Positions 1-64,000 of a stretch of 64,000 nt of DNA are shown here, in pieces. The position numbers were made by a program, and so were the translations under genes. Location: the NCBI GenBank assembly GCA_016125005.1, contig WGMQ01000005.1:1-64000 (forward strand). The letters are read 5' to 3'. Origin of the DNA: a bacterium. GTDB lineage: Bacteria > Sumerlaeota > Sumerlaeia > SLMS01. The stretch's first letter is position 1; every line of letters begins with the position of its first letter. The notes beneath the pieces were generated by a model. It was not told where the DNA came from. It saw only the letters and a program-made list of their open reading frames with translations, and searched no databases.

Positions 1-635
1 ACCAGAATGGTCCACCGAGCCCAGCGCGTCGTCAGCCAAAGCCGGAGCGACTTGATCGGTAGAATGGTCAGCGGAAGAAAGTACCAGAAGAAGAACGCGA
101 CAATGTGGTTGATGGTCGCTCCGATCAGGACCAGGTCGATCACGATGTAAATCGACAAGACGACGGTCGAGGCCCAACCCGTGAGCAACCCCCAGATGAC
201 GCTCCCGAGGACCACCTCGGAATCGCTCATGCGCGTGAGGTAGAGTTCCACCAGCTCGTCGCCGGTCCGCGTCGTCGCGAAACAGAGAAACATGAGCGGT
301 GGAAGAAGGAACCCCAGCGGAAACATCACGATGGCAAGTGCAAGGCGGATCCGCAAGGATGGGTAGAAGATAAGCAGAGGGAGCCAGAGGTGCAGGATGA
401 GCCCGCTGAAGAAGAGTATCCTCATCGCGGTGCCGCGCTTCCAAGGCGCCAGATAGACATAGAGCGGATTGTCGCGGCGACATTTCCAAAGCGCGAGCAA
501 ATCGGTGGCGGAGTGAGCCTTGGCCTCGACTGTAGCCGCGCGAACCGCCTCGCGTTCGCGCGCATGCTGTGTATAGACAGAGCGATTCTGCTCGCTCAGC
601 GAAGGCGCTTTCGGCTCGGTCCCTGACGGCTCCAT
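1..635 (-). CDS. Membrane protein, ABC-2 permease-like (3' truncated by window)
   Basis: The frame is open from an ATG at 635 to the window edge, so about 211 codons are visible. A soluble charged N-terminus of about 70 residues is followed by four hydrophobic stretches (about 71-91, 98-120, 143-171, 177-194). Between the second and third lies TGDELVELYLTRMSDSEVVLG (124-144), which resembles the short loop of ABC-2-type exporter permeases where TGE...LLLTPLS..EIVLGK is common. It lies 72 bp downstream of the importer permease gene on the same strand, so cotranscription is possible. A GTCTATAC element lies in codons 18-22. Function beyond a membrane protein is inference; a similar protein is encoded at 57143-57952. 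Confidence 0.7.
   Translation of the reverse strand, partial: MEPSGTEPKAPSLSEQNRSVYTQHAREREAVRAATVEAKAHSATDLLALWKCRRDNPLYVYLAPWKRGTAMRILFFSGLILHLWLPLLIFYPSLRIRLALAIVMFPLGFLLPPLMFLCFATTRTGDELVELYLTRMSDSEVVLGSVIWGLLTGWASTVVLSIYIVIDLVLIGATINHIVAFFFWYFLPLTILPIKSLRLWLTTRWARWTIL
571..578 (+). repeat. GTATAGAC element 1
   Basis: Exact octamer on the plus strand, inside the membrane protein gene; read in the coding sense it gives GTC TAT ACA (Val-Tyr-Thr). Flank: AG on the 3' side. Confidence 0.75.
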
Positions 636-707
636 GAAACCCTCCCCCCCGCGTGACCCAACCGTGGCAATTCATCGCGAAGAGTCGAAAGACACAAGGG
701 GAACTCC

Positions 708-1586
708 CTACTTCTCCAAGCCCCAGCGACGCCGCACGGCGCGTTCGGCCGTTCCGAAGATCAGCAGGTCCACCAGCAGCCCGATCGCGAGGATCGTGAT
801 GACCGACGCGAACATCAGCGCCATGTCGTTGAAGTCGCGACCGACCTGAAGCTGGGCGCCAATGCCCGCCACATCCGCGCGGATCAGCTCCGCCGCCATG
901 AGCGCACGCCACGCAAACGTCCAGCCCACCTTAAGCCCGCCAAGCAACTCGGGAAGCGCCGCAAAAAAGAGCACGTCCTTCGCCAATGCCAGTCGCTTGG
1001 CCCCGAGGACACGCCCCACCTTTGTATAGATCGGCGGCACGTTGCGGATCGCCCCCTCGGTGCTGATCGCGATGGCGAACAGGGCCCCGAGGACGATCAC
1101 CAGGATGATCGCATTCTCGTTGATGCCAACCCAGATGAGGGCAAACGGCAGCCAGCAGATGCTCGGCAGCGATTGCAGCGAAAGCACCATGGAACCGATG
1201 GTTTGGCGCACATACCAGTTGCGCGCGATGAGCGTCCCGAGCGCCACGCCGCCCACCACCGACACACTGTACCCGATGGCCATGCGACCGAAACTGCTCA
1301 ACGTCGATGCCAGCAGCGAGCCGTCGGAGACGATCCGCTGGAACGCCGCCAGCACGCTTCCCGGATGCACCAGGTGGAACACACCCTCGGTGTCTATGCG
1401 CGGTCCGATCAGCGGTGGGAAGAGATACGTTGGCACGCCCGAGAAGGCCGTCACCAGTTCCCACAGGATCATCAGCCCCAGGATGAAGGCCACGCGGATA
1501 GCAAACGCCGCCCACGGCGACGGCTGGTTCTGAATCTTGATCGCAGCGCCACGCACCTGCACGCTGTCCATGCTCGCATTGCTCAT
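708..1586 (-). CDS. ABC importer permease, SsuC/TauC-type
   Basis: This 292-residue integral membrane protein has the BPD_transp_1 layout of nitrate/sulfonate/taurine permeases: a cytoplasmic N-terminus of about 25 residues, a first TM near 27-48, and further TM segments from about 100 to 275. The cytoplasmic EAA loop that docks on the ATPase is visible around residues 178-222, with GAIRNVPPIYTKVGRVLGA and LGGLKVGW. Its ATG overlaps the TGA of the binding-protein gene by 4 nt (ATGA), which implies translational coupling. It would form the membrane channel of the importer with the ATPase at 2626-3477. The substrate cannot be read from the sequence; sulfonate or taurine is favoured by family and by the sulfate-assimilation genes at 18.6-20.8 kb. 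Confidence 0.88.
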   Translation of the reverse strand: MSNASMDSVQVRGAAIKIQNQPSPWAAFAIRVAFILGLMILWELVTAFSGVPTYLFPPLIGPRIDTEGVFHLVHPGSVLAAFQRIVSDGSLLASTLSSFGRMAIGYSVSVVGGVALGTLIARNWYVRQTIGSMVLSLQSLPSICWLPFALIWVGINENAIILVIVLGALFAIAISTEGAIRNVPPIYTKVGRVLGAKRLALAKDVLFFAALPELLGGLKVGWTFAWRALMAAELIRADVAGIGAQLQVGRDFNDMALMFASVITILAIGLLVDLLIFGTAERAVRRRWGLEK

Positions 1587-2626
1587 GGCGTGTCGGCAGC
1601 CTTCTCGATTCGCGTCTGGGCCTCGTGCAGCGGGCCGTCCACCAGCAAACGTTTCACGTCAAACACTGGCTGCGTGTAGAAGCCCAGTTCCTTCCCCTTC
1701 TGGAAGAAGCGCTCGAAGGAAGTCAGGTCGGGCTCCACCGTGAAGCGGCAGCGCGCCAGCGATTTTTCCAGCACGCTCTCCGCCAGCTTCTTCCCCGAGA
1801 CCTTCTCGATCTGCGCGTTGATTTCCGGCACGAAGCGCGCCGAATCGTCGGCCAGTTCATCGGTGATGCGGATGTGGGCCTCCAGAAACTTGCCCACCAG
1901 GTCGGGGTGCTTCTCCAGGAACTCGGCCCGCGCCACGACGGAGGTCAGCGCAAAGCGGCCGCTCTCCCAAAGATCCTTTTCTTCCGCGATGACGACAACG
2001 AGACCTGCCTCCTCCAGCCGCGACGCCCACGGCTCCGGGAGCCACGCGGCGTCGAGCTGATCCTTCTCGAAGAGGTTCATGGTGTCGGGGTTCGCCACGG
2101 GGATCACCTCGGTTTCACCGGCCCCGCGACCGAGCTTCGATCCGAGCTTCGCGGTGATGTAGTGCCGCGCCGAGATGTCCTGGGTGTTGGCAAGCTGCGG
2201 CGTCGCGATCTTCTTCCCCTTCAGGTCCTCCAGCTTCGCGATGCCGCGCTTTTTGTTGCCGACGATCACGATACCGTTCTCCGCCGAACCGGCGATGAGG
2301 CGAACCTCTTTGCCGTCGCTCTTCAGGAACCCGTTGATCGCCGGCGAGGGACCCACATAGGCCACATCGAGCTGACCTGCGTAGATGGCCTCGATCACCG
2401 ACGGACCCGCGTTGAAGGGCACCGCCTTGAAGGCCACGTCCGGCCCGAGGGCCTTCTCGAAGTCACCCCGCTGGATGCCCACCAGCGCCTGCGCGTGCGT
2501 CACGTTGGGGAAATAGCCCATGGTGAAGGTCGGCTTCTTCCCGCCATCCTCCGTCTTCTCTCCGCCGCAGGAAACCAGCACCGCCGCGATCAGCATGAAC
2601 AAGCCCGTGAGTAGCGTGCGATTCAT
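1583..2626 (-). CDS. ABC importer substrate-binding lipoprotein, SsuA family
   Basis: The protein has 347 residues. The N-terminus is a lipoprotein signal with lipobox LVSC and acylated Cys20, followed by the polar start of the mature protein. The opening MGYFPNVTHAQALVGIQRG and the later DLKGKKIATP and AAWLPEPWAS blocks are typical of SsuA/TauA-type periplasmic binding proteins of the NMT1-like fold. A much longer reading frame runs upstream to 3202, but that part is the antisense-frame shadow of the ATPase gene. The ATG at 2626 is chosen because it starts the signal peptide, overlaps the ATPase stop codon by one base (TAATG) and has AAGGAGAAGGA just upstream. A degenerate parS-like 16-mer lies in its 3' part (1650-1665). 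The ligand is unknown; alkanesulfonate is the best guess. Confidence 0.88.
   Translation of the reverse strand: MNRTLLTGLFMLIAAVLVSCGGEKTEDGGKKPTFTMGYFPNVTHAQALVGIQRGDFEKALGPDVAFKAVPFNAGPSVIEAIYAGQLDVAYVGPSPAINGFLKSDGKEVRLIAGSAENGIVIVGNKKRGIAKLEDLKGKKIATPQLANTQDISARHYITAKLGSKLGRGAGETEVIPVANPDTMNLFEKDQLDAAWLPEPWASRLEEAGLVVVIAEEKDLWESGRFALTSVVARAEFLEKHPDLVGKFLEAHIRITDELADDSARFVPEINAQIEKVSGKKLAESVLEKSLARCRFTVEPDLTSFERFFQKGKELGFYTQPVFDVKRLLVDGPLHEAQTRIEKAADTP
1650..1665. promoter_or_regulatory. Degenerate parS-like sequence
   Basis: CGTTTCACGTCAAACA matches the ParB target TGTTTCACGTGAAACA at 14 of 16 positions. It sits in codons for VFDVK of the binding protein, so it could be chance. ParB often tolerates one or two changes, which makes this a possible secondary site; the mismatch at the central dyad weakens it. 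Confidence 0.3.
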
Positions 2627-3477
2627 TAGATTCCTTCTCCTTGCATGACGATTCCGTCTTCCTGGCGAATGGCGTTTTCCGGCTGCCAATCGGGATCGAG
2701 TTCCCGGGCCGCCACGATGTCGACTTCCGTTTTGATGTCCTGATGCAGGTCGTTGATAAAGGCTGAAAGCTCGTTCGACGTCTTCTGCCTCGGGTGGGCG
2801 AACGGCACGCGGACGATGCGCTTGATGCTCCCCGGCGGCGCCGTCATGATCATCACGCGGTCGGACAGGTAGACCGCCTCCGAGAGATGATGCGTCACGA
2901 AGAGGATCGTCGTGCGCGTTTCCTCCCAGATGCGCTGCAACTCGTCCTGCAACACATCGCGTGTCTGCGCGTCCAGCGCACTGAATGGCTCGTCCATCAG
3001 CAGGATGCGCGGCTCCAGCGCCAGTGCCCGCGCGATCGAGACGCGCTGCCTCATGCCGCCGGAAAGCTGGTGCGGATACGACTCGGCAAACTTGGACAAA
3101 TGGACCATGCGCAGGTACTGCATGGCCTTTTCCTGCCGGTCCTTCGGCGCCATCCCGGCCAGCTTGAGACCGTACTCCACATTGTGGCGCACCGTCATCC
3201 AAGGCATCAGCCCGTGCTCCTGAAAGACCACGGCGCGATCGGGACCCGGCTCCTTGACCTCCACCCCATCCACAAGCACCTTCCCCGCCGAGGGCTCATC
3301 GAGCCCCGCAAGCAGGTTCAGCAAGGTCGACTTACCACATCCCGAGGGCCCAATGATCGAGAAGAACTCCCCCGACTGGATGTTGAACGTGGTGGGCGAA
3401 AGCGCCTGAACCCGCCCCATGCCGCCCTTGCCGGGGCGCTGGAAGAACTTCTGAACGCTTTGAAACTCGATGGACAC
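2626..3477 (-). CDS. ABC importer ATPase, SsuB/TauB/NrtD-type
   Basis: The 283-residue ATPase has all catalytic motifs: Walker A GPSGCGKST (43-51), Q-loop VVFQEHGLMPW (Q86), signature LSGGM (138-142), Walker B ILLMDEP (158-164), D-loop SALD and the switch histidine in VTHH (196-197). The FQEHGLMPWMTV block is characteristic of the nitrate/sulfonate/taurine subfamily. It is the first gene of a minus-strand operon: ATPase, binding lipoprotein, permease, with overlaps of 1 and 4 nt. A divergent large secreted protein gene begins 175 bp away. The extra 60 residues after the ATPase core are charged and of unknown role. Confidence 0.92.
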   Translation of the reverse strand: MSIEFQSVQKFFQRPGKGGMGRVQALSPTTFNIQSGEFFSIIGPSGCGKSTLLNLLAGLDEPSAGKVLVDGVEVKEPGPDRAVVFQEHGLMPWMTVRHNVEYGLKLAGMAPKDRQEKAMQYLRMVHLSKFAESYPHQLSGGMRQRVSIARALALEPRILLMDEPFSALDAQTRDVLQDELQRIWEETRTTILFVTHHLSEAVYLSDRVMIMTAPPGSIKRIVRVPFAHPRQKTSNELSAFINDLHQDIKTEVDIVAARELDPDWQPENAIRQEDGIVMQGEGI

Positions 3478-3600
3478 GAAAAGTCGCCTAACCCGATCAG
3501 AATGGTAGGGATTAGAGACCGGACTCCCCGGACGGCGTCAAGAGGGAAGGGCGATCCTTCCTAAGCGGCTGTGCGTTACCAATTGCCCACGGCTACAACT

Positions 3601-3616
3601 TGTGATCGACATCACC
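3601..3616. promoter_or_regulatory. CRP/FNR-family-like operator
   Basis: TGTGATCGACATCACC fits the TGTGA-N6-TCACA pattern at 9 of 10 specified bases and contains a perfect inverted repeat GTGAT-cgac-ATCAC. It lies 37 bp before the start of the large secreted protein gene, in the 175-bp divergent intergenic region. No CRP-type regulator is encoded in the window, so the binding protein is inferred. Confidence 0.4.
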
Positions 3617-3652
3617 ATGATCGTATCGAGTATGTGTCTCCGGGGGAAAACC

Positions 3653-6600
3653 ATGATTTCTCGTGATGTAGCGTTCAGCGTCGGTCGTCGCGCGCGGTAT
3701 TTGGTGCTTGTTGCGATGCTGTTCATCTCTGTGGGCCGGGTCGTCGGGGCCACAAATCTGGCGCCAGTCCTGAACATCACGGCGCCGGCGGGCAACCAAA
3801 CGGTGCCGCACACGACCACCACCTACGAGGTTCTGGGGAGCGCCACCGATGAGGACGGTCAGGTGGCCAGCATCCAGTGGCAGGTGAATGGCGGGGCTGT
3901 CCAATCCACGACCAGCACGCTCGAATGGCGCCTCGTTCTGCCGCTGTCATTCGGAGGGAATGTTCTGGATGCCTGGGCGATAGACGATAGAGGAGAATCG
4001 AGCGCCACGGTGCGACGAACCATCACGCGGTCGGCTCCAAACCTGGCGCCAAGCGTTTCGATAACCACCCCCGCGAACGGAACCGTCTATCCGTATTCAA
4101 CTGACTGGATTGGCGTTGAATGCACTGCGGCGGATTCTGATGGAGGCATTGCCTCTGTGCAGTTATGGATCAACGGTGTACCGCTTACCGTAAGCCGCAA
4201 CGGGACTCGGTGGCAAGGATACGGTTCGCTCGGGATAGGCGAGAACATCATCGAGGCTAGAGCAACAGACAATCTCGGGGCAACGAGCGCGATAGCCCGC
4301 GTGGTCGTCAACCGGGGCGAGACGCGCCTTCCTCCATCGCTTGAGATCGTGGCTCCTGCCGCAGACCTGACCGTTGAGCCAAGCAATTCGAGCAGTTACG
4401 GCATACAAATCAGGGGCACCACAACTGTCACTGACGCTCCAGTCAGCACTGTGCGATGGCGGCAGAATGGCGGGGCGCTCAACTCAGCATTGGGCACAGC
4501 CAGTTGGCAGTTTAATGCGGACCTGATAGTCGGAGTCAATTTCTTCGAGGTGTATGCAGTCGATAGCGCCGGGCTGACCAGTCAGATAAGGACACGGACG
4601 ATCACACGTCCCCCGGCGAATTACCCTCCAGTCGTTGTCTTCAGTCAGCCGTCCGGAGATCAGGAGGTCGAAGCGGACGTCAGCGAGATGCCGATAAGCG
4701 GTTCGGCCTTCGATAGTGACGGGACCGTTGATTTGGTCAGGTGGCGAGTCAACGGTGGGGAACTGCAGTTTGTCACGGGCACCACTGAATGGGCCTTCAC
4801 AGCACCTTTGTCCTTCGGCCTGAATGTGATTGAGGTGGTCGCGGTGGACAATCTCGGTCTGGAAGGTGCGGCGTCGCTGAAGGTGCTGAGGCGTGGCGTC
4901 GCCGCGCCAGCCAATGACTCCTTCTCCAGCGCTACGCTCATTCTATCGCTCTCCGGCACGAGTGGCGCCGAAAATCAGGGAGCATCGCGCGAGGCGGGCG
5001 AGCCCGATCACTGGTCCACCTCGCCAGGGTACGGGACGCTATGGTGGAAATACACGGCGGACGCCATTGCGACCGTCAATTTCAGCACTTGTGGCAGCGG
5101 TATCGACACGGTCATGGCCATGTACCTTGGCGACTCGGTAGACTCGTTGGAGTTGGTCATGCGGAATGACAATTCCAGCTCGTGTCCACCGGCCAGCGGG
5201 ATTCAGTTCACCTCCACCCCCGGGGTTACCTACATAATCGCCGCGGGGAGCTACGACGTGGACTCGAGAGGGACGCTGATCCTCCGATGGACCGTCACCC
5301 CGAACAAGAAGCCTGTTGCGGCGATTACAAGTCCAACGGGCAACACCGATGTCGCCCACAACCTGGAATCGTTCGCGTTCTCCGGCAGAGCTTCCGATGG
5401 GGATGGTCGGGTGACGGGGGTCCGTTGGCGTGTGAATGGCTCCCCCTTCCAAATGGCCACGGGCAGTTATACGTGGGACTTTAGCGCGCCGCTGATAGTG
5501 GGAGAGAATTTGGTCGAGGTTCAGGCCATCGACGATTTAGGTGACGTTGGACCAATTGTCAGCCGCACGATCAACCGTGCGGCAGAGGACTCGTTCTCGC
5601 TCCCGTCCACCTGGTATTTTGCCGAGGGAGCAACGCTGGACTTCCTTCAGACCTTCGTGCTGATGGCCAACCCCTTCCCGGAAACTCGTCGTGTTAGAAT
5701 GGACCTGCTGTTCGAGTCGGGTCCGGCAGACTCGCGCTTCTACGACCTTCCGCCAAATAGCCGCGTGACGGTGGACTTGGAGACTCTAAACCCCACCTAC
5801 AAGGGAGGGGTTTCAACGGTCCTGACGGAGGTCAACGGACAGGGTTTTGCAGCGGAACGAACCATGTATGTGCGCATGGACAGCTCGGGACGTTGGAACG
5901 CCGCCCACGCAGCGTCCGGGGTTGTCTCACCTGAGCCCGAATGGTTCTTTCCGGAAGGATCAACCGGTCAGGCGGGCCCCGCCCAGGCTCCATTCCAGAC
6001 CTTCATCCTGCTGGCGAACCCCCATGCCGTCCCTGTTTCGGTCGATGTAAGCTACTATCCCGAAGGGAAATCTACCATAACTGAGGGTGTGGTCCTGGGG
6101 CCCAAGAGCCGTCTGACCCTCGAACCGGGAAAACGCTTCTCGGCACTCCGGTCTGTGCCGTTCTCCACCCGTGTCAGGTCCACCGGCCCCGAGGGAATCC
6201 TTGGTGAACGGGCCATGTGGTGGTCGGACACGGATTGGGTCTATTCCCCCTTCATGGGCGGGACCGCATCCCCAGGCCTCCCAGAGCTGTCCAATACGTG
6301 GTACTTTGCGGAGGGAGACACGCGGGGGTTCAGCGAGTTCATTTTGCTCGTCAATCCCAACTCAACAACCACGAGAGTCACCCTCAGCTACTCTTCCCAG
6401 CCGTGGGATCTGGCACCCAACTCGAGAACGACAGTGGAAGTACCTTGGCTTCAAGGGTTGAGGCACGGAACAACGATCAAGGCGACAAACCTGATTGCGG
6501 TGGAGCGCTCCATGTACTGGAGCAGAGGTCGTTTCGGTTGGGTTGATGGGCACACCTCGATCGCCTCGCCGCACACCGCTTTGCGCTGGCTTCTCGCCGA

Positions 6601-7039
6601 GGGAGCGGCCGTTCCTCTGGCCGTCGGAAGAATGGATACACAAATCCTCCTCTATAACCCGTCTTCGCAACCGGCTACGATTACGCTCCGGTTCCTGATC
6701 GATGGCGCCCCGCCTGTTACTCGAACGCTCAACTTGGCAAGCAAAGCGGCCACCAACTACATGACCATTCAGGACGCCGCCTTGCGAGACCGAGGCTTTG
6801 CGACGGATGTGACCTCCAGCGTGCCAATCGTGGTCGAGCGATCCATGTATTTCGATGGCGACCGCCCCGAGCCCATCGAACGGATCGGCGGAACGTGCTC
6901 GATGGGTATTCCGCTCGACGTGACAGACCCGTTGAAATCCATTGAACAGACGTCTGGGTTCGGTGCAGGCCCATCGATGCCGACCCTTTCCATTCCGACG
7001 CCAACCCCCACACCGACCGTCACGCCACGGAGACCGTAG
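3653..7039 (+). CDS. Large secreted protein: Ig-like repeats, PPC-like domain, DUF5719-like repeats
   Basis: The protein has 1128 residues. The ATG at 3653 is chosen because it begins a signal peptide (MISRDVAF, hydrophobic YLVLVAMLFISV, cleavage near VVGA) and follows GGGGGA; an upstream in-frame ATG at 3602 would place 17 polar residues in front. Four Ig-like modules come first, each with a V.I..P.....V start and an N.IEV.A.D..G end. Residues about 418-560 resemble a PPC (pre-peptidase C-terminal) domain with NDSFSSATLI and GTLWWKYTA. Another Ig-like module follows. The last 460 residues hold four copies of a [TE]WYFAEG...Q[TS]F[IV]L..NP unit as in DUF5719. The tail is a TPTPTPTVTP linker with no sorting signal. 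It is probably an extracellular adhesive or structural protein; no catalytic site is recognised. Confidence 0.8.
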   Translation: MISRDVAFSVGRRARYLVLVAMLFISVGRVVGATNLAPVLNITAPAGNQTVPHTTTTYEVLGSATDEDGQVASIQWQVNGGAVQSTTSTLEWRLVLPLSFGGNVLDAWAIDDRGESSATVRRTITRSAPNLAPSVSITTPANGTVYPYSTDWIGVECTAADSDGGIASVQLWINGVPLTVSRNGTRWQGYGSLGIGENIIEARATDNLGATSAIARVVVNRGETRLPPSLEIVAPAADLTVEPSNSSSYGIQIRGTTTVTDAPVSTVRWRQNGGALNSALGTASWQFNADLIVGVNFFEVYAVDSAGLTSQIRTRTITRPPANYPPVVVFSQPSGDQEVEADVSEMPISGSAFDSDGTVDLVRWRVNGGELQFVTGTTEWAFTAPLSFGLNVIEVVAVDNLGLEGAASLKVLRRGVAAPANDSFSSATLILSLSGTSGAENQGASREAGEPDHWSTSPGYGTLWWKYTADAIATVNFSTCGSGIDTVMAMYLGDSVDSLELVMRNDNSSSCPPASGIQFTSTPGVTYIIAAGSYDVDSRGTLILRWTVTPNKKPVAAITSPTGNTDVAHNLESFAFSGRASDGDGRVTGVRWRVNGSPFQMATGSYTWDFSAPLIVGENLVEVQAIDDLGDVGPIVSRTINRAAEDSFSLPSTWYFAEGATLDFLQTFVLMANPFPETRRVRMDLLFESGPADSRFYDLPPNSRVTVDLETLNPTYKGGVSTVLTEVNGQGFAAERTMYVRMDSSGRWNAAHAASGVVSPEPEWFFPEGSTGQAGPAQAPFQTFILLANPHAVPVSVDVSYYPEGKSTITEGVVLGPKSRLTLEPGKRFSALRSVPFSTRVRSTGPEGILGERAMWWSDTDWVYSPFMGGTASPGLPELSNTWYFAEGDTRGFSEFILLVNPNSTTTRVTLSYSSQPWDLAPNSRTTVEVPWLQGLRHGTTIKATNLIAVERSMYWSRGRFGWVDGHTSIASPHTALRWLLAEGAAVPLAVGRMDTQILLYNPSSQPATITLRFLIDGAPPVTRTLNLASKAATNYMTIQDAALRDRGFATDVTSSVPIVVERSMYFDGDRPEPIERIGGTCSMGIPLDVTDPLKSIEQTSGFGAGPSMPTLSIPTPTPTPTVTPRRP

Positions 7040-7080
7040 CGATCAGGCCGGTCATGTTGGACCAGAGCTTTGAATCCCGG

Positions 7081-7115
7081 GGAGTGGCAGTTCCGATCAA
7101 CGGAACCGCCACTCC
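7081..7115 (+). terminator. Terminator-like hairpin after the secreted protein gene
   Basis: GGAGTGGCaGTTCCG and CGGAACCGCCACTCC form a 15-bp stem with one mismatch around a 5-base loop (ATCAA), 41 bp after the stop codon. There is no T-run directly behind it, so factor-independent termination is not certain. Confidence 0.5.
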
Positions 7116-7235
7116 CCCGCTCCCACTGCTTGACACCGCTTTTCCTCCTCCAACCCAATGGCGGCCTGAGTTCACCCGGTCGCCCGGCTTCGTGCCCGCC
7201 GACCGCGATTTCATGGAAGGCAGCTCCCCCAACCG

Positions 7236-8375
7236 ATGAAAATCCACGAGTATCAGGCGAAGGAACTTCTCGCAAAGTTCGGCGTCCCCACCCCCAAGGG
7301 CAAGGTTGCCACGACTGTTGACGAAGCTGTCAAGATCGCGCAGGACCTCATGTGCTGGCCCCTGGTGGTCAAGGCGCAGGTTCACGCCGGTGGCCGCGGC
7401 AAGGCCGGCGGCGTCAAGGTGGTGAAGGACATGGAGGCCCTCAAGGCCGCCGCCGAGTTCATCCTCAACCTCACCATCAAGGGCATCAAGGTCCGCAAGG
7501 TCCTGGTCGAGCCCGGTGTGGACATCAAGAAGGAGATCTACCTCGGCGTGATCCTCGACCGCGCCACCCAGCGCCCCGTCGTCATGGCTTGCGCCGAAGG
7601 CGGCGTCGAGATCGAGGAGCTGGCGGTCACCAACCCCGACGCGATCCTCAAGCTTGGCCTTCCCCCCACCTACGGCTTCCGTCCGCACCACACGCGCGAG
7701 ATCGCTTCCTTCCTCGGCATTCCTGCCACCGCGCTCAAGTCCTTCAACGCCATCTGCAACGGCCTGATTCAGTCGTTCTACGCCGTTGATGCTTCGCTCG
7801 CCGAGATCAACCCGCTGGCGATCCTCGGCAACGGCGAGGCGCTGGCCTGCGACGCGAAGTTCAACTTCGACGAGAACGCACTCTACAAGCACCCGGACGT
7901 CGAGGCGCTGCGCGACGACGGCGAAGAGGAGCCCCTTGAGGTTGTCGCCCGCGAGAAGAAGCTGAACTATGTGAAGCTCGAAGGCCAGATCGGCTGCATC
8001 GTCAACGGTGCCGGCCTGGCGATGGGCACCATGGACATCGTGAAGCACTTCGGCGGCGAGCCCGCGAACTTCCTCGACATCGGCGGCGGCGCCAAGGCCG
8101 AGCAGGTGGCCGATGCGCTCCAGCTCATCACCTCCGACAAGGCCGTGAACACGATCTTCTTCAACATCTTCGGCGGCATCGTGCGCTGCGACCTCGTGGC
8201 GCAGGGCATCCTGGATGCACTCCAGAAGCTTCCCGACTTCAACGTGCCGATCGTCATCCGTCTTTCCGGCACCAACGAGGAGAAGGCCCGCGCCATGTTG
8301 CAGGGCACGGCCCTCACCATTGCCGCCACCATGGCGGAAGGCGCCCAGAAAGCCGTCGCTATCAGCAAGCGCTGA
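7236..8375 (+). CDS. sucC: Succinyl-CoA synthetase (ADP/GDP-forming) beta subunit
   Basis: The enzyme couples succinyl-CoA to succinate with ATP or GTP formation in the TCA cycle. The 379-residue length is normal. The start [18 protein letters not shown] and the ATP-grasp blocks [23 protein letters not shown] and [11 protein letters not shown] are diagnostic, as are [18 protein letters not shown] and [11 protein letters not shown] in the C-terminal ligase domain. The gene normally forms a sucCD pair, but no alpha subunit follows; a hairpin and an unrelated membrane-protein gene come next. The ATG has only a weak GGAAGGCAG-type ribosome site about 14 nt upstream. Confidence 0.96.
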
Positions 8376-8403
8376 TTCCTCCACCCCTTCTCGACGAAGC
8401 ACC

Positions 8404-8441
8404 AAGGCGCGGGCCGCAGTTACCACTGCCACCCGCGCCTT
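8404..8441 (+). terminator. Hairpin after sucC
   Basis: AAGGCGCGGG pairs with CCCGCGCCTT (10 bp), with an inner GCAGT/ACTGC stem and a TACC loop. It lies 28 bp after the sucC stop and 24 bp before the next start. No U-tract follows. Confidence 0.5.
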
Positions 8442-8465
8442 CGCCTATCCGGGAGCAGTCGAACG

Positions 8466-10526
8466 ATGCACTCCTCAAGCAGATCGTTCCAAGCGCAGGT
8501 GGTCGCTGCCGGCCTGACTGCCTTTCTCCTGCTGGTGGTGTGGTTCATGGCTGTTCCCTCTGCCACGGTGCGCGACAGCGCACTCTTCTCGATGGTGGCG
8601 TGGAGCGGTGGCATTGCCCACCCGCCCGGTTCGCCGACGTGGTGCCTGCTGGCCACCCTGTTCGTTCGTGGCCTCGGCTTCGCGGACGCGGCGTGGGGCA
8701 CGAATGTCTTCTGTGGCCTGTTGGGAGCATTGACGTGTGGCGGACTCTACCTGCTCGCCTGGCGGGTGCTTCCGCGTGTGATTCCGGACATTGGCGAGCG
8801 CCATCGGCTGCTCGCGAGCCTCGTCCCTCCTCTGGTCCTGATGCAGGGACCGGGCTGGTGGATGCAGTGCCTCGCCACGGAACAGTACACGCTGATGACT
8901 GCCTTCCTGGTGCTGCTCGGTCATCTGGCGCTTTCGGCGCGCGATAGCACGCGCGTTGGCTGGTGGATGGCCATCGGTTTGGTGTGGGGCCTGGCGGTGG
9001 GGAACCATCTCAGCCAGATTTGCCTCGTCATCCCCATCATCTTGGTGGGTTGGCGCGACGGCGAAAATCCGCTGCGGTGGTTGAAGCGAATGGTGCTGGT
9101 CGGTTGTGGGTTTGCCGCTGGGATATCGGTCTACGCATGGGTGCTGTTGCGCTCCCCCGCCGACCCGCTCATCGATAGCGGCGACGTCTCCAACTTCAAG
9201 GATCTGCTGTGGCTGATCGGCCGCGACCAGTTCACGCGCCGAGCCCTGTCGGAGGCCCCCGCGGGCTTCACCATGTCGTGGATCGAGAGCTACGCGCTGC
9301 CGCGTGAAATCGGCGCGGCGGGGATCGTGCTGGCGCTCCTCGGAATCGTTGTTGCCGCACGGAAGAGCTGGCGGCTGCTCCTGGTGATCGCGGCCTTCGT
9401 CGTTCCCTACGCCGTCGGGATTCTCTACGGACACCTGCGCCAGGCGGGCTTCGGTGTCAGCTACGCGGAGAACTACGGCGTGGTCGATTGGCACGTCGCC
9501 ATCTACCTTTGCCTGGCGTTGCTGGCGGGGTTCGGTGCGGCAGCGCTGGGTCAGCACTTGTATGCCCGTCGCGGCTCGCCAGCGCTTCGTGGCTGGCACA
9601 TTGCACTGGCTTTGGTCCTGCTGGTGGGCGCGTCCGCGTCCGCGCTCTCGGAGTCCCGCTTCGCCAGCACCGACATGTCGCGTTACAGCGCGGCAATCCT
9701 CGACCCGCTCCCCGAGGGCGCCGTCGTGAACGTCGGGACCGACAACGTGGCCTTCATCATCGCCTATGATTGGTGGCTGAGGAAGCACCGCCCGGACCTG
9801 CACATGGCGTGGGGTGCGCCTGCTTTCGGCAGCAACATCGCCAAGGCCTCTGAGCGCTGGACCAGTGATCCGCGTTCGATGCGACTTGAATACCTGAACG
9901 AGGTGGTGCGCAACAAACGCCGCAACCCGCTACGCGCGCCGCTTCCCTCCGGGGACGATTTCACCAGCGGCCCGCTTTGCGTGGACTTTACGCCCGACGC
10001 GGCGGCAGCAGCAAAGTACCTGATCCCGCGCGGCTTCCTCTTCGAGGTCTCCAACACGCTTGTCACGAATGAAGCGGCGCTGGCAGCTGACGCCGAATGG
10101 CGCGAGGCCGCAAAACTCCCGGCGCCGGACCTGAACGTGATTTTCCAAGAGCGTCGCGCCTGGAGCGAAATCTTCGAGCGTCGCGCCCTCTACTACTTCG
10201 CCCGCAACCAGATGGAGCAAGCCTGCGAGGAGTATGCGGTCGCGGTGGCCTGGTTCCCCGAACAGGCGCGGCTCTGGTACCGCTTCGGTGAGGCGAACGA
10301 GAGACTGGGTAGGGGCGATGTGGCGGAGGAAATGTATCGCCGCGCCATCGCGACGAGCCGCTATGAGCCCGGTCCGCATCGCATGTTGGCAGGCATCCTG
10401 GCCCAGCGTGGTGAGCTGGCGGAGGCGGTCAGTCTGCTGGAGAAGGAGCAGGTGCTCGACCCGGCGCTGGCCCCGGAGCTGGCCCGCCACATCGAGGCGA
10501 TGAAGAAGATCCTGCGCGGGGAATAA
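8466..10526 (+). CDS. DUF2723 membrane protein with C-terminal TPRs
   Basis: The 686-residue protein starts with a TM segment (about 13-30), followed by the DUF2723 hallmark of a luminal acidic region and then [15 protein letters not shown] and [16 protein letters not shown]. About ten TM segments run to residue 405. DUF2723 proteins belong to the GT-C-like protein O-mannosyltransferase superfamily and are thought to transfer lipid-linked sugars to exported proteins. The soluble C-terminal part (about 560-686) contains two to three TPR units such as [17 protein letters not shown] and [21 protein letters not shown]. The ATG at 8466 is preceded by GGGAG 10 nt upstream. Family membership is reasonably clear; glycosyl transfer is inference. 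Confidence 0.8.
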
Positions 10527-10527
10527 T

Positions 10528-10926
10528 TCAGGAAGGGCGCTGCGGGGACTTGGGATCCTCGCCAGCCTTCAGCCCCAGCTCGGCACCTTCGCGGCCCATC
10601 TCAAGGCATTCGAAAAGGTTGCGCACGTGCTGGCCAAGGCGGTCGCTGCCGATCTTAAGTCGCTCGATGGAGCCGACCATACCCTTGGCGATACGGGAAG
10701 CTTCCTTGACGACCCGTGCGGCTTCCTGCGGATCGGCGGGATTCTCGCCATCGAGGCGATAGGGGTCCAAGATCTGAGTGAGACGCCCGGCGACAGCGAG
10801 GAGCAGTTCGAACTGATCCTCGCTGCCAGCGGGCGATTGGATGCGGTCAAGATAGTCGACGATCCGGCGGGCGATGGTTCCTGCGTGGGGCAGGTCGAGC
10901 GGGATTTTGAAGTACGGCTCCGTCAT
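10528..10926 (-). CDS. Hypothetical small helical protein
   Basis: The product is 132 residues, without signal peptide or TM segment, and predicted almost wholly helical. No family is recognised. It starts with an ATG that overlaps the TGA of the upstream Trx-fold secreted-protein gene by 4 nt (ATGA), so the two are very likely translated together. Its stop lies one base from the stop of the convergent DUF2723 gene. The conserved-looking core is residues 20-110, with repeated acidic/basic heptads around ASRIAKGMVGSIERLKIG. A role linked to its operon partner is inference only. Confidence 0.65.
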   Translation of the reverse strand: MTEPYFKIPLDLPHAGTIARRIVDYLDRIQSPAGSEDQFELLLAVAGRLTQILDPYRLDGENPADPQEAARVVKEASRIAKGMVGSIERLKIGSDRLGQHVRNLFECLEMGREGAELGLKAGEDPKSPQRPS

Positions 10927-12278
10927 TTCGTGTAGGCGTCGATCGCGTTCATGAATTGGGTCTTGTCGATGTTGAAGGAGAACTCTGCCTTCGTATCACC
11001 CGCTTTGTCGAGGATGAAGACGTGGGGCACACGGAACACCCCGAGGCGACGGGCCAGAAGCTGGCTTGCCGCGGCGTCCTCAAACACGCAGACATAGGGT
11101 TGGGCGCGGGAGTTGAACTCGTTGGTTAGGAGCACACTCTTTTCGAACTCATCACATGCTCTGACGCCGGGGCGACGGAAGTAGACCAGCATCGGCTTGC
11201 CTGCCTGACGGGCGGCCTGAAGTGCGTCGGTGTAGTTCTTTTTCCAGTCGACCGGTGGGGCCGCATTGGCGGCGACGGCGAGTGGCACTCCGGCTCCAGC
11301 TCCGGCGACCGATGGCGGTGGCGGGGCCGTGTTCTGCGGGAAGGGGCGCTTGAGCGCATGGATGGTTCGCGCTCGCATGTCGGAGATGAACAACGTGGTG
11401 CCATCCGCCGAAAGGGAGGTATCGCACAGGTGCGCATCCGGAGCCGCCGATTCAATGGTCGTGCGTCGGATGGAGCGATTGCCGAAGACCTCCAGCAGGG
11501 TGTTGCCGGGGATTGGCGTCACAAGAAGGCAACGAAGGATCGGGTCGATGGAAATGCCTTCACCGGCCCGCGGTTCGCCGACAGGCGCAGCAAACTGAGC
11601 GAAGCGATAGGCGGGCAAATTCCACGGAGCGCCGCCACCCCACATGAGGACCCCGCCTTGCGCCACACCGAACAAGCGCAACGACTTCGGATCGATGGTC
11701 ACGTCGCGCATGTACGACCCCTTCGCTCCCTGGGGGACTGCCCCCCAGATCCGGCCGCTCCGAGTATCCAGCACCAATGCCTCTCCCCAATCCACCGCCA
11801 CGAAGAGGAAGTTCCCCAGAGCATCGAGGCCCATGCAGCGCCGATTGGGGCGCACTTCTCCACCGTTCCCGAAAGACGCGTCTGGTTGTCCGTTGGGGGT
11901 GAACTTGCGAATGAACGATGTCGCACGGTTGCCCGTGTCCCCAGATACGAAGAAGGAGCCGCTCGGGTCGGTTGCGATGCCGCCGAAGCCGCGCTGTGCC
12001 TCAAAAACGGCGGAGGTCAGGGGGTAAACCTCCGGCTGTCCGCTGGTCGGATTGCGGATCAGGTAGGCTGACAACTCCGCCGGTGGAGTGTTGGCCGGCG
12101 TGCTGTTGTGGGTGGCAGCGACCAGATCCCCCGATGGTGTGGAGGCGAGAAACGTGTAGTATTGAGAGGGAACGGTCAACTTGCCTGCGCTCTGCCACTC
12201 GCCTTCGCCACGCGCCGTGGTGGAGAAGGCGAGGGACAGAGTGAGCAGCGCCCCAATCACTTTCCGAAGTGGTGCCAC
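10923..12278 (-). CDS. Secreted propeller-like protein with degenerate thioredoxin domain
   Basis: The protein has 451 residues from a GTG at 12278, which is preceded by AAAGGAGCAAATCCT (AGGAG 8 nt upstream). This start gives a clean signal peptide (VIGALLTLSLAFSTTARG). A longer frame from 12377 lacks both. Residues about 30-310 contain repeated GxAxDPxG / LDALGNFLFVAVD-type blades, suggesting a beta-propeller such as NHL or SMP-30. An Ala/Pro linker follows, and the C-terminal 110 residues (DALQAARQAGKPMLVYF ... VPHVFILDKAGD) match the thioredoxin-like fold. The usual CxxC reads PGVRAC, so only the second cysteine remains. It is therefore unlikely to be a normal disulfide oxidoreductase. Confidence 0.7.
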   Translation of the reverse strand: MAPLRKVIGALLTLSLAFSTTARGEGEWQSAGKLTVPSQYYTFLASTPSGDLVAATHNSTPANTPPAELSAYLIRNPTSGQPEVYPLTSAVFEAQRGFGGIATDPSGSFFVSGDTGNRATSFIRKFTPNGQPDASFGNGGEVRPNRRCMGLDALGNFLFVAVDWGEALVLDTRSGRIWGAVPQGAKGSYMRDVTIDPKSLRLFGVAQGGVLMWGGGAPWNLPAYRFAQFAAPVGEPRAGEGISIDPILRCLLVTPIPGNTLLEVFGNRSIRRTTIESAAPDAHLCDTSLSADGTTLFISDMRARTIHALKRPFPQNTAPPPPSVAGAGAGVPLAVAANAAPPVDWKKNYTDALQAARQAGKPMLVYFRRPGVRACDEFEKSVLLTNEFNSRAQPYVCVFEDAAASQLLARRLGVFRVPHVFILDKAGDTKAEFSFNIDKTQFMNAIDAYTK

Positions 12279-12361
12279 AGGATTTGCTCCTTTTGGGTGA
12301 CGGTTATCCCGCTCTGCGTCTGCTTTGCGAATGCCATCGTTAGGAGAAAGTGAGCACAAGC

Positions 12362-12376
12362 TGACACGGCGTGTCA
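12362..12376. promoter_or_regulatory. Palindromic operator-like site between divergent genes
   Basis: TGACACG-g-CGTGTCA is a perfect 7-bp inverted repeat with one central base. A further half-site, GTGTCA, follows 5 bp later (12382-12387). It lies in the 259-bp region between the divergent Trx-fold protein gene and pheT, a plausible site for a dimeric repressor. The regulator is unknown. Confidence 0.4.
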
Positions 12377-12482
12377 AGCTTGTGTCATCTTATGCATTTG
12401 TTGCTAGGGGAAAGTACTGTCATCCCCGAGAGTCTTCGCTTGATGCACTCGGTACTCCTCCGGACATTCCGGCCCTGCGGCT

Positions 12483-12509
12483 CTGTGCCCTCCCATGGGA
12501 GAGGCACAG
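12483..12509 (+). promoter_or_regulatory. Stem-loop in the pheT leader
   Basis: CTGTGCCCTCC-CATG-GGAGaGGCACAG forms an 11-bp stem with one bulged A and a 4-base loop, ending 28 nt before the pheT start. It could be a regulatory leader or a processing site. No T-box elements (T-box sequence or specifier loop) are recognisable. Confidence 0.4.
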
Positions 12510-12537
12510 TTCATCCTTCCCGGGTTACACTTCGATC

Positions 12538-14967
12538 ATGCGCATTTCGGTTCGTTGGCTCCAGCAATACCTCAAGACGGACGTACCGCTTCCGCGGCTC
12601 CTCGACCTGATTACCAACTGCGGGCTTGAAGTTGAGCAGGTCATCGACCTCGGCATGGTCTCCGGCAAGCTCATCGTGGGCGAGATCCTCAAGATCGAGG
12701 CCGTCGAGGGCGCCGGCAAGGTGCGCCTCTGCACAGTCATGGCCGACGAGAAGGAGCCGCTCAAGATCATCTGTGGCGCCCAGAATATCAAGGAAGGCGA
12801 CTACGTCCCCGTCGCCAAGTTCGGCATGACCTTCCCGGACGGCATGGTCCTGAAGCCCCGCAAGATCATGGGGATCGAGGGCCAGGGCATGTTGTGCAGC
12901 GCCAAGGAACTTGGCGTGGCCGAGGACGCCGACGGCATCTGGCTCCTCCCCCACGACTACCCCATTGCCGAGCCGGTCGATGCACTCATCGAGATTTCCA
13001 TCACGCCCAATCGCCCCGACGCCCTCTCGGTGATCGGCGTGGCGCGCGACCTGGCCGCGAAGATCAATGCGCTGAAGGACGGTCGCTCGCGCGCCTCCTT
13101 CGAATACCCGAGCCTTCAGATGGAAGAGTCGGTCACCGAGAAGACCGAATCCGCCGTGCGCGTCACTCTCCAGGCCCGCGAGGACTGCGGTCGCTACACC
13201 GCGCGCGTCGTGCGCGGCGTGAAGGTCGGCCCCTCCCCGCGCTGGATGCAGATCGCCCTCGAGGGCGCAGGACTCCGCCCCATCAACAACCTCGTCGACA
13301 TCACCAACTATGTGCTCCTGGAAATGGGGCATCCGCTTCACGCCTTCGACCTGGACAAGGTCAGCGGCCAGCAGATCATCGTTCGCACCGCGCAGCCCGG
13401 CGAGAAGATCAAGACGCTCGACGACGCCACGCAGGAACTGGCCGCCGGTGACCTGCTCATCTGCGACGCGCTCAAGCCCATCGCGCTGGCCGGCATCATG
13501 GGCGGCGGCAACAGCGAGATTTCCGAGGGCACCACGAACGTGCTCATCGAGAGCGCCTGGTTCCGTCCCTCCACCATCCGCCGCACGGCGAAGCGTCTAG
13601 ACAAGTCGACCGACGCCAGCTACCGCTTCGAGCGCGGCACCGACCACGTGAAGCTCACCGCGGCCCTCAATCGCGTCGCCCAGCTCATGTGCGAAATCGC
13701 CGGTGGCACCGTGCTGAAGGGCATCGTCGATGTGGTCGGCGTCCTGCCGCGCAAGGAGCCGGTCACCGTGCGCATCGCCCGCGTGAACAAGGTGCTCGGG
13801 CTGGATCTATCCGGTCGCGATATCGTCGACGTGCTCACCCCGCTTGGCTACGCGGTCCCGCGCTCCGACCGCGAGGTGATCCAGGTCGAAGTCCCTCCCC
13901 ATCGCCCCGACGTCTCCATCGAGGTCGACGTGATCGAGGAAGTCGGCCGCATCCTTGGCTATGATCGCGTCGCCGAGAAGGGCCTCGTCTTCCCCGGCGT
14001 GTATAGACAGCCCGCGCCGATCCAGCGCGTCCGCGAGCAGCTCGCCTCCGCCGCGATCTCGCAGGGCCTCACCGAGGCCATCAACTTCTCCTTCGTCAGC
14101 GAAGGCGCGAACGCCCTTGTCGGCCTGGCCGATCAGGGACAGGTGCAGGTCCTCAATCCGATCACGTCGGACCAGAAGGTCATGCGCCGTTCCATGCTTC
14201 CCTCGCTGCTCCAAAATGTGCTCCATAACTTCAACCACGGTGTGGAGGAGGTCGCGCTCTTCGAGCTGGGCCACTCCTACGCCTTCCTTCCCGAGGACGA
14301 CGCCCCGCGTGACCGCAAGAACATGACGCCTCCCGCGGTGGAGACGCCCTGGTTCGCAGCCGTGGTGGCGGGTGGCGGAAAGCCGAACTGGAAAGAGGCG
14401 GAAAGCGAAGCGGACTTCTATCAGGTCAAGGGCCTCGCCGAGTATCTGCTCGGGATGCTCGGCATCGGAAAACTGGTCGTGGAATCGAGCGACGCCAAGT
14501 GGCTCCACCCGGGCCGCAGCGCCCGCTTCCTAGTCAAGGGACAGCCCGTCGCCACCTTCGGCGAGATCCATCCCGCCATCCTCAAGGAACTCTCCATCAA
14601 GCGGCGCGTGGCCTACTTGGAGATCCCGCTCGATGGCCCGATCCTGGACGTGGCGGGGTTGCCCAAGATCGGCGAGCCGCCCCGCTTCCCCGCGATCACG
14701 CGCGACATCGCGCTTGTCGTCGATAGCACCGTGCGTTCGCTCGACCTGGAGCGCACCATCCGCAAGGCCGCGAAAAACCTGCTCGCTGGCGTCAAACTGT
14801 TCGACGTTTACGAGGGCGAGCACGTGGGTCCGGGGCGCAAGTCACTCGCCTACTCGCTTGTCTATCGGGCCGAGGATCGCACGCTGAAGGAAGAGGAAGT
14901 GACCGCGGCACACGGCGAGGTGCTCTCCGCACTCGAGCGCGAGCACAAGGCCACGTTGCGCTCCTGA
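12538..14967 (+). CDS. pheT: Phenylalanine-tRNA ligase beta subunit
   Basis: The 809-residue protein has the standard bacterial PheT architecture. The N-terminus MRISVRWLQQYLKTDVPLP is followed by an EMAP-like tRNA-binding domain (about 40-150, VGEILKIEAVEGAGKVRLC), then B3/B4 (SITPNRPDALSVIGVARDLAAK, GHPLHAFDLDKV), B5 (EVPPHRPDVSIEVDVIEEV) and a C-terminal ferredoxin-fold anticodon-binding domain (PRFPAITRDIALVVDS, about 715-809). The ATG at 12538 matches the family N-terminus; the frame extends upstream to 12325 but that part is not conserved. The partner pheS, normally just upstream, is absent from the window. An exact GTATAGAC lies in codons VYRQ (14001). Confidence 0.95.
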   Translation: MRISVRWLQQYLKTDVPLPRLLDLITNCGLEVEQVIDLGMVSGKLIVGEILKIEAVEGAGKVRLCTVMADEKEPLKIICGAQNIKEGDYVPVAKFGMTFPDGMVLKPRKIMGIEGQGMLCSAKELGVAEDADGIWLLPHDYPIAEPVDALIEISITPNRPDALSVIGVARDLAAKINALKDGRSRASFEYPSLQMEESVTEKTESAVRVTLQAREDCGRYTARVVRGVKVGPSPRWMQIALEGAGLRPINNLVDITNYVLLEMGHPLHAFDLDKVSGQQIIVRTAQPGEKIKTLDDATQELAAGDLLICDALKPIALAGIMGGGNSEISEGTTNVLIESAWFRPSTIRRTAKRLDKSTDASYRFERGTDHVKLTAALNRVAQLMCEIAGGTVLKGIVDVVGVLPRKEPVTVRIARVNKVLGLDLSGRDIVDVLTPLGYAVPRSDREVIQVEVPPHRPDVSIEVDVIEEVGRILGYDRVAEKGLVFPGVYRQPAPIQRVREQLASAAISQGLTEAINFSFVSEGANALVGLADQGQVQVLNPITSDQKVMRRSMLPSLLQNVLHNFNHGVEEVALFELGHSYAFLPEDDAPRDRKNMTPPAVETPWFAAVVAGGGKPNWKEAESEADFYQVKGLAEYLLGMLGIGKLVVESSDAKWLHPGRSARFLVKGQPVATFGEIHPAILKELSIKRRVAYLEIPLDGPILDVAGLPKIGEPPRFPAITRDIALVVDSTVRSLDLERTIRKAAKNLLAGVKLFDVYEGEHVGPGRKSLAYSLVYRAEDRTLKEEEVTAAHGEVLSALEREHKATLRS
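14001..14008 (+). repeat. GTATAGAC element 2
   Basis: Exact octamer in pheT, read GTG TAT AGA CAG (Val-Tyr-Arg-Gln). Same 10-mer GTATAGACAG as element 1. Confidence 0.75.
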
Positions 14968-15620
14968 TGGCCACCTTCGAGAGCTTCTTCCACTCAACCG
15001 TCCAGCCTTACATCGGGGCTGGGCGGTATGCCGTTGCCATCACCGACATCGAGGAATTCTTTCCCCAGCTCGGAAGCGACTTCGACCGGAGCGAGGCCTT
15101 CCACTGGCTCGCGTCCCTGCACGCCATCCTGGGCTCGAAGGCCCTCACTGGTGGGGACGTCGAATCGGCCCGCAGCCACTTCGGCGACGTGCAGGAATTC
15201 GCCATCAAGGCCCTCGACCTCTTCGCCAACAGGCCCGACACGCTCGTCTTCCTCGCCCGTTTCTGCCTGTCGCCGATGGGCCAGCCGGAACGCGCCTTCC
15301 CGCTGCTCGAACCTTTCGAGGAAGGGCACCGTATAGACGCTCCGGCGCTCCTCTTCTACGACCATGTGCGGCTGGTGCTGCGCGGTGTGGTGCTGGCGTT
15401 GATCGGCAGCACCGAGGAGGCCTTCGAGGACTGGCGTGCCGCCTATTCGCGGCGTTTCATGGATCTGGCGCCGGAGCGTTTGGACACGGCATCGCTCTTC
15501 TTCGTCGGCGTGATGGGGACCAGCCTGCCGGAGGCAGAACTGAACGGACTGCTGGCGACGCTGGCGGAACTCGGTGTCGATTCGGAACGCATCGAGTCGT
15601 TGCGCACGCGCCTCGCCTAA
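14967..15620 (+). CDS. Hypothetical protein coupled to pheT
   Basis: The start ATG shares its A with the pheT stop (TGATG), implying translational coupling. The 217-residue product has no signal peptide or TM segment. Its helical pairs, such as FHWLASLHAILGSKAL / VESARSHFGDVQEFAIKAL and ERAFPLLEPFEEG, look like degenerate TPR or alpha-solenoid repeats. No named family is recognised. It ends 3 bp from the stop of the convergent beta-helix gene. A GTATAGAC element lies in codons RIDA at 15331. Confidence 0.75.
   Translation: MATFESFFHSTVQPYIGAGRYAVAITDIEEFFPQLGSDFDRSEAFHWLASLHAILGSKALTGGDVESARSHFGDVQEFAIKALDLFANRPDTLVFLARFCLSPMGQPERAFPLLEPFEEGHRIDAPALLFYDHVRLVLRGVVLALIGSTEEAFEDWRAAYSRRFMDLAPERLDTASLFFVGVMGTSLPEAELNGLLATLAELGVDSERIESLRTRLA
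15331..15338 (+). repeat. GTATAGAC element 3
   Basis: Exact octamer read CGT ATA GAC GCT (Arg-Ile-Asp-Ala), with the uncommon Ile codon ATA. Confidence 0.75.
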
Positions 15621-15623
15621 ACC

Positions 15624-17159
15624 TCAGCGATAGTCCATCCAGCGATCATCGGCGGCGGACGTCTGCTCCTCGCCAGCCTGATAGATATAGACGGATTGGG
15701 GCGTCATGTCCTCGCGCATTCCCACGCCCTCTGTATAGTCAAGGGGGAGTGCGGCAAAGCCGTTCGATGAGCCGAGGTTCACCGCCGAGCTGGTGCCAAC
15801 GACGTAGCCAAGGCCATGCTGCGCCGACCACACGCTGGTCGACTGATCGCTGTCGATGTTCCAGAAGGTATTCTGTGTCCCCGAAATCCCGTGAAGGATC
15901 GGGGCTCCGTAGGGACGATGCACGCACTGCCAGTAGTCGCCGATTCCCACGTGGCTATCGACCAGGTTTTCGTGGCTTAGGTGCATGTGATAGTCGGTGA
16001 AAAACCGGGGATTCACCGAGGTGTTGTGGTAGAACACGTTGCCGTTGCACATGGCCATCAGCGGGGTGAACGAGCGCCGCGCCTTCTCCGAGTAGTTGTC
16101 CCGGAAGAGATTGTCGCAGCCCCAGACGAAGAAGTGATAGCCGTTCCAGGTGTCGTTCTGGTTCTGCGACTCCAGGATCGTACAGCGCCGCACGGTGATG
16201 TGGCGCGAGTAGGCCAGCTCGATGCCGCGCGACGGAATCAGCGGCATGTAGACGTCCTCGATGAGGCCGTTCTCGATGTTGACGAACTTGATGGCCGTGG
16301 CCGACGTGGTCTGCGCAGCGCCAAGCCCCGAGTCGAAGGTGGAAGCAGGGTTCCGGTCGTATAGGATCTGAAGGTTCGCCACCGAAAGATCGCGCACGAT
16401 CTTCGTCGGCGGAAAGCAACGGGCCTGGTCGCGCACCTTCACCGGATAGCGAATCGGAATGTCGAGTTCGTAGCCATCCGCCAACACCGCCGTGACGGTC
16501 CGCAGATAGGCTGGATAGTCCATCGCGGTGGTCCAGTACGGCGTCATCGAGTGCTCGGCGATGAACTCGGTCGTAGGCGTGCCCGTCACCACCAGCAGAT
16601 CGCCGACGGCATAACCGGGCGAATCCACCTTGATGATCCGCGAATTGGCAGCCACATCGGCCGTGAGGAATTCGCTCGTGGCGATGACCCCCTGCCGCAC
16701 CCACGAATCGGGATAGCTCTGGCTTCCCCAGTGAGTTTGGTAGGCCGAGACCCCAGCGAAAAAAACGGACGAGAACGAGGTGTTTGCCCCTGGCACGTAG
16801 AGGATCGTCTGGCCGGGACCAGAGCCCTCGACGCGAACACCTTCCTGCTGCATCGCGAGGCCCGTGGTGCTGATCTGCCAGACGCCGGGACCCAGATGAA
16901 CCGTGCCGCCCCCGTTCGCGCCAACCTGGTTGATAGCCGCTTGGATCAGCGCCGTCGTGTCGCCCGACTGATGAACGAGCGTCACCACTTCGCGATTCCA
17001 CTTCGCCCAGGCTGCCGTCTGGTTCACGAACCCCGCCTGGCGAAAGTCGATCGCATCCGGGTTGTTGTGAACGTCGTAGCGCGACAGGATCGTGGGTGTC
17101 CACGCCGCAGCCAAAGCTGGGATGGCGGACAGGACGGCGATGATGTGCGGGAACTTCAT
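15624..17159 (-). CDS. Secreted beta-helix protein (pectate-lyase-3 / GH28-like fold)
   Basis: The 511-residue protein begins with a signal peptide (MKFPHIIAVLSAIPALAAA). The block TALIQAAINQVGANGGGTVHLGPGVWQIS (about 70-98) is the usual entry of right-handed beta-helix carbohydrate-active proteins, where a glycine-rich turn precedes the first coil. Later rungs include NIENGLIEDVYM, HITVRRCTILES and FRDNYSEKARRSFTPLM. It probably binds or cleaves a polysaccharide outside the cell, but no catalytic set could be assigned. The gene stands alone on the minus strand, 23 bp before the mlaE stop. A GATATAGAC variant lies near its 3' end (15684-15692). Confidence 0.75.
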   Translation of the reverse strand: MKFPHIIAVLSAIPALAAAWTPTILSRYDVHNNPDAIDFRQAGFVNQTAAWAKWNREVVTLVHQSGDTTALIQAAINQVGANGGGTVHLGPGVWQISTTGLAMQQEGVRVEGSGPGQTILYVPGANTSFSSVFFAGVSAYQTHWGSQSYPDSWVRQGVIATSEFLTADVAANSRIIKVDSPGYAVGDLLVVTGTPTTEFIAEHSMTPYWTTAMDYPAYLRTVTAVLADGYELDIPIRYPVKVRDQARCFPPTKIVRDLSVANLQILYDRNPASTFDSGLGAAQTTSATAIKFVNIENGLIEDVYMPLIPSRGIELAYSRHITVRRCTILESQNQNDTWNGYHFFVWGCDNLFRDNYSEKARRSFTPLMAMCNGNVFYHNTSVNPRFFTDYHMHLSHENLVDSHVGIGDYWQCVHRPYGAPILHGISGTQNTFWNIDSDQSTSVWSAQHGLGYVVGTSSAVNLGSSNGFAALPLDYTEGVGMREDMTPQSVYIYQAGEEQTSAADDRWMDYR

Positions 17160-17182
17160 GGGAGGGGAGACTCGCGTGGGTA

Positions 17183-17965
17183 CTAGCCGAAGATATAGCG
17201 CGTCAGAAGGTAATTGGCCACCAAGACTCCGGCAAGAGAGATCACCACGGCGCTGGTGGTGCTACGCCCCACGCCCTCTGCGCCGCCGCGCGTCATGACC
17301 CCCTTGTAGCAACACACCGAACTGTAGATGGCGCCGAACACGAGGGCCTTGAATTGCCCCTTCATGATCTCGTCGATGGTGATGTAGCGGAACGTTTCCG
17401 TCCGGTAGATTTCCCATGAGATATCGAAGTAGTTGCCCGCCACCACGTAGCCACCCAGCAGCCCCAGAACAGTTGAGTAAACCGTGAGCGCAGGCGTCAT
17501 CGCCAGAGCGGCAATCACGCGCGGCATGATGAGGTAGCGGTTCACCCGGATCCCCAGAACCCGGAGCACATTCAACTCATCATTGACCGACATGGTGCCG
17601 ATCTCCGCCGTCATCGCCGCGCCCACACGGGCGGAGATGATGAAAGCGGTGAACACGGGGCCCATTTCCTTGATCATGGATTCCGCCACGATCGAGGCGA
17701 TGAAGCGCTGCTGTCCGAACTGGGCGAGCACCAACCCGGTCCCGAGCGCCAACGTCATTCCGGTAAACAGGCCGATCAGCAGCGCCAGCGGCACTGTCTC
17801 GTAACCGACCACCAGCATCTGTCGCAGCAGCCGCGGCCGGTCGTTGCGGCTGAAGCGGAACTCTCTCAGCGCCGACAGGAAAAGCAGCAACATCCCACCC
17901 GACTGGATGTAGAAGGAACCGATCCGTTGTTCAAATCGCTGGAACATTCGTGCGCCGTTACCCAC
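17183..17965 (-). CDS. mlaE: MlaE-family lipid ABC transporter permease
   Basis: MlaE is the membrane subunit of the MCE phospholipid transporter that maintains outer-membrane asymmetry. The 260-residue protein has the family core: VGYETVPLALLIGLFTGMTLALG, then SARVGAAMTAEIGTMSVNDELNVLRVLGI, and MPRVIAALAMTPALT. The MTAEIGTM..NDE signature is nearly invariant. The start is taken as GTG 17965, with GAGG 6 nt upstream; ATG 17947 is an alternative. The usual mlaF ATPase and mlaD MCE genes are not adjacent: the neighbours are a beta-helix gene and an Rpn-family remnant. Confidence 0.9.
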   Translation of the reverse strand: MGNGARMFQRFEQRIGSFYIQSGGMLLLFLSALREFRFSRNDRPRLLRQMLVVGYETVPLALLIGLFTGMTLALGTGLVLAQFGQQRFIASIVAESMIKEMGPVFTAFIISARVGAAMTAEIGTMSVNDELNVLRVLGIRVNRYLIMPRVIAALAMTPALTVYSTVLGLLGGYVVAGNYFDISWEIYRTETFRYITIDEIMKGQFKALVFGAIYSSVCCYKGVMTRGGAEGVGRSTTSAVVISLAGVLVANYLLTRYIFG

Positions 17966-18031
17966 CTGACCTCAAGTCAGTCGGCTTCGGCATTGGAGGT
18001 GCAATCAGGAAGCGGATGGAAAGCGCCCGGA

Positions 18032-18604
18032 TTACACGCCGCGCTGGACCATGATGCGGTGGACATCCTCAACGCCCGCCGCGCCGTAGACCTCACCGAG
18101 CAGTTCCTCCAGCAGGTCCGGATCCTCGACGGCATCGATCCGCGGCTTGAGATCGGTCGCGACATCAGCGCCGAAGCGCACTTGGAGGAAGCGCATGAGG
18201 CTGTTGCGGCTGCTCTGGAGGCGTCCGAAACCGATGCCTTCCTCACGCCCTTCCTCGCGCCCCTGACGAATCAGCTTTTCAGCTACGCTCATGACAGTCC
18301 TCCTGATGTAGGGATCGCGCGCCTCGGTGAGCGCCGACTTCACCTTGGCCAGATCGACGTCCACGTTCACGACCAGCGCGTATCTCAGCAGCACTTCCAG
18401 CAAGAGTTCGTGCCGCTCCAGCAACGAAAGCTTATCGAGATTCCCCGCCTCCCCGGCAAGCGCTTTCAGGTTTCGCTGAATCCCGCCCCGACCTCTCCGC
18501 CAAGTCCCGGTCGAGAGCGCCAACCGAGGCCTGAAGGGCCTAAGGAAACGGCCCATGCCAAGTAGTATGTATAGACAAGACGATCGCAGACCCGGGAGCA
18601 CCAA
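18032..18604 (-). pseudogene. Rpn/PD-(D/E)XK nuclease-transposase family remnant (C-terminal part)
   Basis: The frame (190 codons) keeps only the C-terminal half of a recombination-promoting nuclease (Rpn/YhgA-like) protein: LLEVLLRYALVVNVDVDL, MSVAEKLIRQGREEGREEG and a terminal RLQSSRNSLMRFLQVRFGAD ... LLEELLGEVYGAAGVEDV, matching the tail that follows the nuclease domain. The catalytic PD-(D/E)XK part, normally about 150 residues upstream, is missing; the first 45 codons do not resemble the family. It is probably a decayed fragment. If translated, it could still be a small helical protein. A GTATAGAC element lies at 18569. Confidence 0.55.
18569..18576 (+). repeat. GTATAGAC element 4
   Basis: Exact octamer in the degraded 5' part of the Rpn remnant, essentially intergenic between cysH and mlaE. 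Confidence 0.75.
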
Positions 18605-18617
18605 GCGGGGATCTTAC

Positions 18618-19421
18618 TCAAACAGCTCCAACCGACCCCAGCAGCCGTTCCACCAGGCCGCTTTCCAGGTTCACGCTCGGCTCGGGCGCATTGGGGCGGC
18701 GGACGTCTGTCGGGTTGATCGCGCAGTACTCCGACTCGCCAGCCAGGTGGCGCCAACGACCGGCGCGCTCAGGCTCACCGGGCAACACCGGCGTCGTGCA
18801 TCGATTGCAACTGATGGTCGGATAGCCTTGTTCGTGCAGCGGATTCACCACGGTTCCGCGGGCCTTGATGTGGGCCTCCATCTCTTCCGTGGTCATGGCG
18901 AAGAGCGGATGGACACGCACCATGGACATTGCCTTGTCGATGGCCAGCACTGGCACGTCGGCGCGCATCGATCCTTCGTCGCGTCGCAGGCTCCCCAGCA
19001 ACGCATCGTAGCGACCGATGATCTGCTTGAGGGGTTCCTTCTTGCGCAGGTCGCAGCAACGCTCCTGTCCCTGCTTCCACAGGTACAGCACGCCCTCTTC
19101 CTTGCACTGCTGCTCGAAGGTCCGCGCTGGCTGCAGCGACACCACGTTGAGACCGTAACGGCTGCGAATCTGCTCCACGGTATCCAGCGTCTCCTGGAAG
19201 TTCAGCCCCGTGTCGACGAAGACCACGTCGACTTCTCTCGCCAACCCGAGATCCGCCACCATCTCGCAGAGCACACATCCGGCCTTCTGCATGGCGGACA
19301 GCACCGCCAGGCGGCGGCCAAAAACCCCGTGCGCCCAGCGGATGATCTCGGCCGCGCTCCGGTCTTCTAGTGCCTTGTTTAGCGGTGTCAGTGCGCTGGC
19401 CGTCAGTGTGGCGGTGCTCAT
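18618..19421 (-). CDS. cysH: Phosphoadenylyl/adenylyl-sulfate reductase
   Basis: CysH reduces APS or PAPS to sulfite in assimilatory sulfate reduction. The 267-residue protein has the PAPS-reductase fold with LSAMQKAGCVL, FVDTGLNFQETLD and SLRRDEGSMRADVPVL. Paired cysteines Cys122-Cys123 and CNRC (205-208) are the 4Fe-4S ligands of the APS-reducing type, followed by GEPERAGRW. The C-terminal catalytic ECGLH motif is replaced by EYCAI, with Cys233 the only candidate nucleophile. The ATG at 19421 overlaps the TGA of the chelatase gene by 4 nt, so the two form an operon. Partner genes for siroheme lie next door; sulfite reductase is outside the window. Confidence 0.88.
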   Translation of the reverse strand: MSTATLTASALTPLNKALEDRSAAEIIRWAHGVFGRRLAVLSAMQKAGCVLCEMVADLGLAREVDVVFVDTGLNFQETLDTVEQIRSRYGLNVVSLQPARTFEQQCKEEGVLYLWKQGQERCCDLRKKEPLKQIIGRYDALLGSLRRDEGSMRADVPVLAIDKAMSMVRVHPLFAMTTEEMEAHIKARGTVVNPLHEQGYPTISCNRCTTPVLPGEPERAGRWRHLAGESEYCAINPTDVRRPNAPEPSVNLESGLVERLLGSVGAV

Positions 19422-20182
19422 TTGTTCGACTCCGAAAGTGCTTGGGTGATGATGCGCGCTGCCCATTTTTCCAGCTCGGGATCGGGCAGGATCGACGTCG
19501 GATTGAACCGGACGTCGAGGTGCGAAAACTCTGCGACGACTTCCGGGATCAACGTTTCCTGGTAGGACGACACGGCAAGATAGAACGGAAGAATCGCGGC
19601 GCGCCGCAAGCCTTCATCGGATAGTCCACGAAGCGCGCTGCGGAGCGGCTGCGACGGATCCGGCTGAAAGTGTCCGCTCGGTGCAAAATCCCAACGTGGT
19701 CCGGTCGAAAAATCGCCGGAGTGACTCTGAACCTCCGCCACCAACTCGAGCCACTCCCTGTCCTCGTGCGAAGATCCGTATCCGGAAACAATCACCGGTT
19801 CGCCGGGATCCGCACCGCATTGTCGCAGTCGACGATTGGCGTTTGTCCCCAGCACTTCGATCCAACCGGTCGGTGCAACCAACCGCCACCGATCGGGTCC
19901 CAGCACCTGGTTGGCAATCTGCGGGATGTCCTCGCCCGCGTGGCCTCCCTTCGACAGGAAGAACGGCATGATGGCCAGGGGTTCGGTGATCTGGCCCGCC
20001 AAAGCGAGTAGGCGATCCTCGAACAAGGGAAGCGAGATTTCCAGGAAGGTCAGCTCGACCTGTCCGCCCAGTGGCCCCAGTTCGCGCCGAACGCCGTCGA
20101 ACCAGTCACGCTGCGCTGCGACCCAGCGCGGAGAGCGCGATCCGTGGGCGACGATAATCATGGAGGGAGGGAGAACGGTCAT
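19418..20182 (-). CDS. Sirohydrochlorin chelatase, two CbiX/SirB domains
   Basis: The protein (254 residues) inserts iron or cobalt into sirohydrochlorin, the last step to siroheme. The first CbiX domain shows MIIVAHGSRSP and FLEISLPLFEDRLLAL with PFFLSKGGHAGEDIP (metal-binding His); the second half has VIVSGYGSS and AILPFYLAVSSYQETLIP. In the second domain the AHGS equivalent is GYGS, so only the first site may bind metal. The start is either 20182 or the inner ATG 20161 (MIIV); the longer form is kept. Translation is coupled to cysH, consistent with siroheme supply for sulfite reductase. Confidence 0.85.
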   Translation of the reverse strand: MTVLPPSMIIVAHGSRSPRWVAAQRDWFDGVRRELGPLGGQVELTFLEISLPLFEDRLLALAGQITEPLAIMPFFLSKGGHAGEDIPQIANQVLGPDRWRLVAPTGWIEVLGTNANRRLRQCGADPGEPVIVSGYGSSHEDREWLELVAEVQSHSGDFSTGPRWDFAPSGHFQPDPSQPLRSALRGLSDEGLRRAAILPFYLAVSSYQETLIPEVVAEFSHLDVRFNPTSILPDPELEKWAARIITQALSESNK

Positions 20183-20268
20183 CTGTTGGCTATTGGACGA
20201 GGGGAGGGCTGGACATCTTCAACGCCGTGGAGGCAAGTTTCCCGCCAATCCTCCGTGGGCAAGCCTTG

Positions 20269-20751
20269 ATGATGCAGCCAAAATCACCCGTCAGCTATCC
20301 GATTCTCCTCACCGGCCATGATCGGCGAGCGTTGGTGGTGGGCGGGGGGCGTGTCGCGCGGCGAAAAATCACCGCGTTGCTGGAGGGCGGAATCTCCGTG
20401 ACGGTGCTGGCCCCGGCGCCGTTGGACCTGGCCGGGTTTCCTGACGGTGAGTTCACCCAGATCGAAGGGGTCTGGCCTCAGGACACGCCGGAGCTGTCGA
20501 AATTTCATCTAATCTTCGCCACGACGAATAATCGGGCCATCAATGCAGACGTGGCGCGCACCGCGCGCCTCGCGGGTATTCCGGTCAATGTGGCGGATGC
20601 GCCAGACGAGTGCGATTTCTTCACGGTTGGGTCAATTCGCCACGACGGCATGATCATTTCCATCAGTAGCGCCGGGCGAAGCCCGGCCGACGCGCGGAGA
20701 CTTCGGGAGGAGCTTCAGGATTGGCTGAATAAGCGGATGAGTTCGCAGTAA
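20269..20751 (+). CDS. Precorrin-2 dehydrogenase (siroheme synthase N-terminal type)
   Basis: This 160-residue NAD-binding enzyme oxidises precorrin-2 to sirohydrochlorin. YPILLTGHDRRALVVGGGRVARRK is the Rossmann entry, followed by LIFATTNNRAINADVARTARLAGIPVNVADAPDECDFFTV, the CysG/SirC/Met8 signature, and ISISSAGRSPADARRLREEL. The ATG at 20269 gives the usual spacing from start to Rossmann loop; a GTG at 20227 in the same frame would add 14 residues. It is divergent from the chelatase-cysH pair, 86 bp from the chelatase start, so one shared regulatory region could control all three. Confidence 0.88.
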   Translation: MMQPKSPVSYPILLTGHDRRALVVGGGRVARRKITALLEGGISVTVLAPAPLDLAGFPDGEFTQIEGVWPQDTPELSKFHLIFATTNNRAINADVARTARLAGIPVNVADAPDECDFFTVGSIRHDGMIISISSAGRSPADARRLREELQDWLNKRMSSQ

Positions 20752-20834
20752 TAACCCTATCCCCTTGCCCGGATACGAACGGCGTTCGGAAGATTCGCCG
20801 TCATTGAGCTCCACCAAAACGAGGTGCCCGCACC

Positions 20835-21593
20835 ATGCTGACGATCCTGGCCGCTGCGGCCGCCGTTGCCACCGACGCTCCCCTGCTGAGCGTCGATAGT
20901 CTCCTCGCTTTCCTGACTCTGGCCATGCTCGAGATCGTCCTCGGCATCGACAACATCGTCGTGATCGCGATCGTGACCGCCCGACTCTCTCTGGAGCAGC
21001 AACCACGGGCGCGACTGCTCGGCCTGGGCCTGGCGATGGTGATGCGGATTGTCCTCCTGCTCTTTGTCGGCTGGATCATGAAGCTGACGGAGCCACTTTT
21101 CACCGTCGCGGGAAACGCAATTTCCGGCAAGGATCTGATCCTGCTCGGAGGCGGCCTCTTTCTGATCGGCAAGGCCACCCACGAAATCCATCACAAGATG
21201 GAGGGTCACGCGGAGGGGGGCGCGGGCAAAGCCGCCGCCAGCTTCCGCAACGCCATCCTCCAGATTCTCGCTCTGGACCTGGTCTTCTCGCTCGACTCGG
21301 TCATCACCGCGGTCGGCATGTCGAGCCAGATACCGATCATGATCGCGGCGATCATCGTGTCGGTCATCGTGATGATGATTTTCTCCGGATCAATCAGCGG
21401 ATTCATCGGAAAGCACCCATCGATCAAGATCCTGGCGCTTTCGTTTCTGCTCCTCATCGGCGTGCTGCTCACGGCCGAGGGCCTCGACGTGCACATGGAC
21501 AAGAAATATATCTACTTCGCGATGGGCTTCTCGCTCATCGTCGAACTGATCAACATCAAGATCTCGTCGAAGAAAACACCGGCGCACGCCTGA
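20835..21593 (+). CDS. TerC/YgaP-type integral membrane protein
   Basis: The 252-residue polytopic protein belongs to the TerC family. The two repeated acidic TM motifs are present: LEIVLGIDNIVVIAIV (about 32-47) and ILALDLVFSLDSVITAVGM (about 143-161). Members export Mn2+ during metalation of secreted proteins or confer tellurite tolerance. A histidine-rich cytoplasmic loop HEIHHKMEGHAEGG (about 116-129) may bind metal. I looked for the yybP-ykoY manganese riboswitch that often precedes such genes and did not recognise one in the 83-bp gap upstream. The gene ends 18 bp from the convergent methyltransferase gene. Confidence 0.88.
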   Translation: MLTILAAAAAVATDAPLLSVDSLLAFLTLAMLEIVLGIDNIVVIAIVTARLSLEQQPRARLLGLGLAMVMRIVLLLFVGWIMKLTEPLFTVAGNAISGKDLILLGGGLFLIGKATHEIHHKMEGHAEGGAGKAAASFRNAILQILALDLVFSLDSVITAVGMSSQIPIMIAAIIVSVIVMMIFSGSISGFIGKHPSIKILALSFLLLIGVLLTAEGLDVHMDKKYIYFAMGFSLIVELINIKISSKKTPAHA

Positions 21594-21611
21594 CGCAGTG
21601 GCCTTCGGATG

Positions 21612-22604
21612 TCACCGTCTCCCGACAGCGATGAAGCTGTCGGGGATGGTCATCCATTCGCCATCGTCGGCCTCGAATCGCCGCCCGGGCAGCACTTCCC
21701 AGCTTTCCAGGGTCAGGCCGGCAGCGAGCATCCAGTCCGCCACCTTCTTCTGGCCGAAACCGAGCCAGCGATGGTGTAGCTGATCCCGCAGCCACGACTC
21801 CTGGTGCTCGACAAAATCGCTGAGGATCAGCACACCGCCCGGCTTGATCCCGGTCGCCAAGCTCGAAACCGCGCGCTCGGGGCGATCCAAGTGGTGAAGG
21901 ACCTGAACCATCGTCACGAGGTCGGACTCGCCCGGCTTCAGGGGAGCCGAGTCCTGCACATCCGCCAAACGGTAGTCCACGTTGTCGAGCCCCGCGGCCT
22001 CCAACTTCTGCCGTGCCAGGCCGAGCATGATCTCTGAGTGATCGATGGCGATCAGCCGACTGGCCCGTTTTCCAAAGAGCTCCAACATGTAGCCGGTCCC
22101 CGTACCCACGTCCGCCACCACCAGCCCGAGCGGGATGAAGGCCTGAAGGATCCCACGTCCGATCGCGTCGCCGAAAAGCGTCGCGCGAAGGTCGTCCCAG
22201 CGATGAGCCAACTGGTCAAAAAAGCTGCCCACCCCCTCGCGACCCCTTTCCTCCATAACGAGGGCAAGGCGCTTGTCGTCGGCGGCGAACTGATCATTGT
22301 CCTTCCAGGCCGCCTCCAAGAGCGGCCAGCACCCCACCACGGCCCCAGGAAGCTGGTCCTGGTCGACTCGGTAGTGCCGCCAGGAACCCGCGCGGCGCTC
22401 GACGATCAGTTTCTCTTCCCGCAGGATCTTCAGGTGATTCGAAATCCGTGGCTGCGCGAGCTGCGTGATGGTCGAAAGCTCGTTCACGGTCAGTTCCTGG
22501 CGGCTGAGCAGCCGCAGGAGGCGAAAACGGGTTTCGTCGGAAAGGGTGCGAAACAGCTCTGTCAGGTCGCGAGCTGAAGGCGCCCGGTCGGGTCGGCGAC
22601 TCAT
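21612..22604 (-). CDS. ArsR-family regulator fused to SAM methyltransferase
   Basis: The 330-residue protein has an N-terminal winged-helix ArsR domain (about 10-85: FRTLSDETRFRLLRLLSRQELTVNELS, QPRISNHLKILREEKLI) and a class I methyltransferase domain (about 125-300) with SAM motif VADVGTGTGYMLELFG (motif I) and IAIDHSEIMLGLARQK (motif II). Such fusions commonly sit near methionine-cycle genes and may act as regulators sensing SAM metabolism. No metal-binding ELCVCDL motif is present in the HTH, so arsenic sensing is unlikely. The gene is read away from the putative oriC, which overlaps its promoter region. Confidence 0.87.
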   Translation of the reverse strand: MSRRPDRAPSARDLTELFRTLSDETRFRLLRLLSRQELTVNELSTITQLAQPRISNHLKILREEKLIVERRAGSWRHYRVDQDQLPGAVVGCWPLLEAAWKDNDQFAADDKRLALVMEERGREGVGSFFDQLAHRWDDLRATLFGDAIGRGILQAFIPLGLVVADVGTGTGYMLELFGKRASRLIAIDHSEIMLGLARQKLEAAGLDNVDYRLADVQDSAPLKPGESDLVTMVQVLHHLDRPERAVSSLATGIKPGGVLILSDFVEHQESWLRDQLHHRWLGFGQKKVADWMLAAGLTLESWEVLPGRRFEADDGEWMTIPDSFIAVGRR

Positions 22605-22639
22605 GGGATACTCCGAAGGCAGATTGCCACGCCCGTGGC

Positions 22640-23145
22640 TCGTCGCAAGGAGGAAGCCGTCTTGAAGACTTAAGGTATTGTTAAGAGAGTCTTTTTTAAA
22701 AGAATCATAGTCTCAATAGAGGAGTGAGAAAACTGTGGAAAAGCGACATAACTCGTTCAAAACCAACAAAATACCCTGTTGGTAACCCCTGTGTGTATCG
22801 GGTGTGGATCAGCTTGGTGGACTGGGGAAGACTCGGCACAGCCGTCATTCCGCGCTGGTTGGGTCGGTCCGGACAAAGGATAACCTGTGGGAATCCAGGG
22901 CGATCACTTTTCCACAAGCCAGAGCCGCAAACGAGCGCGCCTTTCCTACTCTTTCCACAGGCCTCAGGGCACTGATCCGGCTCACACTCCACTCACAGCT
23001 ATTATCCACAGTCCGGGATGGTGCCTGTGAAGAGTGTGAGCGGAGCCATCTAAATACAATATAATCAGCTACTTGATCGCATCATTCAGTGTGCAAAAAC
23101 CGGTGGAGGAACACAAGTTATCCACAGGGCCTGTGGAAAAGACCT
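22640..23145. other. Probable chromosomal replication origin (oriC) with DnaA boxes
   Basis: The 648-bp gene-free interval 22605-23252 carries a cluster of DnaA boxes. Sites matching TTWTNCACA exactly are TTTTCCACA at 22734-22742 (-), 22908-22916 (+) and 23132-23140 (-), and TTATCCACA at 23002-23010 (+) and 23118-23126 (+). One-mismatch sites are at 22803-22811 (TGATCCACA, -) and 22951-22959 (CTTTCCACA, +). AT-rich stretches at about 22668-22728 (with CTTTTTTAAAAG) and 23048-23090 are candidate unwinding elements. parA-parB with a perfect parS lie 12-13 kb away, as expected near an origin. No dnaA, mnmG or rpmH gene is adjacent. No protein-coding gene is supported here. Confidence 0.78.
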
Positions 23146-23252
23146 CCGGGGGTTGGCGCGTCAACTTTGACGCACAGAGTGGGATTCACTTGAATCCGCC
23201 CCGTGCAACGGCTTCACTCCTGCACTCGACACGACCGACCTGACCCAAGCGC

Positions 23253-26099
23253 ATGCCACCGTCCAACAAGGAAATACTCCGCCGCACCATCGACGCCCTT
23301 GAGGCGTCGATGCGTCGCTATCCGGATAACGACAAAATCCTGCTCCAGCTGGCTCTGGCCTACTCGCAGGTGGGTCGCTTCGATCCCGCGGCAGTCGCTG
23401 TTTACACGCGCGCCGTTCAGTTCCATCCCACCGATGTGAAGGTTCAAAAGGCCCTCTCCGTCGCCCATATGGTGAACCAGACTGGGGCCATTGCCCAGTC
23501 CATCGACCGCATCGAGGACCTCGACGAAGCCAGTATTCAGGAGAGCATCGAGAAACTCCTTCGCCTGACACGCGAGTTCCCCGATTCCCCCTACGTGCAC
23601 AAGGCACTGGGGGATCTCCAGCTACTTCGCGGCGAGGAGCGAGATGCGACACAGCATTATCGCTGCGCCCTCGCCCTCGGCATGACCGACATACAGGGGG
23701 TCTGCGACAACTACGAGGCCGTTCGGCGCCTTCGGCGCATTTCCTCAAAAATGGCTATTTTCTTTGCCGACCTTTATCAGCGCCTCGGAAAAGATGAAAT
23801 TGCCAATAAGATATTCCAGGAATTATTCGCCCGAAAAAATACCGATCCCTACGTCCTGGAAAAGTTCACCGAGTTTCTTGCCGGCCGCGTCGAGGAGCAC
23901 TCCCGTGGCGACCAGGAAATCGCGGCGCGCTACGCGCGCCAACTGATCTGGGTGTGGCTGGCCAGAGGTAATGCCGGCGAGGCGATCCAGCGCGCGCGTC
24001 AGCTGGCGCCCGCGGCCATCATCGCCGAGCCCCCGCTCGCAAAGGAACTCTCGCGTCGACTCCTTGCGCTGGAGGATTTCCGTCAGGCGTTCGAGTACCT
24101 CTCGCGAATTCCCCTCGATGACGAGACCAAGAGCATCCTCAACGAAATGGCCGGAATGCTCGAGAAACGCGGTGAGTTCGACACCGCGGTCTATATTCTC
24201 CAGTTCATCAACAACAATGACGAGCTGGCCCGCGAGACCCGACAAAAGCTCGCAGCGAGTTCCGCCCCGCGTGGTCCCGAAGACCTGCACATCGAGATCG
24301 AGACCGAGCTTCAGATGGCGGAGCTTCATTGGAAAAACCGCCGTTGGGATCAGGCATTCGAGCGCTACATGCGCGTGCTGGAACTCGGCTACGAGGACTA
24401 CCGGTCCCTCCTCGAGCCGCTCGACTTGATCATCCAGCGAATCACGGATATCACTCCCGATCAGCTTGCATTCTTGTCCAATTTCTTTTTCGAGCGACGC
24501 GACTGGCGTCGCGCATTGAATTTCGCGCTCCGCGGCCTCGAGCTCGTCGATAACCACGAGGATCCGAACCTCAGCCAGCGTGTCCTCAAATCGTGTGAGC
24601 GAATCCTTCTGGAGGATCCGGAGGACTGCGACGTGCGCCTGGTGCATGGCGACGAGTTGCTCCGGATCGGGAACATAGAGCGCGCCCTTCAGGAGTACAG
24701 AAAGTGCGCGGAAAATCCCGAATTCAAGATGAAGGCCAATCGACGCCTCGCACTCGCCAGCTTCCGGGCCGGTGACCTGCAGGGCGCCTTCGAGCGCTAT
24801 CGCAACCTCCCGATTCTCGAGGCGGAAGACCTCGAGCGTCTATACGACCTTGCGATGGCGTTCTCCGTCCAGGAGCAGTTCAAGGACGCCTTTGAAGCCA
24901 TCAAGCTGGTTCGTGAATACGATCCTCAATTCCGTGACAGTGAAGCGCGTTCCGTGGAGTTTGAGGAGAAAATGAACTCCAGCAATGTGGGCTTCGTCAT
25001 CGATCCCAAGATGCGCGAGCTCATCGGCGATCATAGCATTGGGCGCTACAAATACATCGGTAAAATCGGCTCCGGTGGCATGGGCGTGGTTCACAAGGTC
25101 CTCGATCTGAAAACCAACCAGGTCGTTGCCATGAAGATTCTCCGCGAGGGACTTAGCTCCAGCGGCAAGGCGATCGATCGCTTCTTCCGCGAGGCACGCA
25201 TCGCCGCGACGCTCCGTCACCGAAATATCGTGAATATTCTCGACTACAATATCTCGAATAATTACGGCCAGTCCTACATCGCCATGGAATTCGTCGATGG
25301 CCCGTCGCTCCGGGAAATCATCGAGAAGAAGTTCTCCATGACCGTCGACATTGGCGTTGATGATATCGTCGAGGTTCTCGATTGGTGCAGCCAGCTTTGT
25401 GACGCGCTCGATGCCACGCACAAGAAAGGCATCATCCACCGCGACATCAAGCCGGACAATATCATGCTGGCGCCTGGGTCTCTCATCAAGATCACCGACT
25501 TCGGCATCGTTCACATCGAGGAGGCCACCTTCACACCGACCGGCGCGCTCATCGGCACTCCCCGCTACATGAGTCCCGAGCAGGTGCACGGCGGCCGCAT
25601 CGATGGACGCTCTGACATTTACGCTGTGGGGATTATTCTCTACGAGCTTCTCATCGGATCGCCGCCATTTATTTCCGGCGATATTTCCTACCAGCAGGTG
25701 AACGTCATGCCGACGCCACCCAGGGAAATCTGCCCGACCATATCGCAGAGCGTTGACCGCATCATCATGCGCTGCCTGGAGAAGACTCCGGGGGACCGCT
25801 ATCAGTCCGCGTTGGACCTCAAGAAGGATATAGACGAAGCGTATATACGGCTGGGTGGCGATCCCAAGCGGCGCATGCCATCGGCCGCCGGTTCACGTCC
25901 TGCCGACCCCGCTGCCACTGCTGCGCCGGTCGCACCGATGCCCCTTCGCACACCCGTCCCGGTCCGTAGTCCGATCCCGAATCCCACCGTCGCCAACGAG
26001 GATTCCATCGAGACGCCAACCGGATTCCTCCAAAGACCCCACGGGCCTGCCGAGACCAAGGATGCTTCCCTGGATCTCGACTCGGAACTCGATGTCTGA
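23253..26099 (+). CDS. TPR-Ser/Thr protein kinase
   Basis: The 948-residue cytosolic protein joins an N-terminal TPR solenoid (about 1-560; for example ILLQLALAYSQVGRFDPAAVAVYTRA) to a complete Hanks-type kinase domain (about 596-860). Kinase motifs are intact: glycine loop GSGGMG (about 604-609), Lys628 in VAMKIL, HRDIKPDN (Asp731), DFG (Asp749) and SPEQ. A Pro-rich tail of about 90 residues follows. There is no TM segment or PASTA domain, so it is not a PknB-type peptidoglycan sensor. It overlaps the next membrane-protein gene by 8 nt. No clear ribosome site precedes the ATG. It sits directly beside the probable oriC. Confidence 0.9.
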   Translation: MPPSNKEILRRTIDALEASMRRYPDNDKILLQLALAYSQVGRFDPAAVAVYTRAVQFHPTDVKVQKALSVAHMVNQTGAIAQSIDRIEDLDEASIQESIEKLLRLTREFPDSPYVHKALGDLQLLRGEERDATQHYRCALALGMTDIQGVCDNYEAVRRLRRISSKMAIFFADLYQRLGKDEIANKIFQELFARKNTDPYVLEKFTEFLAGRVEEHSRGDQEIAARYARQLIWVWLARGNAGEAIQRARQLAPAAIIAEPPLAKELSRRLLALEDFRQAFEYLSRIPLDDETKSILNEMAGMLEKRGEFDTAVYILQFINNNDELARETRQKLAASSAPRGPEDLHIEIETELQMAELHWKNRRWDQAFERYMRVLELGYEDYRSLLEPLDLIIQRITDITPDQLAFLSNFFFERRDWRRALNFALRGLELVDNHEDPNLSQRVLKSCERILLEDPEDCDVRLVHGDELLRIGNIERALQEYRKCAENPEFKMKANRRLALASFRAGDLQGAFERYRNLPILEAEDLERLYDLAMAFSVQEQFKDAFEAIKLVREYDPQFRDSEARSVEFEEKMNSSNVGFVIDPKMRELIGDHSIGRYKYIGKIGSGGMGVVHKVLDLKTNQVVAMKILREGLSSSGKAIDRFFREARIAATLRHRNIVNILDYNISNNYGQSYIAMEFVDGPSLREIIEKKFSMTVDIGVDDIVEVLDWCSQLCDALDATHKKGIIHRDIKPDNIMLAPGSLIKITDFGIVHIEEATFTPTGALIGTPRYMSPEQVHGGRIDGRSDIYAVGIILYELLIGSPPFISGDISYQQVNVMPTPPREICPTISQSVDRIIMRCLEKTPGDRYQSALDLKKDIDEAYIRLGGDPKRRMPSAAGSRPADPAATAAPVAPMPLRTPVPVRSPIPNPTVANEDSIETPTGFLQRPHGPAETKDASLDLDSELDV
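24838..24845 (-). repeat. GTATAGAC element 5 (GTCTATAC on plus)
   Basis: Exact octamer in the kinase gene, read CGT CTA TAC GAC (Arg-Leu-Tyr-Asp), with the uncommon Leu codon CTA. Confidence 0.75.
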
Positions 26100-27606
26100 A
26101 TGCCATCCACTCCCGCCGTGGCGCCGCACGCTGGCAGTTTTTTGTCTCCTGCAGGCGACGGTGTTCCTCTTCTTTTTCCCCGGCCTTTTCGGAGGGTACA
26201 CATACGACAGCAACAACGTGATCCAATCGGGCGGTCCTTCATCACCCGTCTATACAATCGGATCCATCTTCTCGCCAGAGCGCCATAGCTCCGAGGTCCA
26301 GGTGATGTCCTGGCGCCCGCTATCCTCGCTCTCCTTCCTGATAATCGACAAGTGGACGCTCGGCAACGATCCCTTCTGGTCCCACCTGGTTGATTTCCTC
26401 CTGCACGGTATCAATGCGACCCTCGTTTTTGTCTGCCTCGTTCTGATGACACGACTCAATGAGCGGCTTTGCGTCGCGCTCGCGCTGTTATTCGCGTTGC
26501 ATCCGCTCGCCACGGAAGTCGTCCTTTGCACCGGATTTCGTTTCGACCTGCTTGCACTGTCCTTCATTCTTCTTTCGTGTATCGCGGCCCATTCCATCAG
26601 GAATGAGGCGCTCTGTATATCTATCTATACGTTGTTTGTGCTTCTTTCCCTGGCCTCGAAGGAGATCGGGATCGTTGCGTCGATTATGCCACCACTGTCT
26701 ATCTATCTATACGGAAATCGTGCACGGGGAATTCGCCTTGGCATTGCTTCCGTGGTCGCCACCGTGGCTTTCGCAATTGTTTGGATCCAGTTCAAATATG
26801 CCGATTATCCCTCCGATTATTTGGGTGGAGCAGGGCGGATAATCGGGATTGCCAATTTTCTGGTGGTTTTTTTCGAGATTTATCTGAAGGGTCTTTTTTT
26901 TCCCCTGGTTCTGAGAATCGACCACGAGTTCCGCCCCATCACGACACTCCTCGACGGCCGACTTATTCTGGCCGTCACTGTCCTGTTCGGCTTGGCTGCC
27001 GGGCTCGCCCTTCGCATCGTGAAGGATCCGGAGAAGCGCCCCCTGATCTTCATGGCTTTTGCCTGGGTTGTCGTCTCATTCGCCCCGGTGGCCCAACTGG
27101 TCCCCGTCCCCGACCCCGTCGCGGAACGCTTCTGTTACGTGCCCCTCGTTGGGTTCATCTTCCTTCTGGCCGGTGTTCTTCCTCGCGCCGCGCGTGAACG
27201 GGAGACCGCGGCCGTTCTGGCGCTCATCATCGTCCTTTGTGCGATCAGGACCAATCTGCGTGCCTATGACTGGCGAGACGATCTGACGCTGAACATCGCC
27301 AACTGGCAGGACTCACCCTCCCGGACGGAGAAATCGGCAAGATCCCTCGCGGCCCTTTACCTCTCTATCCCCCCGGGTTACTCGTCATCACGGATCTCCG
27401 ATACACAGGTTAGAGAACTGATAAATATAGAGTTAGAGGCCATATTCCAGCAGCTTCCTGCGGATCCGGAGCCGTGGCGGCTGCGGGCTATCTGGCGTCT
27501 TCAGCGGGGTGATCGCGCTGGCGCCCTGGAGGATCTTGATGCTGCCAAGGAAAGAGGCTTGTCGACCGAACTCGAATCTCCACTTCGCCGAATCCTGAGC
27601 CCTTGA
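26092..27606 (+). CDS. TMTC/PMT-like polytopic membrane protein
   Basis: The 504-residue protein has about ten TM segments and a short soluble C-terminus. The first luminal loop carries GGYTYDSNNVIQSGG, and LFALHPLATEVVLCTGFRFDLLALSFILLS matches the TMTC/DUF1736 signature (HP..TE....GR.DLL). AERFCYVPLVGFIFLLAGV is the second family block. TMTC-like proteins are GT-C O-mannosyltransferase relatives that modify exported proteins. The ATG at 26092 overlaps the kinase gene end by 8 nt; the longer frame upstream overlaps the kinase tail in another phase and is rejected. It has A/T-rich stretches unlike its neighbours. The tail LEAIFQQLPADPEPWRLRAIWRLQRGDRAGALEDL resembles one TPR. Confidence 0.75.
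   Translation: MSECHPLPPWRRTLAVFCLLQATVFLFFFPGLFGGYTYDSNNVIQSGGPSSPVYTIGSIFSPERHSSEVQVMSWRPLSSLSFLIIDKWTLGNDPFWSHLVDFLLHGINATLVFVCLVLMTRLNERLCVALALLFALHPLATEVVLCTGFRFDLLALSFILLSCIAAHSIRNEALCISIYTLFVLLSLASKEIGIVASIMPPLSIYLYGNRARGIRLGIASVVATVAFAIVWIQFKYADYPSDYLGGAGRIIGIANFLVVFFEIYLKGLFFPLVLRIDHEFRPITTLLDGRLILAVTVLFGLAAGLALRIVKDPEKRPLIFMAFAWVVVSFAPVAQLVPVPDPVAERFCYVPLVGFIFLLAGVLPRAARERETAAVLALIIVLCAIRTNLRAYDWRDDLTLNIANWQDSPSRTEKSARSLAALYLSIPPGYSSSRISDTQVRELINIELEAIFQQLPADPEPWRLRAIWRLQRGDRAGALEDLDAAKERGLSTELESPLRRILSP
26248..26255 (-). repeat. GTATAGAC element 6 (GTCTATAC on plus)
   Basis: Exact octamer read CCC GTC TAT ACA (Pro-Val-Tyr-Thr). Two further GTATAGA-type copies lie in the same gene (26624-26630 and 26706-26712). 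Confidence 0.75.
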
Positions 27607-27661
27607 CCCCATCCGCCCGGTTCGGTCCAATGGCACATCCGTTGATCGAAGGTTCTCTTGC

Positions 27662-28882
27662 ATGAGCCGCTTGCTGTTTTTCCTCCTCAGTTTTGCCCTG
27701 ATGATGTCGGCCCAAAGTCACGCCGCCACACCCAATGACGAAGCGAACGAGGCCGCCTATGGGCGCCGGGGCGAGATCCGCCGCGGTCTTCCCATGGGAG
27801 GGGATCGACAGCGCTCCTATTACGAGCGGATCATTCGTTCTGTTCAGCCGGACCTGGTGGGACGACCCGAGTCCCTGAATGTCTACACGCGCCTCTTCGA
27901 GCGCGAGATGGTCACGGACACCAGAACATTTGCCACATCCATTCAAGCTAAAGAGCTTGACGATCAGTCGGTAGTACTCACTGGCCATGTGATGTTCGAG
28001 GAGAACAAGCGGTCCCTCCTGAAGCTCTTCGAAACCCTTCAGTTCAAGGTCGTCGATGAGGTCGAGGTGCTCCCCTCCGCCGATTTGGGGGAACTCTCCT
28101 ACGGTCTGGTGAAAGCCCCGCATGTGTTCTCCTATGACAAGCCGACGTCCCCTCGTGAAACATTGACACAAGCCTACTTGGGAGAGCCGATCTTCCTCCT
28201 CAAGTTGGCTGGGGACGGGCACGTGCTGGCGAGCAATGCGGAGGGCTACATCGGCTATCTACCACTCGATCACATCGAGCGGGTGACCGTCTCCGACTTC
28301 GATGCCTATCAGTCCGGTCCTCGGATTCTCGTTCAGTCGGACGTCCGCGATGGCGACCTTTTCGTCCCACTTGGCTCTCGCATCAAGGCCGGTCCCCAGA
28401 AGGAAAACTTCGTGGAGGGAATCCTCCCCGACGGTAAGACGGTGCGAATCCCCAAAGACAAGGCCGTGGTCATCGCCGATGAAACGCCAGCTGTGGTCGA
28501 GGCAGCAATCAAGGCCGCCGAAGCCAAGATGGGAACCCTGTACGTTTGGGGCGGGAAGACATCAGAGGGCGTCGATTGCAGCGGTCTTGTGCAGTCGTCC
28601 TTCAGGACAACCGGGCTCAACCTCCCGCGGGACACCTACATGCAGGCATACGCGGGCACGCTGTCGGCGACCCGCTGGCACAAGGACGGCCTGCGTCGCG
28701 GTGACCTGCTGTTCTTTCTGGGTTGGAACGGTCGGATCAATCACGTGGCCATCAGCCTCGGTGGCCTTCGGTACATCGAGGCGTCAGGCACCGTACGCAT
28801 CGGCAGCCTGGATCCGAACGATCCCGACTACGACGAGCGCCGCGCCAAGGGATTCGCCTTCTCCAAGCGGATTATTGAATAA
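27662..28882 (+). CDS. Secreted NlpC/P60 cysteine peptidase with SH3-like domain
   Basis: The 406-residue exported protein starts with a signal peptide (LLFFLLSFALMMSAQSHA). The middle region (about 160-285) resembles bacterial SH3-like domains that bind cell wall. The C-terminal NlpC/P60 domain has the catalytic set TLYVWGGKTSEGVDCSGLVQ with Cys306 and GRINHVAIS with His361, typical of D,L-endopeptidases that cut peptidoglycan stem peptides. It follows the kinase and TMTC-like genes after a 55-bp gap and may belong to the same transcript. It stops 7 bp from the convergent PilZ-like gene. Confidence 0.9.
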   Translation: MSRLLFFLLSFALMMSAQSHAATPNDEANEAAYGRRGEIRRGLPMGGDRQRSYYERIIRSVQPDLVGRPESLNVYTRLFEREMVTDTRTFATSIQAKELDDQSVVLTGHVMFEENKRSLLKLFETLQFKVVDEVEVLPSADLGELSYGLVKAPHVFSYDKPTSPRETLTQAYLGEPIFLLKLAGDGHVLASNAEGYIGYLPLDHIERVTVSDFDAYQSGPRILVQSDVRDGDLFVPLGSRIKAGPQKENFVEGILPDGKTVRIPKDKAVVIADETPAVVEAAIKAAEAKMGTLYVWGGKTSEGVDCSGLVQSSFRTTGLNLPRDTYMQAYAGTLSATRWHKDGLRRGDLLFFLGWNGRINHVAISLGGLRYIEASGTVRIGSLDPNDPDYDERRAKGFAFSKRIIE

Positions 28883-28889
28883 GAAGCGT

Positions 28890-30110
28890 TTAGAGCAGCT
28901 CTTCCAAAAGCTTCGAGGCGGCTTCGTTCTTCCCGGTATCTGCGGAAAGAACCGCTCCCTCGGAGCGGAGGGCGTCGTATAGTCGCCGGTCGAACGGCTC
29001 TTTGGATTCAAGGACCGACTGGATCGTAATCGTCTCGCCCATCGCCATCAACTGGGAGTAGCGATAGAGGACCAGTTCGGCCTGGCGAACCGTGCCGTTG
29101 AAGTCCAATTTGATCTGGTGGGCGCCCGTCTTGTCGGTACCCATGCTGGCGGAGAACCGGAATTTCTTCTCCTCGTGCCTCTTTTCGCAGTCGATGCGAA
29201 TGGGAACGGGTCTGGACCGCCGTTCGCCGGCAGTGGCGCGGAGCGTGAAATGGTTCTCGGCGTTGGGCTCCAGCTCCAGTCGAATCTCGAAGCGCCCCTT
29301 CTTGACTGCGCATTCGAACTTCAAGTCATTACGCTTGACAGTGATCTCGAGCGCCTCTGGTGCAACTCCTGTAATGACAATCATCTCCTCCCGAACAATG
29401 GGTGGAAACGGGTCGACGGTCGGCGTGGGAAGAGGGGGCGGACCTTCGACCTGAAGTGAGTTTTCGTTGTTCAGCGCCAGGTCGGCCAATTCGGGATGGC
29501 GCTCGACCGACGCCAAGCCCAACAGCGCATTCGGCCGACTCATGTCGGACCAGGCAATGGTCCCCCGTAGGATGGGGATGTCCGGATGAGCCACCTTCAG
29601 CTCGAAAAAGCGATTGGGAAGCGCGATGTCGTAGTCGAGCTTCGTCTTGTCGTGGACTTCGATGAGCGCGCCGCCGGGGCTGATGTTCGCCACGCGCACC
29701 GCCACCGGGAACGGGAGGAAGGACTTCTCGGGGATAAGGATCTTCATGATGCCAGGGAAACTGCATGCCACCCGTTCGTCCCGAACCGCTGGGAGGCTCG
29801 CCATCAGGCGGGCCGTGTCCGAGCTCGAGGCGGACTTCGCGGCAGCACGAACCTGGGAATCGTGGAGGTCTGACGCTGCTAGTCTTCGAGTTCCCGTACT
29901 GGACTTGCGGTCCAATTCCTCCAGCTTGCGGGCCAGTACAATCGGGTTGAAAGATCTCGGGAATTCGCCCGAGTTCGGGGCTGACTGGGGAACAGGATCT
30001 GGCGGAGGCGTTTCTGCACGCCGAGTCGTCGGGGTATACTTATACCCCCCGGCCTCTTTTCCCTTCGGCTCTTCGCCGGGGTGGTCGCCTTTACCCGGTT
30101 TTTTGCTCAC
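28890..30110 (-). CDS. PilZ-like protein with C-terminal beta domains
   Basis: The 406-residue cytosolic protein has a low-complexity Pro/Lys-rich N-terminus, then residues about 110-205 that resemble a PilZ domain: RDERVACSFPGIM, VRVANISPGGALIEVHD (the D/N-x-S-x-x-G-x block) and LRGTIAWSDM. The RxxxR arginine motif of c-di-GMP binding is only partly matched (RDERV). The remaining half is beta-rich (IVITGVAPEALEITVKRNDL) and similar to glucodextranase-B-like or Ig folds. No TM segment. The gene is alone on the minus strand, 156 bp downstream of the next minus-strand gene. A ligand-sensing role is inference. Confidence 0.6.
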   Translation of the reverse strand: MSKKPGKGDHPGEEPKGKEAGGYKYTPTTRRAETPPPDPVPQSAPNSGEFPRSFNPIVLARKLEELDRKSSTGTRRLAASDLHDSQVRAAAKSASSSDTARLMASLPAVRDERVACSFPGIMKILIPEKSFLPFPVAVRVANISPGGALIEVHDKTKLDYDIALPNRFFELKVAHPDIPILRGTIAWSDMSRPNALLGLASVERHPELADLALNNENSLQVEGPPPLPTPTVDPFPPIVREEMIVITGVAPEALEITVKRNDLKFECAVKKGRFEIRLELEPNAENHFTLRATAGERRSRPVPIRIDCEKRHEEKKFRFSASMGTDKTGAHQIKLDFNGTVRQAELVLYRYSQLMAMGETITIQSVLESKEPFDRRLYDALRSEGAVLSADTGKNEAASKLLEELL

Positions 30111-30172
30111 AGCCTACCTTCCACGTTGGTCGAGAGAACTATCGTGCCCCTATCAATCGGTCTTCCGCAAGC

Positions 30173-30206
30173 GCTAACCGAGTGGCGCTGGGAGGCTCGG
30201 GTTAGC
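30173..30206 (-). terminator. Weak hairpin between minus-strand genes
   Basis: GCTAACC-GAG pairs with CTCgGGTTAGC with one bulge around a 13-base loop, between the one-TM protein gene and the PilZ-like gene. No U-tract on the minus strand. Confidence 0.3.
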
Positions 30207-30266
30207 CTTTGACATGCCATGAGATCTCGGGCCGCCAAAGTGGCCAGAACTTCGCCGATTGTTCGC

Positions 30267-30896
30267 CTATCCCAGCTTGCCGAAGTCGTCCATGAGGGTT
30301 GGTAAGCGTCCCTGAAGGCGCTCCAACACAAGCACTTCTCCATTCGGCAGCTCAGCAAAGACCATGTCGAAGCGCTTCGTCAAGTGACTCATCACCTCGG
30401 GCGACTCCAGGCGGGGCAGAATCGCCGCAATTCCACCCTTCTTCATGCGGTAGATCAGCCCATCAGGAGGAATCGGGAGCGGTATCTTCCCCTCTTTTTC
30501 CGTCAGAATTCGCAGCGCGTAGAGTCGACGGGCCACTTCCTCCGGTCCGACCGGAACCCCGCTGCCTGCCGCTGGGGATGGACCAGGCTGGGGCGCAGTT
30601 GGGGCCACCGGTGGGTCAAAATGGCTGGGCAGCGGCGGCGGTTGCTCCCGTCTTGGTTGCGGGACCGACACGGCTTCGCGGGGTGGTGTAACGCCGACAA
30701 GTTCCGCCCGCATTTGCTCCTCAAACTCCCTCTCCTTTTGGTCGGCGCTTACCTTCAGATCCCGATTCCTGTTCGCCAGCCGGAAAACCAGCACTAGAAA
30801 CACGAGTATCAGGGCCACCAGCACGATGCCGATTCCGATGACAACAACCCGGGCGAGCGTACCATCAGCCAAGTTGGCGGGGTCCTCTGGGAACAT
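30267..30896 (-). CDS. Single-TM hypothetical protein with proline-rich linker
   Basis: The 209-residue protein has one TM helix (about 17-39, VVVIGIGIVLVALILVFLVLVF) followed by a charged segment, a Pro-rich linker (about 78-115) and a conserved-looking C-terminal domain of about 90 residues (VARRLYALRILTEKEGKIPLPIPPDGLIYRMKKGG ... ELPNGEVLVLERLQGRLPTL). No family is recognised. The ATG at 30896 is preceded by AAGGA 10 nt upstream; a TTG at 30920 in frame is an alternative. Confidence 0.65.
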   Translation of the reverse strand: MFPEDPANLADGTLARVVVIGIGIVLVALILVFLVLVFRLANRNRDLKVSADQKEREFEEQMRAELVGVTPPREAVSVPQPRREQPPPLPSHFDPPVAPTAPQPGPSPAAGSGVPVGPEEVARRLYALRILTEKEGKIPLPIPPDGLIYRMKKGGIAAILPRLESPEVMSHLTKRFDMVFAELPNGEVLVLERLQGRLPTLMDDFGKLG

Positions 30897-31086
30897 GGGG
30901 GGCTGATCCTTTCCAAGCAAATCAGGGCGCGTTCCTGATGCCGACCGGGAGCCCGGCGTGCGTCAAGTCTCAACACCACCGGACCGTTTTTCCGTTGCTG
31001 GCCCCAATGTTGCAACACACCATAACAACTGGTCGGACCTGTGCAGGACTGGCAGGCCACAGAGCACTCTTTCGGAGGAGACTCCC

Positions 31087-31821
31087 ATGAAGTTTACCAA
31101 GACAGTTGCCGTTCTCGCGGCCTCGATGATGGTCGGTTTTGCCACCCTCGCCACCGCCGGCGAAGGCTGTGGGGACAAAGCGGAGAAGGTCGGAATGAGC
31201 GGTTCCTGCGCGTCCGCCTGTGCAGCCGGTGAGAAGGCCAACCTGGCCAAGGGTGGAGCCGACAAGAGCACCACCGTCGAAGGCTACGGCCTCGGCCAGA
31301 AGGTCCCCAATTTCACCCTCGCCGATGCCTCCGGCAAGTCTCACTCCCTTTCCGATTTCTCGGGTCCCGCAACCGTTCTCGTTTTCTACAACCAGAACTG
31401 CCCCTACGTTGTTGAGGCTGCCCCCCGCATCGACGAATTCGCCAAGAAGTATGCTGAGAAGGGTGTGAAGGTTGTCGCCATCGACGCCGGCGCCGACAAG
31501 TCCGCCGAGGAAATCGGCAAGTACGCCAGCACCGTTTCCTTCCCGATCCTCGTCAACCCGACCTCCGACGTGGCCCGCAGCTTCTCCGCCACCCGCACCC
31601 CCGAAGTCTTCATCCTGAACAAGGACGGCGTGATCTCCTACACCGGCGCCTTCGACAGCGGCGCCAAGGGTGCCAAGGAAGGCAACCTGAAGACCTACGC
31701 CGCCGACGCCGTCAACGCCCTCCTTGCCGGCGAAGAGCCCGAAGTGAAGCAGACCAAGGCTTTCGGCTGCTCCATCAAGTTCGCCAAGGCCGAGAAGCCC
31801 AGCACCGACGGGGCCATGTAA
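31087..31821 (+). CDS. Exported AhpC/TSA-type redoxin
   Basis: The 244-residue protein starts with a signal peptide (VAVLAASMMVGFATLATA) after GGAGGAG. A Cys-containing linker (GCGDK, SCASACAAGEK) precedes a thioredoxin-fold redoxin domain (about 68-205): GQKVPNFTLADASGKSHSLSDFSG, FYNQNCPYVVEAAP and TRTPEVFILNKDG. Only one cysteine is present at the usual CxxC or peroxidatic position (NCPYV), as in peroxiredoxin-like proteins. The C-terminal FGCSIK could be a resolving Cys. A strong intrinsic terminator follows. A periplasmic thiol role is likely. Confidence 0.85.
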   Translation: MKFTKTVAVLAASMMVGFATLATAGEGCGDKAEKVGMSGSCASACAAGEKANLAKGGADKSTTVEGYGLGQKVPNFTLADASGKSHSLSDFSGPATVLVFYNQNCPYVVEAAPRIDEFAKKYAEKGVKVVAIDAGADKSAEEIGKYASTVSFPILVNPTSDVARSFSATRTPEVFILNKDGVISYTGAFDSGAKGAKEGNLKTYAADAVNALLAGEEPEVKQTKAFGCSIKFAKAEKPSTDGAM

Positions 31822-31856
31822 CGGGGACTTCTCCCCCACCGGCATCAGCCAACCCA

Positions 31857-31896
31857 GGGGCGGAGAGGAACCGATTCGGTGCTCTCCGCCCCTTTT
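31857..31896 (+). terminator. Intrinsic terminator after the redoxin gene
   Basis: GGGGCGGAGAG pairs perfectly with CTCTCCGCCCC (11 bp), with an inner ACCGA/TCGGT extension, followed by TTTTC. It ends 28 nt before the next start codon and lies within the extended frame of that gene, which supports the downstream ATG at 31924. Confidence 0.85.
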
Positions 31897-31923
31897 CATT
31901 TCCTTCCCGGAAGGGTTCTTTCC

Positions 31924-32523
31924 ATGTTTCGTTTGCTTGTCTTGTTCGCCGCCGCCCTGGCGGTCATCGTGAGCCCCACCACGGCCTCAGCGGCCTCGCC
32001 AACGGCCGCCGACTCGGCCACCACGCCGGCCCTCAGTCTGGAGCTTTTCCCGCCCGCAGGGACCGTGCGCATCGAGTCGGAGAAGGCTGGCATCGAGAAG
32101 CTCCTAAAGGAGCACAATTCGGACATCCTCGTGGTCAACTTCTGGGCGACCTGGTGCGGGCCGTGTGTCGAGGAACTCCCCTACTTCATTGCCCTCGCGA
32201 ATCGTTATCCACAGGACAAGGTGCGCGTCCTCGGCCTATCCATCGACTTCCCCGAGCAGGCCGAAACGGGCGTGGCGCCCTTCCTTCGCACGCGCAAGGT
32301 GCCTTACAGTAACGTGATCGTCTACATGGACGACCCGCAGGAAACCATCGAGCTGTTCTCCGACAAGTGGACGGGTGACCTGCCCGCTACCTTTTTCTAT
32401 GATCGTTCGGGAAAGAAGCTGGGCGAGCTTCCCTTTGCCCTCACCGATGTTCAGTTAAATCAGGCGGTCGACGCCTTGCTGGCGGGTGAGCCGCTCCCCG
32501 CAATCAAGCCCGGGAACCACTGA
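31924..32523 (+). CDS. TlpA-like periplasmic thioredoxin
   Basis: The 199-residue protein has a signal peptide (MFRLLVLFAAALAVIVSPTTASA) and a TlpA/ResA-like domain with active site NFWATWCGPCVEELPYF (about 77-93, CGPC) and GDLPATFFYDRSGK. It should act as a periplasmic disulfide reductase, for example in cytochrome c maturation. The ATG at 31924 has GGAAGGG upstream and begins the signal peptide; a 15-residue longer frame would run through the terminator. It ends 11 bp from the convergent TonB/TolA-like gene. Confidence 0.88.
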   Translation: MFRLLVLFAAALAVIVSPTTASAASPTAADSATTPALSLELFPPAGTVRIESEKAGIEKLLKEHNSDILVVNFWATWCGPCVEELPYFIALANRYPQDKVRVLGLSIDFPEQAETGVAPFLRTRKVPYSNVIVYMDDPQETIELFSDKWTGDLPATFFYDRSGKKLGELPFALTDVQLNQAVDALLAGEPLPAIKPGNH

Positions 32524-32534
32524 CGCACTGACGC

Positions 32535-33548
32535 TCAGCCGGAGAAGCTGAAGCCCACTTCCACATCCAGGAAGTCCTTCTCGAAGTCGTCGGGAAACGG
32601 CGCCAGTCGCGCCGTTTTCTCCACGGCATCGAGCGCGTATTGGTCGAGGTCGCTGCTCCCGGAGGACGATGAGATTCTTACCATGGTGAGCTGGCCATCG
32701 CGGCTGATGCGAAAGGTCACCATCGCCTGCTTGTTGGTCTCATCCTCAGGAGGGATGCGGAAGTTCCGGGCCAGCTTCTCCAGCGCCATGCGGGCGTAGT
32801 AGTCGGGCAGGCCGTGTCCCTTGAGCGATGCGGAACCGCTGCTCATTGGGCTGCCGATCGAAGAGCCGGATGTAGTCTTCCCCTCCTTGTCGCCCGCCTT
32901 CGGGTTATCCGCTTTGTTCGATTTCGAGCCGGAGGTTTTCTGCACCGTGGTGCTCGACTGGATCGAGTTGGGAGCCAAGCGCGCACGCAGCTTGTTGGAA
33001 AGATCGGGCGTCATCACGAAGGGCGTGGCAGTCGGTGTCGCCTTCGGTGTCTTGACCGGGCTGGGCGTCTTGGCGGGCTCGCGCTTCTTCTCCGGCGTGG
33101 CGGTCGGCTGGGGCGTGGCCTTGGGCGTGCTGGTCGGGGCCGGCGTCGCCTTGGCCGTCGGCTTGGGGGTTTCCCTCGGCTTTTCCTTCTTGGGCTCCGG
33201 CGTGCTGGTTGGTTTGGGGGTGCTCTTCGGCGTGGCTGTTGGCTTGGGAGTCGCCTTCGGCTCCTCCCGCTCTTCCTTCTTTTCCGGCGCCGGAGTTGGC
33301 GCAGCTGTCTTTGCGGGAGTCGGCTTGGGGGTTGTTGGCGGTGCAGGCTTGGGGCGTTCCTGACGCTCCCCCGCCTCGGACCCCGAGGCGAGCGCGACCG
33401 TCACGCTCTCCCCTCCCGGCGAGCCGGAAAGCGCCATCGGCTCCTGCAGGCTCAGGGTCAATACCACCAACGCCACGGCGAACAGGCCGTGGACGACCAG
33501 TGACAAGACGAGCGGGAGGCCGGGACCTTTTGGCGCACCAGAAGCCAT
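32535..33548 (-). CDS. TonB/TolA-like periplasm-spanning protein
   Basis: The 337-residue protein follows tolR by 4 bp and has the TonB/TolA layout: one N-terminal TM anchor (about 9-33, LPLVLSLVVHGLFAVALVVLTLSL), a long Pro/Thr/Lys-rich extended linker (about 60-180, many T-P-K-[PA] repeats) and a compact C-terminal domain (about 245-337: ARNFRIPPEDETNKQAMVTFRISRDGQLTMVRI, LDQYALDAVEKTARLAPFP) of TonB_C type. With TolQ and TolR it would transmit proton-motive force to the outer membrane. The start is ATG 33548, chosen because an upstream frame overlaps tolR. Confidence 0.85.
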   Translation of the reverse strand: MASGAPKGPGLPLVLSLVVHGLFAVALVVLTLSLQEPMALSGSPGGESVTVALASGSEAGERQERPKPAPPTTPKPTPAKTAAPTPAPEKKEEREEPKATPKPTATPKSTPKPTSTPEPKKEKPRETPKPTAKATPAPTSTPKATPQPTATPEKKREPAKTPSPVKTPKATPTATPFVMTPDLSNKLRARLAPNSIQSSTTVQKTSGSKSNKADNPKAGDKEGKTTSGSSIGSPMSSGSASLKGHGLPDYYARMALEKLARNFRIPPEDETNKQAMVTFRISRDGQLTMVRISSSSGSSDLDQYALDAVEKTARLAPFPDDFEKDFLDVEVGFSFSG

Positions 33549-33552
33549 TGTC

Positions 33553-33972
33553 CTAGTTCCCCCGTGTCTCGGTAACGACACTCACCTGATTGATATCATT
33601 CTGCTTAAGCAACGTCATGACCTCGGCGACATCCTGCCAGGGGGTCTGCTGGTCGGCCTCGAGCGAGATCGTCTCGTCCTTCGCGAACTCCTTGGATTCC
33701 TTGATGGTGTCGACCACCGAGCCGAACGCGACTGACTGACCGTTCACATAGTACTCGGCCCCGTCACTCCCCCGCTTAACCTGAAGGGTAACCGGGCGGT
33801 CCTTGCTGCTGGTTGTCGAAGCCGCCACTTTGGGGAGCTTCAGGCCCACGTCATAGCGAAGCGCAGGCGCCACCACCATGAACGAGATGAGCAGCACAAA
33901 GGTGATGTCGAGCATCGACGTGATGTTGATGCTGGCCTCCGGCATTTCCAATCGGGAGCGACGTGTCCTCAT
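33553..33972 (-). CDS. tolR: TolR/ExbD biopolymer transport protein
   Basis: The 139-residue protein has one N-terminal TM helix (about 18-37, SMLDITFVLLISFMVVAPAL) with the conserved Asp22 in the membrane that carries protons, and a periplasmic domain ending LLKQNDINQVSVVTE. Its ATG overlaps the tolQ TGA by 4 nt. It forms the stator with TolQ for the TonB/TolA-like protein downstream. Sequence alone does not separate TolR from ExbD. Confidence 0.93.
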   Translation of the reverse strand: MRTRRSRLEMPEASINITSMLDITFVLLISFMVVAPALRYDVGLKLPKVAASTTSSKDRPVTLQVKRGSDGAEYYVNGQSVAFGSVVDTIKESKEFAKDETISLEADQQTPWQDVAEVMTLLKQNDINQVSVVTETRGN

Positions 33973-34706
33973 GTGCGCTTTCCTCCGTCACGGAGCAGCT
34001 GCTTTCTCACAGCATTTTCCAGATCGTGGGAGAAGGCCTCCATCTGCGTCGAGATTTGACGAATCTCGCGGAGGAAGTAGTTGTAGGCCACCAGTGCTGG
34101 GATCGCAGCGAAAAGGCCGAAAATGGTGGTTACAAGCGCCGTGGAGATGCCCGGCGCCAGCGCCGAGATGGAGGCGCCGCCCTCCGCGCCAATCGCCTGA
34201 AAGGCCGCTAGAACGCCCCAGACCGTGCCAAAGAGCCCAATCAGAGGGGCCAGCGTGGTGATCATCGCCAGCACGTTGAGCCGATCCATGAGGCGCTCCT
34301 CCTCCGCTGTCAGCGTGCGGTTAAGGATCCCCTGCACCGTGTTGTTGGCGATCTCTAGCCGTGTATCCAACGGGATGTCTGCCCGGCTTTCGAACCAATT
34401 CTCGAGCCGGCATTCGACGTAGGTTTCCTTGAGGAGACGGGCAACCGGGCTCCCCGCGTACTTCTTCGAGGCCGCAAAGAGCGTATCCCAGGTTCCGTCC
34501 TCTTCCACCAGCTTCTGGAAGGAGCGATTGGCACCCTTGGCCGCCCGCAAGGCGATGGCCTTTTGAAAGATGATCGTGAAGCTGTAGATGGATAAGCCAG
34601 CCAAAAGCAAAAGGCTAAGCTTGCCAAAGAGGTCGTTTTGGCTGATGGCCGTCACCAGATCGACTGTTGAGGCAGCAGCAAGAATGAGCAGGAGGGAACT
34701 GGCCAT
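33969..34706 (-). CDS. tolQ: TolQ/ExbB/MotA-family proton channel
   Basis: The 245-residue protein has three TM segments (about 27-50, 138-165, 182-208) and the MotA/TolQ/ExbB signature: MITTLAPLIGLFGTVWGVLAAF and ALAPGISTALVTTIFGLFAAIPALVAYNYF. It pairs with TolR through the ATGA overlap. A Lys-Ala rich cytoplasmic loop lies between the first and second TM. The gene is separated from parB by 63 bp containing a hairpin. Confidence 0.93.
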   Translation of the reverse strand: MASSLLLILAAASTVDLVTAISQNDLFGKLSLLLLAGLSIYSFTIIFQKAIALRAAKGANRSFQKLVEEDGTWDTLFAASKKYAGSPVARLLKETYVECRLENWFESRADIPLDTRLEIANNTVQGILNRTLTAEEERLMDRLNVLAMITTLAPLIGLFGTVWGVLAAFQAIGAEGGASISALAPGISTALVTTIFGLFAAIPALVAYNYFLREIRQISTQMEAFSHDLENAVRKQLLRDGGKRT

Positions 34707-34712
34707 GGATAA

Positions 34713-34746
34713 GCATCCGGGAGCGGGAAGTGGCTACCCCGGATGC
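34713..34746 (-). terminator. Hairpin between parB and tolQ
   Basis: In the minus sense GCATCCGGG and CCCGGATGC form a 9-bp stem around a 16-base loop, followed by TTATCC. It probably ends or attenuates the parAB transcript before tolQ. Confidence 0.5.
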
Positions 34747-34769
34747 TCATGCTGGTGGCTGGTGATCGA

Positions 34770-35702
34770 TCAATCCGGCAGGCCAATGGCCTCTAGGAAA
34801 CGCTGAAGCTCGTCTGGATCACGGAAGGGAATTTCGACGACGCCGGACTTCTGATCCCTGGAAACCACTCGCACACGGCACCCGAGATGGACCAGCAGTC
34901 GATCTTCCAAGGCTACCGTGTCAAGTGCCTGTTGCTTGGAAGAATTCTTCCCCGACTTATCCGCAGCTTTTCCCGTCCGGGCGGGAGAAGTCTGGAATTT
35001 GGTGGCCAGCTTCTCCGCCTCGCGGACCGAAATGCCGCGATCGACGATCTCCTGGCGGAGACGCTGCCGATAGAAGCTGTCATCGAGCGAGAGAATGGCG
35101 CGTGCATGACCGGCGGTGAGGCGACCGGCCTCAAGATCCTTTAGTGCCTCATCGCCTAACTTTAGTAATCTAAGTGCATTGGCGATAGTCGTGCGATTCT
35201 TGCCGATACGTTGGGCGATCTGCTCCTGCGTCCATCCAAACTGATCGATCAGCGAGCGATAGGCCTTCGCCTCTTCCACCGGGTTCAGATCCTCACGCTG
35301 GACGTTCTCGACGATGGCGATCTCCAGCATTTCCTCGTCGGTCGCCTCGGTGATCTGGGCGGGGATCTCCTTGAGGTTGGCCAGCTGGGCGGCGCGCATG
35401 CGTCGCTCCCCCGCCAGTAGGACGAACTTGGTGGAGTCCTTCTTGTCGGGGATAACGAGGATTGGCTGAAGTACGCCAACCGCAGAGATGGAGGCCGCAA
35501 GTTCCTCCAACTGCTCCTTCCTGAAGAACTGACGCGGCTGACGAGGGTTCGGAACGATGCGATCGATGGGAATGAAGCGAACGTCGCGGCGTTTGGTCAG
35601 GTCCTCGGGGGGCGCATCGGCATTGGCCAGGGGAATTGATGGAGGCTTGGTTAGGAGCGCCCCAAGTCCTTTGCCTAGTGCTTTCTTTCGTGCCATGCTC
35701 AT
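34770..35702 (-). CDS. parB: Chromosome partitioning protein ParB
   Basis: ParB binds parS sites and spreads as a CTP-gated clamp to segregate origins. The 310-residue protein shows VRFIPIDRIVPNPRQPRQFF, the GERRMRAAQLA arginine patch for CTP, ENVQREDLNPVEEAKAY and the helix-turn-helix GWTQEQIAQRIGKNRTTIANALRLLKL. The C-terminal dimer domain is present. The ATG at 35702 overlaps the parA TGA by 4 nt. It lies about 12 kb from the probable oriC. Confidence 0.97.
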   Translation of the reverse strand: MSMARKKALGKGLGALLTKPPSIPLANADAPPEDLTKRRDVRFIPIDRIVPNPRQPRQFFRKEQLEELAASISAVGVLQPILVIPDKKDSTKFVLLAGERRMRAAQLANLKEIPAQITEATDEEMLEIAIVENVQREDLNPVEEAKAYRSLIDQFGWTQEQIAQRIGKNRTTIANALRLLKLGDEALKDLEAGRLTAGHARAILSLDDSFYRQRLRQEIVDRGISVREAEKLATKFQTSPARTGKAADKSGKNSSKQQALDTVALEDRLLVHLGCRVRVVSRDQKSGVVEIPFRDPDELQRFLEAIGLPD

Positions 35703-36526
35703 CGGCGGGCTCCTTTGCGTTGGCCATTACGGATGCGGGAGAGGACTTCCTTGGAGAGCGACTCATAAGCGCGGGCGCCAGCTCCCCATCTCTCGTAGTC
35801 GAAGATGGTTTTCCCGTGGGACGGGCATTCTGCAAGGCGAACTGTGCGCGGGATGAGCGTTTTCAGCACCTTTCCCCCGAAGTGCGTGCGCATGTCCTTG
35901 ATGATTTCCTGACTGAGGTTGGTGCGGAGATCCACCATTGTGAGGACACAGCCAAGCAATTCGAGCGACGGATTGATCTGCTCGATGGTTTCCAGCAGCA
36001 TGGTAAGGCCTTCGAGCGCCAGATACTCGCACTGGACGGGGATGATGACCAGGTCGCTTGCCAGTAGGATGTTGATGGTCAGGAGCCCCAGCGAGGGTGG
36101 GGCGTCGAAAAGGATCACGTCGTGGGGGAAGGATTGGCCCTCAAGATTGCGCTTCAGGACGGTATCGCGATGATCCTTAAGCTGAAGCAGGTCCATCTCG
36201 GCACGAACGAGCGAGATATTGGCAGGAAACAGGTCCAAGCGATCGTATTGCGTGGGAGTGGGCGCGGGCTTTTCTTTCCCAGGCATGAGAAAGTCATAGG
36301 AGCTTGGGTTGGTTGTGTACTTCTCGACACCGACAGCAGTGGTGGCGTTTCCCTGGGGGTCCAGATCGAAGAGAAGGACGCGCCGGTTCAGGAGGGCCAA
36401 CCCATGGGCGAGATTGACCGCTGTCGTCGTTTTGCCCACCCCTCCTTTCTGATTGATGACGGCGATTCGAAGGGGACCGCCGCCGGGTGTTTCACGTGAA
36501 ACAGTGGGTGGGGGAGCAGGAGACAA
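35699..36526 (-). CDS. parA: Chromosome partitioning ATPase ParA (Soj)
   Basis: The 275-residue ATPase has the deviant Walker A INQKGGVGKTTTAVNLAHGL (about 24-43), switch motif FDLDPQGNATTAVG, and IILFDAPPSLGLLTINILLASDLVIIPVQ. It drives segregation of ParB-parS complexes. An extra N-terminus of about 20 residues (MSPAPPPTVSRETPGGG) contains a perfect parS in its codons (TVSRET). It is the first gene of the parA-parB unit, divergent from tRNA-Gln, with an A/T-richer 170-bp gap at 36527-36700. Confidence 0.97.
   Translation of the reverse strand: MSPAPPPTVSRETPGGGPLRIAVINQKGGVGKTTTAVNLAHGLALLNRRVLLFDLDPQGNATTAVGVEKYTTNPSSYDFLMPGKEKPAPTPTQYDRLDLFPANISLVRAEMDLLQLKDHRDTVLKRNLEGQSFPHDVILFDAPPSLGLLTINILLASDLVIIPVQCEYLALEGLTMLLETIEQINPSLELLGCVLTMVDLRTNLSQEIIKDMRTHFGGKVLKTLIPRTVRLAECPSHGKTIFDYERWGAGARAYESLSKEVLSRIRNGQRKGARR
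36488..36503. promoter_or_regulatory. parS site
   Basis: TGTTTCACGTGAAACA is a perfect match to the bacterial chromosomal parS palindrome. It lies in the parA coding region, codons TVSRET, 23 bp from the start. Binding by ParB here would both seed the segregation complex and could repress parA. Confidence 0.93.
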
Positions 36527-36700
36527 CGCAAGGCCTCGGGAACAGGATGGCGTTATCTCAGCGCCGACTCCGTTGAATCGTCAAGCGCTTACTTTGAATC
36601 AATTTAAGTCGTTTGATAGCAGTGCTTCATGAACGGCATTTTCCCCCGTCGCTTCATCGTTGACACAGTCACCCAATCCGGCCTACCAAACTCGCGCCGC

Positions 36701-36776
36701 TGGGGAGTAGTTCAGTTGGCAGAACGTCGCTCTTTGGAAGCGAATGTCGCAGGTTCGAGTCCTGCCTCCCCAGCCA
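36701..36776 (+). tRNA. tRNA-Gln (TTG anticodon)
   Basis: A full cloverleaf folds: acceptor TGGGGAG/CTCCCCA, D arm GTTC..GAAC, anticodon stem TCGCT/AGCGA with loop CTTTGGA (anticodon TTG) and T arm GCAGG-TTCGAGT-CCTGC. Discriminator G and CCA are encoded. It lies 27 bp before glmU and may share its transcript. Confidence 0.93.
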
Positions 36777-36803
36777 ATCTCCCCTCCCAGGACCCCCAAC
36801 CCC

Positions 36804-37778
36804 ATGAAGCGCCAGGGACCCACCGCCATTGTCTTGGCAGCAGGCCAAGGCAAGCGCATGAAGAGCAGCATGCCGAAGGTTCTCACCAATGTGCTGGGAG
36901 AGCCGATGATCAACTACGTTCTCAACGCCCTCCAGTCTGCCGGCATCGTCCGTCCGACCGTCGTCATCGGCCACCTCGGCGAGATGGTCATGAACGCAGT
37001 GGGGGAGCGCGGCGAGTTCTCCTGGCAGCGCCAACAGCTCGGGACCGGCCACGCGGTCCAGTGCGCCCTCCCGCGTCTCGAAGGCTACACCGGCGATGTC
37101 GTCGTCACCTGCGGCGACACCCCCCTCATTACCGGCGAGTGCTATCGCCGCTTGGTTGAAGAGCGCCGCCGCCTCAAGGCCGCGGCCGTTGTCGCCACCA
37201 TGGTTCTCGAGGATCCCAAATCCTACGGTCGTATCAAACGCGATGCGTCAGGTCAGGTGACTGGTATTGTTGAGTTTAAGGATGCTTCTGAGGGAGAGCG
37301 CGCCATCCGCGAAGTCAACACGGGTACCTATTGCTTTGAGGCGAAGGCGCTCCGCGAGGCCATCGTCGAGATCAAGAACGACAACGCCCAGGGCGAGTAT
37401 TACCTCACGGACACGATCGCCGTCCTGCTTGAGAAGAAGCGCTCCGTCGTTGCCATGATCAGCCCCGATCCCGAGGAGTTTCTTGGCGTCAATGACCCGG
37501 CGGATCTCGTCTCCGCCGAAAGCCGTCTCTCGCAGCTCATCAAGCTGCGCCACATGGCGAACGGGGTGATCCTCGAAGACCCGGCAACGATCCGCATCGA
37601 ACCCTTTGTCGAGATCGGCCCCCGTACTCGTCTCCGCCCCGGCACGATCCTCGAAGGGCGCACCGTGGTCGGAGCCGACTGCGTGATCGGCCCCGCGGTC
37701 ACCGCCCGGAACGTGACGCTCCCCGACAACTGCCACTTCGGTCCTCACTCGATCGAGGTCCGCGCACCCAAGGCCTAG
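36804..37778 (+). CDS. glmU: GlmU-like N-acetylglucosamine-1-P uridyltransferase, short form
   Basis: The protein makes UDP-GlcNAc from GlcNAc-1-P and UTP for peptidoglycan and lipid A. Motif VLAAGQGKRMKSSMPKVL (about 9-26) and QLGTGHAVQCAL, GDTPLIT, YLTDTIAVL are those of the GlmU pyrophosphorylase domain. It has only 324 residues, against about 450 for full GlmU: two to three hexapeptide turns (IRIEPFVEIGPRTRLRPGTI, VGADCVIGPAV) remain of the beta-helix, and the acetyltransferase active-site coils are missing. It thus likely lacks acetyltransferase activity. The ATG at 36804 matches the family start. Confidence 0.88.
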   Translation: MKRQGPTAIVLAAGQGKRMKSSMPKVLTNVLGEPMINYVLNALQSAGIVRPTVVIGHLGEMVMNAVGERGEFSWQRQQLGTGHAVQCALPRLEGYTGDVVVTCGDTPLITGECYRRLVEERRRLKAAAVVATMVLEDPKSYGRIKRDASGQVTGIVEFKDASEGERAIREVNTGTYCFEAKALREAIVEIKNDNAQGEYYLTDTIAVLLEKKRSVVAMISPDPEEFLGVNDPADLVSAESRLSQLIKLRHMANGVILEDPATIRIEPFVEIGPRTRLRPGTILEGRTVVGADCVIGPAVTARNVTLPDNCHFGPHSIEVRAPKA

Positions 37779-37806
37779 GTCCCCGCCCGGCATCAATCGT
37801 GCACCA

Positions 37807-37838
37807 CTGCCCCCGGGGCTTGCGCCCGCCGGGGGCAG
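37807..37838 (+). terminator. Hairpin after glmU
   Basis: CTGCCCCCGG and CCGGGGGCAG form a 10-bp stem around a 12-base loop, followed by CTTCATTT, between glmU and mfd. The T-run is weak. Confidence 0.55.
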
Positions 37839-37869
37839 CTTCATTTAATCGTCCGAGGGACAACCGACC

Positions 37870-40800
37870 ATGAGCAAGCCCGCCGAAACCTCCGACCCTC
37901 GTCACCTGTTTCCTGCACTCTTTGCCGAGCGCAGCCTGGAAATGCAGCGCCTGTTGCGCGAGTTGGATGGAACAAGCAGAACATTGCTAATGCAGGGCTT
38001 GACTGGATCATCATTCCCTCTCGCACTTTCCGCACTGCTGAAAAAGTCCAGCCGCCCGCTACTTGTCCTGACCGCCTCGATCGAGCGATCCGAGGATCTG
38101 GTCGGTGATCTGGAGTTCTTCGGGGACAAGGCCTACCACTTCCCCAAATGGGAAGTCCTCCCCTATGACGACGAGGAATTGAGCCTCGAGGTGACCGCCA
38201 AGACACTCGACGTCTTCGAGGCGTTGGCGCGCCACACCGACGGCGGTTTCGCGATCTGCGCGCCCGTGGACGCGCTCATGCTGCGGACCTTGCCGCAGGA
38301 CGTGCTCCGCGGCCTGACCATCCGAATCGCCTGGGGTGACCGCGTCGACTCGGCTGCTCTTGAGAAGAAACTCGTTCGCGCCGGATACGACCGCCAACCG
38401 CTCGTCGAAGCGCGCGGCGAGTTCTCCATCCGCGGCGGCATCATCGATATCTTCCCACTGAACTCGGAGAATCCGATCCGCATCGACCTGTTCGGCGACG
38501 AGATCGAGAGCATCCGCGAGTTCGACGTCTCGACCCAGCGGAGCCTCTCCGACCTCGGGACGGGCGCGGATCTCATCATCCCGCCGTCCGGCCTCAAGCG
38601 CCTCATGGCGGGTCACCTTGCGGCGGGGGAGCGGCTCCAGTCGCTCTTCGACTTCCTGCCCAAGGAAACGATCCTGGTGCTCGACGCGCCCACGCACTTC
38701 GGCGAGGTCTGCGCCCACTACCTAGGCGCGGTGCAGCGCCAGCACGAGATCGTCTCTGCCCGCGAGTCGGGGCTCCCCAAGCCCGCGGAACTCATGTTGA
38801 TGCCGGAGGAGTTGGAAACCCGCCTTGCGTCGTATAGACGCCTGGAGCACGGCGATCACGCAGCGGGGGAGGGGAAGGGCACCACGCGCATTCCTTTCCG
38901 AACCGCTTCCTATGCGGGCGTGACGACGGAACTCGACGCCTGGATCGCCCAGATTCGCAAGTTCCAGTCGCAGGACTATCTGGTCGCCGTCGTCTGCGAC
39001 AACGACGGTCAGGTCCAGCGCTTTGACGAGTTGCTGCGCGAGCAGGAAGTCAGCGCGGTGGCGGTCTACGAGTCGGGCTGGAGTGAGGGCTTCGAACTAC
39101 GCAACGTGCTCAGCGGCTTCCAGGACGTGCTGCTGCTTGTCGGCGGCCTCCAGACCGGCTTTGCGCTTCCTGACGCGCGCCTCTGCGTCCTCACCGACCG
39201 TGAGATCTTCGGCCGCTACAAACGCCGCCATGTGTATAGAAAGATATACAAGGGGAAGCCGATCGTCAGCAGCAACGAGATCCGCCGCGGCGACTATGTC
39301 GTGCATGTGGATCACGGCATCGGCAAGTTCCTTGGGATGCGCGTGCAGGAAATCGACGGCCGCATGGTGGAGCTGATCGAGATCCTCTACGCGGACGACG
39401 ACAAGCTGCTCGTTCCCATCGAGAAGATTCACCGCGTGCAGAAGTACGCGGGGCCCGAGGCCAACGAGCCCGCGCTCGACAAACTCGGCAGCAGCAAGTG
39501 GGCGAAGCGCCGCCAGAAGCACTCCGAGGAAATCGACAAGATGGCGGAGGAGCTGCTCCAGCTATACGCCGCCCGCCAGCTCGCCACGCGCGAGCCTCAC
39601 CCGCCCGACACGCGCCTCATGCGCGAGTTCGAGTCAAGCTTCCTCTATCAGGAAACGCCCGACCAGATGAAGGCGATCGTCGAGTCGAAGCAGGACATGG
39701 AACGCCCGCGGCCCATGGATCGCCTCGTGTGCGGAGACGTGGGCTACGGCAAGACAGAAGTCGCCATCCGCACCATCTTCAAGTGCACGCAGAGCGGTCG
39801 CCAGGCCGCTGTCCTTTGCCCGACCACGATCCTCGCCCAGCAGCACTACAACAACTTCCGCGAGCGCTTCGCCGACTATCCCGTTCGTATAGACATGATC
39901 TCTCGATTCAAGAAGCCGCAGGAAATCCGCGAGATAAAAAAGAAGCTCAAGGCCGGCGAACTCGACATCGTCGTGGGCACGCACGCCCTCCTCTCGAAGG
40001 ACGTGGAGTTCAAGAACCTCGGTCTTGTCTGCGTCGATGAGGAGCAGCGCTTCGGCGTAAAGGCCAAGGAGCGACTCAAGGAGATGCGCACGGAAATCGA
40101 CTTGTTGACGCTCTCCGCCACACCGATTCCGCGAACGCTGCACATGGCGCTGAGCGGGTTGCGCGACTTGTCGCTCATCACCACACCGCCGCCCGACCGC
40201 CAGCCGATCAAGACCAAGATCATCAGCTTCGAAACGGAGCAAATCGCGGAGGCCATCCTGCGCGAGCTGAACCGCGGCGGGCAGGTGTACTTCATTCACA
40301 ATCGCGTCGCCTCCATCCAGGAGGTGGTCCGGCGCCTTCAGGAGGTCGTGCCGCACGCCCGCATCACCTTCGCGCACGGACAGATGAAGGAGGATGAACT
40401 GGAGGAGACGATGCTCAAGTTCATCGACCACCAGTTCGACATCCTGGTCTCGACGACCATCGTGGAAAGCGGCGTGGACATCCCGAACTGCAACACGATC
40501 ATCATCAACCGGGCCGACGCATTCGGCCTGGCGCAGCTCTACCAGCTCCGCGGGCGCGTGGGCCGCGAGAAGCGGCGCGCCTACGCCTACCTGATCGTCC
40601 CGCAGGGCCGCCCCATCACCGAGTCGGCCGTGAAGCGTCTTCAGGCCATCGAGGAGTTTGCCGAACTTGGCGTGGGCTTTTCCATCGCCATGCGCGACCT
40701 CGAAATCCGCGGCGCGGGCGACCTGCTGGGCAAGGCTCAGCACGGCACGATTTCCGAGATCGGCTTCGAGCTTTTCTGCGAATTGCTGGAGGAAAAGGTA

Positions 40801-41316
40801 CGCGAACGCTCGGGCGGGGAGAGTCGCCTGAGCCAGCAGGACATCGAGATCAAGTGGGACGCGAGCTGCTTCCTGCCGCCGCAGTACGTCCCCATCGAAT
40901 CGCAGCGCGTGACCTTCTACAAGCGCCTCGCACAGGTGCGCGACGCCGCGGACCTGGAGGCCGTTCGCGAGGAATTGCGCGACCGCTACGGCGAGCCGCC
41001 CGAGTCGGCGCGCACGCTCCTCGCGAGCTACGATTTGCGTCTCGCGTGCCTTCCCCTCGGCATCGCTGGCATTCGCAAATCGTCCTTCAAGATTCGTATC
41101 ACGCTCATCCAGCCGGTCGCGCACAAGCTCGAGCCGGTGCTCAAGAAGGCGGTCGCGGGCATTCCAGAGGTTCGCATGGTGGCGGCCGACGCGATGGACC
41201 AGTTGCTGCTTACGGTTGGTGAGAAGGTGGACAACGAGACCGCCCTCGCGACGCTGAAGACCGTGCTCGCGCGCGCCGCGGAACTGGGTGGAAAGGCAGG
41301 CGAAACGAAGACATGA
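37870..41316 (+). CDS. mfd: Transcription-repair coupling factor
   Basis: Mfd removes RNA polymerase stalled at DNA lesions and recruits UvrA. The 1148-residue length is normal. The UvrB-like N-terminus shows LLMQGLTGSSFPLALSALL and FGDEIESIREFD; the RNAP-interacting domain follows near residue 475 with GDYVVHVDHGIGKFLGM. The RecG-like translocase has Walker A MDRLVCGDVGYGKTEVA (GxGKT form), DEEQRFG, LSATPIPRTLHMAL and QLRGRVGR. The C-terminal D7 TRCF domain is present. Its end overlaps the next gene by 4 nt (ATGA). Confidence 0.97.
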   Translation: MSKPAETSDPRHLFPALFAERSLEMQRLLRELDGTSRTLLMQGLTGSSFPLALSALLKKSSRPLLVLTASIERSEDLVGDLEFFGDKAYHFPKWEVLPYDDEELSLEVTAKTLDVFEALARHTDGGFAICAPVDALMLRTLPQDVLRGLTIRIAWGDRVDSAALEKKLVRAGYDRQPLVEARGEFSIRGGIIDIFPLNSENPIRIDLFGDEIESIREFDVSTQRSLSDLGTGADLIIPPSGLKRLMAGHLAAGERLQSLFDFLPKETILVLDAPTHFGEVCAHYLGAVQRQHEIVSARESGLPKPAELMLMPEELETRLASYRRLEHGDHAAGEGKGTTRIPFRTASYAGVTTELDAWIAQIRKFQSQDYLVAVVCDNDGQVQRFDELLREQEVSAVAVYESGWSEGFELRNVLSGFQDVLLLVGGLQTGFALPDARLCVLTDREIFGRYKRRHVYRKIYKGKPIVSSNEIRRGDYVVHVDHGIGKFLGMRVQEIDGRMVELIEILYADDDKLLVPIEKIHRVQKYAGPEANEPALDKLGSSKWAKRRQKHSEEIDKMAEELLQLYAARQLATREPHPPDTRLMREFESSFLYQETPDQMKAIVESKQDMERPRPMDRLVCGDVGYGKTEVAIRTIFKCTQSGRQAAVLCPTTILAQQHYNNFRERFADYPVRIDMISRFKKPQEIREIKKKLKAGELDIVVGTHALLSKDVEFKNLGLVCVDEEQRFGVKAKERLKEMRTEIDLLTLSATPIPRTLHMALSGLRDLSLITTPPPDRQPIKTKIISFETEQIAEAILRELNRGGQVYFIHNRVASIQEVVRRLQEVVPHARITFAHGQMKEDELEETMLKFIDHQFDILVSTTIVESGVDIPNCNTIIINRADAFGLAQLYQLRGRVGREKRRAYAYLIVPQGRPITESAVKRLQAIEEFAELGVGFSIAMRDLEIRGAGDLLGKAQHGTISEIGFELFCELLEEKVRERSGGESRLSQQDIEIKWDASCFLPPQYVPIESQRVTFYKRLAQVRDAADLEAVREELRDRYGEPPESARTLLASYDLRLACLPLGIAGIRKSSFKIRITLIQPVAHKLEPVLKKAVAGIPEVRMVAADAMDQLLLTVGEKVDNETALATLKTVLARAAELGGKAGETKT
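38832..38839 (+). repeat. GTATAGAC element 7
   Basis: Exact octamer in mfd, read TCG TAT AGA CGC (Ser-Tyr-Arg-Arg), with the uncommon Arg codon AGA. A GTATAGAA variant follows at 39234-39241. Confidence 0.75.
39887..39894 (+). repeat. GTATAGAC element 8
   Basis: Exact octamer in mfd, read CGT ATA GAC ATG (Arg-Ile-Asp-Met). Confidence 0.75.
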
Positions 41317-41717
41317 GTTCCCCAGCAATCAAGCAGACATTGGCCATGAAGAAGTGGGCCGTCGTGGGTGCCAGCGACGATCCGGGCCGCTATGGTTACA
41401 AGATTTTCCGCGTGTTGAGGGACGCGGGTCACACTGTCTATCCGATCCATCCCACGCTCGCCGATATAGACGGTGTCGCGTGTCACGCCCGGCTCAGCGA
41501 CCTGCCTGAAGTTCCCGAGGTGGTCGACATGGTCGTGAATCCTCGGGTCGGAATCAAAGTCTTCGAGGAGATCGCGGCGCTCGGCATTCGTTACGTCTGG
41601 CTTCAACCGGGCACGCGCAGCGACGAGATTCGCGAGTTCGCTCGGCAGCATGACATCACCCTCGTGGAGGATTGCGTGCTGGTTCGCATCGGCCGCGAGG
41701 AGGCAACGAATGGATGA
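41313..41717 (+). CDS. CoA-binding domain protein, YccU-like
   Basis: The 134-residue protein is a single Rossmann CoA_binding_2 domain: KKWAVVGASDDPGRYGYKIFRVLRDAGHTVYPIHP (nucleotide-binding loop) and EVVDMVVNPRVGIKVFEEIAALGIRYVWLQPG. It ends EFARQHDITLVEDCVLVRI as in the family. The function is unknown; it probably binds CoA. Its start overlaps mfd by 4 nt and its end overlaps yggS by 8 nt, so the three genes form one operon. Confidence 0.9.
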   Translation: MSSPAIKQTLAMKKWAVVGASDDPGRYGYKIFRVLRDAGHTVYPIHPTLADIDGVACHARLSDLPEVPEVVDMVVNPRVGIKVFEEIAALGIRYVWLQPGTRSDEIREFARQHDITLVEDCVLVRIGREEATNG

Positions 41718-42402
41718 GCTGGAGCAGCGCATCGCCGCCAACGTCGCGCGTGTCGAGGCCCGCATCGCGAGCTCCTGCGAGCGTAGCGGGCGGCGGCGCG
41801 AGGACGTGCTGCTACTCTGCGTGACGAAGCAACGCCCCGATGCAGCACTCCAAGCGCTGTATAGACAAGGCCACCGTGCCTTTGGCGAGAATCGCGCGCA
41901 GGAAATCCGCGAGCGCATCCCGTCGTTCCCCGCGGACCTCGAATGGCATTTCATCGGGTCGCTGCAAACGAACAAGGCAAAGTACCTGCCGGGGCTCGTG
42001 AGCGTGCTGCATTCGCTCGACCGGGCCGAACTCGCGCAGGCTCTCGACAAGGCGTGGCAGCGCCATCCCGAGCTGCCTCCGCTCCGTATCATGCTTCAGT
42101 TCAACATCGCTGAGGAGGCGCAGAAGCATGGCGCCGGGCAGGACGCGGCGTTGGACCTGCTGAAGGCGGTGGGGGAGTGCCAGCGCCTCCGCGTGGAGGG
42201 CCTAATGGCCATGGCGCCCTATGGCGAGGTGGCCGAGGCGTCGCGCCCCGTCTTCCGGGCCTTGCGGGAACTGCGGGATCACATGCAACAGACGACGGGA
42301 ATCGCGCTTCCGCATCTTTCGATGGGAATGACAGGCGACTACGAGGTGGCGATCGAGGAAGGTGCGACGATCGTTCGCGTGGGGACAGCCCTCTTCGAGT
42401 AG
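41710..42402 (+). CDS. yggS: YggS/PLP-homeostasis protein
   Basis: The 230-residue protein is a PLP-binding family member that buffers pyridoxal phosphate. Characteristic blocks are LLLCVTKQRPDAALQALYRQG (Lys of the PLP Schiff base in the VTK motif), FGENRAQEIRERIP, EWHFIGSLQTNKAKYLP, and HLSMGMTGDYEVAIEEGATIVRVGTALF. The start ATG 41710 overlaps the CoA-binding gene. Its 3' end overlaps the convergent YfhO-like gene by 64 bp. Confidence 0.93.
   Translation: MDELEQRIAANVARVEARIASSCERSGRRREDVLLLCVTKQRPDAALQALYRQGHRAFGENRAQEIRERIPSFPADLEWHFIGSLQTNKAKYLPGLVSVLHSLDRAELAQALDKAWQRHPELPPLRIMLQFNIAEEAQKHGAGQDAALDLLKAVGECQRLRVEGLMAMAPYGEVAEASRPVFRALRELRDHMQQTTGIALPHLSMGMTGDYEVAIEEGATIVRVGTALFE
41859..41866 (+). 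repeat. GTATAGAC element 9
   Basis: Exact octamer in yggS, read CTG TAT AGA CAA (Leu-Tyr-Arg-Gln). A GATATAGAC variant lies in the preceding gene at 41463-41471. Confidence 0.75.
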
Positions 42403-44327
42403 CCAAGCGCGAAGGCCACCAGGCCGAGCCCCAGAGCCCCCAGGAACAGGCCCGCGCGCCACGAGAAGGGTCTATACAGCCACACCAGTTCGGACTCGCC
42501 TGCGGGGACCGTCACGGTGGTCTCCAGTTCTGGCGAATCGGCCGTCTCGACCAGACTTCCGTTCAGCCATACTTCCATTCCCGGGCCGAGGGTCTCGCGG
42601 ACGCGGACTTCTCCGCCCTGGGAACTGAGTCGCAGTTTGCGGACATTGGGCGTTCGCTCCACCCATTCCACCGAATCCAGGCCAACGCCTGAAACTATTC
42701 CGGGCATATCGGAAAACGGCACGACGGAGCGTCCCAGCGTGGGAAAGTGCTCGGCGATCGGCTCCTTGCTGAGTGGCGCCACCACGAGACGCACGCCGTT
42801 GGCTTGGAACCAGTCCAACGTGTTGTACCCCAATCGGTCGTCATCCGCCAGCCGCGCGCCATAGGAGATCGGATGGTAGCCGCGCAGGCTCCGCCGCCCG
42901 AACAGGATCGGACGCAGCGACAGATCCGAGGCGGCGTCGTGCACGTCGAGGGCTCGATCCTTCTCTCCGAGCCACAGATCCAACTCGGTGGGGGAGAGGA
43001 AATCGCGCTGATATTGTGCCCATGGAAAGGCGAAAAGGAAGTGCATGTTCGCCGCGAGGAGTGAAACGATCCCGAGCGCGAGAACTCCTCCTGCCACCTG
43101 CGCGCGCCAGCGGAAGCGACGCGCGAGTTGCAAGGCGTGGGATACTCCGATGCCCGCCAGCACGGGAATGGCGAGCGCCGTTGCCGCGAAGAACGTTCCG
43201 GGACTGCGGAAGCTCTTGAAGCCGGGCGCATAGATGTATAGAAAGCTATACAATGGCGTATAGCGGCCGAGACCTACGACCAGAAAGAACCCGCCGAGAA
43301 GAAGCCACGGTGCGGCGCGGCGCCAACCGGCGCCGACCACCGATAGACAGGCGAGGGAGACGAACACGAGTCCCGCGTGGTCGCTGACGATACGCTCGCC
43401 CCACTCGCCGCGGTATTCATCGCCAAAGACCGACGATCCCTTGAAGCGAGGCATCACGAACTCGGCAATCTCGCCCGGCGGATAGCTTGTCTCGACAGCC
43501 TCCTCAAAGCTGACGCCGGAGGCCCGATTGGAAAGCGCGCTCATCTCGACCCCGGGAAGCAACTGCGGCCCAGCGGTGCAAAGCCCCACTGCAATCAATG
43601 CGATCAACCCCAGCACGGCAGGAGTGCGCCGCATCAGACTGCCGCGCCGCAGCGCCAGGAACCAGCCACCCATGACGACCGAGCACACCATCCCAAGCCA
43701 CGCGATCTGTGGATGGCCACAGAGTAGCATCATCGCCAACCCGAACGCACCGGTTGCGATTCCTCCCATCAAATGGCGGCGTGCGGGTAGCCGCCCCACC
43801 TGGGTTGCTCCTGCAAGCATCCACGGGAGCCACGCGAGCGCCATGACCTTCTGGAAATGTCCCGCGTGGATCAGAGTCACCAAATGACCGGCCAGCATCC
43901 AGGCCACGGCGGTGAACAATGCCGGGAATGCACGCAGGCCGGTCACGCGCCCTAGGCGCAGTCCACCGAAGCCTGCGATGACTAGACACAGCCACCAAGC
44001 CGCCTTTTGTGCCTCGGGGAACTCGAGAAAGAGAAAGGCCCAGGCCTGTGGCGCAAACGGCGTCCAAAGGAACGAGCCAACGCTGGGGAGACCTCCCTGT
44101 ACTTCAGCGATCCAGAGCGGAATCGTGAAAGGGGCGCGGGCGACCTGCTGCTGAATCCATACCTGCACCACCGCGTCGTGCGCGAAGGTGTCTCGCCCGT
44201 AGAGGAACCAACGCCCCGGATGGGTCGGATCCAGTGATCGGCTTGCGACGAACAACTGGACGAAGGCAAGTAGCGGTATAGCAAGATAGATTAATAGATG
44301 TCTATATCGCAGGAGCTGGCGTCCCAT
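42339..44327 (-). CDS. YfhO-like polytopic membrane protein
   Basis: The 662-residue protein has about twelve TM segments, beginning LLIYLAIPLLAFVQLFVA, a long luminal loop (about 60-95, SRSLDPTHPGRWFLYGRDTF), and a TM helix near the end (RAGLFLGALGLGLVAFALGY). Layout and repeated TM pairs resemble YfhO-type bacterial membrane proteins, which are GT-C-like and thought to glycosylate teichoic acids or lipids. The start is ATG 44327, sharing its A with the stop of the upstream gene (TGATG). The long frame to 44615 is rejected because it would overlap that gene. The gene ends 64 bp inside convergent yggS. Confidence 0.7.
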   Translation of the reverse strand: MGRQLLRYRHLLIYLAIPLLAFVQLFVASRSLDPTHPGRWFLYGRDTFAHDAVVQVWIQQQVARAPFTIPLWIAEVQGGLPSVGSFLWTPFAPQAWAFLFLEFPEAQKAAWWLCLVIAGFGGLRLGRVTGLRAFPALFTAVAWMLAGHLVTLIHAGHFQKVMALAWLPWMLAGATQVGRLPARRHLMGGIATGAFGLAMMLLCGHPQIAWLGMVCSVVMGGWFLALRRGSLMRRTPAVLGLIALIAVGLCTAGPQLLPGVEMSALSNRASGVSFEEAVETSYPPGEIAEFVMPRFKGSSVFGDEYRGEWGERIVSDHAGLVFVSLACLSVVGAGWRRAAPWLLLGGFFLVVGLGRYTPLYSFLYIYAPGFKSFRSPGTFFAATALAIPVLAGIGVSHALQLARRFRWRAQVAGGVLALGIVSLLAANMHFLFAFPWAQYQRDFLSPTELDLWLGEKDRALDVHDAASDLSLRPILFGRRSLRGYHPISYGARLADDDRLGYNTLDWFQANGVRLVVAPLSKEPIAEHFPTLGRSVVPFSDMPGIVSGVGLDSVEWVERTPNVRKLRLSSQGGEVRVRETLGPGMEVWLNGSLVETADSPELETTVTVPAGESELVWLYRPFSWRAGLFLGALGLGLVAFALGYSKRAVPTRTIVAPSSIATS
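42470..42477 (-). repeat. GTATAGAC element 10 (GTCTATAC on plus)
   Basis: Exact octamer in the YfhO-like gene, read in its coding sense CTG TAT AGA CCC (Leu-Tyr-Arg-Pro). A GTATAGAA variant lies at 43236-43243 and a GATATAGAC variant in the same gene at 44300-44308. Confidence 0.75.
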
Positions 44328-45616
44328 CAGTATTCCACCGACGCAATGGGCGAGAGCCGCAGGAGCCGCACGGCACGCTCCACCATTGGCTGCAATTCGG
44401 TAAACTCGCCCGATTGGCGGAGTGACCTTAGGACCTTGACCATGTCGCCGCGCACCTTCGCAGCGTCCTCGTATTTGAGCGCGCCGAGCGAGTAGCGAAA
44501 AAACTCCTCCAACTGGCGGAAAAACGGCCCCAGCTTTTCGTGCGATTGAAAGCGGAGGGCCAGCTCCAGCACCAGCCGTTGCGCGGCCGTGATGGGCTCC
44601 ATTTCGACGGCACAATCGATGCCCCAGTAGATCTGAGCCCGCGGCAGCGTCTCCTCCACGGTGAGGTCCGGTTCGAGCAGCATGTAGCCAAGAGCCCCTA
44701 TCGTCGCCAGCTTGCCGATGGCGGCGGGGAGCGCCTCCTCGGTAGCCGCGCCTAGCATGAGAGGCACGGGGTCCGAGTCGAGCGCATCAATCGTCGGGAG
44801 CGATTCGCGCAGGTGGCCATCGGGATCCATCACCACCAATTCGGCCAGGACGCCGCTTCGGATCGGATCAAGCCAGGGCGTGAAGGCGTTCTCGACCGGC
44901 GGAGCCTCGATCACCCCGATTACATGCAGGTTCTGGCGCACGACCTGGCCGCGAGCCTTCATGGCGGAGAGGAAGTGATGAAGCTCGTGCAGGCGCCACT
45001 CCTCGATGCTCGCGAGTGTTTCGCTCGATGGCTGGTTGAGGAAGTCCTCGATGTCTATACCAAGCTCGCGGGGAATGCGCTCGAGGCAGCTGTAACCAAG
45101 ATGGGTCCAGCTGCGTGGGTCGCGGGTCGTGCGCGGGATTCGACGCAGGTCGAACACGATGCCATCGACGGGATGACCTTCGACGATGGCGACCAGAAGG
45201 TTTGAAAGGAAGCGGCGGAAATCGATCGCCGTCCAGCAGAACAGGCCCGGAAGCGTCGGAAACTGATTCACGCGATGGCGCCCACGCGACGTCCGAATGA
45301 GCCAGTTGCGATGACCCGCCGCCAGATTGCCCAGGCGGCGGGAACCCACCGCTCCTGCGCTCAGAAAATCAACGCCGAGGAAGACGGAGAGACCGGCCTC
45401 GTGGGCCGCCCGGAGCGCATCTCTTCCATGACAACCTGTGCCGCGCAGCTCTCCCGACTTGTCGGCCCAAAAGCACACGCTCCCCTCGCTTAGCACGGGA
45501 ATCACCACCGCGTTGAAGCCGCGCTGGCGAATACGCGCGAAAAGTTCGCTTGGCTCCAGTTCCAGGAGCCACTCGCGCCGCACCTCGCAGCATTGCGTTT
45601 GAAGGGGGAAATCCAT
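44327..45616 (-). CDS. Glycosidase-like TIM-barrel protein (GHL10-type)
   Basis: The 429-residue protein resembles glycosyl-hydrolase-like GHL10 proteins: LFARIRQRGFNAVVIPVLSEGSVCF, then DALRAAHEAGLSVFLGVDF, and IVEGHPVDGIVFDLRRIPR (the DGIvfDyiR strand carrying candidate catalytic Asp). There is no signal peptide at the chosen ATG 45616, so the protein seems cytoplasmic or otherwise exported. A longer frame to 45898 adds Cys-rich sequence that looks non-coding. It is translationally coupled to the YfhO-like gene. Function is inferred from fold only. Confidence 0.6.
   Translation of the reverse strand: MDFPLQTQCCEVRREWLLELEPSELFARIRQRGFNAVVIPVLSEGSVCFWADKSGELRGTGCHGRDALRAAHEAGLSVFLGVDFLSAGAVGSRRLGNLAAGHRNWLIRTSRGRHRVNQFPTLPGLFCWTAIDFRRFLSNLLVAIVEGHPVDGIVFDLRRIPRTTRDPRSWTHLGYSCLERIPRELGIDIEDFLNQPSSETLASIEEWRLHELHHFLSAMKARGQVVRQNLHVIGVIEAPPVENAFTPWLDPIRSGVLAELVVMDPDGHLRESLPTIDALDSDPVPLMLGAATEEALPAAIGKLATIGALGYMLLEPDLTVEETLPRAQIYWGIDCAVEMEPITAAQRLVLELALRFQSHEKLGPFFRQLEEFFRYSLGALKYEDAAKVRGDMVKVLRSLRQSGEFTELQPMVERAVRLLRLSPIASVEY
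45053..45060 (-). repeat. GTATAGAC element 11 (GTCTATAC on plus)
   Basis: Exact octamer in the glycosidase-like gene, read GGT ATA GAC ATC (Gly-Ile-Asp-Ile). Confidence 0.75.
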
Positions 45617-45746
45617 CGCCGTCACAGCAAGCCTCGACGCGATCAAGGAGGAGAAATGGGCACACAGGCAAGGTGGAATTGGTTGCGACTCGACTCCCTT
45701 CTCCCGACACTCCGTGACGATCACCCTCTCCACGGAGCGACCATCC

Positions 45747-46316
45747 ATGCCACGTCCGCCCATCCTTGAGCAGTTGAGCCTGCAAGAGATCTGGGAATCG
45801 GGGAAGACATGGATCGACTGGTTGTCCTCCGCCGAGAGTGAGGAGAACGCCGAGAAGATGCGCGTCGCCTCCACGGTTTCCACCCTAACCCCGCCCATGC
45901 GCGCCTATCTGGAAGCGCTTCCCCGGCAGGTTCACGTGCTGGCTTTTGCCGAGGACTGGTGCGGCGACGTGCAGCGCTACGTCCCAGTCCTCGAACGACT
46001 CTCCGCCCACGCGCCAAACCTGCTGATCCGCTACTTCTCCCGTGAGGACCAGCCCGAGCTCTTCAAGCGCTATTTGACCAACGGCGGCGAGGCCGTGCCG
46101 AAGTTCGTCTTCACCAACCACGAGTTCGTTGAGTGCGGGAACTGGGGGCCGCTCCCCTGGTCGCTCCGCCTGCTGATCGCACGCGGCAAGGCGGCAGGCA
46201 ACGTCGGTGCGGCGCGCAAGCGCGTTAGCCTGCATTGCGACGCGGATCCCGATTGCATGGAAGCGACCCGCGAGCTGCTGGAACTCATCGATATCGCCTC
46301 GGCGGCCTCGGTCTGA
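45747..46316 (+). CDS. Thioredoxin-family protein (Thioredoxin_9-like)
   Basis: The 189-residue cytosolic protein has a thioredoxin fold with HVLAFAEDWCGDVQRYVPVLERL (about 62-84). The active site reads WCGDVQR, so one catalytic Cys is present and the second is replaced. VPKFVFTNHEFVECGNWGP follows. Similar proteins with a WCGD motif are widespread but uncharacterised. The ATG at 45747 has GGAG 9 nt upstream; a GTG at 45714 in frame is an alternative. Its stop overlaps the symporter start by one base. Confidence 0.8.
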   Translation: MPRPPILEQLSLQEIWESGKTWIDWLSSAESEENAEKMRVASTVSTLTPPMRAYLEALPRQVHVLAFAEDWCGDVQRYVPVLERLSAHAPNLLIRYFSREDQPELFKRYLTNGGEAVPKFVFTNHEFVECGNWGPLPWSLRLLIARGKAAGNVGAARKRVSLHCDADPDCMEATRELLELIDIASAASV

Positions 46317-47653
46317 TGGGTGGCATGATGCGTTTCTTCACCGAGCGGAACCTGATGTACGCGCTGATCGCAGGAATCGTGGTCGGCGTTCTGCTCGGGC
46401 TGATGGTGAGCACCGGTTTCGCCGGCGACTTCATGGCCTCCGTTGCGCGGTCGATCATCGACCGCATCGGCATTTTCGGAAACCTGTTCCTCTCCAGCCT
46501 CAAGATGATCGTCACTCCGCTGGTTCTTTTCTCGGTTACCAGCGGCGTCGCCACACTTGGACGCGGTGGCTCGATTGGGCGCCGCTTCGGCTTCGTGATC
46601 CTGTACTTTCTCGCGACGAGTTTCCTCGCTGTCCTGATCGCCATCTTTTACTGCAACATCGTCGGTCCTGGGCGAGGGGTCGACAGCGCGGAACTCATCG
46701 AACGCCTTCCAGCCGAGGAACGCGAGAGCGCGGCGAGGACCCAGCAGGGTATTGCCGAGAAGGCTCCCAAGACGATGGCGGAATTTGCCGACACCCAAAT
46801 CCGCAACGTGCTCATGAATCCCTTCAAGTCGCTGGCGGAAACGAACCTGGTCGGCGTGGTGGCCTTCGCGCTGATGCTCGGCCTCGCGCTGGCGTCCGGT
46901 GGCGAGGCGGCGCGTCCCGTCATCGATTTCTTTGCCGCGATGGATAATGCGCTCATGCGCATCGTGAAGGTGGTACTGTGGCTCGCGCCGCTCGGCGTAC
47001 TGGCGCTCGCATCGAAGATGCTCGCCTCGTTGGGGCTCGACGTAATCCGCCCGCTCTCCGCCTACTTCCTGACGGTCATCGCCGGTCTCGCCACGCAGCA
47101 ATTCATCGTGTTCCCCGCGGTGGTCTGGATTTTTGCCCGCTACAATCCGTGGAAGCTGCTCATGGGCCTGCGCGAGGTCATGCTGTTCGCCGTCTCGACC
47201 TCCTCGTCCGCCGCCACGATTCCCGTCACGATCCGCGAAGTGGAAAGCAAGCTGGGTGTCGACGCGGGATCGGCGAACTTCGTGATCCCGATGGGAGCCA
47301 CGATCAACATGAATGGCACGGCGCTCTATGAGGCTGCCGCGGCCATGTTCATCGCCCAGCTCATCGGCCTTGAGCTGACGCTGACCAATCAATTGATCGT
47401 TTTCCTCACGGCCACACTGGCGGCCATTGGCGCCGCGGGAATCCCCCAGGCGGGGCTGGTGACGATGGTGATCATTTTCAACGCTCTTGGGATTCCGCTC
47501 GAGTGGATGGCGCTCATCATCGTCGTCGACCGGCCGTTGGATCACCTTCGCACCGTGGTGAATGTCAGCGGGGACGCCGTGGGGGCCGTGATCCTCTCCC
47601 ACCGTCAGGGGTTGCTGCGCCGCGATGTCGGTTCCCACGCCGCCGCGCCTTGA
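46316..47653 (+). CDS. Dicarboxylate/glutamate:cation symporter (DAACS family)
   Basis: The 445-residue transporter has the GltP/GltT/DctA signatures: SLKMIVTPLVLFSVTSGVATLGRGG, the serine-rich hairpin AVSTSSSAATIPVTI, NFVIPMGATINMNGTALYE (substrate-binding NMNGT) and WMALIIVVDRPLDHLRTVVNVSGD. It imports C4-dicarboxylates or acidic amino acids with Na+ or H+. Start ATG 46316 gives a normal first TM helix. A loop of about 60 residues at 115-175 is longer than usual. Confidence 0.93.
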   Translation: MGGMMRFFTERNLMYALIAGIVVGVLLGLMVSTGFAGDFMASVARSIIDRIGIFGNLFLSSLKMIVTPLVLFSVTSGVATLGRGGSIGRRFGFVILYFLATSFLAVLIAIFYCNIVGPGRGVDSAELIERLPAEERESAARTQQGIAEKAPKTMAEFADTQIRNVLMNPFKSLAETNLVGVVAFALMLGLALASGGEAARPVIDFFAAMDNALMRIVKVVLWLAPLGVLALASKMLASLGLDVIRPLSAYFLTVIAGLATQQFIVFPAVVWIFARYNPWKLLMGLREVMLFAVSTSSSAATIPVTIREVESKLGVDAGSANFVIPMGATINMNGTALYEAAAAMFIAQLIGLELTLTNQLIVFLTATLAAIGAAGIPQAGLVTMVIIFNALGIPLEWMALIIVVDRPLDHLRTVVNVSGDAVGAVILSHRQGLLRRDVGSHAAAP

Positions 47654-47720
47654 CACTTCCTCGCCACCGTCCCTAACCTTCCACCGCAGTTCGTTGCTGG
47701 TCGACCACAGGAGAGCCACC

Positions 47721-48359
47721 TTGATTGAATTCGACATCAAGCGAACCGGGATGCTGTTCATCGTGTCCGCACCCAGTGGAGGGGGGAAGTCCACGATTTT
47801 GAAGGCTCTCCTCGATACCGACGCCACCCTGTCCTACTCGGTGAGTGCCACGACCCGCCCGCCACGGGAGACGGAAGTTGATGGGCGCGACTATCACTTC
47901 CTCTCGATAGATCGGTTCGAGGAACTGGTCGCACAAGACGCCTTCTATGAGTACGCGCAGGTACACGGCAACTACTACGGCACCCTCAAAAGCGAAGTGG
48001 ACAAGCTGCTCGAGCAGGGCTTCGACGTGCTTCTGGACGTCGATGTGCAGGGGAGCCTCCGCCTGAAGGCAGACATGCCCGACTGCACCACGATCTTCAT
48101 CCTTCCGCCGAGCATGGCCACGCTGGAAAAGCGACTCCGCGGCCGCAATTCCGACAGCGAGGAAGTGATCGAGCGTCGCCTCAACAACGCCCGCGGCGAA
48201 ATCCGCATGGCCGAGCGCTACGACTACATCCTTCTTAACGTGAACCTGCCTGAGACCATCGAGAACGTGCGCTCCATCATCAAGGCCCAGCACTTTCGTT
48301 CCTCGCGAATCATCGTCCGCGACCCCGCCGGCAGCGTGCTTTCTCCCACGATCCGCTGA
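47721..48359 (+). CDS. gmk: Guanylate kinase
   Basis: The 212-residue enzyme phosphorylates GMP to GDP. Walker A SAPSGGGKST, YSVSATTRPPRETEVDGRDYHFLS (GMP-binding Ser and Tyr residues) and DVDVQGSLRLK are diagnostic. The start is taken as TTG 47721, with GGAG 8 nt upstream; the later ATG 47751 would remove the first 10 residues and has no ribosome site. An extended frame from 47625 overlaps the symporter. Confidence 0.95.
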   Translation: MIEFDIKRTGMLFIVSAPSGGGKSTILKALLDTDATLSYSVSATTRPPRETEVDGRDYHFLSIDRFEELVAQDAFYEYAQVHGNYYGTLKSEVDKLLEQGFDVLLDVDVQGSLRLKADMPDCTTIFILPPSMATLEKRLRGRNSDSEEVIERRLNNARGEIRMAERYDYILLNVNLPETIENVRSIIKAQHFRSSRIIVRDPAGSVLSPTIR

Positions 48360-48440
48360 GTTGGTCCCGGAAGTCAGTCGAAGCATTTTCCTCGAGTTAA
48401 CCCCGGGAATAGATGGTCCCCGGAGCCGTGGGGAGTTCCG

Positions 48441-50735
48441 ATGTCCGGCCTGACCTTCGTTTACGACCTCGCCATTGTGGCCGCCGTCGCGGGATTCGCC
48501 GGACTTGCATGCAGACGGATCGGACTGTCCACCGTCGTCGGATTCCTCGTTGCGGGAATTCTCGTTGGTCCCTACACGCCTCCGTTTCAGTTGGTGCAGG
48601 ACGCCGAGCAGGTGCGCGTTCTTTCCGACTTGGGATTGCTCTTTCTCGTCTTTGGCATCGGCCTCAGCTTCAGCGTCCGGCGGTTGCAGCGCCTCGGCAT
48701 GGGAATGATCCTGGCCACGGCGATCGGGGCTCTACTGGTCCTGGCCGGTTCCCGCCTCGCTTCTTCCCTGTTTGGGTTCACCACGCAGCAGGGCCTCTTC
48801 ATCGCCGCGGTGTTGATGGTGTCCAGCTCTGCAATCATTTCCAAGGTGCTGGAGGAGATCGGCTCGAACCACACGCGCTGGGGACAGCTCTCGCTCGGCA
48901 TTACGCTGCTCGAGGACATCGTCGCGGTCGTGATGATCACGCTGCTCTCCTCGCTCTCGACCGCCGCGGGAGAGCAAGGCTCCCTGTGGCAGTCACTGCT
49001 TTCGTTCACCGGATTCGTCGCGGTGCTTTTCCTCGTGATCCTGCTGCTTGTGCCGCGCTTGCTGAGGCACCTCAAGGCAACCGCTACGGACGAGCTTGTC
49101 ATGCTCCTCGTCGCAGGACTGCTACTCGTGCTGGGCTGGTCAGCGGTACAGCTTGGCTATTCGATGGCGCTCACCGCCTTCATCCTTGGCGCGATCATCG
49201 GCAGCACACCGCAGCGCCAGGACGTCGATCGGCTGTTCGAGGGGATGCGGCATCTCTTTGGCGCCGTGTTCTTCGTAGCGATGGGGATGATGTTCGACGT
49301 GAGCAAGCTCGCCGATTTCTGGGTGGGGTTGCTGGCGCTCGCTGCTGCGGCGTTCGTGCTCCGCATTCCCGCGACGGCCCTCGCTTTGGCCTTCGTCGGT
49401 AACGGCACCCGCGACTCGCTCCGCGCCGCCTTCTCGCTCACTCCGCTCGGCGAGTTCTCCTTCGTCATCGCCTTCCTCGGCGTGCAGACCGGCGTCATGC
49501 CGGAGGAGTTCTATCCCGCCGCCGTCGGCGCCTCCCTCCTCACCTGCATGCTGTCGCCCATGCTCATCAAGCGCGCCGAGCCAGTGGCACTCCGCGTCGA
49601 GTCGCTGATCCCGGCGAGGCTGCTCCAGAAGTTCGAGGACTACCGCGCTTGGCTCGCGAACGTCGAGCGCACCAGCTCCGCCAGCGACACTTGGCAACGC
49701 ATGTCTGCCGTCATTGGCCGCACCATCGTTCACCTGCTCCTGATCGCCGGATGCCTCGCGCTGCTCACGCCGGCATACGAGTTCGCGCGCGAGAGCTACG
49801 GCCCGAACTTTCTCTTCCCATCCGGCACCACGATCCTCTTCGTCCTGGCCACGGGCGTCATCATCCTGGTGCCGCTTCTTTCCGTGTGGAGGAATCTCTC
49901 GATCCTATCGGGCCTCATCGCCGAGTCCACCGCGCGCGTCGGCACCGCCCCGGCGCTCCAGCGCGTCATCGAGCGCGGATTCACCATCCTGCTCTGTGCG
50001 TTGATAACGCTGTGGCTCCTCGCTGTCGTCCCCGCAGACGTCGTCGGCGCCCCCGCATTCGGCATCGTGATCCTTCTGCTGATCGTCACCGCGGTGGTGC
50101 TTTGGAGAAACTTGCTTGGTCTTCAGGAAAGCTGGAGCCAGCGCGTCCAGGAGGAACTCGCCCGGGAGGGTCTCCCGTCGCAGGAAGTGCCCCAGTGGAA
50201 CATCCAGTCCACGCGCGCCGAGGCCGAATGGAAGCTGAACGTAAAGGAGATCGTCATCCCCGCCAACTCAAGCCACGCCGGCCGCCAGCTCCTTGAGCTG
50301 CGCCTCCGCAACCAATGGAGTTGCTCCGTCGTCGGCATTGATCGCCAAGGCTACGCCATCAGCAACCCATCCGGTACCGAACGTCTATACCCGGGCGACC
50401 GTGTGCTTCTCCTCGGCGAGGACCAGAACCTGGCGCAGGCCGCCGCATTCCTCAACCAAGGCGCCGAGCGGCCCGACTGGACCGACCTCTTCGACGAGCT
50501 GCTGACGGAACTGGTCACCGTCCCGCCCGTCGCTGCCTGTGTGGACAGCACGCTGCTCGATCTGGATTTCGCGAACCGCTTTCGGATTCAAGTGGGTGGC
50601 ATCCGCCGCGACGGCGTCGAGACCCTGAGCCCCAGCGCCCAGCTCCGCATTCGCCCCGGCGACGAGCTGCTGCTCATCGGCACCCACGCCAACATCGCCC
50701 GCTTCCGCGAGTTCGTGGCGCAGGAGCTGGGTTAG
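48441..50735 (+). CDS. Kef-type cation:proton antiporter with C-terminal TrkA_C domains
   Basis: The 764-residue protein has an N-terminal Na+/H+ exchanger domain of twelve TM segments (about 1-380; GLSTVVGFLVAGILVGPYTPP, SSSAIISKVLEEIG, LGITLLEDIVAVVM). A second group of four TM helices (about 430-560) follows, then two TrkA_C domains (about 590-660 and 690-764: KEIVIPANSSHAGRQLLEL, LRIRPGDELLLIGTHANIARF). The KefB/KefC family exports K+ under ligand control, but the NAD-binding TrkA_N domain of Kef is replaced by the extra TM region. It converges on yceD with a 4-bp overlap. Confidence 0.88.
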   Translation: MSGLTFVYDLAIVAAVAGFAGLACRRIGLSTVVGFLVAGILVGPYTPPFQLVQDAEQVRVLSDLGLLFLVFGIGLSFSVRRLQRLGMGMILATAIGALLVLAGSRLASSLFGFTTQQGLFIAAVLMVSSSAIISKVLEEIGSNHTRWGQLSLGITLLEDIVAVVMITLLSSLSTAAGEQGSLWQSLLSFTGFVAVLFLVILLLVPRLLRHLKATATDELVMLLVAGLLLVLGWSAVQLGYSMALTAFILGAIIGSTPQRQDVDRLFEGMRHLFGAVFFVAMGMMFDVSKLADFWVGLLALAAAAFVLRIPATALALAFVGNGTRDSLRAAFSLTPLGEFSFVIAFLGVQTGVMPEEFYPAAVGASLLTCMLSPMLIKRAEPVALRVESLIPARLLQKFEDYRAWLANVERTSSASDTWQRMSAVIGRTIVHLLLIAGCLALLTPAYEFARESYGPNFLFPSGTTILFVLATGVIILVPLLSVWRNLSILSGLIAESTARVGTAPALQRVIERGFTILLCALITLWLLAVVPADVVGAPAFGIVILLLIVTAVVLWRNLLGLQESWSQRVQEELAREGLPSQEVPQWNIQSTRAEAEWKLNVKEIVIPANSSHAGRQLLELRLRNQWSCSVVGIDRQGYAISNPSGTERLYPGDRVLLLGEDQNLAQAAAFLNQGAERPDWTDLFDELLTELVTVPPVAACVDSTLLDLDFANRFRIQVGGIRRDGVETLSPSAQLRIRPGDELLLIGTHANIARFREFVAQELG
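50383..50390 (-). repeat. GTATAGAC element 12 (GTCTATAC on plus)
   Basis: Exact octamer in the Kef-type gene, read CGT CTA TAC CCG (Arg-Leu-Tyr-Pro). Confidence 0.75.
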
Positions 50736-51295
50736 TCTTCCTTCTTCCTCATGCGCCGCAATTGCGCGCCGAGCGAGTTGTCGTCGGGATCTTCCGCGCT
50801 GGCCGGTTCTGCGTCGCCGAATTGCAGCGCCTTGTGGACCTTGCCCGAAATGGGGCACTTGTCGTCTTCGTCAAGCTCGCACGCGGGAAAAGGCGGCAGC
50901 TCCAGCAGCAGCAACTCGCGCAACTGCTCCGCCGGTTCCACCGACTCGCCATCGAACCAAAAGCTGTTGTCGTCGAATAGTTCGGGATACTTTTCCGGCG
51001 ATTTAAGGCGCTCGTCGGTCTGGTAGAGGAGCGTGACCTTCGCGCGCACGGGCACGCGCAGATTGTCCAGACAGCGCGAGCAGGGTGCCTGGGCCACCGT
51101 GTAGATGTCGCCGGTGATCAGCACGGACTCCTGACCCACCATGCGGAGCGTCAGCTCCACGCGGACCGGGTCGCTAAAAGTGTACTCGGGATCGTCAACG
51201 ATCTCCAGGATTTCAGGGGCCACTTCCAGTGCGTGTGACTGGGGGCCATCCTTCAGTCGCTCCGTTTCGAACTTCAGGGGCGGGCGCGTGCTCAT
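50732..51295 (-). CDS. YceD/DUF177 family protein
   Basis: DUF177 proteins act in 23S rRNA accumulation and are normally encoded directly upstream of rpmF (ribosomal protein L32). The 187-residue protein shows GDIYTVAQAPCSRCLDNLRVPV (CxxC) and ELDEDDKCPISGK near the C-terminus, as in the family. The ATG at 51295 matches family length. No rpmF follows; the next gene is the convergent antiporter. An extended frame from 51415 is rejected. Confidence 0.87.
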   Translation of the reverse strand: MSTRPPLKFETERLKDGPQSHALEVAPEILEIVDDPEYTFSDPVRVELTLRMVGQESVLITGDIYTVAQAPCSRCLDNLRVPVRAKVTLLYQTDERLKSPEKYPELFDDNSFWFDGESVEPAEQLRELLLLELPPFPACELDEDDKCPISGKVHKALQFGDAEPASAEDPDDNSLGAQLRRMRKKED

Positions 51296-51521
51296 GGCGG
51301 CAAGGTACTCCGGGCATACTCCCCCGCGCGAGGCTTCTCTGCGCGAAGGGGAAAGGAATCTGGGTCTGTGGCCGCCACCCGTCAATGCCAACCGGCGAAC
51401 AGGTGGGAGCGCCACACTCGGTTCATTCGCCTATTTGTTTGCGATTTAGAATTCCATTGCGCCCGGTCTCTTGCCCGTCGATGTTGAGATCGTTTTCATC
51501 GAACCAGCGGAAAAAACTTCC

Positions 51522-54500
51522 ATGTCATTTCTTCGGATTCTTGTCCGAGTCTTGGTGTGCGGAACCCTTTTGGTGTCTGCCTCGGTCTGCTTGTCACAGA
51601 CCATCGCGGACGAAGTTCCCCCATTCTCCTACGATGGTCCTTCGGTCGATCCTTTGCCGATGCTTGAAGTGGAGGAGCAGTGGGCGGGCGATCAGTCACT
51701 CCTCGGCCTTTCCCCGGGAAAAGCGTGGAGCGGCACCAAGTCCACCGAGTCAATTTCCTGCGGCGACAGTGATGAGCTGGGTTTTTTCTGCACCCTCCCG
51801 GGATGTACGGACGATTTCGATGGTAGCTTTCTGGGTGACGACTGGCGCTTCAGCCTGAGCGGGCCTCGTGTCGTCTCGTTGACGATGGAGGCCCCGACGT
51901 TCCAAGCGGTCTTGTCTCTATACAATCGATCCACAGGTGTGACCCTTGCAGGTGGAGTTACGGCTTCCGCGGGCGGGAGCGTGACCGTCACAATGCCCCT
52001 CCCCCCGGGCAACTACGGTGCCGTTGCATACCCCCGCTACATTGCCGACGTTGATTACTTCACCCCCTACTACATGAGCCTTTCTTGCACTGAGGCGAGG
52101 ATCACCGACTTGATCCTCACGCCGACTGTCGGGAATTGCTCCGCGGAGATTACGGCGCCGCAATACGGTCAGCCTGTCGCCGTCGGGCTTCGATACCGGG
52201 TGGTCGGAGAAGAGACACTCGACTTGCGCTGGCTAGTTTATGTAAATAATGTTTTTGTTGCTGATACCTTCCTCCCCGAAACCGATCCGGGAACAACCTT
52301 CTGCGACACCGTTTCCGAGTCGCGGACACTCCCGGTCGGCACTTCGTCCGTGTATTCGGAGTTGTACGCCGTTGATCCTGCGACGGGAGCCCTCGTCCTA
52401 ATGTCCTCCCGGACCGAGCAGTTTACGGTCACGGCTCCCACCGTCGATTTTGCTCCCGGCGTCCTACAATTTCTCTCAAGTCCCGCGCAGCCTAACTCGG
52501 TCCTGCCACTTCCATTCCGACCGGGTCAGGCTGTCTATCCTTCTGTTCAAGTGCTTGCGGCGGGTGTGACCAGCGCGTTGCCCTTACCCGAGCCAGTCGG
52601 CGGTCAGGTCGCCGCACTGTCCGTCCCCGTGCGGTTTTCCTTCAACGGACAGACAGTCGGCACAGCCACAGCCATCGTGACTTCCCAAGGTGGCGTTGCA
52701 ACGTGTCAAACTCCATGGATTATTCCCGAGGACCCCGCTTCTCCTGGATTCGTGCCCCGCCCGTTCCTGCTTACCGTCGAAGTTGACTCGCCAAACACCC
52801 ATTCCGAGACGAACGAACAGAATAATGTCGCCATCTACGATCTCCTGCCGCCGATCGATCTGTCCATCGCCAATTTCCGGTTCCTGCGTGATCCCAACGA
52901 CCTAGGAACCGCGACGCCGACCCCTGCTGATGGGGACTTGCTTTACCCGGAAGTCTACTTCAACCACACGTTCCCAATCGCGATCAACGGTACCATGAGG
53001 GCCTACCTTACCGACAGCACTGGCAGTTCGGCGGTGCAGACAAGTGAGGTGACAGTCACGGCGCCCGCAGGGACCACGGCCACTCGTGCCGTTGGGGCCA
53101 CGCCCCTCGTGTTTCGCGCCGGTCGATCCTATCTGTTCCAGGCCTTTCTGGATCCGGACGGCGCGTTCATCGACCCCAACCGCTTCAACAACTTCCACTC
53201 CGCCACCTATCTCATCCCGAACGCCGATCAGATCCCGCCCGTGCGCATCCCGGTTCGCACGGTCAGTGCAGGTGCCCCTGCGGGCGTTGCGAGGACGGCG
53301 GACGGTCGGCTGACTGCGGTCTTCGGTGGAGGTGGGGTCACGCTCCTTTCCGAATCCGAGCAGGGGATCGCCCGTCGACTCGAAGGCGAGCTGCGCGCAA
53401 CGGTCGGCGCGGCGTTTTCCCCCACCGGGGATCGCGTCGCCGTGGCCACGCTCAGGAGCGGGGCGAGGATCTGGGAACTTGCGACCAATACGGTCAAGAA
53501 GGAGCTTTCCGGCAACCAGGACGTCTCCGCCATTGCCTGGTCCCGTGACGGATCGCGCATTGCGGTCGGCACGGATGGCGGGGTGTTGCTCCTCTATTCC
53601 GGCACCGCTCCATACGGCCTGCTCGCCACTTTGGCTCCCCACACAACCCGCATCCGCGCCATCGATTTTGACCCAGCGAGGAGCGTTGTCTATACAGCCT
53701 CGGACGACGGCGGGCTCATCGCCTTCGACTACGTGCAGGGGTTCTCACCCTTCGCAAAGCTCGTGGATCCGATCGGTGCCACGGCGCTGCTTCCCACCTC
53801 CACCGGAAAGCTCTTCGCCTGCGGGAGAGGGGGCACGGTGCGCTGCTTCGACCAGCAGTCCGGCACGGAGCTTTGGTCGTCGGCCATCGGCCAGCTTCAC
53901 CCGTCCACGGTCGGCGGGGCTCAGTTCCCATCCGGTGCGTTCTCCCTCCAACTCGGCACAACATACCTGTACGCGTTCTTGGAAAATGGGATCGTTTCGA
54001 GGATCAACGTCTCCAACGGGACGGAGGTCAGCCACTTCGCGCCTACCAACATTACCCTGTTGGGAGTTCTCGATCCTCAATCGGACACGGGAACCTTCGC
54101 TTCCCTCACGGGTACCGTTGGCCGGTGGAATTTGGCCACGGGCGTCCGGATCGGCGGGGCCCTTCTCGACCAGCCCGGCAAGCTCTATGGTGCCGCTTAC
54201 GCCAAGGGTGGCGCTTACTTCGTCGCCGCGGGTCAGGATACCAACCTGAATGTCTGGAGCACCGATGACTGGACGCTGAAAGCGCGGCTGACAGGAAACC
54301 AACAGCCAATCGTCGGGGTCGATGCGGCGGACTCGCAGCCGCTGGCTATCACAACTGGGCTCGATGGAACAGTGCGACTTTGGGATCTGGATGCATCGAC
54401 ACAGATCCGAAGCACCAGTATCCCGGGCTACCCAAGCACCCCCGCTTTCTCTCCCTCTGCGGATCGGTTTGCGGTGGCTTCCAACGTTGCATCCACCGGC

Positions 54501-56252
54501 TCGATCCGCGTCTTTAACGCAGCCACGGGAGCCAGCATCTCCACAGGTACGCTGGATGGCCCGGCCAGCGGTGGCGCACCAGCTTGGCGTGCCGATGGCG
54601 CGCGTCTCGCGGTGCCGCTTGCCGACGGTCGTGTCCAGATCGTCCTCCCCGCGTTCGGCCTCAATCAGGCACTCATCCCCACACCCTCGGGCATCGCCGG
54701 TGCAGCCACCTATGCGACTTACCGCGCGGACGGTAATCTGCTCGTCGGCTACGCCACCCCCGGGCAGCCGACGCTGGCAGACTACCCGATCATCGAGTGG
54801 AACGCCATCACAGGCCAGGAAATTCGCCGCCTCGGCGGCAATCGAATCGACGTGCAGGGCATCGAACTCAGCGCCGATGAGCGGCGGCTCATGATCACCG
54901 ACATCTCAGGGGCCATCACCCTGCGTGACTTCGCCGCCGGAACCATCCTGGCGAACTATCGCGGGCATTCCGCCGGCAGTTGCCTGGCGCGCTTCTCGCC
55001 CAACAAGCCAACCATCGCCAGCGCAGGCACCGATGGCCAGGTCCTCCTGTGGCCCAACGAGAACAGCAATCGCTTCGAGGACAAACTCCTCATCGTCGCC
55101 GCAACCGGCGAAAGGAGCAACAACGGCATCAGCGCCGCCACCGTCCAGCTTTGCGACGATGCCTATCGAACGGCGCTCTACGTCGGCTACCGGCCAACAA
55201 ACGTCCGACTGCTGTCGGCCTTCCCGGCCGCCCGCCATCGTTGGATGCCAGACGGCACCATCTCCCTGACAACCCTCGATACCAGCATCAACGACTGGGC
55301 CTCGAACGCCCGTCGGCTCACGATCCTCATGATCGGTCACGGCAACGTGGTTGGCTTTCCCATCGGCGACACATCGAACTGGGTCTTCGAGATGGATGGA
55401 ACGACGGTTCCACCGCGATTCATCTCCGCACAGGATTTTGATGCGATTCTCGATCGCGCCCAAGGTGGCGTCGATCCCATGAAGGAAATAGTCCTGATAA
55501 TGGATAGCTGCTACTCTGGCGGCTTCGTGAAGCAACTCGGCCAAAGCACGCCCGCCGATACCCGTCGACTCCTCTTCGCCAGCACCGCCGCCGATCGTCT
55601 CGCCTACTTTGATGGCTTCAGTGGCGGATTGTCCTTCACCTCCTTCCTCATGAATCGCCTTCAGAATGGGTCCAACTACACGGAGGCCTTCGCGGCGGCC
55701 CGCACCGACCTGTCATCCCTTGCCCGGGGCACCACCCCCGACGGAACCCGGCTTCCCTTGCAGGTCCCCGTCAAGGATCTGGACGGCGACGGATTGTCCA
55801 CCGGCCTGGATGACGAGTTGGGGCGCGGGTACTACTTCGGGAGTGCCCTCGGCCGCGGGAGCATCCCGCCATCGATCCTGTCCGTTGCCCCCATCCCGGA
55901 CGTCTCGGCGCCCCAAGACGTTACTCTCCTCGTCTCCCTGGCGCCGGAGACCCCCGCCACTTCCGTCACCGCATGGCTTTATCGCGACCAGGACACCTAT
56001 CAGGAGGGTCAGCCCATCGTCGCCGGGCAGAAGATCGACCTGGCGCCCCAGGTCGGTTCTGATCGCTGGCAGGCCACTATCCCGGCATCGGCTCTCTCCC
56101 CCAATTCCTCCTACACCATCCTGACCATTGCCACGCGCAACGACGTGATCGCATCCGACCGCGTTGACCTGCAATCCAACGCCGTCCCCGCAACCTTTGC
56201 CGTCGGCCAGCCCACAACCACCACGGCCCCATCCGGCTGGATGATCAAGTGA
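51522..56252 (+). CDS. Giant secreted protein: CARDB-like, beta-propeller, C13-type caspase-like peptidase
   Basis: The 1576-residue protein starts with a signal peptide (ILVRVLVCGTLLVSASVCLS); the ATG at 51522 is chosen for this. Residues about 40-580 hold beta-sandwich modules with CARDB-like features. A WD40-like propeller spans about 590-1180 (for example DVSAIAWSRDGSRIAVGTD, PLAITTGLDGTVRLWDLD). The following 200 residues match clan CD cysteine peptidases of the C13/caspase-like type: ILMIGHGNVVGF with His1273 and IVLIMDSCYSGGFVKQL with Cys1330, spaced as expected for a catalytic dyad. A further beta-rich domain follows. Together the layout suggests a secreted processing enzyme or a damage or prey-directed toxin; this is inference. 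Divergent from yceD. Confidence 0.85.
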   Translation: MSFLRILVRVLVCGTLLVSASVCLSQTIADEVPPFSYDGPSVDPLPMLEVEEQWAGDQSLLGLSPGKAWSGTKSTESISCGDSDELGFFCTLPGCTDDFDGSFLGDDWRFSLSGPRVVSLTMEAPTFQAVLSLYNRSTGVTLAGGVTASAGGSVTVTMPLPPGNYGAVAYPRYIADVDYFTPYYMSLSCTEARITDLILTPTVGNCSAEITAPQYGQPVAVGLRYRVVGEETLDLRWLVYVNNVFVADTFLPETDPGTTFCDTVSESRTLPVGTSSVYSELYAVDPATGALVLMSSRTEQFTVTAPTVDFAPGVLQFLSSPAQPNSVLPLPFRPGQAVYPSVQVLAAGVTSALPLPEPVGGQVAALSVPVRFSFNGQTVGTATAIVTSQGGVATCQTPWIIPEDPASPGFVPRPFLLTVEVDSPNTHSETNEQNNVAIYDLLPPIDLSIANFRFLRDPNDLGTATPTPADGDLLYPEVYFNHTFPIAINGTMRAYLTDSTGSSAVQTSEVTVTAPAGTTATRAVGATPLVFRAGRSYLFQAFLDPDGAFIDPNRFNNFHSATYLIPNADQIPPVRIPVRTVSAGAPAGVARTADGRLTAVFGGGGVTLLSESEQGIARRLEGELRATVGAAFSPTGDRVAVATLRSGARIWELATNTVKKELSGNQDVSAIAWSRDGSRIAVGTDGGVLLLYSGTAPYGLLATLAPHTTRIRAIDFDPARSVVYTASDDGGLIAFDYVQGFSPFAKLVDPIGATALLPTSTGKLFACGRGGTVRCFDQQSGTELWSSAIGQLHPSTVGGAQFPSGAFSLQLGTTYLYAFLENGIVSRINVSNGTEVSHFAPTNITLLGVLDPQSDTGTFASLTGTVGRWNLATGVRIGGALLDQPGKLYGAAYAKGGAYFVAAGQDTNLNVWSTDDWTLKARLTGNQQPIVGVDAADSQPLAITTGLDGTVRLWDLDASTQIRSTSIPGYPSTPAFSPSADRFAVASNVASTGSIRVFNAATGASISTGTLDGPASGGAPAWRADGARLAVPLADGRVQIVLPAFGLNQALIPTPSGIAGAATYATYRADGNLLVGYATPGQPTLADYPIIEWNAITGQEIRRLGGNRIDVQGIELSADERRLMITDISGAITLRDFAAGTILANYRGHSAGSCLARFSPNKPTIASAGTDGQVLLWPNENSNRFEDKLLIVAATGERSNNGISAATVQLCDDAYRTALYVGYRPTNVRLLSAFPAARHRWMPDGTISLTTLDTSINDWASNARRLTILMIGHGNVVGFPIGDTSNWVFEMDGTTVPPRFISAQDFDAILDRAQGGVDPMKEIVLIMDSCYSGGFVKQLGQSTPADTRRLLFASTAADRLAYFDGFSGGLSFTSFLMNRLQNGSNYTEAFAAARTDLSSLARGTTPDGTRLPLQVPVKDLDGDGLSTGLDDELGRGYYFGSALGRGSIPPSILSVAPIPDVSAPQDVTLLVSLAPETPATSVTAWLYRDQDTYQEGQPIVAGQKIDLAPQVGSDRWQATIPASALSPNSSYTILTIATRNDVIASDRVDLQSNAVPATFAVGQPTTTTAPSGWMIK
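53688..53695 (-). repeat. GTATAGAC element 13 (GTCTATAC on plus)
   Basis: Exact octamer in the propeller region of the giant protein, read GTC TAT ACA GCC (Val-Tyr-Thr-Ala). A CTCTATAC variant lies at 51916-51923. Confidence 0.75.
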
Positions 56253-56342
56253 GAGCATTCCGGCCCCCTTTCGCTTGCTCCATGCGCGGGAGGCGGGATT
56301 TGTCGTGGTGTCGTCAGGATCATTCCGTCCAAAAGCCCCGTC

Positions 56343-57143
56343 ATGAGTTCTGCTCCTCCCTCCACGTTGACTGTCACTGTGCTCGGTTCCGGGACGTCGG
56401 CGGGGATTCCTGTCGTGGCTTGTGACTGCGCCGTTTGTCGCTCGACCAACCCGCGCAACAATAGGCTTCGTTCCAGCATTCTCATGAGCGGCGAAGGCGT
56501 CGACCTGCTGGTGGATTGCGGTGCGGACTTTCGACAGCAGGCGTTGCACTTCGGCATCGGTCGGCTGGATGCGGTGCTCCTCACCCACGCTCACAGCGAC
56601 CACATCGCCGGCATCGACGAGATTCGTCTATACAACTGGAAGCAGGGAGCGGCCATTCCCTTCTTCGGCACGGCACCCACGTTCGATAGTCTTCGTCGCC
56701 GCTTCGACTATATCTTCGAGCCCATGCAGGCGGGTGGCGGGGTACCGCAGCTCGACATGCGAGAGATCGACCGCGAGGCGTTCGAGGTCTGCGGCCTGCG
56801 TGTCACACCGCTTCTGGTGATGCACGGAAAGCTCCCGGTCACCGGCTTTCGCCTCGGTGACTTCGCCTACATCACCGATGCCAGCTTCATCCCGCCGGAG
56901 ACGCTCGATCAGCTTGCGGGCGTGCGCTACCTGATCCTCAACGCGCTTCGCTACAAGCCCCATCCCACGCACTTGAGCATCAGCGAGGCGACGGAGATCG
57001 CGCTTCGCATCGGCGCGGAGCGCACCTACTTCACGCACATCAACCACGACCTGGATCACGACGACGCGAACAGCGGCCTGCCGCCCGGTGTTGAGTTGGC
57101 CTGGGACGGCATGCGCTTCGACATTCATCCCGAGGCCTGGTGA
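56343..57143 (+). CDS. PhnP-like metallo-beta-lactamase-fold hydrolase
   Basis: The 266-residue protein has VLGSGTSAGIPVVACDCAVC (PhnP Cys-rich entry), DLLVDCGADFRQQAL, the metal motif THAHSDHIAGID, and a final TYFTHINHDLD. This is the PhnP/YcbX-type phosphodiesterase branch of the MBL superfamily, cleaving cyclic phosphates. No phn operon is present, so the substrate is open. Its stop overlaps the next start by one base. Confidence 0.9.
   Translation: MSSAPPSTLTVTVLGSGTSAGIPVVACDCAVCRSTNPRNNRLRSSILMSGEGVDLLVDCGADFRQQALHFGIGRLDAVLLTHAHSDHIAGIDEIRLYNWKQGAAIPFFGTAPTFDSLRRRFDYIFEPMQAGGGVPQLDMREIDREAFEVCGLRVTPLLVMHGKLPVTGFRLGDFAYITDASFIPPETLDQLAGVRYLILNALRYKPHPTHLSISEATEIALRIGAERTYFTHINHDLDHDDANSGLPPGVELAWDGMRFDIHPEAW
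56626..56633 (-). repeat. GTATAGAC element 14 (GTCTATAC on plus)
   Basis: Exact octamer in the PhnP-like gene, read CGT CTA TAC AAC (Arg-Leu-Tyr-Asn). Confidence 0.75.
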
Positions 57144-57952
57144 TGGCCTGGAGCGAGTCCCGCCCACTGCTCGCGCGCCAGTTCGTGCGCCTCGGGCGAC
57201 TTGGGTGGAGATTCTGGCTCGGCGTCGTGGTCGCGTGGATTGCCGTCAGTTGGTCGCTTCGCGTGTGGGCGCTCGACTCACTATTCCTCGGCGGCTTCGG
57301 ATTCGCGGCGGAGCTATTGCTGAGCCCGCTCATCTTCGTGCTGCGTATAGACGTCGCGCTGGCGATCCTGCTCCAGATCCAACTCTGGCCGCGCGACGAG
57401 TGGGAGCGCATGGCCCCTCAGCTTCGCCTCACGGCGCTCACCAGCCGGAGCCTCCTCGTTGCGCGCACAATCCCGACGCTGGCGGTGCTCTTCCTCCTCA
57501 ATACCCTGAGTGCCCCCTATTTCTACAGCGACGTGGCATTCATGCGATTCGGTGAGGAACGCTGGGCCGAGATGCTCGTTGGCGCACTCTCGGCGCTTGG
57601 CGCATGGTTCGAGGACCTTACCTTCGCCGCGGTGTGTGTGTTATGCGCGGCGCGTCATTTGGCGGCCACCGAAGTCCCAGTGACCACTGCCTTGTCGCGA
57701 TCATTGATCGGGATTGCAGTGCGGGGGTTGTTGATCGCCGTCGTCGCCTCCAGCCACGAGCTGGTCGCCGCCGGGTTCTTGGTCCTGTCGTCGAGCTTCG
57801 GATACTCGCTCAACCAGACGGCGCTGTTTCTCGCGATCTCCCTGGCTCCCGTCGCCTTCGTGCTGGCCTTGGAGGTCTGGCTGATCTTCCGACTTTGGCG
57901 TGCCACCGCCCGCGAGTTCGAGGAGCGGTGGGGGAGCGAGGCGTTCGGTTGA
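57143..57952 (+). CDS. Polytopic membrane protein, ABC-2 permease-like
   Basis: The 269-residue protein has about six TM segments (WRFWLGVVVAWIAVSWSL, FGFAAELLLSPLIFVL, IPTLAVLFLLNTL, LTFAAVCVLCAA, GIAVRGLLIAVVASS, LALEVWLIFRL). WERMAPQLRLTALTSRSLLVART recalls the permease loop seen in the truncated membrane protein at 1-635, so the two may be paralogues. No ATPase is adjacent. The ATG shares its A with the PhnP-like stop (TGATG). Confidence 0.65.
   Translation: MAWSESRPLLARQFVRLGRLGWRFWLGVVVAWIAVSWSLRVWALDSLFLGGFGFAAELLLSPLIFVLRIDVALAILLQIQLWPRDEWERMAPQLRLTALTSRSLLVARTIPTLAVLFLLNTLSAPYFYSDVAFMRFGEERWAEMLVGALSALGAWFEDLTFAAVCVLCAARHLAATEVPVTTALSRSLIGIAVRGLLIAVVASSHELVAAGFLVLSSSFGYSLNQTALFLAISLAPVAFVLALEVWLIFRLWRATAREFEERWGSEAFG
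57345..57352 (+). repeat. GTATAGAC element 15
   Basis: Exact octamer read CGT ATA GAC GTC (Arg-Ile-Asp-Val) in the membrane protein gene. Confidence 0.75.
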
Positions 57953-58037
57953 GCTTGTCAGGAGGGAACGAAGGTGCCTAGGTTCCTAGTGTGCGGCGAC
58001 GCTGTGTCTACCATTTCAAGCTGAGGCTATCTTGGAG

Positions 58038-58262
58038 ATGAAAACAATTCGTGCTGTGTGGGAAAACGGAGTCTTCCGCCCAGAAGAGCCCGTCTTGTTG
58101 GCGGAGCACGCCCGGGTCGTTGTCACTCCTGACATGGCGAGTCCGCATGATGGACCTGTTGGCGTGCCTGTGGGCACAGTTGAGCATTTGTTCGGGCAGC
58201 TTCGTTCCTGGCCCGGGGACCCCGTGCAGGGACAGCGGCGTCAGCGTGACGGGGATTGGTAA
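58038..58262 (+). CDS. AF2212/DUF104-type antitoxin, orphan
   Basis: The 74-residue protein begins MKTIRAVWENGVFRPEEPVLLAEHARVVV, the signature of DUF104 (AF2212-like) antitoxins, which usually precede a PIN-domain toxin. The gene follows the membrane protein by 85 bp and is followed directly by the convergent ruvB; no toxin is present. The C-terminal 35 residues are unusually Gln/Arg-rich (PVQGQRRQRDGDW) and may be degraded. A TTG six bases upstream is a possible alternative start. Confidence 0.65.
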   Translation: MKTIRAVWENGVFRPEEPVLLAEHARVVVTPDMASPHDGPVGVPVGTVEHLFGQLRSWPGDPVQGQRRQRDGDW

Positions 58263-58274
58263 CACAAACGAGCC

Positions 58275-59336
<1,062 letters not shown>

Positions 59337-59920
59337 GGACCGAGTCAACAGCTCTCACCCCTGTCCCGTCAAAAGGATTCGGTTACCCCATTTTTCAGGG
59401 GAAACCCGCAGTGCTCGGGGCACTTTTTCGCGATGTCACCCGACGGAAACGCCCCACAGCTCGCATGTAAAGCCCCTTTACACCACTGGGTGTATTGGAG
59501 TTGCCGAGTTTCTCAAGGCAACCTGATTCAACAAATCAGATAAATCGCTTAATTGGTCGGGTGGGTACCGCGCCGCTCCGGTGTTTCGGCGGCGTTCAGG
59601 CGGAAGGCGAGCGGCGAAGACGGCGTTTTTTGGTTGCCTCATCTCAGTGCCAGAGGTGATTCCCTACACTCAGCAGCGTCGCCCGAACTCGTGCATTGGT
59701 GAAATCCTACCGCTCCCACCCGAGTGTGCCACCGGAAATCGCCACGCAACGATGCAGGCCGCGGCGAAGCTTAACCGCCTTCGAAACCGACAGCGGAGTG
59801 CTCAGAATCGCAGACGAGCCAGCACTCTCGAAACCGTCACCGTTGTATCAGAACCAGAGCCTGAAACCGGGATTATCCCAACCCATCACCCACCTGCCAA
59901 TTAGAGAAAGGGAATCCGAG
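59337..59920. other. 584-bp intergenic region with structured segments
   Basis: No gene or RNA family is recognised here, between divergent ruvB and the dockerin protein gene. It contains a perfect inverted repeat TGTAAAG-CCC-CTTTACA (59466-59482) and a GC-rich foldable stretch GCCGCTC...GAGCGGC (59572-59615) followed by TTTTTT (59626-59631), which could be a leader with attenuation. A weakly A/T-rich stretch is at about 59520-59560. Promoters for both genes are expected here but none is convincing. Confidence 0.5.
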
Positions 59921-62614
59921 ATGAAGAAGAGCTCACTGCTCCTGCTTTCGCTCGCCATTCTTGGTTCCGCGGCCAGCGCCTCCGCGACGACCATTTACGT
60001 GAATGACAACTGGGGCTCCGCCCCGAACCGCAGCTTCGAAACTTTCCCGTACGAAGATCGCGCGGAAACCCGTTATTTCCTGCATGTGAACACCGCCGGC
60101 GGCAAGTTCTACAGCCAGGACAAGTTTGAGATCAACGAGGCCGATGGCTCCGTGACCGCCACCGCCGGACCCGCCGAAGATGGCGCCGCCAACGGCATCG
60201 ACTACCTCGAAACCGGCGCCGAGCAAGGCAAGGTCTACTTCGATAACACCGGCTTCAGCTACAACGTCACCCCGTCGACGACTTTCGACGACCCGACGAC
60301 CGATGCCACCGAGTCCCTCAACCTGGTTCTCGGCACCAACGCCTTCGGCAACATTGGCGACGCCATCTACGCGATCGGCGCCGGAACGGCTCAGGGCTTT
60401 GATGGCACGGGTACCGCCACCGGCACGGCGAGCGACGTCAACCGCATCGTCGTTCTCGGCGGTATTTACTACGAGACCATCTGGTTCCCCCGCAACAACC
60501 ACAACGGTGCCGGGACCTCGGTATACTACAACACCACGATCACCAAGCGCGCCTACGGCGCTTTCCCCACCAACCTGACGATCGCCTCCTTCCAGAATAA
60601 GCTGCGCTCCAACGTGGTTATCGAAGGTGTGCCGACCGACAAGGCGATCTTCACCCGCGGCATCTACTCTGACAACGCCGTGGTCGAGGGCCTCACCATC
60701 AAGAACCTCGTCCTGAACGGCATCGTCGGCTCCACCTCTGGCGTCACCGCTGGCAACGGCGTTCACCCCTCCGGCTACAAGAACACCGGCGGCGCCTCCG
60801 AGCAGGACGTCATCAAGTTCACGGGCATCTACTATCCGAACCCGGGCCTGCCCCAGACCGTGTTCCCGCCGACGGCCGCCTCGGGCGTGCCCGTCAACAG
60901 CGGCGGTTTCGTGAAGGACCTCACAATCACCAACGTCCTGATTGACGGCCAGAAGATCCGCGTGCCCTTCCAGAGCAAGCGCGCCGTGAATGCAGCGATC
61001 ACTCCCGCCTACACCACGCTCCCCACCCTGAACAACCAGGTCGGTTCCGGCGGCGGACGCGGTGGTATGGTGCTCGCCGGTCTCTACGGCACCTTCACCT
61101 TCACCAACAACACGCTCACCCAGCTCCGTTGCTTCACCACTTTCGACATCATCAACAGCGGCAATAACAAGGCCTCTTGGAGCACGGTGACCTTCGAAGG
61201 CAACACGATCAATGACGTGTGGGGCTCCTCGGCCATCCGCGGTGAAGATCCCGCAACGAGCGCCAGCAATCCCGCCCCCAGCGCGACGCTCGCAAACTAC
61301 GCGTCCATCAAGAACAACACCTTCCGTGGTCTCTGCCAGGGTCTGATCACTGTCTACGTCGATGACGCCGGCACGCTCCGCCCCTACAACCCCGCCACCG
61401 ACGGCACGTTCGACTTCAGCACCACCTTCCCCGCCTACATTCAGGATCACTTCACCCAGGCCGGCGGCTTCCTCAAGCTGTTCAACATCCGCACCGCCGA
61501 CGTCTTGAACAACAGCTTCATCAACGCCGAGCCGACCCGCGACTGGTTCCAGAAGGCCGTCCAGGTCCCGATCGGTCACCCCGATTACATCCCGATGGGT
61601 GCCGGCATCCTCTGCCGCGACCTGGGCAACTCCCAGACCTACGCCGGCCAGAGCTTCGCCAGCTACGACCGTTCCACCTACAACATCATCGGCAACCTCT
61701 TCGAGCGCATGTATCAGGGCGTCGCCACCGACCCCGCCACGACCGACGGCAACTTCATCCCGCAGGGCGTCATCAAGGGTAACAGCTTCATTCGTTGCCT
61801 CAGCGGCGTCTACTTCTACTCGGGCGCCATCACGTCCACCAGCTTCGACATCAGCAACAACATCTTCACCGAGCTGACCGAAGACCCCGCCGGTATCGGC
61901 GTGGGTGCAGGCTCCAACACCAACATCAACGCTGGCATCGTTCTCGACGCCAACTCCACCGTTCTCGCCAACGACCCGACCCCGGCCAGCGCCGTGCTGA
62001 ACGCGGACGACAACTACTTCCAGGGTACGGCTCCTGCCTTCATCGAGAACTCGACCGCACTTGATGACACCAACATCGACGGTGAGCAGCCCGCAGACCA
62101 GCTCCCCACCTTCCCCGTCCTCGATAGCGATGGCGACGGCATCAACGACGACGCCGAAACCGCTCTTGGAACGAACCCCAACAACGCCGACAGCGACAAC
62201 GACGGTATCCCGGACGGCGTTGAAGTCCGCCTCGGTCTGAATCCCCTCGTGATCGAGTCCAACACCGACACCGACGGCGACAAGATCCCCGATGCGGTGG
62301 AACTCGTCCTCGGCACCAACGCCAACGATGCCGACACCGACAATGACGGTATCCGCGACGACTACGAAGTGCTCGTTGGTACCGATCCGACCAGCGCCAG
62401 CCAGACGCCTTCCTTCGGCGACGCTGACGAGAACGGCACCACCAACGCCACGGACGCGACCAAGATCCTGGAAGCCTTCCTCCAGATCAGCGTCCTCAAC
62501 GTCACCAACCGCGACCGCGTGGACATCAACCGCGACGGACGCGTGGACAACGTCGACGCCGTGATCCTCTATCAGCGCACGCTCGGCAATATCCCCTACG
62601 TTCCGTTCCCATAA
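59921..62614 (+). CDS. Secreted dockerin protein with beta-helix-like body
   Basis: The 897-residue protein starts with a signal peptide (LLLLSLAILGSAASASA) after GAGAAAGGG; the frame upstream to 59696 is rejected. The body (about 20-710) is rich in Asn, Gly and Thr with many F.NN and I..N turns, like a parallel beta-helix of a surface protein or polysaccharide lyase. Calcium-binding thrombospondin-3-like repeats (DSDGDGINDD, DNDGIPDG, DTDGDKIPD, DNDGIRDD; about 735-825) follow, then a type I dockerin (FGDADENGTTNATDATKI ... VDINRDGRVDNVDAVIL). The dockerin implies docking to a cohesin, and two cohesin-like genes follow. Confidence 0.85.
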   Translation: MKKSSLLLLSLAILGSAASASATTIYVNDNWGSAPNRSFETFPYEDRAETRYFLHVNTAGGKFYSQDKFEINEADGSVTATAGPAEDGAANGIDYLETGAEQGKVYFDNTGFSYNVTPSTTFDDPTTDATESLNLVLGTNAFGNIGDAIYAIGAGTAQGFDGTGTATGTASDVNRIVVLGGIYYETIWFPRNNHNGAGTSVYYNTTITKRAYGAFPTNLTIASFQNKLRSNVVIEGVPTDKAIFTRGIYSDNAVVEGLTIKNLVLNGIVGSTSGVTAGNGVHPSGYKNTGGASEQDVIKFTGIYYPNPGLPQTVFPPTAASGVPVNSGGFVKDLTITNVLIDGQKIRVPFQSKRAVNAAITPAYTTLPTLNNQVGSGGGRGGMVLAGLYGTFTFTNNTLTQLRCFTTFDIINSGNNKASWSTVTFEGNTINDVWGSSAIRGEDPATSASNPAPSATLANYASIKNNTFRGLCQGLITVYVDDAGTLRPYNPATDGTFDFSTTFPAYIQDHFTQAGGFLKLFNIRTADVLNNSFINAEPTRDWFQKAVQVPIGHPDYIPMGAGILCRDLGNSQTYAGQSFASYDRSTYNIIGNLFERMYQGVATDPATTDGNFIPQGVIKGNSFIRCLSGVYFYSGAITSTSFDISNNIFTELTEDPAGIGVGAGSNTNINAGIVLDANSTVLANDPTPASAVLNADDNYFQGTAPAFIENSTALDDTNIDGEQPADQLPTFPVLDSDGDGINDDAETALGTNPNNADSDNDGIPDGVEVRLGLNPLVIESNTDTDGDKIPDAVELVLGTNANDADTDNDGIRDDYEVLVGTDPTSASQTPSFGDADENGTTNATDATKILEAFLQISVLNVTNRDRVDINRDGRVDNVDAVILYQRTLGNIPYVPFP

Positions 62615-62642
62615 GAACTGAACCAAGGAACAACAGCCAATC

Positions 62643-62676
62643 AGCGCCGGGATGGCTTCAGGGCCTTCCCGGCGCT
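62643..62676 (+). terminator. Hairpin after the dockerin gene
   Basis: AGCGCCGGGA pairs with TCCCGGCGCT (10 bp) around a 14-base loop, 28 bp after the stop. No U-tract follows, so it may be partial termination or mRNA protection. Confidence 0.5.
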
Positions 62677-62728
62677 CCCCCTCGACTCCACCTCCCCTGA
62701 GAGACCTACAAAGGAGAACTAAACGAAC

Positions 62729-63364
62729 ATGAAAAAAGTGACAACCATCCTCTCAACCTGTCTTGCTCTGGCCACCTCGGTCGCATTCGCAGGTTCACCA
62801 AACCTAACGATCACCGCCGAACGTGTCAGCTCTAACTCCGTGAGCGCTGGCGAACCACTCGTCGTCAAGTTCTCCATCACCAACAATGGGCCTGATCAGG
62901 CACCCCAGTCGGCCACCTTCCGTATCCGTTTTGACGATACCTACCTGACCTGGGTTGGCGCCACCAACCTGCCCAACGATGCCGGCTTTGCCACTGGTGT
63001 CACCTACGGCTCCGCGCAGTCGGACGGCGACATGGGTGCTCCGGTTACCTCCGCATCCCCCGACAGTGACGCCAGCGCCCTGCCGGACTATGTCGACCTG
63101 GCCACCATCGGCCCGCCGACCTTCCCCGCCACCATCAAGACCCCGATCCTGGCCTACGCCAAGTTCACCGTGACGGCAGCAGGTCAGGCCGCGTCCAACT
63201 TTCAGGTCGCCGCGGACGTCAAAGATGCGAGCACAAACCACTTTCCCGTGATCAGCCTCGCTCCCCCGGCCGTAAACAGCCTTGACGGTGTTTCCGACGC
63301 CAACCTCACCTTTGCACCAGCCAACATTACCACGGTGAGTGATTGGACCCTCCTTGGCGAATAA
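62729..63364 (+). CDS. Exported cohesin-like protein
   Basis: The 211-residue protein has a signal peptide (ILSTCLALATSVAFA) and one beta-sandwich domain that resembles a cohesin: LTITAERVSSNSVSAGEPLVVKFSITNNG, then ATFRIRFDDTYLTWVGA and ILAYAKFTVTAAGQAASNFQV. No dockerin, SLH or sortase signal is present. The ATG is preceded by AAAGGAGAA 11 nt upstream. It lies 114 bp after the dockerin gene, so the proteins may bind each other; this is inference. Confidence 0.6.
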   Translation: MKKVTTILSTCLALATSVAFAGSPNLTITAERVSSNSVSAGEPLVVKFSITNNGPDQAPQSATFRIRFDDTYLTWVGATNLPNDAGFATGVTYGSAQSDGDMGAPVTSASPDSDASALPDYVDLATIGPPTFPATIKTPILAYAKFTVTAAGQAASNFQVAADVKDASTNHFPVISLAPPAVNSLDGVSDANLTFAPANITTVSDWTLLGE

Positions 63365-63439
63365 GGGCTTGCCTCGGAGTCCGTACTCTCTGTAGCAATT
63401 TTGGACACCATTCAGAAGGACCAATTCTTGGAGAAAACG

Positions 63440-64000
63440 ATGATGGTCTTAAACCCTCGATACATCATCCTCGCTCTGTGGCTCTCCCTGGTCATGGCAT
63501 TCCATGGTCAGGGATTTGCCGATGCCGTCGTTTCGACGCGCATCGCGAGTGGAGATCCTGCCGTTGCAGGTTCCACTTTCACAGTAGCGGTGGACGTCGA
63601 CAGTGATGCCGAGCTTCCGCACGCCGTAGCGCTGAGGCTTAGCTACCCGACCGATTCCGTCGAGTTCCTCGGCGTAAACGACGGGGTCCTGGGAACCGCC
63701 TCGGCCAGCAACGCCATGGGCGTCGCTCCCAACGTGTTCCGCAACATCGCCACCATTGGCGATTCCAGCCACGGAACTTCCACCACGCTTGCCTTCACGG
63801 TTGATTTCCGCACGCTCGTGAATGCTGCGGAAAACTTCGACATCACCGTCGACGCCGACAGCAACACGCCGGCGAACGTCATTGGTGCCGATCCGTTTCC
63901 GACGCTGACTGCCACCTACGACAGCAGCGCCACCACGGGCCTCGCCCCTGTCATCCCCTCCGCGATCATCAGCACGTCGCTCGCCAGCTCTCCTTCTGTT
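63440..64000 (+). CDS. Exported cohesin-like protein (3' truncated by window)
   Basis: The frame is open from ATG 63440 to the window end (187 codons). GGAG lies 7 nt upstream, so the start is well supported. A signal peptide (ILALWLSLVMAFHGQGFA) is followed by a cohesin-type beta-sandwich: TRIASGDPAVAGSTFTVAVDVDSD, ALRLSYPTDSVEFLGVNDGVLG, LAFTVDFRTLVNAAENFDIT. It is the second such protein in a row. More domains may follow beyond the window. Confidence 0.65.
   Translation, partial: MMVLNPRYIILALWLSLVMAFHGQGFADAVVSTRIASGDPAVAGSTFTVAVDVDSDAELPHAVALRLSYPTDSVEFLGVNDGVLGTASASNAMGVAPNVFRNIATIGDSSHGTSTTLAFTVDFRTLVNAAENFDITVDADSNTPANVIGADPFPTLTATYDSSATTGLAPVIPSAIISTSLASSPSV

Follow-up and report, generated by a model that had tools for sequence, protein, structure and literature searches.

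An over-represented octamer in a Sumerlaeota genome

Why does the same octamer, GTATAGAC, recur so often in one stretch of bacterial DNA, and what might recognise it? The stretch comprises 64,000 nucleotides (GCA_016125005.1 WGMQ01000005.1:1-64000; hereafter the window) and contains 15 copies, of which the original prediction had expected at most one by chance; 100 dinucleotide shuffles of the window yielded a mean of 0.21 and a maximum of 2. TATAGAC occurs 20 times, and the five additional places are all ATATAGAC, a one-off form whose class is enriched 14x in the source genome (G000). The sites are as follows; sense and antisense refer to the gene.

571..578, +, GTATAGAC word (TGTATAGACA), in ORF 3-635(-), antisense
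14001..14008, +, GTATAGAC word (TGTATAGACA), in pheT (Phe-tRNA synthetase beta), sense
15331..15338, +, GTATAGAC word (CGTATAGACG), sense
15685..15692, +, one-off form ATATAGAC
18569..18576, +, GTATAGAC word (TGTATAGACA), close to the start of ORF 18032-18604(-)
24189..24196, -, one-off form ATATAGAC
24838..24845, -, GTATAGAC word (CGTATAGACG), in a TPR/Ser-Thr kinase gene, antisense
25828..25835, +, one-off form ATATAGAC
26248..26255, -, GTATAGAC word (TGTATAGACG), antisense, V-Y-T frame
38832..38839, +, GTATAGAC word (CGTATAGACG), in mfd, sense, Y-R frame; orthologue without the word in 4 relatives
39887..39894, +, GTATAGAC word (CGTATAGACA), in mfd, sense, I-D frame; orthologue without the word in 4 relatives
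41464..41471, +, one-off form ATATAGAC
41859..41866, +, GTATAGAC word (TGTATAGACA), in an alanine-racemase-like gene, sense
42470..42477, -, GTATAGAC word (TGTATAGACC), sense
44300..44307, -, one-off form ATATAGAC
45053..45060, -, GTATAGAC word (GGTATAGACA), sense
50383..50390, -, GTATAGAC word (GGTATAGACG), in a CPA2-type antiporter gene, antisense
53688..53695, -, GTATAGAC word (TGTATAGACA), in the gene of a 1593-aa beta-propeller-like protein, antisense, V-Y-T frame
56626..56633, -, GTATAGAC word (TGTATAGACG), in an MBL-fold hydrolase gene, antisense
57345..57352, +, GTATAGAC word (CGTATAGACG), sense

How many of the 15 words lie in intact genes, given as 14 in the original prediction, varies with the gene-calling method (15 with a longest-ORF call, 13 with a codon-trained call). 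The window also encodes a 972-aa protein (59696-62614, +) whose C-terminal part resembles the thrombospondin type 3 cell-surface proteins CglD and MtsD of myxobacteria. The 1593-aa protein (51471-56252, +) has TolB/YfgL-like propeller matches and a weak caspase match (EACC1-associated type), and a GlmU-like protein of only 344 aa (36744-37778, +) matches about the first 310 of about 450 positions and probably lacks much of the acetyltransferase part.

The source genome is a metagenome-assembled genome (MAG) of an uncultured member of Candidatus Sumerlaeota (4.69 Mb in 112 contigs, 88.5% complete), and the Mfd protein encoded in the window shares 57-70% amino acid identity with Candidatus Sumerlaeota MAGs, more than with other phyla. 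The over-representation is extreme, genome-wide, and present on both strands: the assembly holds 1,078 copies of GTATAGAC (576 forward, 502 reverse; 230/Mb for the exact word) versus 22 (10 and 12) of the reversed control word. A literature search revealed no report of such a word in Sumerlaeota, and a search with the octamer itself returned, among the matches listed, only unrelated chance occurrences.

Pressure on DNA rather than on protein

Codon context and consensus were analysed in a 395-kb sample of G000, which outside the window consists mostly of contigs already known to hold words and therefore has a higher word density (301/Mb) than the genome as a whole; genes were called with a codon-trained script of our own. 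Words occupy all five stop-free frames, not merely the four originally noticed, at 29-188x the codon-frequency expectation, and are absent from the stop frame of the called genes. Given the actual proteins and their synonymous codon usage, 8.3 words are expected and 112 were found, a 13.5x excess that codon usage does not explain; eight control words reached 0-2.3x under the same null. At amino acid positions able to host the word, odds ratios range from 56 to 352, values that are somewhat inflated because the host peptides are partly made by the word itself.

Proteins are rewritten by the word. Val-Tyr-Thr, encoded by the commonest frame, reaches 45 per 100,000 residues in G000 versus 2.4 and 5.1 in two word-less relatives (G003 and G007), an approximately 11-fold increase, and 51 of the 53 occurrences in the sample are spelled GTCTATAC, that is, with the word. 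Spelling it takes in even the rare codons CTA, ATA, and AGA. The earlier suggestion that different amino acids in different frames point to selection on DNA is thus strongly supported: selection or drive acts on the DNA and not on codons or protein. That the word merely reflects codon-pair usage, repeats, or a peptide motif without DNA-level function is hardly credible despite the prevalence of the V-Y-T frame, since a codon artefact is rejected by the all-frame enrichment and the synonymous-usage null, V-Y-T is itself rare where the word is missing, and a dispersed repeat or MITE is rejected by flanks that are unconserved past about two bases.

A quasi-palindrome with genus-specific dialects

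In the G000 sample, the motif extends to YYGTATAGACRR, with TGTATAGACA as the optimum; its eight positions are nearly invariant, and flank information fades about two bases beyond the word. Exact copies are enriched 94x, sequences with one mismatch 2.2x, and those with two or more mismatches 1.0x. (These values rest on variant counting, which replaced an EM motif search without constraints that had picked up codon periodicity in several of the genomes.) One-off forms in G000 concentrate at the first and last base, with 35 copies of GTATAGAT versus 1.2 expected and 13 of ATATAGAC versus 0.9. The same end bias was found in G006 and G004, was weak in G002, and was not seen in G001.

The word consists of two facing half-sites, TGTAT and TGTCT, but is not its own complement. 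In G000 and G006, the most frequent one-offs include the mirrored end changes G1 to A and C8 to T, and G004 tolerates both G1 to T and C8 to A. Across five genomes, tolerated substitutions correlate at mirrored positions (mean r 0.51, permutation p 0.025; weak in G001). The palindromic form GTATATAC is enriched in all six genomes that carry the word (64-197 sites versus 0-10 in family f2), but the asymmetric form outnumbers the palindromic forms 119:7:1 and its enrichment is about five times higher (94x versus 18x); the other palindrome, GTCTAGAC, is either missing or no commoner than background. Mirrored tolerance and the enrichment of GTATATAC are moderate evidence and suggest a putative recogniser with two-fold symmetry and an asymmetric optimum.

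The dialect varies from genus to genus around a conserved ATAGAC core. Whereas G006 resembles G000, G001 and G005 add GTATATAC, G004 adds TTATAGAC and TGATAGAC, and G002 carries AGATAGAC and ATATAGAC alongside GTATAGAC. Genome-wide counts of TTATAGAC agree with these assignments (346 in G004, 27 in G000, 7 in G001); AGATAGAC is raised in G002, G004, and G006, yet just about twofold over its control. Clade-restricted dialects are also a property of the DNA uptake sequences (DUS) of Neisseriaceae and the uptake signal sequences (USS) of Pasteurellaceae, and the DUS dialects share a common CTG core (PMC3630211).

Restriction to one family and turnover of positions

The word is enriched in six of the seven genomes of the family (247-1,078 copies), and the seventh, G003, is at background. 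In the other families of the order, class, phylum, and domain that were searched, the word is at or near background. No substitute word was found in 140 kb of G003 or in 200 kb of G007 (family f2). As the sole family member without enrichment, G003 keeps ComEC, ComEA-type, and secretin genes and represents a natural control in which the word was lost or never gained.

Comparison with relatives, which the original prediction had proposed, showed that word positions turn over between genera, whose Mfd proteins are about 65-71% identical. Among orthologous genes with 25 words of G000 and seven of the relatives, just one position coincides (counted from both sides). The presence of the same word at different places implies that recognition, and not the sites, is conserved, and that the word is maintained by a trans-acting recogniser rather than by descent of individual sites.

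Distribution within the genome

The word is strand-neutral with respect to the chromosome (eight plus and seven minus in the window), as originally noted, but not with respect to genes: in the sample, 80% of the words are antisense (90:22), close to the 84% predicted from codon frequencies, although the window itself is about even. Adjacent words point the same way in co-directional genes (31:6) and mostly opposite ways in opposed genes (7:4), which indicates that orientation follows the gene strand. In this fragmented MAG, there was no sign of replication-strand polarity. These small numbers support the view that the word, although a short over-represented octamer like Chi and KOPS, differs from both in following the gene strand with no sign of such polarity.

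There is no intergenic excess, neither in G000 (7 words versus 12.4 expected) nor in the summed genomes (29 versus about 30), and the sample contains one close inverted pair, so that a role as terminator is rejected. The words are clumped (Fano factor 2.3 at 5 kb), and short spacings are slightly over-represented. The clumping is mostly gene-scale; apparent word territories above this scale are weak, with a between-gene autocorrelation of 0.1-0.16 below 1.5 kb. One gene fragment without a Pfam match (L013:17373-20000, -) carries eight words in 2.6 kb, all antisense and in three frames.

Word density in G000 declines from 683/Mb in the quintile of genes with the lowest codon adaptation to 132/Mb in the highest, a trend that the relatives, with their smaller samples, did not show; a sampled rpoC region and a sampled purA/hisG stretch contain no words. 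Density showed no trend with the presence of homologues in relatives, a weak test because the relatives were merely sampled.

A candidate DNA-uptake word

The best single candidate for the function of GTATAGAC, which falls just short of an even chance, is the one listed first among the original suggestions: a putative self-recognition word for DNA uptake, spread by biased uptake and recombination. Word-bearing fragments would be favoured by a putative receptor on the competence and type IV pilus apparatus, alleles lacking the word would acquire it as such fragments recombine with the chromosome, and copies would pile up wherever protein constraint permits. We infer that the recogniser would be this uptake receptor and recombination the driver. 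The explanation is ranked first because of the machinery encoded, the core-sharing dialects, the antisense excess, the build-up in less constrained genes, and an enrichment of the size reached in simulations. USS and DUS show an excess of the reverse complement in genes (PMC2346458), and uptake words have been argued to accumulate in less constrained regions. Simulations required uptake biases of 104 for H. influenzae and 478 for N. gonorrhoeae (PMC1939737), to which the odds ratios at coding sites are comparable.

The search for ComEA and pilin genes envisaged in the original prediction returned matches to both, but ComEC, HHH_3 (ComEA-type), and secretin domains are present in all 13 genomes searched, including word-less relatives. 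The occurrence of competence and type IV pilus genes in the carriers is therefore non-discriminating and does not explain the distribution of the word. G000 has 52 N-methyl (pseudo)pilin-like and five secretin matches, for example on contigs C34, C62, C79, and C109; several of the pilin-like genes are clustered, which suggests that type II secretion or pilus-like systems are numerous. A survey of Sumerlaeota MAGs reported genes for type IV pilus-dependent twitching in all MAGs studied but did not mention competence (PMC8092238).

Further points against an uptake word are its quasi-palindromic form, the enriched palindrome, and the mirrored tolerance, because neither USS nor DUS is palindromic. 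Also unlike the situation in Neisseria, there are almost no inverted pairs and no overall intergenic excess.

Intracellular recognition as an alternative

The quasi-symmetry would sit more easily with a word like HIP1 (GCGATCGC) of cyanobacteria, an explanation that we rank second, as somewhat less likely than an uptake word. Here, a dimeric DNA-binding protein, methyltransferase, or repair factor would bind the quasi-palindrome inside the cell, and biased repair or selection on binding would create and keep the copies, as has been proposed for HIP1. Like HIP1 and the alternate HIPs, GTATAGAC is an octamer found throughout coding DNA with near two-fold symmetry; its copies are clumped rather than evenly spaced, its palindromic variant is enriched too, and clade-specific substitutes are also known among HIPs. 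One-offs at the first and last base have likewise been reported for HIP1 (PMC4390886). However, the word is not a true palindrome, given the minority status of GTATATAC and the background level of GTCTAGAC, and it is AT-rich in a GC-rich genome. The density of HIPs, about 500-2500/Mb (PMC4390886), is above that of the Sumerlaeota word. Of the two methyltransferase families searched (PF01555 and PF02086, not an exhaustive set), neither tracks the presence of the word, which lends no support to the methylation site considered earlier.

Rather improbable is a binding site for a nucleoid-associated protein that organises, silences, or segregates the chromosome. A dimeric binder would suit the quasi-symmetry, and the higher density in poorly codon-adapted, variable genes, the word-free rpoC and purA/hisG stretches, and some gene-scale clustering would fit as well. 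On the other hand, the words show no intergenic preference and no sign of replication polarity, their clustering between genes is weak, and about 1,000 sites per genome contrast with the tens known for matS, SlmA, and Noc.

Known systems and significance

To our knowledge, self-recognition words for uptake have been described only in Neisseriaceae and Pasteurellaceae, and HIP1 has been described only in cyanobacteria. Of the word classes known, these two, uptake words and HIPs, are the ones that occur in such numbers and at such locations. The receptors for DUS and USS are ComP or, as predicted, ComN/PpdA. The Sumerlaeota word resembles DUS and USS as a short word with a sharp consensus and about a thousand copies on both strands, and in its core-sharing clade dialects, antisense excess within genes, and co-occurrence with competence and type IV pilus genes. 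It differs from them in sequence, in belonging to an unrelated phylum, in being quasi-palindromic, in its lower density, and in lacking inverted-pair terminators. Somewhat speculatively, it may represent a third, independently evolved uptake self-recognition system, in which a quasi-palindrome would be read with two-fold symmetry, unlike the pilin-read DUS and USS, and which would rewrite proteins genome-wide.

This independent occurrence in a distant phylum, complete with dialects, turnover of positions, and a sister genus that lacks the word, offers a natural experiment on how such words originate, are lost, and change, and the rewriting of amino acids (Val-Tyr-Thr) gauges how strong the drive is relative to the constraints on proteins. 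Should the octamer prove to be an uptake word, it would indicate that an uncultured phylum undergoes natural transformation and would provide a tag for the delivery of DNA to Sumerlaeota.

Follow-up and report, generated by a model that had tools for sequence, protein, structure and literature searches.

A conserved DnaA-box element apart from dnaA is the probable chromosomal replication origin of a Sumerlaeota bacterium

Introduction

Chromosomal origins that are detached from dnaA are well known as such and represent an ordinary kind of origin. Like E. coli oriC and other origins located away from dnaA, the locus described here carries 9-mer DnaA boxes in both orientations and AT-rich candidate unwinding DNA within a gene-free interval, and dnaA itself lies elsewhere. 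It differs from E. coli oriC in its flanking genes, with no mioC/gidA context, and in that one of its ends bears an inverted pair of boxes, conserved and centred on GGCC. What it shares with the E. coli datA and DARS loci is a gene-free interval in which DnaA boxes cluster; however, in contrast to those loci, the cluster here is the sole one in its assembly, is AT-rich, and is near parABS. In the Bacillus-type arrangement, oriC is found next to dnaA-dnaN and contains a basal unwinding system composed of boxes and DnaA-trios (PMC8287927, PMC6669920). The present locus resembles this type in having a box array beside AT-rich DNA and a parS within about 13-22 kb, but it is not beside dnaA or dnaN and a row of DnaA-trios is not reliably detected.

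In the literature on Sumerlaeota we found no account of DnaA or of replication origins. The DNA analysed here, referred to as the window, comprises positions 1-64000 of a 150-kb contig (C29) of a Sumerlaeota genome (G000), whose assembly contains 4.69 Mb in 112 contigs and is 88.5% complete. The genomes used for comparison were reached through the TPR part of a kinase encoded next to the locus, and all are labelled Candidatus Sumerlaeota, Sumerlaeia or BRC1, with the exception of one bacterial bin.

Results

A dense cluster of DnaA boxes in a gene-free interval

When a DnaA box is defined as an exact match to TTWTNCACA, and a near-box as a site with one mismatch in which CACA is kept, six exact boxes in both orientations are found within 407 bp (22734-23140). 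They sit exactly between two divergent genes, in an interval (22605-23252) in which no convincing ORF was found. The features are as follows:

21612-22604, minus strand: gene for an ArsR-type HTH and methyltransferase protein; same neighbour in G001, G005 and G006
22605-23252, no strand: gene-free interval, putative oriC; 648 bp, GC 52.8% versus 61.9% for the window
22661-22720, no strand: left AT-rich stretch and candidate site of unwinding; its 60 bp are 28% GC, the second-lowest value of the 150-kb contig
22734-22742, minus strand: exact DnaA box TTTTCCACA, the left box, with a counterpart left box in relatives
22803-22811, minus strand: near-box TGATCCACA; one mismatch, CACA kept
22908-22916, plus strand: exact DnaA box TTTTCCACA
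22951-22959, plus strand: near-box CTTTCCACA; one mismatch, CACA kept
22990-23145, plus strand: right half of the element; conserved, and the place where profile R1 (see below) matches
23002-23010, plus strand: exact DnaA box TTATCCACA, the middle box
23046-23105, no strand: second AT-rich stretch, which separates the middle box from the right pair and is likewise a candidate for unwinding; kept in relatives
23090-23098, minus strand: exact DnaA box TTTTGCACA
23118-23126, plus strand: exact DnaA box TTATCCACA, left arm of the conserved inverted pair
23132-23140, minus strand: exact DnaA box TTTTCCACA, right arm of the conserved inverted pair
23253-26099, plus strand: gene for a TPR and Ser/Thr protein kinase; same neighbour in G001, G004, G005 and G006

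A first-pass annotation of this DNA had described five exact boxes and two near-matches in about 410 bp of a gene-less 648-bp interval, beside AT-rich segments, flanked by an ArsR-methyltransferase and a TPR-kinase, and 12-13 kb from parABS. The density of the cluster, the two near-matches (at 22803 on the minus and 22951 on the plus strand), the interval, the AT-rich segments, the identity of both flanking genes and the proximity of parABS are all borne out here, but the count of exact boxes has to be corrected to six.

Such a cluster is far from what chance would provide. The whole window contains 7 exact boxes versus an expected 1.05, and dinucleotide-preserving shuffles of the interval (n=5000) contain a mean of 0.041 and a maximum of 2, so that the six boxes of the real interval are reached in 0/5000 shuffles. 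Across the 4.69-Mb assembly there are 63 exact boxes, the next-best local count after this cluster is 2, and the Poisson expectation for a cluster of this kind anywhere in the assembly is about 2e-10; as the assembly is 88.5% complete, a better box cluster could be missing from it.

Homologues of the TPR/Ser-Thr kinase (about 40-65% identity) are present in most genomes of the class, and the kinase adjoins the box element in the family of G000 only.

AT-rich stretches

Within the left AT-rich stretch, the GC content of 22670-22709 falls to 22%, the second-lowest 40-bp value across the 150-kb contig, and position 23049, in the second stretch, is also among the lowest-GC places of the contig. 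The lowest 40-bp value of all is in a separate AT-rich island at about 93.4-95.2 kb of the same contig (L094:9400-11200), where isolated DnaA boxes are found at 93434 and 93584. We also looked for DnaA-trios, defined as three or more consecutive NAN trios no farther than 16 bp from a box; in most genomes examined the best rows do not beat those in shuffled sequence. As a trio row of the basal unwinding system (BUS) is thus not reliably found, we do not claim the basal-unwinding mode of opening here.

A conserved element whose neighbours change

An ordered element consisting of the left box, the middle box, an AT-rich core and the right inverted pair can be aligned in eight genomes of two families: G000, G001, G004, G005 and G006 from its own family, and G007, G008 and G010 from a sister family. 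In the alignment, AT-rich DNA precedes the left box, the middle box has the form TTWTCCACAG and is often accompanied by a neighbouring second box, and the right inverted pair has the form TTWTCCACA-GGGCCTGTGGAWAA. In G001, G004, G005 and G006 the box region has been retained beside the same kinase, and in the sister family the box clusters are located at G007:C10:35721-35868, G008:C33:35559-35967 and G010:C253 around 4459-4848.

From the right halves of the element in these eight genomes we built a profile, R1, that uses sequence alone; it matches G000 in one place only at E<=0.1, with its palindromic end scoring on the other strand as well. Among genomes outside the building set, it identifies matches in G003 (E 1.7e-7), G012 (2.8e-7), G011 (1.5e-5) and G023 (2.8e-5) and weaker ones in G013 and G032, and the matched places that were inspected are box-dense and intergenic, with 3 to 8 exact boxes; the element of G023 has eight in about 500 bp. 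Two further box-dense places, G019:C61 and G028:C430, were found through the inverted-pair pattern. The R1 search gave no match in G002 or G009, nor in family f6 save for the weakly matching G038. In that family, which includes the complete genome G015, no such cluster was seen near parS or the skew minimum in the stretches sampled. The only triple of exact boxes in the sampled stretches of G015 is at C1 906164-906373, far from both parS and the skew minimum.

The genes beside the element are not the same from family to family: the methyltransferase and TPR-kinase in its own family, SecDF and a peptidase M28 in G008, and mazG and dnaJ in G023 and G032. The order is methyltransferase-PrsW-[element]-kinase in G006, RlmN-PrsW-[element] in G007 and RlmN-[element] in G010, and the PrsW-like neighbour shared by G006 and G007 links the two families, the PrsW of G006 being a by-eye call from its reading frame. 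Past the immediate neighbours there is almost no wider synteny around the element. This change of neighbours favours a function that resides in the DNA.

A lone copy of the inverted box-pair motif is also present on a 32.9-kb contig of G000 (C5:7137-7157; L257:1501-1521), where it is followed by a reading frame that resembles a phage ParB/methylase-type protein, with a further box pair 2.2 kb on (C5:9326-9351); this region is perhaps a mobile element.

parABS nearby and dnaA elsewhere

The genes and site for chromosome segregation that lie near the box cluster are:

34770-35702, minus strand: parB
35699-36526, minus strand: parA
36488-36503, no strand: perfect parS TGTTTCACGTGAAACA, the sole parS-like site (at most one mismatch) in the assembly

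The boxes are 11.6-13.4 kb from parB, parA and parS in G000, and the second ParB-like match in this genome, on contig C48, is weak. Measured from element to parABS on the same contig, the distance is 13.3 kb in G000, 19 kb in G008 and 22 kb in G023; G001 and G007 have the element and parABS on separate contigs.

A single full-length DnaA is encoded on another contig than the boxes (C86:80187-81608). It has domains I, III and IV (N-terminal, ATPase and box-binding; Bac_DnaA_C 6.6e-27) and the signature GGKDHTSIIYACRK. A HAD hydrolase gene on one side and STAS/HATPase genes, not dnaN, rpmH or mnmG, are the neighbours of dnaA, and no exact box was found in the 20 kb around it. In relatives, where the surroundings of dnaA were read, no 4-kb locus holds more than one exact box. 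The box cluster likewise adjoins none of dnaA, dnaN, rpmH and mnmG, as it would in an oriC of the dnaA-dnaN type. In 15/15 genomes in which both could be located (G000, G001, G003-G008, G010, G011, G013, G019, G023, G028 and G032), dnaA and the cluster are on separate contigs, although many of these genomes are fragmented and separate contigs alone are therefore no proof of distance. For G007, the contig ends place dnaA at least 240 kb from the element.

Two other proteins of G000 are of note. The first, of 1380 aa (L099:2249-6391; contig C10), has TPR repeats and a DnaA ATPase domain (Bac_DnaA 4.5e-62), joined to a zinc ribbon of the DnaG type whose match is weak (Pfam E 0.001, which does not reach the cut-off), and is without a box-binding domain. 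Nearly all genomes of the class have DnaA-ATPase matches of this kind in open frames that are long, many of them about 1360-1450 aa, and the protein is possibly a regulator of initiation. The other (L003:1213-1944; contig C49) is a small AAA+ protein whose N-terminus is rich in cysteine; it resembles helicase loaders of the DnaC/DnaI type, and matches of its size recur across the class.

GC skew

In G000 the skew is weak, slightly negative on either side of the element and without a sign change: the fourfold-site skew term is -0.11 on the left (95% interval -0.28 to 0.07) and -0.21 on the right (95% interval -0.27 to -0.14). In G001, the cumulative skew has its minimum at 133.6 kb, no more than about 4 kb from the element (129.8-130.0 kb), although only ~10 kb of contig remains beyond it. 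In G008, skew is strongly negative (about -0.17) up to 21 kb and then ~0 or positive, and the element is at a local minimum, at 36 kb. In G007, skew is strongly positive on both sides of the element and turns near parB on another contig; one inversion, ending at a point somewhere from parB to the element, may have produced this pattern. As skew is mixed across genomes, we set it aside as the main proof of an origin, and the support for an oriC is comparative, not compositional.

The complete but more distant genome G015 has a broad skew minimum at 2.76-2.95 Mb, 0.1-0.3 Mb from its parS (2.647 Mb), and its dnaA is at 1.06 Mb, more than 1.3 Mb off on the circle. We dropped this genome as a guide to origin position because no box cluster is seen near its skew minimum in the stretches sampled.

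Discussion

On the strength of the sequence and its comparison among relatives, we consider that 22660-23145 is very probably where this Sumerlaeota bacterium has its chromosomal oriC, apart from dnaA, and would put the probability at roughly 0.88. An oriC without dnaA was also what the first-pass annotation had proposed, and it is upheld by a cluster that is unique in the assembly, conserved though its neighbours change, and near parABS, with dnaA on another contig. Two of the checks that it suggested, the location of dnaA and a box search in related genomes, agree with the proposal, the former through contig C86 and its box-free surroundings and the latter through the composite element kept in eight genomes and the additional ones found by R1. 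The outcome of a third, the position of the GC-skew minimum, is divided: it is in agreement in G001 and G008, but not in G000, where skew is flat, nor at the element in G007.

In the model that we favour, DnaA, made elsewhere and with its domain IV intact, would bind to the 9-mer box array, whose anchor points would be the inverted pair on the right (23118-23140) together with the middle (23002) and left (22734) boxes. Oligomeric DnaA would then melt the AT-rich stretch at 22661-22720 and/or that at 23046-23105, DnaB helicase would be loaded at the melted stretch, and forks would depart in both directions, with ParB on parS, 13 kb away, segregating the new origins.

Clustered boxes might instead set the timing of initiation while replication starts elsewhere, as at a DnaA-titration or reactivation locus of the datA/DARS kind. 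E. coli datA likewise has several boxes, skew is flat in G000, and the inverted box pair could serve titration; nevertheless, we regard this as unlikely, since the assembly, at 88.5% completeness, offers no other box cluster as the true origin, the element has AT-rich candidate unwinding stretches inside it, and it neighbours the only parABS and, in G001 and G008, coincides with a skew minimum or lies close to one. It is also very unlikely that the element is a DnaA-controlled divergent promoter region of the methyltransferase and TPR-kinase genes and not an origin. The position of the boxes exactly between these two genes would fit such a role, but in the sister and other families the element is beside the unrelated RlmN, PrsW, SecDF/M28 or mazG/dnaJ, and no boxes were found at the sister family's own copies of the methyltransferase and kinase.

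The closeness of parAB to the boxes is reminiscent of plasmids and chromids, on which parAB and nearby boxes also occur, and raises the question of whether the element could be the origin of an integrated plasmid or a secondary replicon. We rejected a plasmid origin, as the element has no match among 72,556 plasmids and its contig also bears pheT, mfd and tRNA-Gln, which indicates that the contig is chromosomal; given in addition that the genome has no clear parB-parS pair but this one and that the element is conserved across families, an origin of this type is extremely improbable.

Returning to a chromosomal oriC, it is tempting to speculate that in one lineage of Sumerlaeota the origin is a self-contained ~400-bp cassette, off dnaA, that has repeatedly acquired new neighbours with its inner box order kept, and that its firing may involve the class-wide protein with a degenerate zinc ribbon, TPR repeats and a DnaA ATPase domain, although we hold this broader proposal to be rather unlikely. 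With the element described here, a phylum whose bacteria are uncultured gains a candidate oriC. As R1 locates the candidate origin in the fragmented genomes of relatives, estimates of growth rate from read depth (peak-to-trough ratios) would be possible for these organisms.
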